In this document: piece by piece, positions 1-64,000 of the stretch
Layout: every line of letters begins with the position of its first letter
Numbering within the stretch: the first letter of the stretch is position 1
From: Effrenium voratum
Taxonomy: Eukaryota; Sar; Dinophyceae; Suessiales; Symbiodiniaceae
Reading direction: 5' to 3'
DNA length: 64,000 bases
NCBI GenBank assembly: GCA_963377175.1
Contig: CAUJNA010003299.1
Span: forward strand, 212,501-276,500
Notes under the pieces: model-generated
Database searches by the model: none
What the model was told of the DNA's origin: nothing
The model's input: the letters and a program-made list of their open reading frames with translations, nothing else
Program-made: the position numbers and the translations under genes

Positions 1-1279
1 TGGACTGATTCAACTTGGGACCTATGCCACTGACCATGTTAAGACTGAGCAATGCTCGCATTTTAGCAAACTCTTGCCCGGAATTTGTACACCAGTAACC
101 CCCCAGCCTTGCTTCTTTAGCTGCTTCGGCTCAGGAATTTCTACAGCGACCGCCAGACGCTGGCTGACCCCTTTCAAAAATTATCTTGGGGATATTTAGG
201 TGTCAGTCCTGAGATTAGCCCTTTTGTGTTGTGTTTAAAAGGAAACCCAAAAGAAAACATACGCGCCTATATTATGTTCTTTCTCCGCAACTATAGGGTT
301 TCCAACTGCAGCAGAACCAGCGGGTAGGGTCTGGCAAAGGTGAGACTACTTCAGCGGTAAGAGCACTGCTCATCTTCAATGGCAACTGTCTTCTGGCAAA
401 GAGAATCGAACCCACCCTCAACCAAGAACCCCCAAGCCATACCCAGGGACATATGTCAACTCAACGCCGAAGTAACCTATGTAGGTGTTATATTCTTGCT
501 CCCTTGGAAGAACCTGTTTTGAACCCAGAAGTTCGGACTTCCCAGACTCAAAAGGGGGGAACCTTGCAGCGCGGAGAGACCGCAAGCCGCCTGAGCTACT
601 CCCATCTGAACCAACCAGCCAAACCAACGAACAAACCGATCAACCAATCCACCAATCAACCAATCCAATAAAATTAAAGCCACAAACAAAACAATGCAAC
701 AAGCCAATGAACAATCCAATCAACAAGCAAAGCGATTCGACGTCTTGAGGCGCTCACGGGTAGCGTAGATAGGGAGCCTCAGGCGACACGGAATTCCAAC
801 AACTTCCAGTCGGAACGCCCGGAAACCTCCCCAGAGGCAAAGTGATGGACCGGCTGAAACGCATTGCCCTATCCCTGTGATACTTGCCCACCTTAGGCAA
901 ATGTAAGCAAGCTACAAGAAGCTGCCAAAATACAACACCCACCCACTGATTGAAGCCGTTGGTGCTGGCAAAAGCCCAATTGGAACGGGCGGGGTACTTT
1001 AGAACCAAATCCGGCATCAAACAGATATATAATGCACTGAACTCATTTCACAACTTGTCTTAAGACACTTCCCTGGGGCCGGAATATACACCCACCTCCA
1101 TAGGCTGGCACCCTCAATAGGGAACAGGGGACTCGGCACTGAACACTTCCCAGCACCGACTTCCCATTGAAAGTTCGACAGCCATGGCACGTCTTTTCTG
1201 CCTCGGAGCCCCTTTTAGGATCTTCTCCCAGGCTTTCTGCATCAGGTCACATCCGCAAAGCCTTGAAGCTTCACTATGT
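1..1279. other. Downstream flank, no supported gene
   Basis: This would be the 3' untranslated region and intergenic DNA if exon 24 is terminal. It contains a CAAN-rich tract (606-735). A tRNA-like string at 350-410 was rejected. No repeat units, RNA gene or convincing coding sequence were found. Confidence 0.6.
606..735 (+). repeat. CAAC/CAAT-rich degenerate simple sequence
   Basis: Repeated words CCAAT, CAACC, ACAAAC and CAATC. Overlapping short open frames are low-complexity shadows. Confidence 0.7.
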
Positions 1280-1495
1280 CTAACTTGGCGTGGGGGTCCT
1301 CCTTCCATTTCCGGAGTTTTCAGGGTTTCCCGCAAGCCCCGGGGAGGAAACCGCCGAAGGGTGCGCTCGGCGCGCGGACTCCGCTTGGATCTGGCTGGGC
1401 TTCCCGCCGATGCGCAGCGCACCGAGGAAGGAAGTCCCGGAGCCCGAGCGTGCGGCACCCCGCGCCGGCGAAGTGAGGCCCAGGTGCAAAAAGTC
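1280..1495 (-). CDS. Repeat protein, probable last exon 24 with C-terminus
   Basis: It starts at GAC (D9) after the acceptor GGCGGAG: DFLH, LGLTSPARGAAR, SGSGTSFLGALR, IGGKPSQIQAES. A tail of about 31 residues follows, losing the repeat pattern, to a TAG at 1280-1282. The fading register and the lack of further repeat units to the left suggest this is the natural C-terminus. An internal donor (for example GT near 1428) leading to an unseen exon cannot be excluded. Confidence 0.55.
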   Translation of the reverse strand, partial: DFLHLGLTSPARGAARSGSGTSFLGALRIGGKPSQIQAESARRAHPSAVSSPGLAGNPENSGNGRRTPTPS

Positions 1496-1718
1496 CTCCG
1501 CCGACGTCGAATCGGAATCGATCGGAATCAAAATGTGTGCGTCCACCCGGAGGTTCAAGCCCCAAGACCCCAAGACGATCTTGCTGGATCAACCCCCATT
1601 CCAAATTTCATGGACCCCTCGCCAAGAAGACTAGCTTGCTGTCTGAATGCAACTGTCGTCTTCCCATTCAGATCAATAACAAGTTGTCTGTTGGACAACC
1701 TTACCTCACCTGACATCT

Positions 1719-1793
1719 ATCCCTGGATAAGCCCAGCATAAGCCCTTCAGGCCTTATTGAGGGGTTAATAAGGGATATAGCCCTTTTTCCCCA
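1719..1793 (+). repeat. Dispersed repeat family R1, plus copy
   Basis: ATCCCTGGATAAGCCC, ATAAGCCCTTCAGGCC and TTAATAAGGGATA match the complement of 12181-12262. Confidence 0.65.
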
Positions 1794-2546
1794 TAGCTGC
1801 CCTGTACTGTCCGTGGAAGACTGGTCGACCCAATGTAGATGACGAAACTCCTTTTTGGTATATCAAAAAAATGATGGTTCTATCAGCCCCGTTGTTTTGA
1901 TGGTGGTTTGAACCACAAAAGCCAGGGCACCTGGAACGAACTCTCGAAAAGACCCCAAAAAGCGCCCTGAAGTCTTCTAAGTCGTGGGTTTTGAACCTGC
2001 CATTGGTCGCGAGCTTCTACCCCCCAAAATACTACCCCAGAGAAACAAATGTATGCATCCACTACGCCACAAAAAAACATAAAAATGGAAACATCTGTGA
2101 CGCCAATGTGGGCCATTCCCGTGCCATGTCACTTTGAAGGGGGGATAAGAGAGAAAGTGGCTCTAAAGGGACTCAGCCGTGCGGTCAAAATGGTGCGGCA
2201 AACCCTCTATAAAACATGGGTACGTTCTAGAGAGTCCTCTTGGGCGACAGAGGCGGACGGTGCATCGACGATGTGCAATGTTAAACTTCATGTTTCAATG
2301 TTCACAGAAAACAAGGAAGCCGCCGCCAGCATCCGGGGCCCAACCGCTGCCTGTTGGACAGTATAATTTCTCGATTTGGGACATCTTGGTTGACGTTGGA
2401 AGGGGAGCACAATTTAAATTTTAGCAGCTAAGTGGGGATTTGCCACTAAACCACAATAAGCAAACATGTAAAATGTTTCCCAACAACAACCATGACATGG
2501 GAAACCTTTAGGCAGCTTGGGACCCGGGTGCCGGCGGTACCCAGAC

Positions 2547-2624
2547 TCTCCATGACCCTCAAAAACTGGGGTCATTGCCCAAGATTAAGGGGTCATGACC
2601 CCTTCTTTCTATGGGTCATGGAGA
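2547..2624. mobile_element. Small TIR element, copy 1 (78 bp)
   Basis: The ends TCTCCATGACCC and GGGTCATGGAGA are perfect 12-bp inverted repeats. An internal palindrome, AGGGGTCATGACCCCT, lies between. It is related to 30410-30492. The size and lack of coding sequence fit a MITE. Confidence 0.72.
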
Positions 2625-3053
2625 CTCTAAGTAAGTGTTTCTTTCATCGGATACAATTTTCGCTCGTTGACTCATTTTACCCCCGGCTCGCCATAAACCA
2701 GGCAGAGAGCTTGCCGAGGACGTGGCTGTGTAGTACATATGGGAGCTCCCGCCAAACTAGACGGAAGCGTAGTCGTCATTGTGGTTTCCCTTCAAACACC
2801 GACCTGAAATGGGCAACACACACGCCCACATTGATCTGCAAATAGGCTGCTCAGGGCGTGGTTGGAAAGGGGTGTTCCTCAAGGCCCCTTAAAATCTGCA
2901 AGTTGTTGGCTTCCTTTTGAGCTCCCTGCAAATGGAGGTCCTCTGTTTGGGTGCATGAAGGAAATGGATGGTCTTCCTGCTTCCCACTTAAAAACCCCCC
3001 AAGCCCCAGGAAGCCCCTGAAAAAGCAAACCACGCCCCCTTTTTTTCCCGGTC

Positions 3054-3102
3054 CAACGCAGGCATCAGCAGCTCTGGGCACGCGCAGGTTCTCGCCGATA
3101 GC
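3054..3102 (-). CDS. Repeat protein, micro-exon 23
   Basis: A 49-nt exon, the shortest: G completing Ser-4, LSARTCAC and PELLMPAL. The acceptor is TTTTGAG. The donor is GA (GACCGG), phase 0 at position 8. The next exon starts with D9, giving LMPAL then DFLH. GAC occurs at both junction sides, so the exact cut is ambiguous by up to three bases. Confidence 0.65.
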
Positions 3103-3197
3103 CTCAAAATCGGCGAGTTCCGAGGCGAGGGACTTCTAGGTCCTCCAGTTAAGAGGTTAGAATAAGGGTACACCATGTTTTATCATAGGAAGTCTAC

Positions 3198-3267
3198 TTT
3201 AGTAGGGGAACCCTCCCCAAATAAAGGGTAAAGTCTATTTCAGTAATTTTAGTAGGGGAACCCTCCC
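3198..3267 (+). repeat. 20-bp direct repeat pair
   Basis: TTTAGTAGGGGAACCCTCCC occurs at 3198-3217 and 3248-3267, identical, start-to-start 50 bp. Confidence 0.9.
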
Positions 3268-3807
3268 ATAAAAAAGGGGAGAGAAGGGACCTAGACTTGC
3301 AACCTGTGTGACCCGAACATGGCAAAAAGCGACCCATAATGGAGACCACCTGAGCCCAGGTGGTATCCCCAACATTTCCGGAACCTGGAACCCTCCAAAA
3401 CCCTGCCCGAAAGCTGCCCCAAACCACCCGAGAGCCTATCTGGGCAAAAACCTTAGCTTTCAGTTGTTGGGGAAAAGACTTTAAACAAATCAAACCACAA
3501 TGTAATCTAAGACTGGCAAAGATTAACCTGCTTCGCCCTTTAATTTTCAGCTCACTACCCTTTTCATTTCAGGTTTGTACCCCATAGGTACTTCGGCTCC
3601 GGGAAGCTCCGGGCAAGCGGGGGGCCAGACCAAAAACACCGCCCTTCCACGGATCAAAGGCCTGTCTCTCCCGGACGGGGGACCACCCAAATGATGGACT
3701 TCGTTTTGGTTTGACTTCAAGCCAACCGGAAACAAACAGAGAAAAAACACTCTACCCCGGACAAATCGTACAAACGCAACGCAACACAAAGGACAACACA
3801 ACTCGCG

Positions 3808-4062
3808 CACACACACACACACAGTCGCGCACACACACACACATCTACACCCACGCCCACACCCACATCGACACCCACACGCGCACGCGCGCCTGCTCGG
3901 CCGCACGCACACGCGCCCGCTCGCAGCTCGTCCGCCCGCCCGCCCGCCCGCACGACACGCATGCAAACACGCACACGCCCGCACGCCCGCCCGCGCACGC
4001 ACGCACTCACACACCCGCCCACATGCGAGCGCGCACACACACACACACACACACACACTCTC
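3808..4062 (+). repeat. CA/CG alternating purine-pyrimidine tract
   Basis: (CA)n runs at both ends and CGCACGC / CCCGC words between. Long alternating purine-pyrimidine sequence of this kind can adopt Z-DNA. All overlapping translations are Arg/His/Thr or Cys/Val low-complexity shadows. Confidence 0.85.
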
Positions 4063-4136
4063 ACGTTCCAGCCAACTATCAAACTGACCGTACAGCCCAC
4101 TAGAAGCCCATCCTGCTTTGACCTTGGCCGAGCGGC

Positions 4137-4192
4137 GAAGAGCCCAAATGCAAAAGGTCCAGCGCGAGCAACGGCGACTCAGAACGACTGGC
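4137..4192 (-). CDS. Repeat protein, micro-exon 22
   Basis: A 56-nt exon: ASR, SESPLLALDLLH, LGS and two bases of Ser-4. The acceptor is CGCCAG and the donor GC (TC then GCCGCT). Exon 23 continues with G and LSARTCAC, restoring the unit. A GT site 13 nt further on is an alternative donor but does not fit exon 23. Confidence 0.7.
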
Positions 4193-5553
4193 CTGGCGAC
4201 TGAGTAGGTGCAGCAGGAACATTCGCAGGGTCATGACGCCCCTTAAAGAAAACACACGGGCGAACCCCGGCCCTTAGAAGGTCCTGCAAATGACCATTGA
4301 CAAAAAAAGAAGAAAAAAACGAAACACGTTCTTGACCCCGAGAATACGGCGGTTTAACATTGTGACAGCAGGACCCGCCAAAAGGGCAGCCCCAATCCCA
4401 ATGGAACCATTTGAGCGTCTGCGCGATGCCAGTTACCCATAGTAGACCGCATATCCGCACGTGATAGGGCCTGATAAGCTTCAAATGACCTTCTGGGTGG
4501 GTTTCCGCCATGGGTCCCTGGATAACGATAGGACCACATCATGACCTGGCCGATTAGATGCGTCATATCTAGCTACCTGAATGTGGGTTTGGAGATGGGG
4601 TTTGCCTCAAAAATAGTGGAACCCCAAAATGGCCTCTGTTTTCCTCTACCCTTTCAACGACAAACGGTATCAACGCCCTGACCTCCCGCCCTTTCTCTGG
4701 GCGGAAAGCTCATCCAGCCATCCAAAGATTGGACGAGGCTGAGGGCTCCATAAAACGAACCCACGTCTGATTTTTTGTTTTTTCTCGGAAACCCATGAAC
4801 ATCTTCAGGGTGCATTTCGCCGATTCTCACCTCTTCAAAATCCTTTGATGTAAGACGCAACCTTGCGGCGAAGCTCGTTGAAGAAACCACGTCCATGTGG
4901 AACAACATGAAACAACAATCTGTCGCCAACCACACCTTCAAATGGCAATCGCATGTTTACCATATCTGCAAATTGTATGCGCACATTTGGGCAAATTATA
5001 CTCCACGCACTGGAAATCAGGAACCCTTTTCTGAATATACTTCAGGGACCTTCATCACGGAGCTCATCTTTCCTTCACCAATCGGTGAGCTCGCTATTTG
5101 AGGGGATGTCTGCTCCGTGATTCATGGGCAAATCAGAATGTCAACTTTGGATTCATCCAGAGGACTGTAGTAATCAGGGGTTCCCTTTTAGTGACAGGTT
5201 CAATCATGTTTTGTGGGTTTCTCCTTTTCTTCGGATTAATCCGAAGTCGAGGGTTTCATTACCTCAGAGACCAAGGGAGCCCTATGACAGGCCCAATCCT
5301 GAGGGAGTCTCGAGCCCATGTACCTCCAAAATTGAAAGATGGCCTGCGTCTGCAACCTGCTTGAGCTAAGTTCAGGGCTATTCCTGTTCTTTTTCAGGGT
5401 TTTACAACAATTGCCCTAAGGCTCCCGCTGATTTTTGGGTCCTCAAGATGGGTTGTTTTCAAGGGCCCCTGAGGGTTCTTCGTTGGAGGGCCCCGGGGCC
5501 TGCATTGGAGGGGTCATGAGCCTTAGGGTGGCAGGAGTTTAGAGTCCAATCGC
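4193..5553 (-). other. Intron 21 (GC-AG, 1361 nt)
   Basis: The donor is GC and the acceptor CGCCAG. A weak repeat-like string near 4875-4900 (SSTSFAAR) is not in register. Otherwise nothing is recognised. Confidence 0.55.
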
Positions 5554-5634
5554 CTGCAAGGCCGAGAAGGAGAAGCCCAGCTGCACGAAATTCCGCAAGG
5601 AAGGAAAGGAGTCCATGTGCAAAAAGTCCAGCAC
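5554..5634 (-). CDS. Repeat protein, micro-exon 21
   Basis: An 81-nt exon: VLDFLH, MDSFPSLRNFVQ and LGFSFSALQ. The acceptor is CGAACTGAG. The donor is GC after TTGCAG, phase 0 at position 9. Exon 22 supplies A-S-R to finish the unit. Confidence 0.75.
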
Positions 5635-5961
5635 CTCAGTTCGGTCATGGTCATTGCGGGCGGAAAGGAGGGCTGCTACCCCCCCCCCCCACCAACGAAC
5701 CCTGATTGTTGAAGGGCAAAACCTCTCGTTTTGCAGGCGACCCCAAATACGACAAGGGATGATCGACGTTGCAAAAACGACTTGGCTTGGGACCGGGCTC
5801 CGAAAGATCTGCAAGCCACTCATCAACTTGACCTCTGGAACTCAAAAGGTGCTGGTACTGTTTTCAACCCGGCTGGTGTGACTGTGGTGTGCCGTTAGCA
5901 AAGTAGGCAACGAGCAATCCGGCTCATCAACTCACACCTCTACAAGTTGCATCCGAGTAGC
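5635..5961 (-). other. Intron 20 (GC-AG, 327 nt)
   Basis: This is the shortest intron. The donor is GC and the acceptor CGAACTGAG. A poly-C run (plus strand, 5681-5691) lies inside. No gene was recognised. Confidence 0.65.
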
Positions 5962-8900
5962 TGGCAGCGCCGGGTCCAATCTAACCATGCTGTGGGGCAA
6001 GAAGGGCGGGTCGAACTGCGCGTGCTCCGGCGCCAGCAGCGGCGCTCCGGCGCGGTGCACGCCACACAGCGCCGGCGGTGCATCTGGGCGACTGGAGCTG
6101 CGGGGGGGCGAGGAGGGCACAGGGCGCGTGTGGCTCGGCGCGGGCGAGGGAAGGCCCGGCCGCACCGAGCTGCGAATCAACGTGGAGAGCCCCGGTAGGG
6201 CTGCGTCCGGCAAGGGTAGCAAAAGGCCGGGGCGGGCACCACTGGGGGCAGGGAGCGCGAAACCCAAGCGAGCGAAGGAACGCACCAAGATAGACGGGTC
6301 TGAATGCAAAAGGTCCAGCACAGCTGGGGCAAAGCCCGATTGAGCACAGCTGCGTGACGAAGGCGGCACCTCCAGTTGTGAGTAGCTGATGACAGGAAGA
6401 GAGGACACGGAGCCAGCACAGGCCATGCCGAAGGGCAAAGCTGCAGAGCCGATGCAGGTGCAGCTTCTCGCCAGCAGCGGCAAGCCCAGATGCAGGAGGT
6501 CGAGTGTGGACAACACGGGCCCAGGCTGAGCAAGTGACCTGGCCGGCAAAAGGGGCCCCGTGTGCACCATGTCCAAGGCCAAAGCCTGCGAGTCAGGGCG
6601 AACGAAGGATCTGACGGGCAGCACTGGGTCCAGGTGTGTGGCCTCCAAGACGGACGGAGAGGAGATGAAGCCCAGGCGGCTTGCACCAAAGACTGACAGC
6701 CCCAAGCCCAGCCGAGCGAGGGACCGCGCGGACGGGAGGAAGCCAGGGCGCAGGAAATCCAGCGCCGGAACCGCCGAGCCGAAGCGGCCGATGGAGCGCG
6801 GAGGCAGCGGAAGGCCCAAAGTCACATCTTCCAGCACCGGCAGAAAGAAGACAAAGCCCATCCGGGCCATGCCTAACATCGGAGGCAACAAGCCCAAGCG
6901 AGCGAAGTTGTGTGCGGACGAGATGGGTCCCAAGCTCAAGAAGTCCAGCAGTGGCAACAACAAGCCGAGCCTGCTGGTGCTGCGAACCGGCAAGAAAGCG
7001 CCACAGGCAGCGAGGTCAAATGCTGAGAGCTGCGAGTCCGATCTGGCCAGGGTAAAGACCGAGGCAGCAAAGCCTGGCCTGGCTGGCTCCCTTGGTGACA
7101 AGGACAGGCCCAGAACGCTGAGGTCAAACGCTGGAACGGCCGGGCCCAAGTGCACGGTGCTGCGAGGAAGCGCTGCAAACCCCAGCCAGGCAGAGGCGGT
7201 AACCGACATGGAGGACACGAGGCCCACGCGGCCCAGCCCGGAGGGGGACAGCAAAGGCCCGACTTGGGCGTAGCCTCGGGGCAAAAGCGGACTGCCGGGT
7301 CCCAAATGATCCAGCGCCGACGTCGTGAAGCCGGGCCGCGCGGAGCTTCTCAGTGGCAAAGTGGGGCCCAGCATAGCGGCGTCCGGAACCAAAGGTGCCG
7401 GGCCCAGGCGCATGCCGCCGCAAGCAGGGGAGGATGGCTCGAGGCAGCTGAAGCTCCGCGGTAGCAAGGCCGGGCCGGGCTCACCAAGGTCCGAAGCAGC
7501 CGACGGAGGTCCCAGACGGCCCAGGCTGCGCGATGGCGAGGCTGGGCCGAGGTGCACGAAGTCAGCTGCCGGCAGAGAGGACACGAAGCCCAAACGGGAC
7601 AGGCCCAAGGGGAGCAGCAGCGGTCCCGGGCGCACGTGACTCCTCACAGGCAGCGACAGCTCCAGGCGAAGAAAGTCCAACACCGAGGCCGCGGAGATGA
7701 GGCGAGCAGAACTCCGCAAAAGCAGCGACAAGCCCGAATTCACCGTGCTGATGGCTGGTAGCGGGGAGAGGGAGCCAAATCTGCCCAAGCCCAACAACAA
7801 CATGTGGAAATCAGAGCGACTGAGGCTCCTGACAGGGATGGAAATGCCCAAGTGGAGGAGGTCAAGCGCAACTGTCGCGAGTTCAACGTGAGCAAAGGAC
7901 CGCAGCAATGAGGAAGACCCTAGCTGCACAAAGTCCGACACTGGAGTGATCAGCTCAGGCCACGCTTGCCCGAAGGCCGATATGGCAAAGCCTGTTTGAA
8001 GACTGCTCCTCGACGGCATGAAGCTGCCCATGTGCAAAAAGTCGGGCACCAACGTTGCGGGCTCCGAACAGCTAATAGCTCGCACGAACAACACGGGCCC
8101 CATGGTGGTGCAGTCGATGGCCGGCAGCGGGGACACGAAACCAGGACGGCCCAAGCCAGTCAAAAGTGCCGTCGCTCCTAGGTGGCAATGGTTTCGCGGG
8201 GAAGTGATCGGGTCCAAGCGCAGGTGGTCCAGGGCAAAAGGTGCAGAGTCAGTTTGGGAAATGCTGCGCAGGGGCGGAGCCGGGCCGAAACGTGTGAAAT
8301 CGGCCACCGGCAGAGGGGACACCAAACCCAAACGAGCCATACCAAGCAAAGGCGCTGCGGAGTCTGCGCGAGCATGTGCACGCGAAGACGAAGTAGAGCC
8401 CGATCTCAAGAGGTCTGGGATGGACGTTGCAGGGCCCATACGGGAACGGCTCCTGACTGGTGGTATGGATTCAAGTCGCAAATAGTCCGGGATAAACAAA
8501 GCAAGGCCGCAACGCGCAAAGCTGCGAGCCAACAAGAGGGAACCGAGGATCGCGGTGTCAGCAATGGGCAGAGGGAAGCAGAGTCCGAGGCGCATCAAGC
8601 CCAGAGCAAACATGAGAAGGCCAAAGCGCGCAAGATCTTGTGTGGACATAGAGGGCCCAAGGTGCGAGAGGTCCAGCAATGACATGAACAGGTCAGCTCG
8701 GGTAAGGGACCTTGGTGGCAAGGCTAGGCCAAGATTCACACGGTCCAACAAGAGCATCGGCGCTTCCAGCTTGGTGTGCGCTGGCGCCGGAAAGGGTGCA
8801 CCTGTGCGCGCCAGTGATCGAGCAGACAGCGAAGAGCCGAGACGTAGGAGGTCCAAGGTCAACGCCGAGGGGTCGAACCGACCAAAGGACCGTGCGAGCA

Positions 8901-11601
8901 GCGAGGGCCCCGAGTGGGCGCAGTCCGCCACCGGCAGCAAGGACACAAATCCGGAGCGGTTCAGGCCAAGTGCGGGTAGGAAAGGGCCAAGGCGACTGTG
9001 GCTGCGGAGCGGAGGCGTGGGGCCAGGATGAAGGAAGTCCAACACGGAAGATGCAAGGCCAAGACAAGCCATGGATCTCAGAGGCGGGGATGCGTTGATG
9101 CACGCCAGCTCCAGCACCGAGACGCACAAGTCCATGCAACCGAAACTATGAAGCAAAAGTGGAAGGCCGGGGAAAACAAAGTCCGAAATAGGCATCACAG
9201 GCCCAGGTTGTGCCAAGCTTCGGATCGAGGGAGAAGAGCCGGGTGATGCACACTCAATCGCTGGTGGCAAGGACACCAGGCCAGCACAGGCCATGCCAAA
9301 AATGGACAGGCCTGATCCCGTCCTAGCGCAACTCTGCGCCAACAAGGGCAAGCCCAAGTGCAGGAAGTCCAAGGCAAATACCGCAGGGCCCGGCTGAGAC
9401 ATGCTTCTTGCCAGCAGAAACGCTCCGGCACACATGGAGTCCAGCGAGGGGGGGGATGAGCCGAAGCACGCCACGCCCATGGCCAGAGGCGTCAACCCCC
9501 CGCAGGCAGGGCTGTGAGGCGGCATCAAAGCACCCGACGTTGTGGGATCTGGCGCTGGCAGCATGGAGCCAGGCCGTGCACGTGAGCGCAAAGGAGGCGG
9601 CGGGCCCGTGAGCGCGGAGTCCGGCGGAAGTGGCAAGGGCTCAGAGCGCGACAGGCCACAGGCGGGCGACGGCGTGTCCAAGCACGCGGGATCATGCAAA
9701 GGAATGAAAGAGCCCAGGTGGTTGTAGTCGGGAGCCAACACCGCCGGGCTTAGCCTGGCGAAGCTGCGGAGCGAAAGGGCTGAGCCAAGCACTGCAATCT
9801 CGATGACCGGCATCAAGGACACAAATCCGCAGCGGGACAAGCCCAGCAAGGGCGTCGGCAAGCCCGAGTGAGCGAGACCCCTTGGAAAAAGGCTCGAGTC
9901 GAAATGAATACGGTCCAACACTGAGGCGGCCAAGCTCGAACAAGCGCAGCTGCGCGATGGCAACAGAAAACCCATAAGCGCAAAGTCCAGCGAAGGCGAT
10001 GAAAGACCCAGCTTGCCATAGCCGGAGATCAGCGTCGAAGCATCCAAGCGGCCGAAACATCTGGGGAGCATCGCTAGTTCTGAGTGTGTGGAGTCCAAAG
10101 CGGGTGGGAAAGCCTCCACATTGCCCGTGCCCCACGCAGGCATCGCGGGCCCATAGCGTGCAGCGGTCCTGAGAGGTAGCGAAAAGTCAGGACCTGCACA
10201 TTCGGGCACAAAGGTCGGGGCGTCCAGGCGCAGGAGGCTCTTTGCTGAAGTCGCGAGCTCCATCATGGCGGAGTCCGGAAGTGGTGGGGGTGCTTCAGAG
10301 TGGGTGGGCCGCAAGGTTGAAGGTGCGGAACCAGCATGCCCAAGGGACTGCAGCAACAGGAAGGGGCCCAAATGCAGGAGGTCCAACACGGGCATCGCAA
10401 AGCCTGAGCATGACAAGCTGCGGGCTGAAAGTGAGAAACCCAGCTGGACAAAGTCCAAGGCTACCATGGGCGGCCCAGATCTGGCGGTGTTTGATACCGA
10501 CAACGGCGCATCCGGCCGGGACAAAGACCGCAGCAAGGGCGGCAACCCAATCTTCACGTGGTCCACCGCCGGCACGCAGAAGCCCATCCGCATAAGGCTG
10601 CGCACCAGGATGGATACGCCCAGGTGCAGGAAGTCCGAGACCAGCAGAGCCGAGTTCGAGCAAGAGACGCTGCGGGGCAGCAAAGAGGATCCCAAAGTAA
10701 TGAAATCCAACGGCAGCGTGGTGGAGCCCAGCCAGCACCTTCCGCACACTGACAAAGAGAAGTTAGTGTGACAAGAACTCCTGGCTGACAACAAGGGGCC
10801 CAAGCTCAGGAAGTCCGAAATAGGCATGGTGAATTCCAGACAACTATGTGACCGCACCGATGTCAAGAGGCCGAAGATCGCCCAGTCAGGCGCGAACGGC
10901 ATCGGGCCTATACGTACGCGTCCCAGAACTGAGAGGTTCTCGTTCGCCCAGGCGGTGGAGAAGTATAAATCGTTGGACGTTGAAGGCATGAGGTCCATGC
11001 GTGTGAAGCAGCGCATCGGCAAGGTCAATTCTGAGTGCAAGAAGTCCAGCACCAGCAGCGCGGGCCCAAAGCGTGCGCGGCTGCGTAGCGACGGCAAGGG
11101 GCCCGAGAACACCTTGTCCGGCGCAAGCGGCGACAGGTCCATCTGCAGCCTGCTGGTGGCTGGAAACAACAGCTCCAGGTGAGCAGAGCCTCGGGGAGGC
11201 AAAGGCGAGGCCATGTGCACGGAATCCAAAGTCAGCGGCAACACCCCAAGCCGTGCCGCTTTCAGAGCCGCCAGCATCAAACCAAAGCGGCTGAGGCCCT
11301 GAGGCAGCGCGGGCGCGCCCAGGTGCAAGAAGTCCAACACCGAGGCGGCAAACTCCATTCGCGCGAAGGATCGCAAGGGCGGCGAGGAGTCGGGGAGGGC
11401 AAAATCCGATGAAGGAAGGCTCAAGCCCATGCAGGTTCCGCCCAAGATCAGCGACAAGAGCCCTGGACGCGTGTGGCTGCGCGTGGGCATCAAGGGTCCA
11501 AGCTTCAGGAAGTCCAGAGTCAACAAAAACAGACCCAAACGAAAGTGAGACCGCGGCAACGGCAAGCTGCCCATGTGCAGAAGGTCAGGGGCAGACACCA
11601 C
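5962..11601 (-). CDS. Repeat protein, mega-exon 20
   Basis: This 5640-nt exon holds about 156 units, fully open. It starts at GTG after the acceptor GAACTGAG and ends LDPALP at a GC donor (CCA then GCTACT). Exon 21 completes the unit with VLDFLH. It shows the clearest A-B-A-C-B higher-order order. After class C units it often has a 14-residue unit of the form LGFVSSLPVADFxx. A competing GT site (GTGTGAGT) lies about 26 nt downstream, but using it would break the repeat register. The open frame runs on to a stop at 5932, which I take to be intronic. Confidence 0.85.
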
Positions 11602-12047
11602 CTCAGTTCAAACAGCGGTCACACTGTTTCTGCGGTGCAGTCCAACCCCCCTGCTTGGTTCCGCTTTGGTCCGTACTTGGGGTGGTGTGTTTGGCGGCCA
11701 AGCACTCTTCCGGAATTTCCACTGGGTGGTCTTCAAAGGGCGAAGGCCAAAACAATGGAGCTTGGGTGAATTCCCGGAGTGAATTGCCCCCCATCAGCCC
11801 CAGTGACTGGCCAGTTGACACCCAAAATGGACTAAAGCTGATGGCTGTGGGGAGGCAAAGCTCAGACCCCATCCTGTGTGGGTGTATTGGCGGGCGCATG
11901 AGAACCCAAAACCCTTCTCACAGAACCCCGCGAAATATTATGGTGTTCGCCCCAAAACGCAGGGGTTCCCTCTACTGAGCCTTCAAACCAAGCATGTCTT
12001 TTTTTTGCGCCGTCGCTCCGATCCGATCGGAGATTGCTCCAAGCGGC
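11602..12047 (-). other. Intron 19 (GC-AG, 446 nt)
   Basis: The donor is GC and the acceptor GAACTGAG. No repeat or gene was recognised within it. Confidence 0.65.
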
Positions 12048-12104
12048 CAAATCGGAGCGAGCCGTACTGCGGAGGGGCAGGAAGCTGTCCAAGTGCACAA
12101 GGTC
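12048..12104 (-). CDS. Repeat protein, micro-exon 19
   Basis: A 57-nt exon: DLVH, LDSFLPLRSTAR and SDL. The acceptor is GGACTGAG before GAC. The donor is GC after ..GATTTG. Joining to exon 20 gives SDL then VVSAPDLLH, a full 12-residue unit. Both ends are phase 0. Confidence 0.75.
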
Positions 12105-12180
12105 CTCAGTCCGACCAGTGATTCCATTTCTCCGTGAAATCATGGACCCCCAAAAAAGGCTATGGGGAGGGGGGGCGCCC

Positions 12181-12262
12181 CCCCCCCCTTATGAAGCCCT
12201 TAATAGGGCCTTAAGGGCTTATCCTTGGGCTATCCTTGGGTTATCCAGGGATAGCCGATAGC
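12181..12262 (-). repeat. Dispersed repeat family R1, inverted copy
   Basis: The minus strand reads CTATCCCTGGATAA..GGATAAGCCCTTAAGGCC..TTAAGGG, matching 1719-1793 on the plus strand. Homopolymeric C/G runs flank it. Confidence 0.65.
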
Positions 12263-12779
12263 CCCCCCCCCCCCCGAAGATTCCATGACAGCCTCTCACC
12301 GGGATCCATAGGGCCCTTCCTCTCAAGGAAACTCACTTTCCATTGGCCCAGGAAATGCAACCAGAACCCTTTTGGGAGAGGAAAGACCTTTCCTTGGACC
12401 CACCCTCCTTTTGTTCTTGGAAATGTCCTGGGCCTAAAATGACAAACAAAAGGAAATACCAAGAACCCCGGACCCAGCCCAAGGCTGAGGTTCGTCTCAG
12501 TGTGAGTCATTTTAATGGACCTTCAATGGGAAACCACCTCAGAAGTTTGGGGCATTCTCCAGCTGTTGAGGAGGGAGGGTCAGCAGGACAAATGTAGAAC
12601 ACTCAGCCCTCCCCTGGTAGGTGCCAAATGACCACTCCACCAAACTCCACCAAAATTCAACCCAAACAAAACTGATAGAAGCCATCAACCCGACCGAATC
12701 CAGAGCAATTGCTCAAAGCTACCGTTTTGTGCGTGTGCCTTCCTATTCGTTTACCTGCATGTCGGCCTATTGATTTGTC

Positions 12780-13168
12780 TATCTACCAATCTGCCTGCCT
12801 ACTGATCCATGCATCTCTTTGAGCATCTGTGTATCTACTTGTCTGTCTCGCTATCTGTCTATCCGTCTGTCCATCTGCGCATCTGTACATCTATCCACTT
12901 ATGTATTATCTACCTACCTACCTGCCTGCCTACCTATCTGCTTATTCTGATTCAATCTATCTACCAACCTACCTATCTACCTACCTACCTATTTATCAAT
13001 CTCACCTATTTATCAAGTCGAGCTAGACCTATCCATCTATCTGTTCGTATCCAAGAGAATCTAATCTAACCGATACATCTCTCTATCTCTGCCTATCTTG
13101 CGCCCTTCTGTCTATCTACCAGTCACTCCTATCTAGCTATCTAGCTACCTAATCTATCTATTGTTTAG

Positions 13169-13212
<44 letters not shown>

Positions 13213-14045
13213 GCATCTATCAGTCTATCATTATATAATGCTATCACTGTAGCCCTCTACCTATCCATCTATCCATCTATCTATCCATCAAGCTATGTAC
13301 CGACCAATCTGTCTATCTTTTTTATCTGTTTCTTCTTTTCTCTCTCTTTTACTGATCTGTCAATCTCATCTGTATACCTCTGTTCATCTGCCTGTCTCTG
13401 TCCATCCGTTTTACTATCTATGTATCTATCTATCGATCTATCTATCTATCTACCTGATGCATTCTAATCCGCCTAGTATACTCGAACCTAAACGATCTAC
13501 CTAATCTAATCTAGTCGATCCACCTACCTATCTCATCTAACTTGATTTGACCTAGTCTAATCCATTACTAATCTAATCTAACCCAAGCTGTCCACACATC
13601 CATATGTCTATCCACCTATCCATCTATCTACCTATCTGATCTCAGCTGCCCACGTAATCTAATCTTAGCTGATCTAATCTAGTCGAATCTAATCTATCTA
13701 TCTTATCTAGACAAATATCTGAGCTATATACCAACCTGTCTATCTATGAATTTATCTTTCCATTGATCTATCCACCTATCGTTCGAGAGAAAGACAATTA
13801 AACCGAGACCTAGATACATGAAACATCAGGAGATACATAGACACATATAAACACAAATGCATAGGACTAGATAGATAGACAAATAGAAATACATATAGGT
13901 ACGTAGATAGAAGGATGAACAACGGATCGATCAATAAATATAGAGACGCCTATGGAACCTATCTGTGCGTTGGTCTGTCTGTCGATCTATCTACCTATCG
14001 CTCCTATCTATCTGTCTGTCTATCTTCTATTTATCCGTATGTCAG
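12780..14045 (+). repeat. 1.3-kb CTAT/CTAC-type degenerate microsatellite
   Basis: Most of the interval is built from CTAT, CTAC, CTGT and TCTAA words. A pure ATCT run lies at 13170-13212, and complementary GATA words at about 13800-13940. It is heavily mutated except for the pure core. Its translations are low-complexity and not genes. Confidence 0.88.
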
Positions 14046-14167
14046 TCTGTCCGTCTACAAGCAGTGGTTGAGGGTGCTGGCAGGGACTGGGGCATGTCTC
14101 AATTCCACGTCGATGGTCATGGCTTCCTTCAAAGGAATCCTTTTGCTGCTCTGGAATCCCGTTTGGA

Positions 14168-14206
14168 TTGATGATGATGATGATGCTGATGATGATGATG
14201 ATGATC
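14168..14206 (+). repeat. (GAT)n run
   Basis: About twelve GAT units with one GCT interruption; intronic simple sequence. Confidence 0.85.
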
Positions 14207-14317
14207 AAACGACCAAAATATATGGCACGGAGCCTTGGCTTTGCATTCCGGCACTCAGGGGGGAGGTCTGGGAAATCAAACCTGTCTTCAGTGCTTATTG
14301 CTTAGATGTAAATGTGC

Positions 14318-14334
14318 TATATATATATATATAT
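14318..14334 (+). repeat. (TA)n run
   Basis: About eight TA dinucleotides; simple sequence. Confidence 0.8.
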
Positions 14335-14756
14335 CAATGCGCATACTGCGACATATATCATCAACATTAGGACCAACTGCTGTCACGCAACTGGTAATGG
14401 GGGTTGTGCTGAATGCACATAATGTATGCGTACGCCTTACATTCAGAGCGGATGTTCCGCAAAGCCCAGTATTTGTCCTCTTCATCAGTTCATGGTGGAC
14501 CTTTGTTTGTCCCTAAAAAACCCACAACCTGACCATCATTGTAGCCCGCGTATTTGCGGTCCAAGACACCCCTAGGGTCGTACGACTAACTTGAGATACA
14601 CCAGGGTGAAAGCAATTGGCACAGCTCCCTGTGTGTACAGGACATGACTAAACCAAAATGGGTTGCAATGGTGTCGCTGGACCCTCAAACTACCCGTTGA
14701 AATTGATTTGCTATGAAACTATGGGAGATGTCCAATGTTGAAGGGTTTGAGGGCAG

Positions 14757-14863
14757 AAATGGGTGTCTTTTTTTAGGGGAGCCCCAAAATGTCTGTTTTC
14801 CGAATGTTTTCCCGTTGAAACCACCAAGCAAGCGGTACCCCAAAAAAGACACACCCATTTTGG
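14757..14863. mobile_element. R13 MITE-like family, copy 1
   Basis: The ends are inverted: AAATGGGTGTCTTTTTTT at the left, and a complement of AAATGGGTGTGTCTTTTTTG at the right. Relatives are at 17544-17640 and 25627-25720, with a looser one near 29190-29262. It is non-coding. Confidence 0.65.
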
Positions 14864-15184
14864 AAGTTCTCAAAATGTCGGACCCCCTTTAGTTTCGTTG
14901 AAGGAAACCAAAAGGAAGCCAACCATTTGGGGGACCGCCATTCTGAGAAACCCCTAGTTGCTTAAACCCGCTTTGAGAGCCCTTCCTGAGGGGACTGGCC
15001 CAAAACGAATAAACGCCTTGCTTGCCACTAAAAAGGTCTCCCAAAAAGTACAAAGTCCAACTCACCCACCCACCCAACCGACTTGTTTCCCCAACTACTT
15101 CTCACTCCCAAGTCTTCCACCCACCCAAACCCAACCGCCCTTGGACCGTCCCGAGCTGAGTCCCGCAGTCCCTGAGTCCCGCGC

Positions 15185-15245
15185 CAGGAAGGGTGGAGGA
15201 GCTCCGGCCCGCGCCGAGCCCGGCGCCGAGGCCGCGGAGCCCGGC
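15185..15245 (-). CDS. Repeat protein, micro-exon 18
   Basis: A 61-nt exon: G completing Arg-12, PGSAASAPGSAR and AGAPPPFL. The acceptor is GCCCCAG. It ends at position 8 at a GC donor (CTG then GCGCGG). Exon 19 begins with D at position 9, giving PPPFL then DLVH. Confidence 0.72.
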
Positions 15246-16794
15246 CTGGGGCTTCCGGTGACTTCCGCTTTGACCCCAAAATCCCAGTGGACCTCGGTGT
15301 CCCCAAGTCTCTCTTAACAAAATCCAAGTGAGCCGAGTGGATCCCAGGCCAAACCCTCCCCCCTCCCCCCCCCAAACAAAAAGTGGGCTTGGCACCAAAC
15401 AACTTGTCCCAGATATGGTTACGTACTGCTCCAGAGAACAAACATGCCCAGAAACTCCGGGAGCAAGACTGGGGGATGTTCAGTCCAGCAAGAGGTGCAA
15501 GTGCCTGGTGAGGATTTACTTCGATCCCTTTGGCCATCATAAGGAATCAAAAACCTGGGCTTCCCTCAGATGCCCCGCTAAAAGATTAACCTTTAGTGGG
15601 TTGAATGGAAACTACCACTAAACACTAAAAGGCTAAAAAGCAAAGGGATGGCTGGGAGCCACCAAGCTCCTCAGAAGCTACCAAGGAACCGTCTGAGAAA
15701 GGATCATGTTGAGAGTGTCGCTATCGCAAAACACACAAGAAATCGACCATGGGAGTGCGGGTGGTTTCGCGTCAAAGAAAGATGACGAGCAAAAGGTATA
15801 CCGGCCACAAGAGGACGAGGCAAAATGTCTCCTGGCGTTTTTGGGAGACGTGTTTTGTGAGTTCTTCAGGACCCTCCCAAACAAAACCAAACTACCAATA
15901 ATTTTGGCCAGTGACAAGAATCAAACTGAACTGCTAGTTTCCATCCAACTAAACGGACACCTTGTTCCATGTCCCCTTATCCTTGAGATGATTGAAGCCA
16001 CCTTTTCGGAGAAGTATAAGGGGCTGTCAGTGTTCCTTTGCCTCACCAAACCGGTGGAGCAAGGCATATTATGTTTGTTGAACAACCCTCACCTGGGTCA
16101 ACAAATATGAGGGTTCACTCGAGGGACTTGTTTCCGCCATGTGGAGAAAGCTTCCACCTGTCCCGCCAAAGTTGTTTGGCACCGGAGGGCGGGGAAACAA
16201 CAAACACCTTGTCTCTACCAGCCTAAGATGGCTGTGGCTCAAAATTAAACAGCAGGTGTTACGCAGGTGTTGGTCCATGTTTCCACTTACCAGGGCTCCA
16301 TTTTGGTACCAGTTTTTTGAGCCGCAGCCGAAGGCCTGAGATCTTTGGAGGGTAAATCCATGAAATTCAAGGGGTCCCGGGGTTTCAAGTACCAAACATT
16401 TTGGCGCCGTACCGTATGTGTTTGTTCACTTTTCCGGGTTACGGGAATGTCTAACGGACCATTGCCAAGCCAAAATACTGAATCCCCAACCCAAAACGGC
16501 CCCTTCCGGAGGCTTGAAAACCAGGTGAAAGCCGTGGCGGCGGACGGCTTTCTTTCTCTCACTGGACAACCTGGAGCATGGTTGCCTTCCTCTCGTTTTT
16601 TTTTTGGAAACCACCCCTTTTGTTGTCCCCTCATCTTCATCAAACGTGAAGCAGCCACATCCCACCAACTTCAAAACCCCACAAAAAACACCTTTCCACG
16701 AAGATTCCTGACCAGTCTCAGTGGTTCGCGCCGGGTTTCGGTGGCTTCCTCGGCTTGAAACCGAACGTCCGGTTTCGCTCGGATGCGCTGCCGC
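15246..16794 (-). other. Intron 17 (GC-AG, 1549 nt)
   Basis: The donor is GC and the acceptor GCCCCAG. It holds repeat R2 copy 15557-15670. A plus-strand open frame of 134 codons (15706-16110) has no recognisable domain and is treated as chance. Confidence 0.6.
15557..15670 (+). repeat. Dispersed repeat family R2, copy 1
   Basis: It aligns with 50310-50430: CCCTCAGAT-CCCCGCTAAAAG, ATGGAAACTACCAC, AAACACTAAAAGG, GGGATGGCTGG and GCCACCAAG. Confidence 0.7.
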
Positions 16795-16927
16795 CTGGCG
16801 AGGCCTTGCGGCGGCGGCGCGGCGCCCGGCTGCAGAAAGTCCGGCGCCGGCACAGCCGGGCCCACGCGAGCGGGGCTGCGGGGGGAGGTGGACGGCCCCG
16901 ACTTCACAAAGTCCGCCGCAGCTGGGC
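16795..16927 (-). CDS. Repeat protein, micro-exon 17
   Basis: This 133-nt exon begins GC (completing Ser-4), then PAAADFVK, SGPSTSPRSPAR, VGPAVPAPDFLQ, PGAAPPPQGLA and AG of Arg-12. The acceptor is CCCCGAG and the donor GC. Exon 18 continues G (AGG) and PGSAASAPGSAR. It is very GC-rich. Confidence 0.78.
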
Positions 16928-17446
16928 CTCGGGGCGATGTTTGTTAGGGCAAAAACCCCTGCCTGGATCGCCAGTGGCGATCTTTCTTTTCTTTCCCATG
17001 CACTTTACCCCAACCAACAGTGACTGCAAAAAGCAGCAACTTGGCTATCTAGGTGGGCTTTTTGTATGGGTGTGTCATTTGCAAGGACCCCCAAAGTCCC
17101 ATGTCAGCTTCCCCCGAATTGGTGGTTTGGATTGGTGGTTTGGTGATTCAGGGCCGGACCACCCCCTTTGCCCCATGTTATCCTCTACACCCAGGCTTCA
17201 AATCCAATCCAAACCAATCCAAACCACACTGTTGCATGACCATGAGCTTTCATTTTGGCTTTCCTTAGCAACTTGCTAGTGCTCAGTAGGCAATGAGGGA
17301 ATGAACCTGGGGATGCCCGAAAGGACACCACCGGTTGGATAGTTTATAAGGGTCATTCCATTTGTCATTCCCTGCCGATTTCGAAAACCCCAGCCAGGCA
17401 GCCCACAACGGGCAACAAAAACCACGGGGTGCTCGCTCCGAGGCAC
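16928..17446 (-). other. Intron 16 (GT-AG, 519 nt)
   Basis: The donor is GTGCCT and the acceptor CCCCGAG. It contains repeat R5 copy 17280-17376. No gene was recognised. Confidence 0.55.
17280..17376 (+). repeat. Dispersed repeat family R5, copy 1
   Basis: TGCTCAGTAGGCAATGAGG at the left and GTCATTCCCT at the right match the ends of 19383-19468; the middles differ. Confidence 0.55.
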
Positions 17447-17508
17447 TTGGCTCAGGCCGCTGAATGCCCACCAAGGAGGACGCAAAACCCGGCCCGGAGA
17501 GGCTTCGC
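17447..17508 (-). CDS. Repeat protein, micro-exon 16
   Basis: A 62-nt exon: G completing Ala-7, RSLSG, PGFASSLVGIQR, PEP and one base of Ser-4. The acceptor is TTTCTCAG and the donor GT (GTGCCT). Exon 17 supplies GC to make AGC. This is the most diverged of the micro-exons but fits both neighbours. Confidence 0.65.
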
Positions 17509-17996
17509 CTGAGAAACTCTCCGCTTTGGCGCTTTTCAATGTGTCTCTTTCTTCGGGGACCCCTCCAAATGCTGTGGTGGTCCTGGCGGTTTCCCTGAAA
17601 CCACCCCAACAGGTACCCTCAAAAAAACAAACAACACCCCGCCAATAGGTCTCTAAACTAACGCTTCGTGCTGGATTCCCTTTAAATACCAACCAACGGG
17701 GGTCCGTTGTGCTCAATTCCGCTTGGCCCAATCTTTGGATTTTTGTCAGAATTGACGGCCAGGGGCGCCCGAAAAGGCTCTGATCGAGCTCGGTCTCGAA
17801 GCTCTTATCGGCCTGACTTCTCTAAGGACTTACAATCAAGCACCCTCGCATTTCACCCTTGAGAAATCACTTGAAACAGTCACAAGTTAGTCACTTGAGG
17901 ATAACAACACAAAGGAAACGAAAAGGGGCACAGGGCCTTTAAAGTGTGCTTGCCGCCCGCACCCAGTTCCGCGTCTCATGTTCTTCGCCCAGCTGC
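17509..17996 (-). other. Intron 15 (GC-AG, 488 nt)
   Basis: The donor is GC and the acceptor TTTCTCAG. The right part of an R13-like element (17544-17640) lies here. Nothing else is seen. Confidence 0.55.
17544..17640. mobile_element. R13 MITE-like family, copy 2
   Basis: It shares GGTTTCCCTGAAACCACC, GGTACCCTCAAAAAAAC and the ACACCCC end with 14757-14863 and 25627-25720. It lies wholly within intron 15, 36 bp upstream (in gene sense) of exon 16. Confidence 0.5.
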
Positions 17997-18058
17997 GCCA
18001 AAAGCGTCGGGCCATAGCGAGACATGCCGTAGGCTGAGGAGAGAGAGCCCGAACGGAC
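17997..18058 (-). CDS. Repeat protein, micro-exon 15
   Basis: A 62-nt exon: V-R, the class C unit SGSLSSAYGMSR, YGPTLL and two bases of Ala-7. The acceptor is AAATCAG and the donor GC. The join to exon 16 gives YGPTLLA then RSLSG, exactly in register. Confidence 0.72.
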
Positions 18059-18689
18059 CTGATTTCCCAACACCGAGCGAGCGCGCTCGCTTTCTATATC
18101 TCATGGGGTAGAATTCATGCACAGCTAAGCAGACTGTGGGCAGAAGCAGGAAGAAATCACCAACTGGAAATAAAGAGAATTCACCTAGCAAAGAACCTTC
18201 AGTGAAGTTGCTAGTTTTATCTTGAGTTGGGTGACGCTGATGAGTTCTAACAAACGGGTCCTATCGCTCATGAGTGCATTGCCCAGGAATCGTCCAAGCT
18301 TGTTGGTTACCACTAAAACGGTCCTCCCAACAAGGATCAAGTCCATGCAGGAACTCGAGTGAGAGTGAGGTCGATACAATTTGTCCCTGACAAAGAAAGA
18401 AGGGATGTACGATGAATACCAGGCTTTCCAAACTTTTTTAGCTGGAATAGTCACACCTAAGAAATGTCCAAACGAGTTTACTTCAAACAATCCCACCTAC
18501 ACTTGCGAACAAGTATGAGAAGCCTTGTACTGCGATAGACGTAAGCGCGTCTCACTTTCGCAGGGCAAAGAGCAGCAGCAGGTGAATAGTTCATGCTGCA
18601 AGAAACCAACATGCTACTTACAGCCAAAGCGCTCTCAGGAATGGATCGTGCCATCTTGCCGGCGCAAGCATTTAAACGTTTACCTGCCA

Positions 18690-18785
18690 TATGGCCATGG
18701 GTCAAAATCAAAATCGAATCCCCAGTGAACATCCCAATCCACACTAAAATAGGTTCTAAAATGGGCACCTACCCCAAAAAATGGT
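18690..18785 (+). repeat. Dispersed repeat family R3, copy 1
   Basis: It aligns over nearly its full length with 30173-30279. Conserved blocks include CCCCAGTGAACATC and ACTAAAATAGGTTCTAAAAT. Confidence 0.75.
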
Positions 18786-18885
18786 ACCATTGGTTTTGAC
18801 CCACAGCCATATCCTTCCTTTTGCTTTTGCCTCAGATCCTGTCTGATGATTGCCTGTCCGAACTTGGCTAGGTGGTTAAACGCGC

Positions 18886-19085
18886 GCTGTGTGTGTGTGT
18901 GTGATTGTGTGTGTGTGTGTGGTTGTTGTTCCTTGTGTTCGTGTGTGGGTGTGTTGGCGTCTCTTTGTGTTTGTGTCCCTGTGTTTGTTTGCCCTTGTGT
19001 TTGTGTGCTTGTGTTTGTGTGCTTGTGTTTGTGTGTGGTTGCGTGTGCTTGTGTTTCTGGGGCCTGTGTGTGTGTGTGCTAGTGT

Positions 19086-19117
<32 letters not shown>

Positions 19118-19257
19118 CTGCCTGCCTGCTTGCTTGCTTGCTTGCTTGTTTGTTGTTTGCTTGTTTGCGTGTTTGCCTGCTTGCCCGATTGTTTGCTTGT
19201 TCGATTGATTGTTTGTTGTTATGGTGTTTGCGTGGGTTGGTGTGTGTGTGTGTGTGC
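18886..19257 (+). repeat. TG and TTGC microsatellite block
   Basis: Degenerate (TG)n/(TTTGTG)n at 18886-19080, (CTTG)n with CCTG interruptions at about 19087-19148, and (GT)n at 19237-19257. Low-complexity frames on both strands here are not genes. Confidence 0.88.
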
Positions 19258-19382
19258 GCAGCATGCCAACACAATAAGTCATAGAACATTCACCAAACGC
19301 TTTGGCTGCTATTGCTTGCATGAGCTCAAACTACCCTTGAAAATAGCAAGTCACCCACCATTTGGACCCAATATCTAGTTTG

Positions 19383-19468
19383 TGCTCAGCAGGCAATGAG
19401 GCAATGACTCCTATAAGCCATCCATGGTTTCCTTTAAGGAAATTCCCAGGTTCAGTCCCTCATTCCCT
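19383..19468 (+). repeat. Dispersed repeat family R5, copy 2
   Basis: It begins TGCTCAGCAGGCAATGAGG like 17280-17376. It ends with CCCAGGTTCAGTCCCTCATT, which is nearly the complement of the left part of the other copy. The ends of this copy are therefore partly inverted repeats, MITE-like. Confidence 0.6.
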
Positions 19469-19534
19469 ACTTGTCGCACCAGCAAGCTCGGCAGCGGGAC
19501 GTTTGGGGCAGGCAACTTGTGCTGTCCAAGGCGC

Positions 19535-19658
19535 CGTGTTCTTCGCTAGCAGCAAAGCCTCCGGATGCAGAAGGTCCGACGCCACCGCCACGGAGCCCGG
19601 CCGCACCAGAGACCGCACAGACGAAGAGGCGCCGGTGTAAGCAGAGTCGAGGGCTGAC
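19535..19658 (-). CDS. Repeat protein, micro-exon 14
   Basis: A 124-nt exon: G completing Ser-5, SALDSAY, TGASSSVRSLVR, PGSVAVASDLLH and PEALLLAKNT. The acceptor is CTCGAG. It ends at position 10 at a GC donor (ACG then GCGCC). Exon 15 continues with V-R (positions 11-12). Confidence 0.75.
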
Positions 19659-20330
19659 CTCGAGCGCCAAGACCAAGACAGGGCCCTTTGACCCCCCAGC
19701 CTCAAATAAGATCAAATTTCAGGTGTGCTGGGGAGTCAAACCTCAACCAGCTGACCAAGGATTCCATTTCGCTGTGTGGTAGGCAAGCATGGCACCATAG
19801 CATGCACATCAAAAGCCAAAGAAAAACCGCTGGTTGCCTACTATAGGGGTGACTGGGACCCACTGGGTGAGGTGACCTAGAAAAACAAACCAGGCCCACA
19901 ATCCAAATGCCTAGTCTAAACTCCTTTGGCGTTGAAAGTTGAAATGTACTCCCAATCAACCAGTTCATTCCCATCATGCTCAGGCTCATCTGATGCGTTG
20001 AGGTGGCCTTGCCATGCATGCATGTATACTATTCAACATGGCATAGAAAACCTATGCCTATACATGTGAACAATGCATACCTGCACACAGATTGTTACAT
20101 CAAGCCCCCCATGTGCGTCAATTCCAAGCCTGCGTTAAAGGGGGCAGGGCACGCGAGATAAAAGTAGCATGGGTCATACCCCATCAAAGCCATTGTAAGT
20201 CCCGCCTTGCCGGGTTGTAACGTGTTGTAGCCCTCCACATGCCACCCTTCAAAGCTTGGCCTCTCCATCAAAGCCATTGTAAGTCCCCATGTCGTGGCCC
20301 AACTCCCTTGGCATCGCTTGGCTTCCGGGC
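19659..20330 (-). other. Intron 13 (GC-AG, 672 nt)
   Basis: The donor is GC and the acceptor CTCGAG. It carries a 23-bp direct repeat (20181-20203 and 20265-20287). Nothing else is seen. Confidence 0.6.
20181..20287 (+). repeat. 23-bp direct repeat pair
   Basis: CCATCAAAGCCATTGTAAGT plus CCC occurs at 20181-20203 and again at 20265-20287, 84 bp apart and identical. The second copy lies 44 bp from the exon 13 donor. It could be a duplication footprint. Confidence 0.85.
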
Positions 20331-23300
20331 GAAGTTGGGTCCAGGCGCGTAGTGCCGCTGATCAACGGCGGCGCCTCTGTCTGGCCGAAGCTTCGCGCGG
20401 AGGGGGGCAGTCCCGGGTACAAAAAGTCCAGCGCTGACACGGTGGGGCTGAGGCGCGCGAGGCTGCGTAGAGGCGAGGAGGCACCCAAGAACGTGGCGTC
20501 CGAAACGGACGAACTGAGGCCCAGACGCTGCAAGCCGCAGGCGGAAAGAGACAGCTCGAAGTGGGCAAAGCTGTGGGTGGAAGGCGGGAAGCCCGGGTGC
20601 AAGAAGTCCAGGGTGGAGGGATTAAAGCCCAACCTCGCAATGCTGCGGGTGGGCACCAAGGGACCAGGTGCAGACATGTCGGGTGAAGAGGGTGGAAGGT
20701 CAAGACGAGACAGTTTGAAGGCAAAGGAAGAGGAGCCAAGGCGAGCCATGCTGTGCAGAGATGTCAAAGCGCCTGAATGGAGGAAGTCGAGGGCTGAAAG
20801 AGGCACACCCGAGCGCGCGAAGCTGCGTGGAAGCAGGGACGAGCCCACATGCATGTGATCCAGCAGGGAAGCCACCAATCCTGCTTGGGCAGGGCTGTGC
20901 ATGGGCAAAGACGAGTCTGGGTGCAAGGGATCGGGCACTGAAACTGCCAAGTCCAAACATGCGCGGCTTCGGGCGGGAAGCAATGAGCCTGGATGCAGGA
21001 AGTCGGGGGCTAGCAGGCCAAAGCCCGTTCGCGCCATGCTTTGCAAGGACAAGGAGCTCTCCAAGTGGCAGCATTCTGTGACTGACAGGGCGAATGCCAA
21101 GCCCGAGCATGACAGGCCGGAAACCAAAGTTGCAGATCCACAACAAACAGAAGATCTCACCAGTGGGGAGGACCCCGGGTGAAGGAAGTCCAACACGAAA
21201 ATGGCCAGGCCCAGATACTTAACGCTCCGGGGCGATGGCGGGCTGTCCGGGGGCACAGGATCCAAGGTCGACGTAGGCACCTCCAATTTGGCGACTCCCA
21301 TGGGCAATGCTGACAGGCCTGGCCGTGCAAAGGCGCGTGCAGGCGGGCTCGGGCCGAGGCGCAAGTAGTCCAAAGTCGGAGCCGCTAGACCGATGCGTGC
21401 AGGTGAGTGCAAGGACAGGGACAGCGCCAGATGCGCGAGATCCGACACCGCGGCGGCCGGGCCCGAACGCACAGAGTTCCGGGGCGGCAAGGAGAAGCCT
21501 GCCTGGACAAAGTCCGAGGTAGACATAGGAACGCCCAGACGGCCCAGACCAAAGGCAAAGGATGCGACGTCTGCTTGGCTGAGAGACCTCAACAGCACCA
21601 AGAAGCCAGGGTGGAGAAGGTCAGGGGCTAAAACCGTCAATGCAGGTTGGGTAGGAGATCGCATCGACAGCAGGCTGCCAGGGTGTACAGAGTCAAGCAC
21701 CAGTACCGTGAACCCTGGCTGGGCGAGGCTTTGGGGCGATGAGGGCGAGCCCGTCATGACACAATCCGGCGCTGGCGAGGGCGGTCTCGTGCGACCGAGG
21801 CTAAAGGCGGAAACTGCCGAGCCGACGCGGGTGGAGGACTGCAAGGGCAACATCGAGCCCAACCTCAAGTGATCAATGGTTGGCATCGCCGCACCCGCCT
21901 AAGCAGAGCTGCGGGTTGGCGAGAACAAGCCGAGGTGCAAAAGGTCCGGTGCTAGTGCCGCTGGCTCCAAGTGTGCCGTGCTCCTCAAGGGCGAAGCGCT
22001 TCCCATTTGCACGAAGTCCAGGATGGAAGGCGTCAGGTCGAACCTGGCGCAGCTGAAGGCCGAGGAGGCGGAGCCCAGGCTGCTGAAGCTTTGGGTTGGC
22101 GTGGCGGAGTCCAGGGACAAGTGGTCAGCCGCAGGCGTGGCCAAGCCGGAGCGCGCGAAGCTGCGGAGCAAGGGTGATGGGCCTAAGATCGCAGAGTCGA
22201 TGACTGGCAGGTTGAACATAGGGCCAAAGCGTGCGACGCCGAAGAGCAACATGCACGGCCCGATGCGTGCGAGGTTCCGGATTGGCAAGGCGCTGCCCGG
22301 GTGCAAGGAGTCAGGAGCCAAAGCCGCGGACTCCAAGCGGCTCAAGCTGCGGGTTAACAGTGGAGAGCCCAAATGCAAAAGGTCCATAACCAGCAGCAGC
22401 GGCCCCGTGTGGGAGCAGGAGCATACGGGGAAGGCCGGACTGAGGCGTGTAGAGCACCGGGTTGGCATGGAGAGCCCAGGCCGCAAGTGGTCCGAAATCA
22501 ACGCTGCCGGGCCGGCGCGGGCCAGGTGTTGCGCCAAAAGCAAGGACCCCGGGTGCACGAGATCAGTGGCCAGCAGCGGCACACCCAACCGCGCGTTCGC
22601 GAAGAGGCTGAAAGGTGGGCCGGGAGCGGCGGGCGCCCTGGCAGGCAGAATGGGCCCAAAGCGAGCCTTGCCCAAGACCGAGAAGCCAGAGCCTATTTGG
22701 CCAATCGACCGCAAAGGCGAGGGGGGGCCCAAGTGCAGGGAGTCCGGCACCAAAGGCGCCAAGCCCACGCGTGCAGCGCTGCGCATGGAGAAGGTCGGGC
22801 CAGGGTGCAAGAGGTCCGAAACTGATGAGGCGGCACCCAGGCGAGAATAGCTGCGAGGCGAAATCAAGGAAGCAGGATGCACAAAGTCCAAGGTCGGCAC
22901 CGGAAAGCCTACGCGCAGACTCCCAAAGGCCAGCAGCGGCGGCCCCATGCGCGCGGGCTGCCGCGAAGAGGGCGCCAAACCCAAATGCAGGAAGTCCGGC
23001 ACTGGAGTAGCAGCGCCCGAATGTGCACGAGCTCGGGGCAAAGGCGAAGAGCCCAGGAAGGCGACGTCCGAGGCCGGCGTCGGAGGCCCCAAGCGGGCGC
23101 CGCCGGAGGCGGAGGATGGCAAACCCGGGCGTGCAACCGAGCGCACGGGAAGCGAGGAGCCAGTGCGCAAGTGGTCTGTGGCTGACGCGGCTGGGTCCAG
23201 GTGCAAGGGGCTGTGCGAGGAGGGCGAAAGGCCTGGGTCCACAAAGTCCGAGGCGGGCGGTGTGGCATCAGAGTTCGTCCTGCTGGATACAGAAACAGTC

Positions 23301-23998
23301 GAGCCCGCACGCCCCAAACATCGCGACAGCAGGGCGAAGCCAACTCTAGCCCAGTCCAGCGCAGAAGCCGCGAAGCTTAGGCGTGCGGAGCTGCGAGGAG
23401 ACACAGCCAGGTCCGTGCAGGCGTGGTCCAGGAGCAACAAGCTCAAGCCAGGGCGGGAGCAGCTGAACACGGCCAGCGGCACTTCCAGTTGAGCCATGGA
23501 TTGCGACAGCAACAGCGGCTCCAGGTGCAAAAGGTCCAACACCAACACTACTGCTCCGGGCCGCACGAAGGACCTCACAAACAACATCAGGCCCAAATGC
23601 ACGGAATCCGTGACCAGCGCCGCCGCTCCCGCGCGCGCAGGGCTATGCAGAGGCAAGGAGCTACCTGCCTTCAGGCTGTTCGGGGTAGACGGTGGCGGCC
23701 CTGGCCGTGCGTGGCTCCTCGTGGGCAGCGGGCTTCCGAGATGCGCATGGTCCGAGGCCGAAACCGCCGGCCCAGGCCACGCAGAGCTCCGCGGCGGCGG
23801 CGACGAGCCCGCCTTGATGTGGTCCGGCAACGAAGGCGTGGCACCCGTGCGCGCCCACTGCCGCAGAAACGTGGGCAGGCCCGAGTGCAAGAAGTCCAAG
23901 GCCAGCACGGCCAAACTCAAACGTGCAAAGCTACGCGGCAACGGACAACTGCCCATGAAGGCAAGGTCCAGCGGGAGCAGGAGGAAGCCCATCTGACC
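20331..23998 (-). CDS. Repeat protein, mega-exon 13
   Basis: This 3668-nt exon holds about 102 units. It starts GGT-CAG (positions 11-12) after the acceptor CTGCCAG, then MGFLLLPLDLAF. It ends LDPT plus two bases of Ser-5 at a GC donor. A TAG at 21899-21901 interrupts it at position 12 of a class A unit. The frame is shared on both sides, so the two long open frames are one array. At least one 14-residue unit (FGPMFNLPVIDSAI) occurs. The ATG at 23992 is within the exon and is not taken as a start. Confidence 0.85.
21899..21901 (-). other. In-frame TAG inside mega-exon 13
   Basis: LGLFSPTRSSA is followed by TAG at position 12 and then AGAAMPTIDHLR. CAG (Gln, common at this position) to TAG is one C-to-T change. 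It is the third stop found at this same unit position. Confidence 0.85.
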
Positions 23999-24966
23999 CT
24001 GGCAGCGAGCTCTTCCATGGATGAGGGGAACAAGGCCATGCCCCGTTTCATTGCAGGCTTAATTTTTAAGGGAAACCAACCCAACACAAGGAACAATGGA
24101 CACTCGAGGTCTGGGCCTAGTGCCGTGAGAAGGCTGATCAAAGCTGCAAAAGGTCACTACCCCGGTCTCTTGGTCCTTTTTGAGGATGGCTATTTGAGGG
24201 GTTCGAGTGGGCCAAAATACTTGCAATGTGCTTGGGAATTCTCAGGTACATTCAGTACCCTAACATGATGGCCATTCCAAGGCAAACTCCATAAGGGACC
24301 CTTGGCAACTTCTTGGACCACTCCAAAACCAGCCGCAATGGATGTGCCTTTCTGAACGACATGTGGCATATGGCCCACGGTCGGAGGTGTTGTGACAGCG
24401 CTTGTCGGCGGCATTGCCCATCTCAACAAGAGGAAAGCCACAGCCAGCTTCTCGCGGTCTGTTTGAACTGGGAGACCCATGCGGAGCCGCTTTGCAGAAC
24501 CTTGTCAACCTCACGTGGGTAGGGGTGGGGGTATTCATTTGGGGGACTTTGGCCCACGGCCTGCATGTCTGGATAGTGCTAGCCACCAATCCAAAATGGG
24601 TTGCAAACCCTATCCTGTTGAATCTTGCCGAACGCCCAACCAAATTCAAGTCCACCACACGGGGCAGGCGACCATGGTTACAAGCCACATAGCTGCAATT
24701 GTGTGTGTGTGTGTGGGTGGGTGGGTGGGTGGGTGGGTGGGTGGGTGGGTGAGTGTGGGTGCGAAGGCGTTGACGTAGACCTCAATTTATACTCGCCATT
24801 GCTCACTTACCAAGTACTCCGCCCCTTCAAGTAGTGACTACGCGACATGATATTGGCTCTGATTTCATAAGAGGCACTAGGTTTTTCTCCACCGAGGTCC
24901 AAGGAAAATGAGTAGAGCCCAAGTAGAACCAGCGGAAGTCCAAGCGACCAGTCAGGCCGCCCGAGC
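23999..24966 (-). other. Intron 12 (GC-AG, 968 nt)
   Basis: The donor is GC and the acceptor CTGCCAG. It contains the GGTG tract 24700-24752. Otherwise nothing is recognised. Confidence 0.6.
24700..24752 (+). repeat. (TG)n-(GGGT)n microsatellite
   Basis: A short TG run leads into about nine GGGT units on the plus strand. Consecutive G3 tracts could form a G-quadruplex on that strand; the intron RNA would carry the C-rich complement. Confidence 0.85.
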
Positions 24967-25069
24967 CTTCCCATAGAGAAACGAGCTCACGCCAAGTTGG
25001 GCGTAGCTCCGAGGCAAAAGCGGCAAGCCCAAGTGCAGGAAGTCCATGGCAGGCAGCGACTCCATTATC
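24967..25069 (-). CDS. Repeat protein, micro-exon 12
   Basis: This 103-nt exon begins with G completing Arg-12. It continues IMESLPAMDFLH, LGLPLLPRSYAQ and LGVSSFLYGK. It ends at position 10 at a GC donor (AAG then GCTCGG). The next exon adds G-Q (positions 11-12) and then MGFLLLPLDLAF. Confidence 0.78.
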
Positions 25070-25626
25070 CTGACATCGGGTGCAACCTGTAAAATGGCGA
25101 GAGGAGTTGTCTGAAACCTTTCCCTTCAACTGGCAAATTCTAACGGCTTCTCCACAACACGTGTAGGTTCATACCCTCAAAAAGCAGAGGTCCTCTTGTT
25201 GACACGGCTCCAAGGGCTCCGAGCAAGTCACATTTTTCATTTTGGCTCGAAACTCCTATGTCAAAGTCCTTTCCGGGGGCCTAAATCAGAGGGTGTACTC
25301 AGGAACTATGGCTGTGACCTAGGCACTCTCCAGATTGACATGGAGCCCAAAATCTCCTGAGGGGAGCCCCAAAGGAAGTCCAAGTGAAAATTTGCAGACC
25401 TAAAGCATCGATAGGCCATGATTTCACAGTTTGTATTCGTACTGAAAATCAAAATCAAGCAAGCTTTTCCCCTTTTGGTCCACATGAAATTTCTGTTCTC
25501 ATTGAGCTTACCTTAGAACACAGGGGAGTAAGTACTCGAAGCGAAAGCCTTACTGACTTTCCCAAAGGGTGCCGCTGGCCCAGAATTTGTTGCTTGCCTC
25601 CTTCGTTTACTGAACTGGCATGTCGG

Positions 25627-25720
25627 TTTTTTAGGGGAGCCCCCAAGAATCGTGGCGTTCCTTTTGGTTTCCCTTTGAAACCACCAAACAGGGTGTACCC
25701 TCAACAAAGACACCCATTTT
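25627..25720 (+). mobile_element. R13 MITE-like family, copy 3
   Basis: It shares TTTTTTAGGGGAGCCCC, TTTCCCTTTGAAACCACCAA and GACACCCATTTT with 14757-14863. The inverted ends are weaker here. No coding capacity is present. Confidence 0.6.
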
Positions 25721-26694
25721 GAGTGGTGAAGAGTTGAAACTCGTTGACCTGATCCACCCCAAAACCATTACTCAAGAGACGATTGAGCAATTAGCTATAG
25801 GATACTTTCTCTGATGCCGAAGTGAGCAATTTTAGATGACTACTCTATCCCTTGGAGGAGGTTTGGAAATTACTACTCGAAAGTAGGCCGAACCCCAATC
25901 ATGGTTGCTCCAAGAGGGTTTCCGCCACTACAGCGGCACTCACAGAAGGCAAAATGCGGGCTACTTCAAAGTCCCTTCACAGGCAGTTGATTGTGAATTG
26001 GTCTCTTGCATTGGCAAAGAATCGGCTGTTCCACGGATTAAGCTGGGATCCAACCAGTTTTGGGGTGGCAAGTTCGAAGTCCGGGTGAACATCAGCTTCA
26101 CTTGGCTCGGGTTCATTTTGAGTGTTGGCCAATCCCAATCCAGAAGCCCTCTTGGGAAACCACGAACCACGACTCAAGGTAAGGATTAAGGATTGGCTTT
26201 CAGAATTTCAACAGCCCAGGGGGGAGATCGCGCCCAAAAGGGTGCGATGTCAGGGTTGTTCCACTGGCGTGGAAAAGGTCAGGACCCTCGTTGACCCAGC
26301 ATAAAGCACACAATCCTGTGAATTCGGGGGCGGGGGGGGGATGGTGGTGTTCCCGTCCAAAAGTGATGAATGATAAATGCCTCCTAAAAGGGAACACATA
26401 AGCACCTATCAATCAACCATGTGTCGTATGCTAGGGGAACTGTTGGTGACATGCCGAGTGCTGATTGCAAAAGGGTGGATGCCCGCCACCAATAGTCACT
26501 GATCATTGGGGAACATGATGGGGCATACGTAACGGCACTGCAACATGATAAAACGTACTGGAACATAATTGCCAATCATGGGATATGATGGGGGCTGGTA
26601 CATATTCACACTGGGACAGCATGTGACTGGCCGTCAAATGGCCCAAATTAGCCCCCGGCAAAGCAGTTCTTAGCCCATCCGTGGGGGAGGTCCC

Positions 26695-26740
26695 ATGCGC
26701 CGCAATGGGAAATGGGACACAAAGGCCCGGGTGCAGGAGC
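26695..26740 (-). pseudogene. Orphan repeat-unit fragment in intron 11
   Basis: The minus strand reads ELLH then PGLCVPFPIAAH, which fits a B-unit end plus a C-type unit. No acceptor and donor pair lets it join exons 11 and 12, which already fit each other perfectly. It may be a decayed or alternative exon, or a chance match. Confidence 0.35.
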
Positions 26741-27026
26741 TCGAATACGGGGTCTCCATTGCAAGGTCAAGGGGGAGTGATGATTCTTAGGGTGAACCCA
26801 GAAAGCTAAATGCACCCATGCGACACAATGAGACATGGGGATTCCTACGGATTTGATCAAACAGCCACTTGAAAACAAGGTGGTGCAACCTGTTGTTGCG
26901 TGCCAGCTTGTCGCAAGCAGGCTTCTACATCCACAGCATGACCTATTAAACTCAACCTGGGACCTAAAAATGAGCCACCTGAAATCAAAGCAACAGGGTT
27001 CGAAAGACATTGAACATGAGGGCCTT

Positions 27027-27055
27027 GGACCCCAAAAGGCCTCAAATCATAGGGT
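27027..27055 (+). repeat. Dispersed repeat family R8, copy
   Basis: The core AGGGCCTTGGACCCC and CAAAAGGCCTCA is shared with 32128-32160 and, more loosely, 30305-30340. Confidence 0.6.
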
Positions 27056-27108
27056 CATGGGTCCCAAGACCGAAGGGTCAAACAGGTCGCGGGCTTCCTC
27101 AACCCGGC

Positions 27109-27165
27109 CTGCACGAGCTTCGCGCCGGCAAAGTGGAGCCGCAGTTGACAGGGTCCGGGATAGGC
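27109..27165 (-). CDS. Repeat protein, micro-exon 11
   Basis: A 57-nt exon: G completing Pro-5, PIPDPVN, then CGSTLPARSSC and AG of Arg-12. The acceptor is CCGAG and the donor GC. The next exon supplies G (AGG) and IMESLPAMDFLH. Phases at both ends agree with the neighbours. Confidence 0.75.
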
Positions 27166-28507
27166 CTCGGTGAGTTACGGTGAGTTACTCACTTTCTGAG
27201 TGGATGGCCCAAGAAAAGTCCAAACTTTTTGTTTTTTGCCACTAAACTGGTCTTCCCAAAAAGTTTCAAGTTCAAGAACTCAGGAGTGAGGTTATAGGGG
27301 TAGCCCATCTGTTTGGGTGGGTTTAAAGGAAAACCCAACGACGAAACACATTCTTTCTTGGGAGGGGGGTTCCCTGCAATCAGAACACACCCACATCCCG
27401 GGACGTCAGAACCCGTCATCCGTTCCATGCCAGGAACACTCAAGAACGCTCCGGAACCAATCCAGCAATCCTCGCAACCTCTTCCCTTCAAGCTGCTCCA
27501 GACCACTCCGGAAGTTCATCCGGGCAGAGACTTCAAAAGATTTCAGCCAACTGAGCACAAACAGCTTCCCATATTGGGTTCAGGAGGAACTGCATGACAT
27601 GATCAAAAAATGGTTTCTGAGGGCCATTGAAGTGATCCGCTAGGGGAACCATCCCTGAGTCTGGTCCTTAAATCCGAAGTTGACATTTGTGAGGCTCGTA
27701 GGAGCCCAAGATCAATGTGAGGGCCCTATGATGATGTTGCCACTTCCAAAAATAATTCCTTTGTCTCACAGAGAGTGGCCCTGAAAAACAATGTCCCATT
27801 CATTCCCCGGGGGAAAAACAACAACTCACACGCCTGGCTTACTAAATCTCGCCCTAGCCCTTGGGTTAAACACCCTCTTTTGGAGTCCACCTGAACATGC
27901 TTCTTCAAGTTCGTTTGAAGGTACAAAGACGGGTTCTCCACCGGAGGTTCCTGGAGGCTACATAGGGCCTGACACAGGGGTTACGAATAGGGAGTGCATG
28001 TCGGAAGCTCAAAGTGAGTTGCAGCAGCGGGAATGGAACAACCCCCAAGAGGTGAGTCAGACGTCAGCCTCAAATGAGTCATAATCAAAACCGGTACTAA
28101 AATGGTCGACCCGGAACCATGTAAAGAATTAAGAAGGCGGCCGCAGCTATTTATGGTTGGGATTGTCCCTTCCTAACCTTCATCTACCCGAGTTTTGATT
28201 GTGGCTAAATGTGTTTGATGACTCGGCATATCTCTGAGATCTTGCCAAGAGATTTCCCGCGCCAAACAGGGTTCCGAAGGGTTGCTGATCGGGAAACCAC
28301 GCAAAAGTTGGCATTGGGAAGCTTTTCCCAAATTGGGAAGCAAATGGGTGAACTTGAAGGGGGGAAAACAAAAACAAACAACAGGAACATACTGTAATCA
28401 ACATACAGATTGTTGATTTTAACAGGAAGCCCAAAGAAAACAGAAACCTCTCTCGCTCTTTCTGTCTCTCTGTCGCCAGTTCACTGAACCCCCGCTGGGC
28501 AGCCGAC
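27166..28507 (-). other. Intron 10 (GT-AG, 1342 nt)
   Basis: The donor is GTCGGC and the acceptor CACCGAG. It holds dispersed repeat copy 28086-28199. Otherwise nothing is recognised. Confidence 0.6.
28086..28199 (+). repeat. Dispersed repeat family R7, copy 1
   Basis: It shares left and right blocks with 32539-32616 and carries about 35 bp more in the middle. Confidence 0.6.
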
Positions 28508-28570
28508 GGCAAAGAGCCCAGCGTGGCGCGGCTGAAGGCGGAAAGCGAAGAGCCGCCGCAATACGAACTC
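28508..28570 (-). CDS. Repeat protein, micro-exon 10
   Basis: A 63-nt exon: G (completing Arg-8), SSYC, the class C unit GGSSLSAFSRAT, then LGSL and two bases of Pro-5. The acceptor is CTTCAG and the donor GT (GTCGGC). The join to exon 11 gives LGSLP then PIPDPVN, restoring the unit exactly. Confidence 0.75.
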
Positions 28571-29448
28571 CTGAAGGACAGTGACAGTGGGGGCTTCTCA
28601 ACCTCTCCCAGTTTTCCGCTTCCCTGCGGTTTTCCCGGAGAGTTATGTCGATCGATGGGCTACCTCTCATCATGAATCACTCAAGGGTTGACTAATCCTG
28701 GCTCAATGTTTTGTAGGGAGCCGATTGTGTCCCACCCAAAAAAAAGAGGGAAAATCCGCTTGCCAAGACCAAAAGGAACATGGATCGAGGATCGAAGGGT
28801 GACCTACTGGGGGTTGCCTGGGATCCACTGGGGTTCAAGCGGTTGACATCCCTCTGAAAACTCTCCGAATGCGACAAGATTCGATTCAGCGCGTGCGAGC
28901 GAACACACATCTTGCACGAACACCATTCGAGGACATGGGATCCAAGCGCATCGAGCTGACCTAACAGTTCATGGGCCATTCCGGATGGTGCAATCCCTGT
29001 GAACTGTCTGCTGTTTGGTGCATGTGCCAAATAGTTAAAGTCCAAAGATCCAACCATAGCAGCCACGCATTGGTGTGTGTGTGTGTGCCTGTGTGTGTGT
29101 GTCCTTGGCCTGTGCGTCTTGTGTCCAAAGGCAAACAAGACCGACTTACTCAGAAGTGCTTTTGGTCCCTCCGAGGTGCGTATTTCTCAAAAAGGGGACT
29201 CCCAACGTCGTTGGTGTCCTTTTGGTGTTCCTTTAAAGACTAACCACAGGGAGTCCACCATGTGATAAACCCCAGGTAAACATGAGAGCCACGAAATTCG
29301 AGCAGCGAACCAGTGGCGGAAACTGGGCAGCGAACCGGCTTGTCGGCCTCTTGTTGGAGCCCTGGGTAGCTTTCCACTCCAAACCCCCTCTCATGGTTTT
29401 TAAAACCGCCGGCTGTCGCCCCTCGCGGCAGGTAAAACTCCAGCGGTC
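28571..29448 (-). other. Intron 9 (GA-AG, 878 nt)
   Basis: The donor is GA after CCACGAG and the acceptor CTTCAG. It includes a (TG)n run at 29069-29101 and, around 29190-29262, a stretch resembling the R13 element at 25627-25720. Nothing else is seen. Confidence 0.55.
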
Positions 29449-29561
29449 CTCGTGGGAGGTGTGGGGTCCAGGTGCAAAAGGTCCGGCGCTAAGGCCGCGG
29501 GGCCCGGGCGCGCGGAGCTGCGGGGAGGCGAGGAGCTGCCCGCAGACGCGAGGTCAAAGGC
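29449..29561 (-). CDS. Repeat protein, micro-exon 9
   Basis: This 113-nt exon follows the C-tract acceptor TCCCAG. It reads AFDLAS, AGSSSPPRSSAR, PGPAALAPDLLH and LDPTPPT(R). It ends AG before a GA donor (GACCGC). The next exon's G completes AGG, and the register continues with SSYC. It starts at position 7, which does not match the end of exon 7, so a short exon or an alternative boundary lies between. Confidence 0.75.
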
Positions 29562-30172
29562 CTGGGAGGGGGGGGGGGGCCGGGGGGCAGCCGGGTCAAT
29601 GTTCACGAGGACCGTTCCGGTTTGGCGCGAGGGGAGGGCCGCGGGGAGGGCCCTGGGTCGATGTTCAACCTTGAGCCGGGTCGAGATTCAACCTTGAGCT
29701 ATCTTTTTGTTGTTCAACGGAACCTTAAGACTCCTCCCCCCTCCCAAAACCCAAAACAAGAAATCAAGCGATTCGGATCCTGCGTGACATTAAGTGCGAA
29801 CAAGGATTTGTTCAACTCTGCCCCCTTTGCAACACGGGCACAGCGATCCATTTCACTCGTCTTCTTTGCAAAAAAGGGAAGATGAGCTGCCAGAAATGGA
29901 AGATGAGCTGCCAGAAAAGGAAGGGAGCAGTTCCCCCCCCCAAATTCCATTCTTAAGCGTTAAGTGGGTGATGTGGGAACTACATGGGACACCATCCAAA
30001 ATGGAGTGGCTTTCCAAGGGCCATGCGGAAAAACTCGCGGAAGAGGCCAGCCCCCCCCCCAGCCCCCCGACCTGTTGGGATCCGCAGAGCCAGCTGGGGA
30101 CCTTTAAGGACCTGAAAGCAACATGCTATTCGACTCCGAAATCCAGCGGGTTCCCTACGGATATGATCTAGA

Positions 30173-30279
30173 TTTGGCCATGGGTCAAAACCCAAATCGT
30201 ACCCCCAGTGAACATCAACCAATCCAACCACTAAAATAGGTTCTAAAATGGGTGGTGAATTCACCTACCCCCAAAATGG
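30173..30279 (+). repeat. Dispersed repeat family R3, copy 2
   Basis: About 100 bp matches 18690-18785: GGCCATGGGTCAAAA, AAATCG-A, CCCCAGTGAACATC, CACTAAAATAGGTTC, TAAAATGGG and CACCTACCCC. Both are in the same orientation and intronic. Confidence 0.75.
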
Positions 30280-30304
30280 CTTTCCGCAAAGCCAGAATAG
30301 ACCC

Positions 30305-30340
30305 TGAATGTGGGGGCCTTGAACTCCCGGGGCCTCAACA
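30305..30340 (+). repeat. Dispersed repeat family R8, diverged copy
   Basis: GGGGGCCTTGAACTCCCGGGGCCTCA resembles the palindromic core ATGAGGGCCTT-GACCCC-AAAGGCCTCA found at 27027-27055 and 32128-32160. Confidence 0.45.
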
Positions 30341-30409
30341 AAAAACTGAGGACTTGCGCTCCTAGGGTGGGGTCCTCTCTCACGTCCCAAGTAAACATCT
30401 ACCTGGAGC

Positions 30410-30492
30410 CTCCATGACCCAGTGAAAATGGGGTCATTCCCCAAAATGAACGGGTTATGACCCCTGTTTCTAGGGGTCTAGGGGTCATGGAG
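30410..30492. mobile_element. Small TIR element, copy 2 (83 bp)
   Basis: An 11-bp perfect inverted terminal repeat, CTCCATGACCC / GGGTCATGGAG, encloses a GGGTCATT..CCCC and GGTTATGACCCC core. The same ends and core occur at 2547-2624. It has no coding capacity and is best described as a MITE-like pair. Confidence 0.7.
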
Positions 30493-30554
30493 ACTCCATG
30501 ACTCCAGCTAGCAACCCCTTGGGGAGCCGTGCCAATGCCGCGAGGCCAGGTCAG

Positions 30555-30575
30555 GCGAAGGAACCTCTGGACAAA
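30555..30575 (-). CDS. Candidate cryptic micro-exon 8
   Basis: The minus strand reads CPEVPSPDLAS in repeat register (D at position 9). An acceptor CTCGAG could join it to exon 7 through a GT donor, giving AQ then LCPEVP. I could not find a donor that also joins it to exon 9 in frame. It may be a chance match or a decayed exon. Confidence 0.2.
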
Positions 30576-30752
30576 CTCGAGGCTTCGGATCCAGTCGACA
30601 CGGGTGTTTTCCCGCGGTTGTCCTCTGGCTTTCCAGCGGAATTTGGGTTCAAAAACCAGAGTTCGACTTAACCAGTCGAAAACCAGCGAAATTCAGACTT
30701 AACCGAAAATGGGCGTGATTTTTTTCCAGGGGTCCCGGACCCTTTGGTTGGC

Positions 30753-30812
30753 GGGGATTCATGTCCCCACCACTTTTGAGGTGGCTCCCTATTGAAAGTC
30801 ATTGCCAAATGA
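30753..30812 (+). repeat. Dispersed repeat family R6, copy 1
   Basis: GGGGATTCATGTCC, the CACTTTTGAGGTGG-like core and TCCCTATTGAAA match 49322-49380, the right half of the foldback element there. The left inverted half is not evident here. Confidence 0.55.
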
Positions 30813-31097
30813 CTATGGTTGGTTCTGGTCCATTTGACACTGTGGATCCACAGATGCGGAATATGCTCACCCAAGGAGAAGATCGCCACCGTTAACAAGG
30901 CGGAAAGCACCGCTTAGCCAGGAACATGCCCATGCAACCAAATGGCGGACAACCCCTTGGATACCCACACTTAATGGATCCACAGGCTAAGCCGCCGGAA
31001 CCATTTGGCATACCTCTAGGTCCTTGCCCAGTGGATCACAGTTTCTCGTGCAGGCATTTAGCCATGCTCCTATTTGACGGGTGCTTCCCTTGGTTAT

Positions 31098-31242
31098 CTG
31101 CACCAGAAAAAATGGCATCACTTGGCCACCAACCAAAAACGGGTCACTGATCCACCTCCGGGTCCTTGGTTCTCTACTGCACCGGAAAATGGCATCAATT
31201 GGCTACGAACCAAAAACGTGTTACTGATCCACCTGCGGGTCC
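31098..31242 (+). repeat. Imperfect tandem duplication, two copies of about 66 bp
   Basis: 31098-31165 and 31175-31242 both read TGCACC-GAAAA, ATGGCATCA, TTGGC, ACCAAAAACG, TACTGATCCACCT or CACTGATCCACCT, and CGGGTCC. Several substitutions separate them, so the duplication is not recent. Confidence 0.8.
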
Positions 31243-31682
31243 CGACTGTGGACATGCCACTTTTGCCTTTCGACCTTTCGGAACGTCGAATTGGGCCTAG
31301 TCGTTTCAGGGCCGCTTGGGTGTAGGGTCATTCGTTCGCAACCTAGGCTATTGCCCGCTTACTCTATAGCTGCCCTCAAGAAATTGGCTAACCCTTGAGT
31401 GGGTTTTATGTAACCCTAGTTGCCAGCACCTGGCCGAACACCCGAGCATGCTTGCCAGCTCCCAACGACTCCTTTTTTGGACCTTGCGGCTTGAAACTTG
31501 TTGAAGAAGCAGTCCTTAGGGCCTACCCTGTGCCCAAAATAAACCACAGCCATTGATCCGCGGTCCGCAGTCTGTTTGTGGTGCCTGTTTGTGGGAAATT
31601 GGTGTGTGTGTGTGTGCGCGCCACAATAGGCGGACCCCATAAACAGCCGTTCTCCCTTTGGCTTCCCATTTAGGCAAACCAA

Positions 31683-31827
31683 ACACACACACACACACCC
31701 AGACACAGACACACAGAAACACAGTCACGCAGACACATTGAAACACAGACACGCAGACACACAGACACGCAGACACGCAGACACGGACACACAAACACAC
31801 AAACACACAGACACACACACACACCCA
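31683..31827 (+). repeat. CA/ACAGA-rich microsatellite
   Basis: Degenerate (CA)n with ACACAGAC units. A short TG run lies nearby at 31600-31618. It is intronic simple sequence; translations across it are low-complexity shadows. Confidence 0.85.
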
Positions 31828-32127
31828 TTTAAGGCTCACACATTTGAGCGAATGCTCGCTATGTCTCACCCAAAATAATTGCCGATTACTGGATCCTCTG
31901 ACCAAACCTGCCAAAGAGCAAATGCATTCCGGGGACGTCCTGGAAATTGCCCAAGGTGCTCACAGGAAACCACCTTCCAGCGGGTTGGGACAACCCCATG
32001 GTTTGAACACCCCCCCTTTAAGGAAGACGCGGAGTTGTTGGTATCGACATTTTGCCAAACCCCAACTTTGCATAAGAGTTTGTAAGAACCTTCAAAATGT
32101 TCACTCCCTAAGAGGCCAAAACCCTTA

Positions 32128-32160
32128 ATATGAGGGCCTTTGACCCCCAAAGGCCTCATA
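32128..32160 (+). repeat. Dispersed repeat family R8, copy
   Basis: ATGAGGGCCTTTGACCCC followed by CAAAGGCCTCATA is near-identical to 27027-27055 and partly palindromic (AGGCCT ends). Confidence 0.6.
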
Positions 32161-32225
32161 CAATGAGGTCTTGGGCTCCTAGGGACTGGAACTCACATGC
32201 TTGGTCCACTGTCGTACAAGAACGC

Positions 32226-32332
32226 TGGGCGCCCTGGCGTGATGGCACGGGCGCGCCAGCGTGCATAAGGTCCAGCGGCAGCAGCGGAAAGCTGAGGTGT
32301 AGCAGGGACCGCAGCAAAGGTGAAGAGTCCAC
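32226..32332 (-). CDS. Repeat protein, micro-exon 7 (3' end uncertain)
   Basis: It starts at GTG after the acceptor TTTTCACAG, exactly at position 1. It reads VDSSPLLRSLLH, LSFPLLPLDLMH and AGAPVPSRQGAQ, three clean units. The upstream join DFIH/VDSS is in register. The end is ambiguous: GC after GCCCA, GT one codon later, or earlier donors would each suit a different next exon. Confidence 0.72.
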
Positions 32333-32538
32333 CTGTGAAAAGTTCTTTGTTTTTGGCCCACCAAAACAAAACACGTTGATTTCGTATTGGCTTCCTTTTG
32401 TAAATGGTTGCAAGAGGACCAGCTGTGACAAGTGCCAAAATCAATTTTCGTGTTTCCTGTGGAGTGGACTCGCTACTTCTCCTTGCGTGGATGGCTGGCA
32501 GATTGGGCACCTTGACCAATCCGAACCACAGGGAAGCT

Positions 32539-32616
32539 GAAAACCCGGTATTAAAATGGCCTACCCAGGTCTGGCTGGGACTGCCCCTTCCTAACCTTCA
32601 CCTACCCTTGTTTTGA
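32539..32616 (+). repeat. Dispersed repeat family R7, copy 2
   Basis: It shares AAACCGGTA-TAAAATGG at the left, and CCCTTCCTAACCTTCA followed by CTACCC and GTTTTGA at the right, with 28086-28199, in the same orientation. The other copy has extra sequence in the middle. Confidence 0.6.
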
Positions 32617-32910
32617 GCACGTGGCTCAAATGGCAATCTTGAAGCTTGTACCTGGAAGATCAAGTTCCTCCAGGGATACAAATGTTGCTGCTCGCCCGTC
32701 GAAAGACAGAAGAAAACAGTGAATCAACAACCTTCCGTTGTTTGGTCTAGTTGGGAACCCTTGAGAGGACATGTTTTGGGGATTGGTGCCCCATTCTGCA
32801 GGGGGTTCGCATTAAACATCATTGCCGAATAGTTCCCAAACTTCCATTTTCGATCAACGCAGCCTGGCAAAAGGAATGGCTTGGTAAATTGTTGTACTAA
32901 GTTCCAGCAG

Positions 32911-33025
32911 ACCCCCTATTCCACGTATTCCAAATACTCGCTTTTTGCGGAGGCATATCTTATTTGGCAAACCCGGCTTTCCATGACCAATACCACATTT
33001 TTGAGTCAGGGGTTGACATCATACC
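32911..33025 (+). repeat. Dispersed repeat family R9, copy 1
   Basis: This is the longer of two diverged copies; the other is at 41621-41706. Shared blocks are ACCCCCTATT, the ATATCTTATTTGG-like core and GACATCATACC. Confidence 0.55.
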
Positions 33026-33459
33026 GAAACATACCCTTACAAGCGAGTATTTGGAGCCGGGACCTGATTCCCCCTCCTGGTTGTTGTGGGAGTTTTCATT
33101 CTGGGATTTTGGTGGAGTGTTTAATGTCTCCCCCAGCCCCCATAGACTGCTGGACAATTCGACGAAACCTAGTCGTCTCAAGGACCCCCCCCAAACCAAA
33201 ATTGATTGGTTGCCAAAGATATGGAGAACTCAACAACCTTCCCTCGGTGTGGGGGAATCAATTTTGGTAAGGAAAGTGCGAGGTTGCTGGAGGGCCCCCC
33301 TGCAGAAAGTAGTTCACTTTGTGGCGGTCCAATGCAAAATCCACTGTTTCAACTTTCAACCAACAGGTTAAAGCCAAACATCCGACAGAAAAAGCAATAA
33401 AGAAACTGCGAGGTGCGGTTCAACGGTGTGATTTCGGACCCCAAATTCCGCCAAGGCGC

Positions 33460-36400
33460 ATGGATGAAGTCCAAGGCGGGCGTGGGCGCCTCTGTTCGCG
33501 TGAGACTTTGGGTCAAGGGCGCGAAGCCCAGGTGGACGTAGTCAGAGGCCAAAGCCGCGGAGTCCGTGTGGGCCGGAGACCGCAGGGACGGCAAGGGGTC
33601 CAGATGCAGGAGGTCCGTGGCCAGGGCCGCGAAGCCGAGGCGAGACATCTGCCGCAAGGAAGGCGAAAGCTCCAAGAGCGCGTGGTCCAGGGCTGACGTG
33701 CTGAGGCCTAGCCTGGCGATGCCGAAGATGGGAAAGGCGGAGGCGCAGCGGGCGAAGGAATGTGGCAACGAGATTGAGCCGGGCTGCAACATGTCCAAAG
33801 CGGAAGTGGAAAGGCCTAAGCAAGTGGAGCTGTGCAGAGAAGGAGCCGAACCGAAGTGCGCAAGGTCAGGGGTTGGAGGCGTCAGGCCTGGCCGAGCTTG
33901 GCCGAAGATGAAGGAGGAGGGGCCAAATCGAGCGAAGCTTCGCAGAAACAAGGCCGCGTCCAAGTGCAGGAAGTCCAGGACTGGAACTGCCAGGCCCAAT
34001 CGAACAAAAGACCGAACGGGCAGCAAGGGGCCCGTATGCACATGATCCGGCATCAGCAGCAGCAGGCCCGTGCGAGCAAGGCTCCGGAGCAACAGGATGG
34101 AGCCTAAACGCAGAAAGTCCAACACCGAAGTAGCCGAGTCCATGTGGAAGCGGCTTTGCGAGGAGGGCGTTGGGCCCAGGCGAAGAAAGTCCAGCGTCAA
34201 GGCCGCCGGACCGGGGGTGGCGGGACTGCGCAGTGGTGGAGCGAAGCCCGTCTGCACGTGGTCCAAAGTGGGCGGAAGCGATCCCAATAGAGCGCGCCCA
34301 CAGGTTGAGGACCTTGGGTCTGTGCGGGAGGAGCCGCGCAAGAGCAGCAACAGGCCCAAGGAGGCGAGGTCCGTTGCGGACAACATGCTGCCGAGCCGAT
34401 TCTTGCCAAAGGGCGGCAAGGCCGAGCCGAAGCGAGCAGAGCTGCGCGAGAGCGGCGTGAAGCCTGAATGCAAAGAGTCCATGGCTAACATCGCCAGGCC
34501 TGGACGAGCGGAGCTTTGGAGCGACGGCATGGGGCCTGAAAAGCCGTATTCTAAGGCAAACAGCGGGCTCGCAAGCTTCAAGTGTCCGAAGGTCAAAAAG
34601 GTGGACCCCAACTGCGAGGAGGACCGGGGCAGCAACAACAAGCCCAAATGCAAGGAGTCCAGGGCCGATACTTGCGGCCCCAACCGCCCCATGCTCCTCA
34701 ACAACGGAAGCGGGCCACAGTGTATGTGCTCCAAGGTCAGTACCGAGGCCTCCGTTTTCGTCATGCCGAACGCCAGAAAGGTGGGTCCCGAGCATGCAAG
34801 GCTGCGCAGCAAGGGCGAAGGCCCCGAGTGCAGAAGGTCGGGCGCGAAGAAGGCCAGCCCCAGCCGCGCGGGGCTTTGCGCAGGCGGTGAGAGCCCCAGA
34901 TCCACGAGATCCGGAGGCGGCGTGCTCAAGCCCATCCGCACAAGGGCCATGGCCGGCGGCGGAACACCCGGGCGCCCGTGAGACCTCGCCGGCGTCGTCA
35001 GGTCTGGGCGCAGGAAGTCCGAGATCAAGGCTGGAGAGCCGAGGCGCGAATGGCTTCTCGCCAAAAGAGAGAAGCCCGAGTGAGCGCAGGCGGGGATCAA
35101 AAGCGACAAGCCCAGCCAAGCCAAGCTCCGCAGAAACACCGGCAGCCCCGTGTGAAGGAAGTCTGGCACAGAAACTGCAGGGTCTGGGCAGGCATGGCTT
35201 TGAGTGGGCAACACGAGCCCAGGATGCAGGAGGTCCGACACCAGCATAGCCAAGCCGAGTTGTGCGGAACTCCGCATCAGCGGAGAGCTTCCCAGAAGCA
35301 CATAGTCCAGCAGTGGCAAGGGTAAGCCGCAGCGCGTGACTGTGGGCACCGGGAAGGGCGGTTCTAAGCATCCAAAGCTTTGCAGCAGCATAGTCAGCCC
35401 AGGGTAGGTGAGGTCTGAAGCAGACAGCGACACCTCCAGCCGCACGGTTGGGAATGGTGAAAGGAAGAATCCCATGCGTCCAGGGCTGCGGAGCGGCAGA
35501 GAGGGCCCGGGATGCAAAAAGTCTGGCGCCGGCATGGCCGGCCCCAAGCCGTGGCGGCTGTGCGAGGACGAGGACAGCCCCAACTGCACAAAGTCCAAGG
35601 TCGGCAAGCTGGGACCCGGATTCACGCCCTTGAGCGCCAAAAGTGAGAACCCGATACGTACGCGGCTCCTGGTGGGTGGTGTAGGGTCCGGCTGCAGAAG
35701 GTCAGGCGACGACATCGCCGGGCCCAAGCGCACGAAGCTGCGCGCCGAAGCCGGGGAGCCGGGACAGGCGTGGTCTGAGGGCAGCATGGGCGAGCCGAAG
35801 CGAGAGATGGCCATGGCCGGAGAGGCCGGCTCAGGCCGCGCGAGGCTTTGGAGCAACGAGGTGAAGCCCGAGCGCAAAGGGTCCAAAGCCAGCGCCGCGA
35901 AACCCAGGCGTGCCATGGACTGCAGCGGCGGCGATGGCGCAAGCAGCACAAGGTCCAGAACCAGCGGAATGGGGCCCGTGCGGCCCATGCCGGAGGCAGG
36001 AGGCGCTGATTCTGGCCGGATGTGGTGCCTCAAGAGCATAGTTGGGCCCAGCCTCAGATAATCCAGGCATAACATAGTCAAAGCAAGCTGAGTGGGGCTT
36101 CGCACCAAGGGGGCTGGCCCTGAGAGGCTGTGGTCGAGAACCGGCATGATTGGGTCGAGGCAACCAATGCCGAACGAAGGAAAGGACGCACCAGCGCGAG
36201 CGAGCATGCGCAGAGGCAGGTTGGGATCAAAGCTGGCGAAGCTTCGAGCAGGCAACATGGGTCCCAGATGCAGGAAGTCAAGGGCCAGCATGACGAGCCC
36301 TGGCTGCGCCGTGCTTTGCAACAGCATCAAGGAATCTGCGAGGACGTAGTCCGGCAGAGGCAAAGACAGTTCCAATCTGGTGCACTGGAAGCAGGACATA

Positions 36401-38752
36401 ACAAATCCCATTTGCCCCAGCGACCTGAGCAGCAACGCAAGCCCGAGATGTGTGGAGTCAGACACCGGAGAAAACGACCCAAACCGAGTCCTCGCCACAG
36501 TCGAGGACAGAGGGCCCAAGCACACGAGGCCGTGCGTTGGCAGAGATGGGCCCGAGTGGAGGAGATCCAATACCAAGGTCGAGCTGTCAGAGTGTGCGAC
36601 CGAGCGCAAGGGCGACAAAAAGCCAAAGAGGGCATGGTCTGGCAAGGACGTCGTCAGGCCAAACCTGCTGCGTCCCATCGCAAAAAGAGCCGAGCCCATG
36701 TGATCAGACTGCCTCAAGGGAAGCGTCGGCTCTGAGTGCAGAGGGTCCAAAGTCAAAAGCGCCAAACCCGTGCGCAAGCGGCTCCTAGTGGAAGTCGCCG
36801 ATCCCATGACAACGAAATCAAAGACAGAAAGCGACGAGGCCGTGCGCGCCACGGCGCATGACAAGGAGGCAGAGCCTGCACAAGAGAAGCTGCGGGGTGG
36901 CAAGGGGGAGCCAAAGCTGGCGAAGCTATGCGCTGCCAAAGTGGGCTCGGGGTGCGTGAAGTCCGTTGCTGGCAAAAAAGCACCTAAGCTGTTCCTCATG
37001 ATTGCCAACAACAACAGGTCCGGTCGATTGTAGCCTCGCACCAACGAAGATGCCTCCAAGTGCAAAGAGTCCGGTGCCGGCATCGCCGGCCCAAAGCGTG
37101 CACGGCTGCGGGGCGGCAATGGGGACTCGAACTGCACAAGGTCTAGGGCCGGTGGCGGAGGTTCAAAACGGGACACGCCCATCGACGGCAGCGCCGGCCC
37201 TGCCCGAGCGGAACTTCGCGTGGGCAAAGTGCTGCCAGGTTTCAAGGGGTCCAAAGCCAGCGGCGCAGGGCCCAGCCGTGCCGTGCTACGGGTCAAGGGC
37301 GACAAGTCCAGGAGGGCACAGTCCAAGAGCAGCGCTGAAAGGCCCAGGCGGAACATGCCGCACACAGGGGAGGGCGAACCCGTTCACTGGATGCCTTGCG
37401 AAGAGAGTGTGGGGCCCAAATGCAGGAAGTCCAAGACCAAAACCGCTGGGTCGAGCCTACTGCAGCTCCGCGGCGACATGGGGGAGCCAAGGGTCGTGAA
37501 GTCCAAAGTCAACAGCAAGGAGCCCAGGCGCATGATGCTGAAGATTGGGTAGGCGCTGCCACACCGAGCAGGCATCCGCAGTGGCGCCGCCAGGCCGAAG
37601 CTGGAGAAGCTCCTTACCGGCAAAGTGAGGCCTGGAGTGAGGTGATCCAAAATTGGCATGGAGGAGCCCAGGCGGCAGAGGCTTTGAGGCAACGATGAAA
37701 GCTCTGGCGTGGTGTGGTCCAGGACCGACAGACTCAAACCCATCCGGCAGCAACTCAAAACCGAGGAGCTGGGTCCAAGGTGCACAAAGCTCCTGGGCGG
37801 TGGAGTGGGCTCAAGGTGCAGGTGGTCAGGTGTGGACAGCGCAGGGCCGAGCCAACTGGCGCCTTGCAACGCCAAGGTGGGTCCTGGCGTGGTGTAGTCC
37901 GGCACCACCAGCGAAGCGCCCAACATGGAGCGGCTGAAGGGGGAGGAGGGGAGGCCCACGCGCCCGAAGGCCCTGCACGAAACGGACACTCCCGGCTTCA
38001 AGTAGTCCGGTGCCGACGTGGGCGCGCCCATCCGCACAAAGGACCGCAAGGACGACGAGGCGCCGAAGCGAACGCCGTCCAAGGCCAACGCAGCCGCACC
38101 GAGCTGCGCCGAGCTTCTCGAGGGCGACGGGCTCCCCGGGCAGCAGCTGTCCGGCAGAGGCGTGGAAAACCCCAGCCGCGTCTTGCCGGGGGTAGGCGTA
38201 AGCGCACCGATGCGTGCAACGCTACGCGCCGAAGGAAGAAAACCCAAATGCAAAAAGTCCAAAATAGATGCTGCAAGCCCCGTGAGCGCGAAGGAGCGGG
38301 CTAAAAGTGGGAGGCCCAACTGCAGGAAGTCCAGGGTCAAAGCCAAAGCGCCCAGATGGCAGAAGCTCCGCGACAAAACCGCCAAGCCCGGCTGCGCAGG
38401 GTCCAGCAAGGGCAACAAAAGCCCGGAGCTCACCTTGGCTACGAGAGGAAACAAGGAACCAAGACGGCCCCAGTTGCGCAGAGGCGAAGACAGGCCTAAA
38501 CTCAAGAAGTCGGAGACGAACAAGAAGCTGCCCGACCTGCTGAAGCTTCGTGGCGGCATCAAAAAGCTGAGACTCACAGGGTCCAAGACCGACGACGTCG
38601 GGTCTGGTCGGCTCTTGCCCAAGACCAAGGGCGAAACCTCCGGGCGAGCGAAGCTGCGAGTGGGCAGCAAGAGCCCTGAGAACAAAAGGTCCAGCGCCAA
38701 GAGCGCACTGCCCACGCATGCAGGGCTCTGCGCAAGAGGCGGAAAGCCCAGC
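33460..38752 (-). CDS. Repeat protein, mega-exon 6
   Basis: This 5293-nt exon holds about 147 units. It begins with G (completing Gln-12) and then LGFPPLAQSPAC. It ends with DFIH, position 12, at a GC donor. A TGA at 37384-37386 interrupts it; the frame and register continue on both sides. The apparent open frame upstream to 38913 has a hydrophobic stretch, but it is intronic and out of repeat character, so I do not take it as a membrane anchor. Units here are almost all 12 residues; the 14-residue variant is rare or absent. Confidence 0.85.
37384..37386 (-). other. In-frame TGA inside mega-exon 6
   Basis: The unit LGPTLSSQGIQ is followed by TGA at position 12 and then by TGSPSPVCGMFR. This is the same repeat position as the TGA at 61413-61415, and both follow an SSQ at positions 6-8. 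CGA to TGA is the simplest origin. Confidence 0.85.
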
Positions 38753-40112
38753 CTCGGATCGAGGCAAATTCCGGCCAAAGCGCTCGACGTGGGGTTCCTT
38801 TGGGCTTCCTTGCAAACCAACACCCCAAAGCGGACCCATATCAGAAAAACACACACACCAAAATAGAAACCAAAGTCAAAGGGATACCTAACCCTATAAG
38901 GATCCACTTGCAAAACTGCCTAAGGATCCGCTGCAAAGCTGCATGTCAACTGAACAAGGGCTCCCGCTTTGCGCACAAAAATACGAACTCCCAATACGGA
39001 GCTTGGATCCGGTCAGGGGAAGCCTGGTCTCAATGCTCCAGGGTTCCAGGTTCCTTGAGCCACCCACCTGAAGGGGCTTCCCCCATCACGAGACAACTGA
39101 TGTTAATGGGTCCAGTTGGGGCGCCCGTTACCTTGGGGGTGGCGGGGATCGATGCAGGTTCAACCACATGCTTAGACTGTTCAGACAGAGGCCAGAGATT
39201 TGACACCTTCCTGGACCCTCAAACCAGCCTATTGGAAAGAAAAACCACGCTATGATTTTCGGCTCAAGTTTCCTTTTACTTGGTTTCCAATTACTCCCAA
39301 CCACTGCACAAGGAAACATGACCTCCACAATCAATGCGGCCCCGCTCAGGGTGGCAACATGTTCCTTGCACAGCGGGTACAGGGATCTCCTCAAAAGTGG
39401 CAGAGTTCAATGGAACCCTGGGTTGTATGGTGGCCTCATGTGCCTTCAGCTTGGTTTGGAGACTGTCAGACAAGGGCGCGGGCCTCAGTTCTCCATAGCA
39501 TGTTGTAGCAACCAGCAAACACCTGGATTCATGCTGCTATGCTGTTGATAGTGAGCGAACACATGAATTTTGCAGTTCAGCCAGAGAATCTGGCAAAGAA
39601 TGGGTCTAGTCTTGCGCGAGGCTCACTTGCAAGGAAGAAGACTCCTATCATTGTCTATTTCTTGAGAAGGACGACGATCCCCAACCCAGAGTAAGCAGAT
39701 CTCTCTGCATTCCCTGAGTGCTCTGTCCAGGCATTCCCGCGCTCTGTCCTCTAGAACTTTTGCATGATACCTTCAAACTTGCTATGGCGCAATGGGTCGC
39801 TTACCTTTTGATGGTTGAGAGCGAAGCGTCTTTCGGTGCATCTACGAGTTGGAACCTTTGGAGCCGCAGGTACAGAAGAGTTCTTTCAGCTTGAGTGCAA
39901 GCCACGTACATCGGGCTTCTTCCACTCAAGCCATTCGACTCTTTGAGATCACCATTTGGGTCTGTCTCAAGATAGAAATAGCCCCCCAGGTCGGTTTTAC
40001 CTGTCCACCCCAAGAAAAACGGTGTCTTTTTTGTCCTTCCCGCCCCGTGTGCGGCTCGCTCCCGGCCCCTCCCGTCCCGTCCCGTCGGCTTTCTTTCCCT
40101 CGGCCGCGGGGC
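38753..40112 (-). other. Intron 5 (GC-AG, 1360 nt)
   Basis: The donor is GC and the acceptor CCGAG. The stretch near the acceptor (38780-38830) resembles the intron family that carries TTCCTTTG..AAACCAAC, seen also near 27310 and 25660. No other gene was recognised. Confidence 0.6.
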
Positions 40113-40220
40113 TGCACCGTGTCCGGCAAGGGTAGCGAGGCGCCCGGGTTCGTTTTCCCGGAGGCCGAGGACGCCGGGCCGAAGCGCGCGAAGCGCCGCG
40201 CCGGCGGCGCGCTGCCAAAG
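40113..40220 (-). CDS. Repeat protein, micro-exon 5
   Basis: Another exon of exactly 108 nt. It encodes FGSAPPARRFAR, FGPASSASGKTN and PGASLPLPDTV(Q). The leading C completes Arg-12 and the trailing CA is completed by the next exon's G to give Gln-12. The donor is GC. It is GC-rich compared with its surroundings, as expected of coding sequence in this window. Confidence 0.78.
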
Positions 40221-40976
40221 CTCGCGGGATTCGTCGCCGGCCTCCGCGAGAGGCCGGGAGTGGAGGCGGAGCGGGGGCCGGGGATGGGAAAACGGGAGAA
40301 CGAACACCCCGGCTGAGAACCAAAAAACACGGGAGGAGTGGGTGAGTGGGAAAATAAAGACGAGCACATGTTGCCAACAGGTTTTAAAGAAAGGCTGCAG
40401 ATCCTTGAACCGACAAATAGCATTAAACGTTAGGCTGCTGATTTTATTGTTTTTGTGTGTGTGTTTTTGGGGGGAAACAGGAGGGTCTCTGGGAGCTTAA
40501 AAGCAGGGTTTCTCCCATTCCAGCTGTCAAAAAGGTAGACCTTTGGTTCGGAAACCAAAGACCCCAATACCAAATTTGAATGCTTGGCCAGTGTGGGGTC
40601 CTCAAGATCTGGGGAAATCAGCGTGATTGCAGTTTCCCTGCCGTATAGACCGAGGCATTCAAATGCTACCCTCAGAAAATGTCTTGCTCTTGCAGGTCTA
40701 AGGTCTCTTGCTCATGATACTTGGCCAGGTCCGCAAGGAGCCAAAAGGTAGAGGGTGCCGTGGTTTGATTACCCAAGCCTTAGACCCAGGGGTTGCTATT
40801 GTCCCGAGGAAAAACCCAAGTCTCCCTCGGGCGTGAAATAAGCAGCCAAGTACCTCCTTCTTCATTTCGGGCCATCTTTTAGCTTCGCCTGTTCAGCTGC
40901 CTTGAGTCACCGGTCAGGTTTCTCCCAAGAACGAGCCCCAGCCCGGGGCTGACCCCCCCTCCCGCGCGTTGCGTAC
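40221..40976 (-). other. Intron 4 (GT-AG, 756 nt)
   Basis: The donor is GTACGC and the acceptor GCGAG. The acceptor is the only one in the gene not followed by G. There is a short TG run near 40455. Otherwise nothing is recognised. Confidence 0.6.
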
Positions 40977-41084
40977 CGCGCGTACCGGGGCCCCCACACA
41001 GCGGGGCCAACTTGGGCATGGGACTGCAGAAAGGCTGAGGGCCCCAGGTGCAGGAAGTCCAAGGCCGGCATCGCCAAGCCCGAC
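40977..41084 (-). CDS. Repeat protein, micro-exon 4
   Basis: A 108-nt exon spans three units: SGLAMPALDFLH, LGPSAFLQSHAQ and the class C-like VGPAVWGPRYA(R). It begins with the G that completes Arg-12 of the previous exon, after the acceptor GTCAG. It ends CG before a GT donor (GTACGC). The next exon adds C to give CGC (Arg-12). Its length equals three 36-nt units. Confidence 0.78.
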
Positions 41085-42346
41085 CTGACGCCGAGAACTA
41101 TTCTGAGGCCCAAGGCCCTCAAAACAGCTCCTGAAAAAGAAAGACCGGGGGGGGCGGTCGCAGAAACATCTCCAAAGGTTTGGACAAGGTTCAGATGGGT
41201 TTGAGGTGGGATTCAGATTGGGTTAGGGTGGGATTCGCGTTGGTTTGGGGTGGGGGTTGTTCCGCAGAGTCAGAGGGTCGAAATGAGAAGGGGCCCTCAT
41301 TTTGGGGTCGAAGAACCGGGGCAAGGGGGGGTGGGGTCAAATTTAATTGTTCTAGTCTTCCCCACCGGGAAATGTAACCATAAATCCTTGGCAAAGTATC
41401 ATCAAGCACCAACCGAACAAGGGAATTTCATGAGAGGCACCTTCACTTTGATGACTTCCCAATGGAGATCTGCAGGGTCACCCCCAGCCCATTTCCATGT
41501 TTACGGGGCCTGGTGGGGATGGGCCGATTGACTTGTCACATGCCCAAACCAACCATCTGGCGAAGTGCTGAGCCAACGCCTGCGCGTGCGGCCGTGAGTA
41601 CTCACCCACCCCAAACCAATACCCCCTACTCAAAATACCCACTTGTTGGAAGGATATTTTTGGAACAACCCATGCTAAATGCTTCCTTTTCTCAGTCACA
41701 TCATACCTCAAAAGGCAAGCGGAGTGGCGGGGTACACCTTGCAGCGGTTCCCACAGCGACCTTCAAGAGGCCGAAACCATGTGGATCAAAAAGGAGCCCA
41801 ACTGTTCAGTCTTATTTCACCCGGTGGATCCATTTGATTACCTGTACTGGTAACCCAAGGGAACCACCCTCTCAGAGAGGAACCGTGCTGGTTACTTATT
41901 GTGGCCTGCCCGGGATCTGGGTCATCTTGTTTCATTCGGCCGCAGAGAGATGCCATTGGTGGTCCGCTACCCGTGGGACCATGAAGATCTGAGCCATAGG
42001 GAACACCCCTGTACTTTCAGAACTAATAGACAATGGCGGTTACCTGGGACGAAACACGGCTTGGACCCACTGGTTGTCTATAAACATGTAGGCCAGAGGG
42101 TACTGACGAGTCTTGTGGGGTACATGTCTCAAGCGCAAGGGCTCGAATATGGATTCTTAGAGGGCTCCTTGTTTGAGTGACCCAACCCTCCCCCCCCCCC
42201 GCGAACAAAACAAATGGTGATTTGCGACCCACCAAATTCAGTCCGATGAATCTCGGTTGATCTTTGCCGGGATGCAATTCACTGCCAGACCTTAAAGAAC
42301 ACATCGACGCCTGTGCCCCAGACTTCCGCATTTCCCCTCGCCCCGC
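41085..42346 (-). other. Intron 3 (GC-AG, 1262 nt)
   Basis: The donor is GC and the acceptor GTCAG. It holds a dispersed repeat copy at 41621-41706 shared with 32911-33025. No other gene was recognised; the open frame on the plus strand at 41462-41992 overlaps this repeat and has no recognisable domain. Confidence 0.65.
41621..41706 (+). repeat. Dispersed repeat family R9, copy 2
   Basis: It shares ACCCCCTA..., a CAAATA/CAAAATAC core, ATATnTTnTTTGG and the ending ACATCATACC with 32911-33025, in the same orientation. Both copies are intronic and clearly diverged. No coding capacity is evident. Confidence 0.55.
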
Positions 42347-45300
42347 CTTCCAAAGCTTTGCGCCGGCGCCGTGAAGCCCAATCTCAGAAGGTCCGAGACC
42401 AGCAGCGCCGCCTCCGCGCGCGCGTGGTTCCGCGCCGAGGGCGGCGGCTCCGAGTGCAGGAAGTCCGGGGCTGAGGCGGCGGAGCCCAGGCGCGCGTGGG
42501 AGCGCGGGGGCGGAAAAGGGCCCAGGTTCACCAGGTCCAAGACGGAAGCCGCGGAGCCCAGCCGTGCGAGCGAGCGCGAAGGCGGGAAGGAGCCCGGGTT
42601 CACGAAGTCCAAGGCGGATAAGGAAAGGCCCGACCTGGTGGCGGTGATGGCTGCGAGGGGAAAACCCGGTTGGGCAAGGCTGCGGGGGAACATGGGGGAT
42701 CCCAGGCATAGGAGATCAGGGGCCAACGGTGTCGGTCCAGCTTGTAAGGAGCTGTGAGGAGATGGTGGTGGGCCCGGAACAGCATAGTCCAACAGTGGCG
42801 GCAAGCTGCCGGGTCGGCTCGTGCCGGTGGCCAGCAGACTCGAGCCGAGGTGGATGAGGGCTTGCAGGGGCAGAGAGGGGCCCAAGGTCAAGAGGTCCAA
42901 CACCGAAACCGCCGGACCCGCGCAGCTAGGGGTGCGCAAAGAAGGGGAAGGCCCTGAGAAGACGTGGTCCAGAGTCGAGCTGGAGGAGTCAGTGCGCGAC
43001 AAGCTGGAGGTGGGCGGGTTTGGGCCAAAGTGGGTCATGGTGCGCGAAGATGGAGAGGGGTCTGGCTTCAGAGGGTCGAGCACTGGCACGGAGGCTTCGG
43101 CTTGCGCGGAGCTCTTGAGAAGCGTCATGGGACCCAAGTGCAAAGAGTCCGAAGCCAAAAGCGCCGAGCCCAAATGAGCAGAGCTCCGGAGAAGCGGAAA
43201 GGACCCTAATAGCACACTGTGGGTGACAGGTGGGGAGGACACAAAGCCCGTGCGAGACAAGCCCAAGGCCAACAGCATGGATCCTGCCCGTGTGAGGCTT
43301 TGCACCGGAAGTGCGGGCCCTGGACCTAAGGGATCAGATGCAGGAGGGGCTGGGTCAATGTGGGCGAAGGATTGTGGCGGCATCAGCAAACCAGGATGCA
43401 CGGAGTCAGGAACAGAAGGACTTAGGCTCATCCAGACAAGGCCCCTGGTTGGCAAAAGCAGCTCAAAGTGCACGCAGTCCAGCAGCAAAGGGGATGAGCC
43501 TGAACGCGTGGTGCCTGCAGCCGGCAACGGCAAATTTGGGCGAATGTGTTGCCTCAACGGCGGTGAGGGCCCGAACTGCACGGCGTCCGACAGCAACAGC
43601 GGGCTGCCAGGCCGGGCACGGGAGCGCGGAGGTGAAGCCGGGCCCAGCGTGGTGTGGGATGGAGCGGGCGGGGAAGGGCCCAAGCGCAGCATGCCGAAGA
43701 CTGGGCAGGTCGACCCACAGCATGCGAGTTGCCTCAACGGCAGCAAGGGCTCGGGATGCAGAGAGTCCAGGGTTGACAAAGGAGCTTCGAAGTGCGCCCG
43801 CCCTACCAGTGAGAACGAAGCGCCGATTCGCGCCGAGCCATGCAGGGACAGACAGGGGCCAAGCTGTAAAGAATCAAGAGTAAATGGCGACAAGCCCGCG
43901 CGTGAGGAGCTGCGGGCAAGCAGTGCCAAGCCCAAATTCAAGAAGTCCGAGGCTGAAGGCACTGCATCCAAGCAAGAGATGGACCTCAGAAGCATGAAGG
44001 AGCCTGAGTGCGTGTGGCTCAACGGAGGCAAGGGCACTCCAGGCCTCGCGCATGCAAAGACCAACAGCCCAGGTCCAGGCCAGGAGAAACTCCTCGCAGA
44101 CATCAACAAGCCCAACCTCAAGAAGTCCAGCACTGACGCGGCAGGTGCCGAGCACGTAGGGCTTTGCGGTAGTAGTGAGGCTCCGGGATGCACATATTCC
44201 AGCAGAAAGGGCGTGGAATCTGAGCGCGCCTCCCCAGGTGGCGACGTCGTAGGGCCCGGACGTGTGAGGCTGCGAATGGGCGTCAAGGCGCCTGGATGCA
44301 GAAAGTCCAACGCCAAAGCTGCAGGCCCGAGGCACGCCAGGCTCCGCGACGAGGGGGGCAAGCCGGGCATCACTGCGCCCGAGGGAAACAGCATCAGGTC
44401 TGAGCGCGTGGCACCCGAGGGCGGTGGCATTGGCTCCAGGCGGACAAGGTTGCGGGGTAAGGGCGTGGAGCCTGAGCGCAGGTGGTCAATGGCAAAAAGA
44501 GACGGGCCAAGTCGCACGGAGCTTCGGGTCAACGGAAAAGAGCCGAAGGCGGCCAGGTCAGGCACTGGAGTGGTTGAACCACAGCGCGTCAACGAGGAGG
44601 CAGGCGGCATCAGGCCGGGACGCCCCATACTGCGAGGCGACAGCGTGGGCTCGAGATGCAAGGGGTCCAACACAAACAAAGTGGATTCCAAGCGGCAGAA
44701 GCTCCGCGCCAACAGCAAGGCATCTGGGTGGGTGAAGTCAGTCGCAGGTAATGAGGAGAGGCTGCCAAAGCGCGCCATGCCGATCACTGATGGCATCAGC
44801 TCTGGATGATCATGGCTCCTGGGCAGCAAGGAGAGTCCCAGATGCGCCACGTCCAGCGCCAGAGGCATGCTTTCCATCCGCGCAACCCCACGGGGCGAGG
44901 TGGGGGCCTCGGGGTGCAGGGAGTCCAAAGCCAGCAGCGGCGGACCCAGGGTGACCCGCCCAGCCGCCGAAGTCGCCACACCGAGGCGCACGGAGCTCCG
45001 GGGCAGCAGCGAAAGTTCTGGGCGCAAGTAGTCCAAGGCCGAGGCCGCGACACCAACTCGAGCAGAGCTGCGAGTGGAAGGCGCGGGGCCCAGGTGCGAG
45101 ACGTCAGGCGCCACAAGTGCTGGGCCAAAGTATGAGGTGCTGCGCAAGGTCGAGGTAGAGCCTGACCTCAAATGATCCGGCACCGACGGCGTGGGCTCAG
45201 GCCGAGAGCTGGCCAAAGCCGGCGAGTTGGGGCCAAACCTGCAGGCGCTGCGCAAAAACAAAGAAGGACCAGGCCTCAAATGATCAAGGGCTGATAAGGA

Positions 45301-47997
45301 TGAGCCCAAATTGCAGGAACCTTGCGCCAGCAGCACAACTTCTAAATGCACAAAGTCGGGCACCGACAAACAGCTGCCCAAGCGCGTTGCGCCAAACGCT
45401 GGGAGTGTGGAGCCCATGCAACTGAACTGCCTCGGCAACAGCAGGCTTCCCAAATGCAAAGGGTCCAGGGCCGGCAGTGCCACATCCAGCCAGACAAAAC
45501 TACGCACAAACAGCAGAAATCCGAGGTGGAGGAGGTCAAGGGCCGACAGCAGGAGGCCCGTGCGCACGTTCCGCAGCACAAGGAGCGTAAAGCCCGAGCA
45601 AGCGGGTTGCCGAGGCGGTAATGAGGCCCCCGGGCGTACGGGGTTGGGTGCCGGCAGGGATGAGCCTGCATGAGAGGAGCTGCGAAGGGGCAGCGCGGGG
45701 CCCAAGGTGGCCACATCCAGAACCGACAAAAAGCTGCCGGGGCTGAGCCGGGCGAGGGCAAACGCTGCCGGCCCAAGCTGAAGACAGCTGCGCAGGGAGG
45801 CTGGGGAGCCGGTCCGGGCAAAGTCCGGCGCCGGCGAGTTTAACCCGAGGCGCAGGAAGGACCGCGACAAGGACGCTGGGCCCAGGTGCGCACGGTCTGC
45901 CGCTGGTGGAGACGGGCCAAAGTTGGCCCAGGCGGAGACCAAGGGGGTCGAGCCAGGGTGGGTGAAGGAGCGAAGAGGAGGCGGAAGCCCGAGTCGAATA
46001 TAGTTCAGTGCTGGCAGCATGGGGCCCAAACAACTGTAACTTCTGATTGATGCAACTGGCCCTAGGAATGAGCTTTCAATTACTGACAGGGGGAAGACTG
46101 AGCCAAAGCGGTTCAAGCCAAGCGCTGGAAGCATGAAGCCAAGCTGACACATGCTGCGAGGTGATGGCGGAGGGCCCGGGTTTTCACAGTCCAGCACTGA
46201 CGAGGTCGCGCCCAAGCAGCAGGAGCTTTGCGAGGACGGCAACGGCTCCATCTCCGCCATATCCAAAGGCGAAGGCGACAGACCTGGGCGACAGCGGCCC
46301 ACCACCAAGGACCTAAAGCCAAAGTGGATGAGGCTCCGCAGAGACACCAAGAAGCCCAAGCGCAGAAAGTCCAGCACCGACGCTGCAGATCCGGCCCTGC
46401 AAGCGCTGCGCACAGGCGACAAGGGGCCAAGATGCAAAGGGTCCAAGGCCGGCGGCGCCAGGCCCAGGCGAGCGCAGCTCCTCACGGGCGAAGCCGAAGC
46501 CGGGCGCGTGTTGCACAAAGCCGAGAGCGGCAAACCCGGCAGGGCGGAGCTGCGGATGGGCAGCACAGGACCCAGGGTCGTGGCGTCGGTGGCCGATGGC
46601 GAGAACACCAAGCCCAGCCAAGAGAGGCCGAAAACCGGCGATGTGGCGCCAGGCCGGCAGAAACTCCTCAAAAACGTGGAGAGCTCTGGAAGGCTCATGT
46701 CCAACACCAAGAGGCAAGGTCCAGGTTGCGCGACTGATCGCGGCGGCAACAACGAGCCCAAGTTCACACAGCTCAGAGGTGGCAGAAAAGGGCCCAGTCG
46801 CAGCGCGCCCATGGTCAAGAGCCGGAAGCCCACCTGCACGAAGGAGCGCAAAGGCGCAAAGGGCCCAGGGCGCAAGGAGTCTGAGGCCAAAACGGCCGGC
46901 CCCAGCTGCACGCAGCTTCGCGGTGGCATCGGCAAGCCGGGGCGGACGTGCTCCAGCGCCGAAGCCGCAAGTCCCGGCCGCGCGGCGCTCCGCAAAGACG
47001 AGGAAGGCCCTGGACGCGTGTGATCCGGGGCAAGCAGGTTTGGGCCCAGGCGATTGGTGCCGATCAAAAGGAACGCAAAGCCCGGACGGGTGAGGGAGCG
47101 CAAGAAAAGGGGCGAAGCTGGATGCACGGCGTCCGGTGCCAGCGACAAGGGGCCGAAACGAGATCTGCTGGTCAAGGGCGGAATCAAATCCAGGCAAAGG
47201 ATTGGTTGAAGTGGCAAGGAAAAGCCCGGATGCAAAGAGTCCAGGACAGACAGGTTGGATTCAAAGCGCATGAAGGACCGCAGCAAAGGAGACAAGCCCA
47301 ACACCACATGGTCAGGCACGGGCAAAAACAAGCCCAGGCGCAGCCTGCCACACGGCAACACGGCTGGACCTGATCGCCCCAATTGTTGTGTCAGCAGTGT
47401 GAAGCCCAGCTGCAACATGTCGAAGGTGGGCATCGCGCTGCCCAGTCTGAAGTGGGACCTGAGAGGCGGCAAGGGACCCAAGTGCAGGGAGTCCGGTGCC
47501 AAAAGCGCTGCATCCGGCCTTGTAAGGCTCCTTGCCGGCAAGGACAGGTCCGGGTGCAAGAAGTCGGGGGCTGGCAGTGGGGGGCCAACCATTGCGTGGC
47601 CCATGCACGACAAACCAGAGCCGAAGCGGGAGAAGGATCTGGGCGGCAAGCTGAATCCCAGGTACAAAAGGTCCAACACCAGCGGCAGGCTGCCAAGGCG
47701 CAGGCATCCATAGGCGGAGGGCGTCAGCTCCAGCCGCACGTGGCTGCGCAAGGACGAGAAGGCGCCCAAAGACACGAGGTCCAGAGCTGGCGAGGAGGAG
47801 TCCAAACACGTCACGCCATAGGCTGAAGCCATCAGGTCCGAGCACACAGACGACCGCAGAGACGAAGCGCTGTCCGGATGCGCGAGGTCCGAGGCAGACA
47901 AAGTGGAGCCGATGCTGCACCGGTCGAATGAGGACGAGCGGAAGCCCAAGCGCCCGGAGCTTTGGAGCAACGAAAATGAGTCGAGCACGAGGTGGTC
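42347..47997 (-). CDS. Repeat protein, mega-exon 3
   Basis: This 5651-nt exon holds about 157 repeat units and has no internal stop. It starts at GAC (D9) after the acceptor CCAAG and ends two bases into position 12 (GGA-AG) before a GC donor. The next exon's first G completes AGG (Arg). Classes A, B and C alternate throughout. Several 14-residue units follow class C units, for example LGLVFSPSATDATT. The open frame continues upstream to 48168 into the intron, but that stretch has no repeat character. I therefore place the start at the splice acceptor and not at an ATG. Confidence 0.85.
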
Positions 47998-49451
47998 CTT
48001 GGGGGCAATGGGCAAAGCTGTTGGCCAGGGTTGCCTGTTTAGGGTATGATGCTCAACCAGGATGTAAAAGTCGATTTCGAGTGGCCCCAAGAGTGCTGTT
48101 TGCGCAAAGACCGAACCCAAACCCTCTTTTGCCAGGTCCCCCCCCCCCGACAAAAAACAAGTTTCCAACTGCTTTGCATGAGATGACCATTGGAGGAAGC
48201 CACCAACTCACTAAACAGTGAACACTTAACCATAATCATTTAGGGGCCTATTGATCAATTTCAACGTGAAGAACCTACAAAGACATTCGGGTTGGTTTCG
48301 CTGGTGGACGGGATTGGACTATTCCCAATTTTCAACCAGTACAGCTGGACGGCTCCTGAGGTACTTGGACCCTTGTGAGATCCTTCTTGGATAGTACTTT
48401 TTGATCGATTGGGGTTTGGAAATGAGATTCGAGGATGCTGGATGGCAACCTGATCCCCCACTCTGTTCAAGTCCTCTATGCACTTTCTCCCTATAAGCTT
48501 CTCTGTGCGAGTTCTGTGTGCAGGTTGCATGCTTGTGTATTCAAGCGTTCCACGTAAAATATGATCTTGATGCAAGTTCCTTGCGCAACAAGTTCAGTGG
48601 AAGCTATCTATGCAAGCGCCCGATGGAATAGTATGCATGCAACACCAAGAGTCGTTTAGACAAGCTTCTCCAAGAAGTAGCTCCTATATTGTATACATAT
48701 ATATTTATATGCAAGATTCTCCCTGCAAGTGCCCCACAGCGCAATGAATCCAGCAGAAGAACCAATCCACAGGCCACAGGTACTTGAGGGTTTGGACATG
48801 CCAAACGAAGCAAACAAAACGAGGTTAGCCATCTTGTTTGGAAACCGTTCAAGGTAGTGGTGCTAAAATTCCTGCAAGTCTTGACAACTTTGTTAGATCT
48901 AGAGGAAGTTTGTGTTCAGCCACTGGAACTTTGATTTGTCTCTTCAACATAAGGGATGATATGCGCAAAACCGCAACCTCTGTGTGTTGTGTGTCGAAAT
49001 GGGTATGCTCATTGTTCTTCTGCAAAAAAACAAGTCCTGGCTTCTGGTGGCTTTCTGGAAACAAGGATCCTCGGTCCGGGCATGCTGGACCCACGGAGCT
49101 AGAATAAGCATCCCCTCGGCACAGAAAATCACATGTCCAGATTCTGTTTCAGATCTGGTCTAGCCTAACGTTGACCCCCAAAAGTATCAACCCAGTTTAC
49201 TAATAGGGGGTCCATCCCTGGGTAAAATGTGGGGGAATCACTTTTGGAGGGCCAAAAACCACCCCCCAACTCATATGGCTATGAATTTTAATAAGGGACT
49301 TTTGTTGGACATCATTCACATGGGGATTCATGTCCACCAATCACTTTGAGGTGGTTCCCTATTAAAATTCATGGCCATATGAGGTCCACGTTCATAGAAA
49401 CCTCGTCTTGGAGGAGACCCCAACTCCGTCGTTTTTTCCCGCCGAAGCGGC
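47998..49451 (-). other. Intron 2 (GC-AG, 1454 nt)
   Basis: The donor is GC after LIL and the acceptor is CCAAG before GAC. It contains the foldback element at 49270-49383, described separately. Otherwise nothing is recognised; the TA-rich stretch near 48690-48710 is simple sequence. Confidence 0.65.
49270..49383. mobile_element. Foldback MITE-like element
   Basis: The first 29 and last 28 bases are near-perfect inverted repeats (CTCATATGG..ATGAATTTTAAT at the left, its complement at the right). The inner parts are also mutually complementary, so the whole 114 bp can fold into one hairpin. It has no coding capacity. Its right half (49322-49380) resembles 30753-30812. No clear target-site duplication is seen. 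Confidence 0.7.
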
Positions 49452-49553
49452 CAAGATCAGCGGAGAGCTGCCCGGCAAGGTCACGCCGTAGGCCGGAAGA
49501 GAGGACCCCAGCTGAGAGGAGCTGTGTGAGGACGTGAAGGAACCCATGTGCAC
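49452..49553 (-). CDS. Repeat protein, micro-exon 2
   Basis: A 102-nt exon encodes 34 residues in register: V-H, then MGSFTSSHSSSQ, LGSSLPAYGVTL and PGSSPLIL. The acceptor is GCCAG before GTG. The donor is GC after ..ATCTTG. It starts at repeat position 11, which the preceding exon's position 10 demands. It ends at position 8, which the next exon completes with D9 (PLIL then DHLV). Both ends are phase 0. Confidence 0.75.
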
Positions 49554-51518
49554 CTGGCGGAAAGATAAAAAATAAGGCGGGTGGATCAATATTCCTCGGG
49601 GTTGATTCCTTTTCCATTATTTTCAACCATCGTTCTTTTCGAAAACCAGCTGCATTCGGGGTGTTGGGTGTTTTTTTTGAAAGAAGAATGCCTGGAAAGA
49701 ATGGGGAAGGTACCCCTAGAATATTCCTAGCTTTTGTGGAGCGTACATGCGAAACTCATAACCACCAAACCACCGGGCTCCAAACAATTGGAGGGAAGCC
49801 GAGATGTGGGGGTTGATCGCTTCCCCAAGTGATCATGGGCAACTTTGTGCACGTGGGGAGATCATACTTGTTGGTGGTTTCCTATTGGTCAGCCCGTGTA
49901 AAGGATGCTTTGATCAACCCCCAAATAGGCTTGGAGCGGCATCTGTGCTTTTTGAGGCCCGGTACCTTGCCTTCCCATTAGTTGGTGGCTTGTGGGTTGG
50001 ACGCTGGCCCGAGACACCGGTGTTCAGTTTGTAAATGGAGACCAACAAGAAAGAACGTTGGGGGACTTTGAAATGGGCAGCGTGGGATGACGCTCCTCGC
50101 CTGTCCCGACTCACGCGGAACAGGAACACTTCGGGAACAGCCATGTGCGTGTTGCGCTAAACTGGCTTTCCGCAATATGGATGGTTCCCCTTTCTCCATC
50201 AAAATCAAATGGGTACCCGGCCCCAGGGATAAAGGCGACAGTTTCAATACCCGCGACAAAAGGTCAGTATCTTGAAGGGGGTGGTTTGCTGAGGGGACAA
50301 CCATTAGCTGGGCTGCCCTCAGATCCCCCGCTAAAAGTTTAACTGTTAGCGGGTCAAATGGAAACTACCACCAAACACTAAAAGGCAAAAAGATGCTAAA
50401 AGGCTAAGGGGATGGCTGGAAGCCACCAAGGTAGGGCTTTGCAAAAAAGCAAAACATCCAGCCCCCCAGACCTGTGGCCATGCGCAAATTGGCCGCACCC
50501 TGTTTCTGGGAGTTGATATAAAAAAGAGAAACAGCGCTCCAAAAAAACGAAAAGGAAGCGACCCACTGGTGTTTCGTGTGGGTTTCAGAAGCCCTTGGTG
50601 GTTTTTCAACAAATACCCCGGAAAGCAGTCGGATCCTGACATTTAGAAGGTCAACCAGCACTATCTCTCAAGACAACAAGGAGGATCCTTCCTTTTGAAG
50701 CCCGCAAATCCTTCTCAAGCAAGCAACATTCAACGTGGGGATCGGACTCCTCAGTATCGCTTGATGGAATTGTTCGATCTATGAAGGCAGAGATAAGTTG
50801 CATGCAACTTCAACCTGCTGGCGGTGACGAGGTTTTTAAGATTCAAAGCTGAGAATCCAGTTGGATGAACGAGAATAATTCCAACACTTGACTTAAACAA
50901 AAACAAACAACTAGGCAGTTTTTTTCCTTGCCAGCTTTCATCTGGGAACTAAAACCAAATGATGCCATGCGACGGGCACAGACATGCCCAGACCCCGACT
51001 AACAAAAACTTATTCCTACGAGTACCAGGCTAATGGCTATCAAATGGCCCCCAAAATAGCCCAAAGCCGGTTGCTGAACAAACCATTTGATAGGCCGTTG
51101 GGCGGGGTTCGGTTCAATTTCCTACAGGTTCTCCTCTTAAGCCAAGTGGATGACCTCGGATGACGATGCTGATGTAAATCTCGAAAAAAGATCAGCAGAA
51201 CCGACGGGGGACGACACAAACTAATGCTGAACTCTTGCTTGGTCTGCTCGTCTCTCTGTCCGACCAGCTCCTCCCACTCGTCCCAGTGATTCCCCTTCTT
51301 TCCCCACCCAAAGGGCCTCCGAAACACTCAAATGTTGACCCTGGTGTTTAGAAGAAGCCGCTGTGTCTAGACAAGGTGGGTGCAACCCCCGTTTCACACA
51401 AAAACCAAAACGAGCCAAGAACCATTCTCCAAACTGGAGCACTCCCTATGAATCAACTGCGGGTTCATTTCAGCATCCTGTGATATCGAGGCCTTTTGCT
51501 AAGTGATGCCGGGCTTAC
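49554..51518 (-). other. Intron 1 (GT-AG, 1965 nt)
   Basis: Donor GTAAGC and acceptor GCCAG join position 10 (F) of one unit to position 11 (V) of the next exon. It holds a dispersed repeat at 50310-50430 shared with 15557-15670. No other gene or RNA is visible. Confidence 0.65.
50310..50430 (+). repeat. Dispersed repeat family R2, copy 2
   Basis: About 115 bp is alignable by eye with 15557-15670 in the same orientation. Both contain CCCGCTAAAAG, a short TTAAC..TTAG stem, the motif AAACACTAAAAGGC and the ending GCCACCAAG. Both copies lie in introns of the giant gene. The diverged copies suggest an old non-autonomous element; no open reading frame is present. Confidence 0.7.
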
Positions 51519-54500
51519 AAAGTCCAGCACCAGCAGCAGGCTCGCGGGCTTCGTCATGCCGTACACCAGGAGCGAGGGGCCCAGGCGAGTGGAGCTGCGC
51601 GACAGCACGGAGGCGCCGCAGTGGGCAAGGTCCAGCAGCGGCGGCAGCGCTTCGAGGCGCGTGGTGGCGGGCATGGAAGGCGAGGCGCCCGGACGCGAGA
51701 TGGAGCGAGGGGACAAGGAGGAGCCCGGACGCACGTAATTCGGCGCCGGAAGGGAAAAAGCCAGACGTGCGAAGGAGCGGATTGAAGTGGAAAAGCCAAA
51801 AGTGACATAGTCCAAGGCTGGCGAGAAAGGGCCCATACGGACGTTGGAACAGACTAAGAGGCTTGGGCCCAGACGGAAGTTGGCTCTCGCAAATGGTGGC
51901 AAGCCCAGGTGCAGGTGGTCCAGCATGGAAAGCTGCGAGCCAAATCTGGCCGACTTGTAGATGAAGACAGAAACATCCGGCTGCAGCACGCTTCTGATGG
52001 ATAGGGGTGGGTCAAGTCTTGCAGGCTCTGCCACTAAAGGCATTGAGCCGAACCTACAGGAGCTACGCAAAGGCAGAGATGCATCAAGCTCCACCATGTC
52101 CAGTGCTGACAGCACCAGGTCCATCCGGCTCATCTTTACCGCGAAGAGCGGCGGGCCTGTCCGGGCGGATTGTCTCAAAGGCGCCGATGCTTCCAGCGCT
52201 GCGTAGCTCAAGGGCGCAGACGAGGCCTCCGTCCGGCAAAAGCTTCTCGAGGACACCGAAGCTTCTGGCACGCCGAGGTCCGTGGCGGAGGGCGACGCGC
52301 CCGGCCGCCCAGGAGACCGCGGAGAGGGCGCGGGGCCCAAGCTGAGGGAGTCCGAGACTGGCGGCGAGGTGCCGAAGCGGGTCACGCTCCAAGCCGGCGA
52401 CGTCGAGCCCATGCGCGCCAAGCTCCTTGGCGACAGCAACAGCTCCAGGTACAGGAAGTCCAAGGCGGGCGTGGGCAAGTCCAAGTGCAAAGACCCAAAG
52501 ATGGCCACTGCCAGCCCCAGGCGCGTGTGGCTTCGCAAAAGCGTGAAGCTGTCCAAGCGCAAAAGGTCCAGTGCCGAGGCCGACAGCCCCAAGCGGGCAC
52601 TGCCGAAGGGAGGTACAGGTGGCCCTGAATGCGCAAACTCCCGGGGGAGCGGCGAAACCTCTGTGTGTGCCGTGTCCAAAGCGAGCGACGCCGGGTCCAG
52701 TCGTGCAAAGCTCCGGGGCAACAAGGTGAGCCCGAGTTGGGCGACATCAAGAGCTGATGACAAGGAGGCCAGGTGGGTTAATCCCCAAGTAGACGTAAAA
52801 GGGCTCAAGCAAATGAGGGACCGCAAAAGCAAAGAAGCGCCAATCTCCAACAAACCAAGTACCAACAAGGGCAACTCCATTCGCAGGTAGCCCGTTGCTG
52901 ATAAGGTTGGGCTTGCGCGAATGGGCTGCTGCAAAGGCAGCAGTGGGCCACTGTGCATGGAGTCAGGTGCTGGCAGGGATAGACCTGAGCAACCTCTGCC
53001 CGCAATCGACGTGGCTGGACCAATGGGCGCAGATTGGCGTGCGGACGGCAGGGACTCTGGGTATAGAAGGTCCAGCACAAATGTGAACAAGTCCATGCGT
53101 GTGAGGCCGAAGGCGGGCATCGGGCTGCTACTACACAAGAGCTGCCGCAAGGGTGGCGTGAAACCCAACTTCACCGCGTCCGAGACCGACATAGGCAGCC
53201 CAGGGCGAACGAAGCTGCGCACCAACATGCCGCTGGCCAAGTACAAAAGGTCCAGCGCCGCCGGCAAGGAGCCAAAGCTGGCCCTGTTGTACGCCGGGGT
53301 GGACGGCCCGCAGCGCGCAAGCTGCCTGGGAGAAGGCGCGACGCCCAAGCGCAAGAAGTCCGAGGCGGGCGGCGCCGGGCCCGGCCGCGCCGTGCCCCTG
53401 ACTGAGGCCGAGGCGCCCGAGAAGGTGTGGTCAAACGCAAGCGAAGAAAAACCCAGGTGACCGACACCAATCGCCGGCGAGGTGAAGGCCAAGCAAACGA
53501 ACTGCCGCAAGAACGGCGAAACGCCGAAGCTGGCGGTCTCCAACACCGGCGAGGGCGGGTCTAGGTGGCAGGCACCGACGGCCAAAGTGGTGGAGGCCAT
53601 GCGCATGAACTGCTGCAGGGGCAACACAACTCCCGGCTCAGTGGCATCCGGCGCAGGCGAAGGTGGGCCAAAGCTTGTTTTGCGGAAGACTGAAAATGTC
53701 AGACCCAAGCGCACAAGCTGCTGCAGTGGAAGGCAGGGTTCAGAGTGCGCCAGGTCCGACACAGATATTGAAACTCCCAAGCGCTGGGTGCCAGACAAAG
53801 GCAAGATCAAACCAAAGCGAATGAGTTGGCGTGAGGAAAGTGAGACCTCCGGCTGAGCAGTGTCTGAAGCGAATAGCATCGAGCCCGACTGCAGGCAGCC
53901 TAAGAGTGGCGGCATGAACCCCGAACGCGTCATCTGCCGCAGTGGCGAGGAAAGGCCAAAGGAGGAGAGATCCGGCGGAAGCATCAAGGCCTCAACACGG
54001 CAGGAGCTCTGCGCTGGCACGGGCGGCTCAAGGTGCAAGGCTTCCAAAACAGACAGCGCCAAGTCGACTCGAACTCTGCCAGTCGCAAACAGCGTGGGTC
54101 CCGGCCACGCGAGCTGCCTGATTGGCAGCACCAAGCCAAGGTTGGTCAAGTCCGGGACAAGCGCCGCCAAGCCCGGGCGAGTAATGGAGCGAAGCAAGAG
54201 CGAAGATGCCAAGTGCACGAGGTCACACACCAACAGCGGCGAATCCAAGCGCGCGCTGCCCAGGAGGGAAATGGAGGCGCCCAGTTGAGCCATCGACCTG
54301 GCGAAAGGCGAAAGCCCCATCTGCGCGGAGTCCAAAACTGGCACCAAGAGGCCCAAACACGCGGGACTCTGCGGCGGCAGCGAAAATGCCAAGTGAAGAA
54401 GGTCCAATGCTAACGGGGAAGGTCCCATGACGGCCCTGCTGGTGGCAAACGTCAAAGTGCCCGAGCGAGCCACGCACCGCAACAGCAACAAGGAGCCCAA

Positions 54501-57500
54501 GCGCAAAAAGTCCGTCGCCAGAAGCGCGGAGCCTGAACAGGTGGAGCCTTGCAATGACGAAAAAGGCCCCAAGCACGTGTGGTCCGACAGCGGCAGAGCA
54601 AACCCAAAGCGCAAAGCCCCGCAAACTGCCGGAGCTGGGCCTAGCCTCAGCACGGCCCTGGTTGGCAAGTTCAAGCCCAAGCGTGCATGGTCCGGCGAAG
54701 GCAAGGTCGCCTCAAGCCAAGAGGTGCTGCGCACTGGTGAAGGTGGCCCGGGATAAGCGTGGCTTAAGGCCGACAGTAGGGAGCCCAAATGGCATCTGCT
54801 GAATGAAGAGAATGAGCTCTCCAGTTGCGCGCAGGCCCTCAAAGGTGTAAAAGGGCCTGATACGGCGCGGTCCGGCACCGGAAGGTCCGGGTCTGGGCAA
54901 GCAAAACTCCGTGAAAGCGGCGACAGGTCCGGGGGCACAAAGTCCAGGGCCGGCAGCGAGCTGCCGAGGCAGGCGCGGGACATGGCCGAAAAGCTGGCGC
55001 CCAAAGTGCAGCGTCCGCGCGGCGAAGGCGTGGAGCCCGACTGCGCGAAGTCCGAAGACGGGGACGGCGCCTCTAGGCGTGAGTGGCTCCGCGTCAAGAT
55101 GGGGGCCTCTGGATGCAAAAGGTCCGACACCGGCAGCGAGAGCTCCAAGCGCACGCGGTCGCTGGCGGGAGACGAGGTGTCCAAACGCGTCATGGACCTG
55201 GTGGATGAGGTGGAGCCCAGACACAAGTGGTCCAGAGTGAGCACGGTGAAGCCGCAGCGCAAGCAGCTAAACACCGGAAACAAAAAGCCAGCACAGGCGG
55301 TGTCTCTCAAAGGCAGGAACGAGGCAAAGTTTGCGGAGCCTGGGGCAAGTGAGGTCGGGCCCGTGCGGAGGAGGCCTTCTGGCAATGGAGCGGGACCTAA
55401 ACAGGCGGGCGACCTCAGCGGCAAAAAGGGGCCAAGGTGCAAGAAGTCAAGCACAGAGACTCCCGGCCCGGAGCGACACAAGCGATAAATCGGCAGCGGC
55501 AGCCCTATACGCTGCACTCCTCGCAACAGCAAAGAAGGTCCCAGCTTGGCCATGCCGAAGGCAGAAGCCGCCGAATCTGAGTGAGCGGGTTGCCGAGTTG
55601 GAGGCAACGAGCCAAAGCTTGTGAGGTCAGTCGAAGGCATGGACAAGTCCATACTGGTCAAGCCAAAGGCGGAGAATGTGGACATGAGCCGCGCGAGCTG
55701 TCGCAAGGAAGGCATAAAGCCTAGCTGCAAAAAGTCCAGAGCAGACATGTGGAAGCCGAAGCAAATCGTTCCAAACACAGGCAGGCGACTGCTGACTCTG
55801 GTAAAGCTTTGTGGAAGCAAGGAGCTTCCTAGACACAAGGGGTCCAGAGCCAACGAAAAACTGCCAGAACAGCTCATGCCACTTGCCAAAAGTGCCGGCT
55901 CAGGGCGAGCCACACTCCTCGCAAGCAGCGGGAGTTCGAGCTGCAAAGAGTCCAGAGTTGGCACCGGCGCCCCCAAGCGTGCAAAGCTGCGGATCAGAAC
56001 CGCTGGGCCCAGGCACGCCGTGTCCGGCGCCGGCGGCAGCGCGCCCGACTGCACCGAGGAGAAGGCCGAAGACGGCAGCCCCAAGCGCGCGAGGCTCGTC
56101 GCGGAGGGGTGGGAGCCCAGACGGGCCGCGGCAAAGGCAGAGGAGGTGGGGCCGGAACATGCGCAGCTTTGGGGTGACGTGGGCAACCCGAGATCAGCGA
56201 AATCCATGATCAGTGGGGGCGAGCCAGGCCTCGCAAAAGCGGAAGCCAAAAATGCAGATCCCAGCCGCGCGAAAGATCGCAGGAACAAGGTGAGGCCAAT
56301 GCCTGCCAGGCCAGAGACTGACACCGAAGCTTCTACTTGTGCCCGGGACCTCACAGACAGCAACAGCTCCAAGAGTGCAACATCCAAGACTGGCAGCATA
56401 GGCCCCAGGTGCGCGCGGGAAAAGGCGAGCATCGGCGACCCGGAACGGCTGACGCCCTGCAGCGACAACACGACGCCAGGCTGAGAGCAGTCCGTGGCAA
56501 ACAACGTGGGTCCGGGCCTTGCGTGGCTGGACACCGAGAGTGTAAAGCCCAAACACGCCATGGACCGCAACAGCGGCGACAGGCCCAGGCGGCTCACATC
56601 CATAGCTGGCGGAGTGAGGCCCGAACGTCCAGCGCTGAATGGCGAAACAGCTGGCCCCACGCGAGCCCAACTGCGCAAAGGCGAAGCGAAGCCGAAGCTC
56701 GCCACATCCGGCGCCGAGGTCGAGGCATCCAAGCGGCTGTGGCTGGAAGTAAAGGAGGCTGGGCCCGGGCGGGTGAAGGCGTGAGGCGACAAAGCCAAAC
56801 CCATCCTCAGGAGGTCAAGCGCCAGCATCAAAGAGCCAAAGTTAGTCAGAGCGGAGGCCGGAAGGATGGACCCCAAACAAGCGCAGCTGCGGGCGGGCGA
56901 AGGGGCGCCCAGCTCCGCAATATGAGACGCTGGCAACCTCAAGTCCATGCGGCAGCCGCCCAACGTGAGCGTGGTGAGGTCAAGGCGTGAGGAGCTGTGT
57001 GCCGACAGGGGGGCTCCTGGCAGAAGGTAGTCCGGCATAAGCAGGGGGGAGCCGGACCGGCTAAAGCCAATGGTGAGCAAAGGAGAGCCCGTGCGGGTGC
57101 GGGAGCGCATCGGCAGCGTACTTCCGGGGAATGCGGCATCCAGGGCTAACAAACAACTTCCCACCTGCATCTTCCCAAAAATCGCAAAGCTCAGCCCAAA
57201 CCAGGCAAAGTTTTGCAGCGGCAGCAAAAGACCCAGACTCAAGTAGTCAAAGATTGGCATGGACGAGCCCGCCCTTCCCAGGCTGAACACCAAAGGAGCC
57301 GATCCAACACGAGAGGTGCTCTTGAGCAGCGGTCCGGAGCCAGTGGTGGCAAAATCCATGGCTAACACAACGGGTCCCAACCTGGCTGCCTTCAAGAGCA
57401 AGGTTGGGCTGCCCAGTTGACTGGGGGCCCTCACCGAAAGCACTGCCCCCAAATCTGTGACATCAGAGGCGGACAGCCGTGGGCCCAACCGCCCGCAGCC

Positions 57501-60500
57501 GGGCGTTGACGCGGAGGAGCCCAGCCAAGCGGAGGAACGCAGAGGCACGGCGCTGCCCAGCATGGAGCGCTGCAGCACAGGTAGCGCCAGACCCAGGCGA
57601 GTGCCGCCGAAGGTGGACGAGGTGAGGTCAAATCGCGCGTGGCCCCGGGCCGACATCACGGCGCCCGGGTGCAAAGAGTCAAGGGCCGACAAGGAAGGTT
57701 CAAAAGCGGCCGTGCCAAAGGCCAGCATGGTGGGGCCCAGGCGGGCATGGTCTTGAGGTGGCATGGAAGGGCCAGGTTCTGTGGAGTCCATGGCTGGCAT
57801 CATCAGGCCACCGCGCCCCAAGCCGAATGCCAAAGAGGCGGAGCCGGGCTTGGCGACGAGGCGAAGCGGCAAGGTGGGGTCCATAAAAGCGAGGTCCATC
57901 ACGAGAGCGCTCGAGCCCGACCTGGTCATGCCAAAAGCCGGCAGCAAAGCTCCACAGCACGCGGAGTCCCGCAAAAGCATCGAAGGCGCGGGGCTGCAGC
58001 AGTCAGAAATGGACGGCTCAAAGCCCAAGCGCGCCGTGCCCGACACAGGCGGCCTGAAGCCCGCAATGCCTAAGGACTGCAGAGACGAAAAAGAACCAAA
58101 CTGGGCAAAGGCCGAGACCGGAGGCAAAGAGCCCAAGTGCGTGGCCCCAAAAATCGGCGACCGGAAACCCGGGCGTGAGCCACCCCGCGCCGGCATGGAG
58201 AAACCCGAGCGCAGAGGGTCCAAAGGGGGCGCCGGCGGGTCAAAGCGTGAGGTGCCGGAAGGCGACGAGGTTAGGCCTGAGCAAGTCGCGCTGCGGATCA
58301 GCGTGGAGGAGCCCAGATCGCTGAGGTCCGGCAGGGGCATGAACACACCCAACTCAGAGATCTTGAAGGCTGGAAAGGTGAGCTCTGGACAAGCAAAGCT
58401 TCGGGGAGACGGCGCTGCGCCCAGGTCGAATCCGTCCAAGGTGAACGATGAGAGCCCCAGCACAAGCTTTCCAAAGATCGGGGAAGCGCTGCCCAGGGTT
58501 GCACGGCCTTGGAGAGGCATCAGGGGCCCTAAGTGCAGGAGGTCCGAAACCAACGTGGGCAGGCCTAAGCGCATCGACTGGAAGGTGGGCGAGCCGAAGC
58601 CCAAGCGAGCACTGCAGCGCGCCAGCAAAGTGGAGCCCGGGTACGCGACGTCAAAGGCCAAAAGTGCAGAGCCGGAGTGCGACGCGGCTCTGGGCAGCAT
58701 CAAAGAGCCCAAGCTGACCCAGTCCATTGGCAACAGCAGAAAACCCAAGCAAGTCCTGGAAGAGGCGGGCGGCGGAGGCCCTGTTTGAGACCTGCTCCTC
58801 AGCAACGCTGACGGCGCCAAGTGGAAAAGGTCAAAGGCCAACAGCGGCACATCCAACCGCACGAAGTTGTGGGTCGGTGGCGAGAATCCGAGGTGCACGA
58901 AATCTGAGACTGGAAGAGCTGAGTCAAACCGCGCCGTCCCAAAGACTGGCACCTGGGAGCCGGGATTCGCAATGTCTTGGGGCAGCAGCATAGGGCCCGA
59001 GTTGCTGAAGTCGGAGAGCAGAACTGGGAGGCCCGGCCTGACCACGCCCCAAGCCAACATCAACAACTCGAGTCGCATGCTTGGCCTCAATGGCAACAAA
59101 GCGCCCGGGTATGCAGAGTCCGGGAGTGGCATGGTCGGGCCTGAGCGGCAGGGGCTGCGCAACGGAGGAGCCGAGCCCATGAAGCCATGGTCCGGCAAGA
59201 ATGTGGGGGGCCCCATGCGACTTATGCTGGAAGGTGGTGAGACGAAGCCCAACCTGGCCATGCTGTGCAGCAGCAGCGAGGGCGCAAGCTCAACATAGTC
59301 CAAGAGCGGCAGCAAGGAGCTCGTGCGCATCAGGGTATGCACGGAGGACTTGGAGCCGCAGCGGGCAGTTGATCGCGCCAACGTGGAAGACCCGGACCAC
59401 GCGAGATCCGCCACGAGAAGGGGCAAGCCGAGGCGGAAGGGGCTGTGAGCAGAGGCGGGCAAGCCCAGATGCACGAAATCCGAGACCGGCGTCAAGGGAG
59501 CGAAGCGTGTGGCGCCCACGGCTGAGGAGCTGGCGCCCACTTGCGCGGAGTTCCGCAGAAAGGGCGTGGGGTCTGGGTGCAAATAGTCCAGCGCCAATGC
59601 CCAGCTGCCCAGGCGACCGACGCTTCGAGGAGAAGTGGAGCTGCCCAACATGAGGAAGTCCATCACCAACAGCGACACCTCTGAGGTCGAACGGCCAGAG
59701 GCGGAGAAGGACAAGCCCGTGCACCCAACGGCCCGCAGCGGCAAGGAGGCATCGAAGTGGGCAGAGTTCGGCGCAAACATGGGCGAGCCTGGTGCTACAC
59801 GGCTGGAGGTTGTGGAGGTCGGATCAAGTCGGGCAGTAGCCTGTAGAGGCATCGAAAACCCCATGTAAGCACAGTCTGGCGCAAGAAGCATCAACTCCGA
59901 GCGCGAAAGGCCAAAGGCGAACATCTTCAGTCCGAGTCGCGCAGCAGACCTCACTGGCAAGAAGCTTCCGGGCCGCAAATAGTCCAGGGCAAGAGCCAAC
60001 GAGCCCATTTGCACCGGGCTCCGCGTCGGCAACAGGCTGTCCAGCTGCACAAAGTCAGAGGCCAACGTGCTTGGCTCCAGTTGCACAAGTCCGAAGGTTG
60101 GCGCTGCACTGCCGGGCCGCGCAGGGCTTTGCAGGGACAATACCGGCTCAAACCTGGAAAGCGCCTGCACCAGCATGGCGAATCCGAGGCTCAAGAAGTC
60201 CAGAGCTGGCATGAGGGCGCCGGGGCAACAGAAACTCCTTGCCAGCATCAGGGGGCCAGAATGTGCAAGGTCCATGGTCAACAGGGCGGCCTCCAATCTG
60301 GCAAAGCTGCGAGGCGAGGGCGGAAGGCCCAACTCCACCATGTCCGGCACCGGCAGCGAAGCTCCCAAGCGCGCCAGCGGCATGGCCGAAAGCGGCGCTC
60401 CCATGCGCGCGCAGCTGTGAAGCGGCAGCGCCAGCCCCAGGCGCAGGAGGTCCGTGGCAGGCAAAAGCGGACCCAAGCGGGCAGAGTGGGAGGTGGACAA

Positions 60501-63500
60501 GGCAGCGTCTAGACGAGAGCAGGAGCGCAAAAGCGAGGAGAAGCCCAAACCTGCCACGTCAGAGGTCAAGGGCGAGGGGCCCAAGCGCGTGTAGGAGAAG
60601 GCTGGAGACTTAGGGCCAATGCAGGCGGCACTCTTGGGAGGTGAGGCTGACCCGAGCTGCAGAAGGTCCAGCACCAAAATCAGGGCACCAAGCTGGGCGG
60701 AGCTGCGAGTAAGAAGAAGCAAGCCTGACTTCACCAGGTCCAGGACGAACAAAGTCGGCTCTGGCCAGCCCAACCCGAACACCAAGAGCGCCAGTTCCGC
60801 ATGTCCAGAGCTCCTCAAAGGCAAGGTGCTACCGGGCTGCAGCAGGTCAAAGGCCGACATCAGGGCGCCCAAGCGCACGCAGCTGCGCGTCGAAAGCAAG
60901 GACCCCGGCACGGCCATGTCCAGCGCTGGCGAGGTCAAGCCCAGGCGTGCCAGGCCGAAGCCGCTGAACGCGGACCCCGAGCGGCAGAACTGCCGTGCAG
61001 AGGGTACGAGACCCATATGCGAAGAGTCCAAGGCGGGCAAAGAAGGCCCCAGGCGGCAGCGCGCGTACACCGAAAAAGCCAATCCCACATGACCCAGGCT
61101 GTGAGGAAGAAGCGGCAAGCCCGGGTGAAGGGAGTCTGAGATCAAAAGGGAGGAGCCGAGGCATGTGGCACCAGAGGTCAAGAGCGAGGAGTCGGCGCGA
61201 GCCATGCCTTGCAACGGAGATGCACTGCCGAATGAGATGCGTTCAGGCGTGGGCGTGGTGGGCTCCGTACGCACCAGCCCGAAGCTCGAAAAGGATGCCC
61301 CAAGGTGGGCATGGTTCCGGAGTAACATGGCCAAACCCAGGAGGAAGAAGTCGAACACGGGCGTTGTGAGGTCAAAACGGCTGCAGCTGTAGACCGGCAA
61401 AACGCTGCCAAATCAAGAAAAGCTTTGCGACGACATAAAGGTGCCCAGCAGATCACAGTCGAACAGAGGCGGCAGACTGCCAGACCTGGTCCTGTCAAAG
61501 ATCGGAAAGGACGGCTCCGCGCGGGCCGTGCTCCGCGAGGAGGGCGGAAGCCCTGGCTTCACAAAGTCAGACGCCAAAGGCGGAGCGTCCAGGCGAGCTC
61601 TGTTGAAGATCAGCGCTGCGGCACCCGCGCGGGCCAAGGAGCGAGCCAACAAGACCAGGCCGAATTGGACGGAGTCCGAAACCGACAAGCACAAACCGGA
61701 ACGGGCCAGGTCCAGTACAAAGCACGTTGAGTCAAGGTGGCCTGGGCTTCTTAGTGCCAACATGGGTTCAAAGGGTGTGAGGTCCAATGTCAGCACTAGA
61801 GTTCCCATCCAACACACGCCCAAGAACAAGAATGTGAAGCCCATGCGTGAGAGGCATCGCAAAAGCAGCGAGCTTGCCGTGTTCTCATGGTCCAGAATGG
61901 ATGCTGACACCCCTGCCCGACACATGCCCAGCATGGGAAGGGTGGAGTCCGGTCTCACAAGGCTGTGTACAAACGGGGGCGGGCCGAGGCGACTCACATC
62001 CAGCACCAGCGGCAGAAAGCCAAACCTTCCCTGCCCGCAGGGCGACGACATGGGCGCCGCGCGCACCAAGCTTCGAATCGGCATCGCCGAGCCCATGGAG
62101 GTATGGTGCAGCGCCGAAGCTGCTAAACCCAGCTGTGCTGAAGCCCGGGGCGACGTCGAAGATCCGATACTCACCGTGTCCAGCGAGAAAGGCGAAGGGC
62201 CCATACGCACAAGGCCCATGGCCGGCACAGAAAGCTCTAGGCGCCCGAAGCTTTGTGCTGGCGCGAAGAGGCCCAGGTGTGTCCAATCCGAGGCTGAAGT
62301 GCGCAGCTCAGGACGCGACATGCCGGAGGCCAACGCCATGGACCCGAGGCTGGCGAAGCTATGGGTAGATGGGGTACTGCCCAAATGCAGAAAGTCCGGA
62401 ACAGGAAGCAGCAAACCAAAACGTCCCAGGCCCCAGGCAAACACAGTGGAGCCGGCCCTGGCAACGCCTCGAATCAACAAGCAGCTGCCCAAATGAAGGA
62501 GGTCGGGAACCGGTGAAAATGCACCGAATCGGTTCACGCCAAAGCCTGAGAAGGTGGAGTCTGAGCATTGGAGGCTATGCAGCAGCATGGGCAAGTCTGG
62601 GAATACGGGGTCCAAGGCAAGGGGCGTCAATTCCGACCGAGTCACGCCATAAGCTGACAACAGTGAGCCGGTTCGAACAAGGGACCTGGCCAACAGTGAG
62701 ATTCCAATGAGAGCTGCATCGAACAAAGGCGGAAGGAAGCCAATCCTGGACGCACCAGAGGGAGAAGCCGCCGGCTCGAAGCAAGCTAAGGATCTCAGGG
62801 GCAAGGAAAATCCGGGACGATCGGCGTCAAATATCAACAGAGAGGGTCCCAAGCGGCCGAGGCCGCACAACAGGAAGGCGGATCCAGCACGAGCAAGGGA
62901 CCTTGGGGGTGGTGTAAGTCCAGAGCCGGAGAAATCCAACGCCAGCATCAACAGGCCCAGGCGAACGTTGCCCAAGAAGGATGCCGAAGACTCTGAGCAC
63001 TGACAGCTCCTAATGGGCGCCGCTGGGCCAAAGTGCGTCATGTCAGGCACCGGCAGAAAAAAGTTTGAACGTGCCAAGCCGCAAACCGGCAACCGGGGCT
63101 CCGTACGGCCAAAGTCCCTGGGGGACGAGGTGGGGCCGAATTGGCTCAAGTCGATGACAGGGGCCGAAAATCCGATGCTGGCCATTCGCATGGACGAAGC
63201 TGAGGCGCCAAGGCGTGCGAGGCTGTGAAGTGGCGCCAAAGATCCGCAGTGCGCGGTGTCCAAGGCGGCCATGGGAGCGCCAAACCTGGAGAGTCCAAAG
63301 GCGGGCGGAGTCGACTCTGCGCGGCTCGGGGACCGCAGAGACGCGGAAAAGCCGAAGCTGGCAGTGCCCCACATGGACGCGGACAAGCCAAAGCGGTTAC
63401 ACCCGGAGGCTGGCAGTCTGGGGCCCAACTGTGCATCGGCCCGCGACAAAGGCGAGGCACCCGTGTGCAAGAAGTCCGCAACAGGCGGAGACGAGCTCAT

Positions 63501-64000
63501 CCTGCCGATGCCGTGGAGTGAGACCTGCGGGCCCATGCGCATCCAGCTCCTTACCAGCAGGCCGGAGCCCAGGTGCAGAAAGTCAAAGGCGGGCGTGAAT
63601 GGCCCAGACCAGCCCATGCCAAAGATCAGGGAAGCGGGACCTGGGCAGCCGAAATTGCGGAGTGGCAGCAAGCTGCCTATGCCGACGCTGTCAAAGAGTG
63701 ACGGCATGAACTCAGAGCAGGTCAAGCCGACGATGGGCGGGGCTGGGCCCGTGCAACCGAGCTGCCTTGTGGACAGGGGCGATCCCAAGAGCACACGGTC
63801 GGAGAAAAGCATGCTGGAGCCAAACCGGGCCAAGCCCACCAAGGGCACCGCTGGCTCAGGGCGCGCGAGCGTCCGCGAAAACGGCGGAGGTTCAGGTCCG
63901 ACAAAGTCCAGCGCCGGCAGCAAGGCGCCCAAACGCGTCATTCCAAAGGCGGGCAGTGGACTGCCCAAGCACATGAGGCCTTGCGGCAACAAGGCAAGGT
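51519..64000 (-). CDS. Giant 12-residue-repeat protein, mega-exon 1 (5' end beyond window)
   Basis: This is the largest coding block, about 346 tandem 12-residue units with no other domain. Units follow L-G-x-x-L-P, then R-S-F-A-R (class A), L-D-F-L-H (class B) or F-G-x-S-R (class C). The frame is open to the window edge, so the true start and any signal peptide are outside. It is closed only by a TGA at 61413-61415, after which the same frame and register continue. The 3' boundary is the donor GTAAGC at 51518-51513; the exon ends at position 10 of a B unit (..LVLDF). The next exon supplies V-H, positions 11-12. The protein is rich in Leu, Ser, Pro, Gly, Ala and Arg, and poor in Lys and Trp. 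Coding status is supported by the stop-free frame and by synonymous drift between units. Function is unknown; a solenoid-like scaffold is only a guess. Confidence 0.85.
61413..61415 (-). other. In-frame TGA inside mega-exon 1
   Basis: A TGA replaces position 12 of a class A unit (residues before it read SSQSFS, residues after it FGSVLPVYSCSR). The frame is unchanged on both sides and the 12-residue register is kept. Arg CGA to TGA is the simplest single change. It could be a pseudogene lesion, an allelic nonsense variant, a sequencing error, an edited site or readthrough. Confidence 0.85.

Follow-up and report, generated by a model that had tools for sequence, protein, structure and literature searches.

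A putative giant spliced repeat gene of Effrenium voratum with in-frame stop codons confined to one position of its 12-residue repeat

Titin and other giant repeat proteins combine a large scale with a tandem-repeat design, and dinoflagellate introns habitually end in AG followed by G (AG|G). In the Symbiodiniaceae, GC/GA-AG introns make up 25–74% of introns according to the available part of a 2024 review (PMC11453091), and TGA, TAA and TAG are reported as sense codons for Amoebophrya sp. ex Karlodinium in the available parts of PMC6394959 and PMC11453091. The 12-residue repeat described here is shared by 12 database models, which are unnamed pieces of 660–1,708 aa with no function given; all of those with an organism name belong to Symbiodinium (e.g., P0005, S. 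necroappetens; P0010, Symbiodinium sp. KB8). Neither this gene nor stops tied to a repeat position appeared among the titles and abstract openings surveyed, in a literature set that leaves most subscription journals and bioRxiv outside its coverage.

The window, the whole stretch of 64,000 nucleotides analysed here, carries five arrays of one 12-residue repeat on its minus strand, as identified from the listing of open reading frames and with a 12-residue profile trained on two arrays. There are three main kinds of unit, G (xGxxxxAYGMTR), D (LGxxLPALDxxH) and R (LGxxLPLRSxAR), and their order is mostly G-D-R or G-D-R-D-R. Of 901 units in the five arrays, 882 are 12 residues long, 18, found in some of the arrays, have 14 and one has 5, and each array keeps a single frame from end to end. 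The codons at position 8 of the G unit are mostly TAT/TAC/TTT/TTC/TGG (351 GDRG blocks), giving this position an aromatic signature. When the DNA outside the arrays was scanned blindly with the ungapped profile, 18 minus-strand fragments scored at least 18.8, the same number that the initial annotation had listed beside its five arrays, and none was found on the plus strand, where the best score was 16.1; ten shuffles of the non-array DNA yielded three such matches in total.

Whether these blocks are joined by splicing was addressed by taking 22 pairs of consecutive blocks through a blind register test, in which the true register is one of 36. GT/GC donor and AG|G acceptor sites ranked the true register first in 8 of the 22 pairs and within the top three in 16, a result reached in none of 1,000,000 simulations, while the lowest p among 20 control dinucleotide rules was 0.075. 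Dinoflagellate-type sites thus recover the frame and the repeat register much more often than chance allows, unlike the wrong dinucleotides. The initial annotation had argued for restored phase and register from 21 junctions; its principle holds, with the count now replaced by the 23 introns of the final model, which includes all five of the junctions that it quoted. Three pairs failed the test. In two of them the block had been cut at the wrong place, either past the donor or before its array had ended, and the third contained a skipped exon, afterwards located at 30564–30533, which was overlooked while stops carried a score penalty and whose only stop lies at position 12 of an R unit. A splice-aware program proposed a 17-nt exon at 31120–31104 instead (score 19.5 vs 18.3 for the chosen exon, the latter including a 12-bit stop penalty), but this candidate was dropped because it lies within a 77-bp tandem repeat (31098–31242) and lacks AG|G.

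The final model within the window has 24 exons and 11,423 codons, close in scale to the roughly 11,450 codons first proposed. All exons are on the minus strand and are given here in window positions. Exon 1 (51519..63998, 12,480 nt) is open at its 5' end, its array running on to 66618 outside the window. Exon 2 (49452..49553) makes the junctions LVLDF+VHMG and PLIL+DHLV and is followed by the array of exon 3 (42347..47997), exons 4 (40998..41084) and 5 (40113..40241), and the array of exon 6 (33460..38752). Exon 7 (32239..32332), the 32-nt exon 8 (30533..30564), and exons 9 (29449..29561), 10 (28508..28570), 11 (27109..27165) and 12 (24961..25069) lead to the array of exon 13 (20331..23992). 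Then come exons 14 (19535..19658), 15 (17997..18058), 16 (17447..17508, with the lowest blind score, 18.8), 17 (16795..16927), 18 (15185..15245) and 19 (12048..12104), and the array of exon 20 (5962..11601), which is collinear with the relatives P0004 (from an ENA contig) and P0005 at 32% and 30% identity. Exon 21 (5554..5634) makes the junction ALQ+ASRSES; the other two junctions quoted before were FGR+SGLAMP and DTVQ+LGFPP. The start of exon 22 (4137..4192) comes from the register test and its end from the splice-aware program, and exons 23 (3054..3102) and 24 (1423..1495) close the window, the chain continuing downstream. The donors are GC in 17 introns, GT in 4 and GA in 2, and 22 of the 23 acceptors are AG|G, which agrees with a dinoflagellate-type spliced nuclear gene with frequent GC/GA donors and AG acceptors followed by G.

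Examination of the flanks in the parent assembly (1.16 Gb) showed that the exon chain leaves the window at both ends, from 13.5 kb upstream to 57 kb downstream. The extended chain comprises 57 exons, 20,827 codons and 134 kb, and fragments go on further downstream; the earlier proposal that the gene exceeds the window and starts outside it is therefore upheld at about 20,800 codons. Its acceptors are followed by G in 44 of 56 cases vs 1,399 of 4,285 AGs within introns, and the 30 junctions outside the window form an independent replicate of the register test. Some small exons of this chain (e.g., those of 14, 17 and 22 nt) are probably spurious. More arrays were found on this strand farther upstream, and two other contigs also carry them. 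A rough count from the spans of the matches suggests that the gene might exceed 40,000 codons if it includes the upstream arrays up to 569 kb of contig C3117. Neither the 5' start nor the 3' end was found on C3117, which was read with gaps in 376–564 kb and below 134 kb. That one spliced gene spans the window is very probable.

The initial annotation had also proposed a single protein, titin-like in scale, and this part is less secure, since the chain contains in-frame stops. Four such stops, absent from that annotation, lie in the window on the minus strand, all at position 12 of an R unit (R12): TGA at 61413..61415 in exon 1, TGA at 37384..37386 in exon 6, TGA at 30551..30553 in exon 8 (RSFA*PGLAAL, the asterisk marking the stop) and TAG at 21899..21901 in exon 13. 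The extended chain has nine stops in 20,827 codons vs 366 expected from codon-position base composition, and the one in exon 8 was found afterwards; because of these ten, an uninterrupted polypeptide requires passage of stop codons.

The position of the stops is strictly limited. Among 37,295 array codons, 33 of 33 stops occupy R12, that is, position 12 of the RSxAR unit, close to the 35.8 expected under neutrality, whereas none was seen at position 12 of the G unit (G12; 11.7 expected) or of the D unit (D12; 7.3 expected). Compared with TGG/TGC/TGT, stops occur at a neutral ratio at R12 (29/63 vs 212/485, p=0.81) and are excluded at G12 (0/36 vs 140/366, p=1.8e-5). Position 8 of the R unit has 115 CGA and no TGA; the R type is set by residue 8, which makes the absence of TGG/TGC there circular, but a separate count of stops by register, to which this objection does not apply, also gave none at register 8. 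Common residues at R12 include Arg, Cys, Gln and Trp, and serine (AGY) is depleted there relative to arginine (AGR) (7/388 vs 71/160, p=1.6e-26); therefore, amino-acid selection works at the very position that bears the stops. The codon right after a stop already continues the repeat, in the same frame and register and with no intergenic space, and the units that follow fit the profile like others (29.8, n=29, vs 28.0, n=680). These observations suggest that stops at R12 are tolerated or read through by the cell, and translation probably passes them.

How this would happen is less clear-cut. Near-cognate insertions are typically Trp, Cys or Arg at UGA and Gln or Tyr at UAA/UAG. Termination may be leaky in this mRNA, with ribosomes in part inserting such a residue and continuing and in part stopping. 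A stop would then be harmless only where both outcomes are harmless, namely at R12, where Arg, Cys, Gln and Trp are common and the released chain would end on a complete block; at other positions one outcome would be harmful and selection would remove the stop. The expected products would be nested proteins, each finishing where a block finishes, together with longer readthrough forms, and we infer that a continuous polypeptide is made. The nine database relatives that end within the repeat, all one residue before position 12, fit this reading too. Some observations count against it. With as many as six TGAs within 1,570 codons, long products would demand very efficient readthrough. TGAs are also fewer at R units before a D unit than before a G unit (TGA:CGA 0:13 vs 27:46, p=0.007, the TGA of exon 8, before D, being additional). 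Finally, no readthrough signal was found: RNA past the stops is, if anything, more weakly folded than that past other R units (mean −18.4 vs −20.1 kcal/mol, p=0.03), and no nucleotide motif was seen around the stops by eye. We regard the two-outcome mechanism itself as tentative, somewhat short of even. Judged from the DNA, the account as a whole, in which the window lies inside a giant spliced minus-strand coding gene with leaky stops tolerated only where the chain end completes a repeat block, has about an even chance of being right. Slightly more doubtful is its fullest form, in which the gene has well over 20,000 codons and dozens of internal stops, neutral at one repeat position and forbidden elsewhere, and its translation would give giant repeat proteins in a nested series of lengths.

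Reinitiation at the next G-unit ATG is not favoured, as ATG was not enriched after stops by eye, and uniform decoding of every stop as Arg, Cys, Trp or Gln was rejected on the counts at position 8, G12 and D12. Selenoproteins use UGA only, with a SECIS element; here TAA and TAG occur beside TGA.

A dedicated mechanism recognising the R context could instead decode the stops after the R unit as sense codons, or mRNA editing could change them (e.g., to Arg/Trp codons), with no termination at all. The neutral ratio at R12, the exclusion at G12 and the use of all three stop codons fit such recoding, but no context motif or RNA structure was found, and we consider it possible though rather unlikely. 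Still less likely are true ends, by which several transcripts that overlap or are processed in alternative ways (e.g., by internal spliced-leader trans-splicing) would encode shorter proteins ending on a complete block. All nine database relatives that end within the repeat do so one residue before position 12, exactly at position 11 (the ends of P0009 and P0011 being read by eye from the last unit), and dinoflagellate genes lie in unidirectional clusters according to the available part of PMC11453091. However, true ends are hard to reconcile with the immediate resumption of the repeat without intergenic space, the intact units right after the stops, the avoidance of serine but not of stops at R12, and the junctions linking arrays and fragments in register. 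A decaying or silent array, either a pseudogene or coding-like satellite DNA, would explain the presence of in-frame stops, most of which could arise by C-to-T change at CGA codons, but is very improbable given that every stop falls at a single position, that all five arrays stay in one frame and that the G8 aromatic signature and R12 serine depletion mark amino-acid-level constraint. Least probable of all is a species-wide code like that of Amoebophrya, with TGA, TAA and TAG as sense everywhere: at least one stop does occur in 22 of 83 HSP70 matches of the parent assembly, but stops are absent from position 8 of the R unit and from G12 and D12 in the arrays, no in-frame stop occurs in either of two full-length HSP70 copies (599 positions), and the stops in 9 of the 22 matches may be intronic, because by alignment coordinates, the other 13 left aside, these matches start at residues 100–104, a few residues ahead of the stop-free copies (106–107).

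A structural or scaffolding role seems the most probable one for the repeat protein, which we state with low confidence. Scanning three array translations against Pfam gave no family at E<=1, P0003 had no sequence match in the PDB at E<=1, and no longer relative of the 3,315-aa array was obtained at E<=0.001 among 2,550 candidates scored; viral contigs gave six pattern matches, none confirmed. Two AlphaFold models, one with mean pLDDT 51.1 and no secondary structure assigned and the other with mean pLDDT 41.5 and about one strand per 12 residues, are too weak to judge a beta-solenoid.

If the model is true, few protein-coding genes in single-celled organisms would be larger than this locus; its relatives appear in public databases only as short unnamed pieces. 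The unnamed Symbiodinium proteins share the 12-residue repeat without the gene-scale structure seen here. The likeness to titin lies at most in scale and tandem-repeat design; unlike titin, the three arrays scanned have no Ig/FnIII or other Pfam domain, the units are of 12 residues and there are in-frame stops. The position-locked stops would provide a natural experiment on the interplay of termination, readthrough and protein structure, as selection leaves a codon alone at one repeat position yet removes it from the matching positions of adjacent units, across thousands of units. Internal stops are likewise sense-like in the readthrough genes of fly and mosquito and of fungal and animal enzymes and in the reassigned codes of ciliates and Amoebophrya, as far as the available parts of those reports describe them; unlike in these systems, no stem-loop or motif was found at the stops here, and dozens of them sit at one repeat position and are excluded from its equivalents.

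The five longest minus-strand frames in the frame listing of the window run to 3,315, 1,971, 1,891, 1,344 and at least 861 codons. In three cases, two long frames adjoin in the same frame and are separated by a single stop. The translations inspected are made up of one 12-residue repeat, with autocorrelation peaks at 12, 24, 36, 48 and 60 residues. In the five arrays (exons 1, 3, 6, 13 and 20 of the spliced model described below) we delimited 901 units: 882 are 12 residues long, 18 are 14 long and a single unit has only 5. The unit types were defined in this analysis: R units carry R, Q, H or K at position 8 and often S at 9, D units carry D or E at position 9, and G units carry G at 9 and often an aromatic residue at 8. 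Neighbours of the same type are scarce (2.1% of unit pairs versus 30% expected), and the prevailing order is DR pairs with G between them, i.e., GDR and GDRDR. Across 351 GDRG blocks, position 8 of the G unit is mainly TAT, TAC, TTT, TTC or TGG, and position 9 of the D unit is GAC or GAT in 347; this codon choice suggests selection on the amino acid and thus points to real translation of the minus strand in this frame.

The 14-residue units (LGFVSSLPVxDx...) occur in exon 3 (four), exon 13 (two) and exon 20 (12) and are absent from exons 1 and 6. Their place in the order of units is apparently behind a G unit, where a D unit would otherwise stand. Exon 20 also carries a non-repeat insertion at 10936-10977 (−) around NDLYFSTAWANENLSVLGRVRIGP, altered versions of which are present in P0004 and P0005, two database relatives with the same repeat.

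The initial annotation had chained the arrays and scattered fragments into one giant spliced gene. A scan without any splice information detected 18 repeat fragments beyond the arrays, every one of them on the minus strand. In a blind test of 22 consecutive block pairs, 36 frame-and-register offsets were ranked by the available splice sites. With a GT or GC donor and an AG/G acceptor, the right offset ranked first in 8 of 22 pairs and was among the best three in 16, and none of 1,000,000 simulations was equally extreme. The mean rank was 2.95, but AG/G sites are sparse, so that many offsets were tied without any pair and the mean ranks of the donor controls were lowered too; the p-values handle such ties. 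Twenty control rules, ten with a false donor and ten with a false acceptor, had p-values from 0.075 to 0.997. When the test was repeated with block ends from a register HMM, the 21 window junctions gave p = 2.6e-5 for GN-AG and 0 of 1,000,000 simulations for both AG/G rules (smallest p among eight controls, 0.016), and 30 junctions outside the window gave p ≤ 1e-6 under all three true rules (smallest p among eight controls, 0.032).

A splice-aware Viterbi search, in which G after AG was not required, yielded 24 exons in the window. The final model has 11,423 codons and 23 introns of 327-3,080 nt, with AG/G at 22 of 23 acceptors, and the register does not slip within 12 codons of any junction. 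Its coordinates were picked from several runs, so part of this register agreement was built in, and the evidence comes from the blind tests. The introns contain other elements. A eukaryotic large-subunit rRNA fragment (model positions 2623-2802, 113 bits) lies at 25378-25580 (−) between exons 11 and 12, and a ~120-bp element at 5414-5530, in the intron that follows exon 21, occurs at least 40 more times in the assembly at 71-89% identity and is possibly a SINE or introner. Simple repeats rich in CA and CG occupy 3796-4058, between exons 22 and 23, and CTAT- and TG-type simple repeats are found at about 12.9-14.1 and 18.9-19.2 kb.

By splice-aware Viterbi, the chain passes out of both window ends, by 13.5 kb on the upstream side and 57 kb on the downstream side, and comprises 57 exons and 20,827 codons; G, which the search did not require, follows the acceptor AG in 44 of 56 cases. 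Downstream fragments extend ~74 kb past the window and upstream small exons to 77,533 (window numbering), and the next ~75 kb upstream, ~25 kb of which reads N, contained no fragment above score 20. On the same contig, C3117, where the window occupies 212501-276500, arrays start again at 364.6 kb, with repeat matches, all on the minus strand among those listed, to at least 569,207; two additional fragments extend to 571,821. The upstream arrays may be part of this gene or of others, because genes of dinoflagellates are clustered on one strand (PMC11453091).

Two more contigs of the parent assembly (1,155,904,702 bases in 3,699 contigs), C3628 and C3189, also carry repeat loci. At the second array locus, C3628:212553-252779 (−), the 12-residue register is unbroken over the 20 kb covered, which hold 11 stops, all at register 12. 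At the third, C3189:617225-622678 (−), matches recur every 936 bp, a spacing of 26 units of 36 bp that suggests a recent amplification in tandem.

The predicted product is hydrophobic (GRAVY 0.37), abundant in L, S, P, A and G, and has 0.4% lysine; that of the extended chain has a computed mass of about 2.15 MDa. Pfam and PDB sequence searches gave no matches, and two structure predictions were both of low confidence. A structural role would be a guess.

The window chain contains four in-frame stops, every one at position 12 of an R unit (R12), and the extended chain contains nine versus about 366 expected from base composition. We pooled 37,295 array codons from two contigs, C3117 and C3628, taking stretches no shorter than 200 codons (100 for the four last loci) and excluding small exons. 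All 33 stops in this pool (29 TGA, two TAA and two TAG) lie at R12, and register 12 has only 12.3% of the codons one change from a stop; units from old duplication are not independent, which makes simple probabilities too strong, but the stop contexts are nonetheless diverse in sequence. For a neutral expectation, CGA to TGA and CAR to TAR were taken to be as free as the matching changes to TGG, TGC or TGT and to TAC or TAT. The 33 stops seen at R12 compare with 35.8 expected, whereas at position 12 of G and D units none was seen versus 11.7 and 7.3 expected; stops are thus selectively neutral at R12 and removed at other positions. R12 is not a free position: the residues often found there are R, C, Q, H and W, and serine, glycine, leucine and proline seldom occur. 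Units after a stop are conserved as well as other units, which suggests that translation continues beyond the stops.

HSP70 genes of this assembly served as a control for stop use. Two full-length copies are free of stops, and 22 of 83 matches contain at least one. Nine of these 22 begin a few residues ahead of the copies without stops, a start suggestive of an exon edge, the 13 others being outside this comparison; the control is only partly clean.

We propose leaky termination at the R12 stops, which fits this pattern; its main rival is a system of decoding or editing specific to this context. Genuine termination on its own is a poor fit, given that the sequence downstream of the stops is kept and serine is apparently worse than a stop at R12. 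Uniform stop reassignment fails because the residue from any fixed decoding would also suit G12, D12 or position 8. With leaky termination, near-cognate residues inserted at the stop would suit R12, and only there would a released chain end on a whole block. Of 12 database relatives, three end in sequence other than repeat; the protein records of the other nine end inside a repeat, all one residue before position 12, the end being judged from the last unit in P0009 and P0011, where a short unit upsets the automatic register, and the last unit of P0007 being ambiguous in type with N at position 8. The relatives from named organisms, which make a dinoflagellate the most likely source of the window, belong to Symbiodinium necroappetens and Symbiodinium sp. 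KB8.
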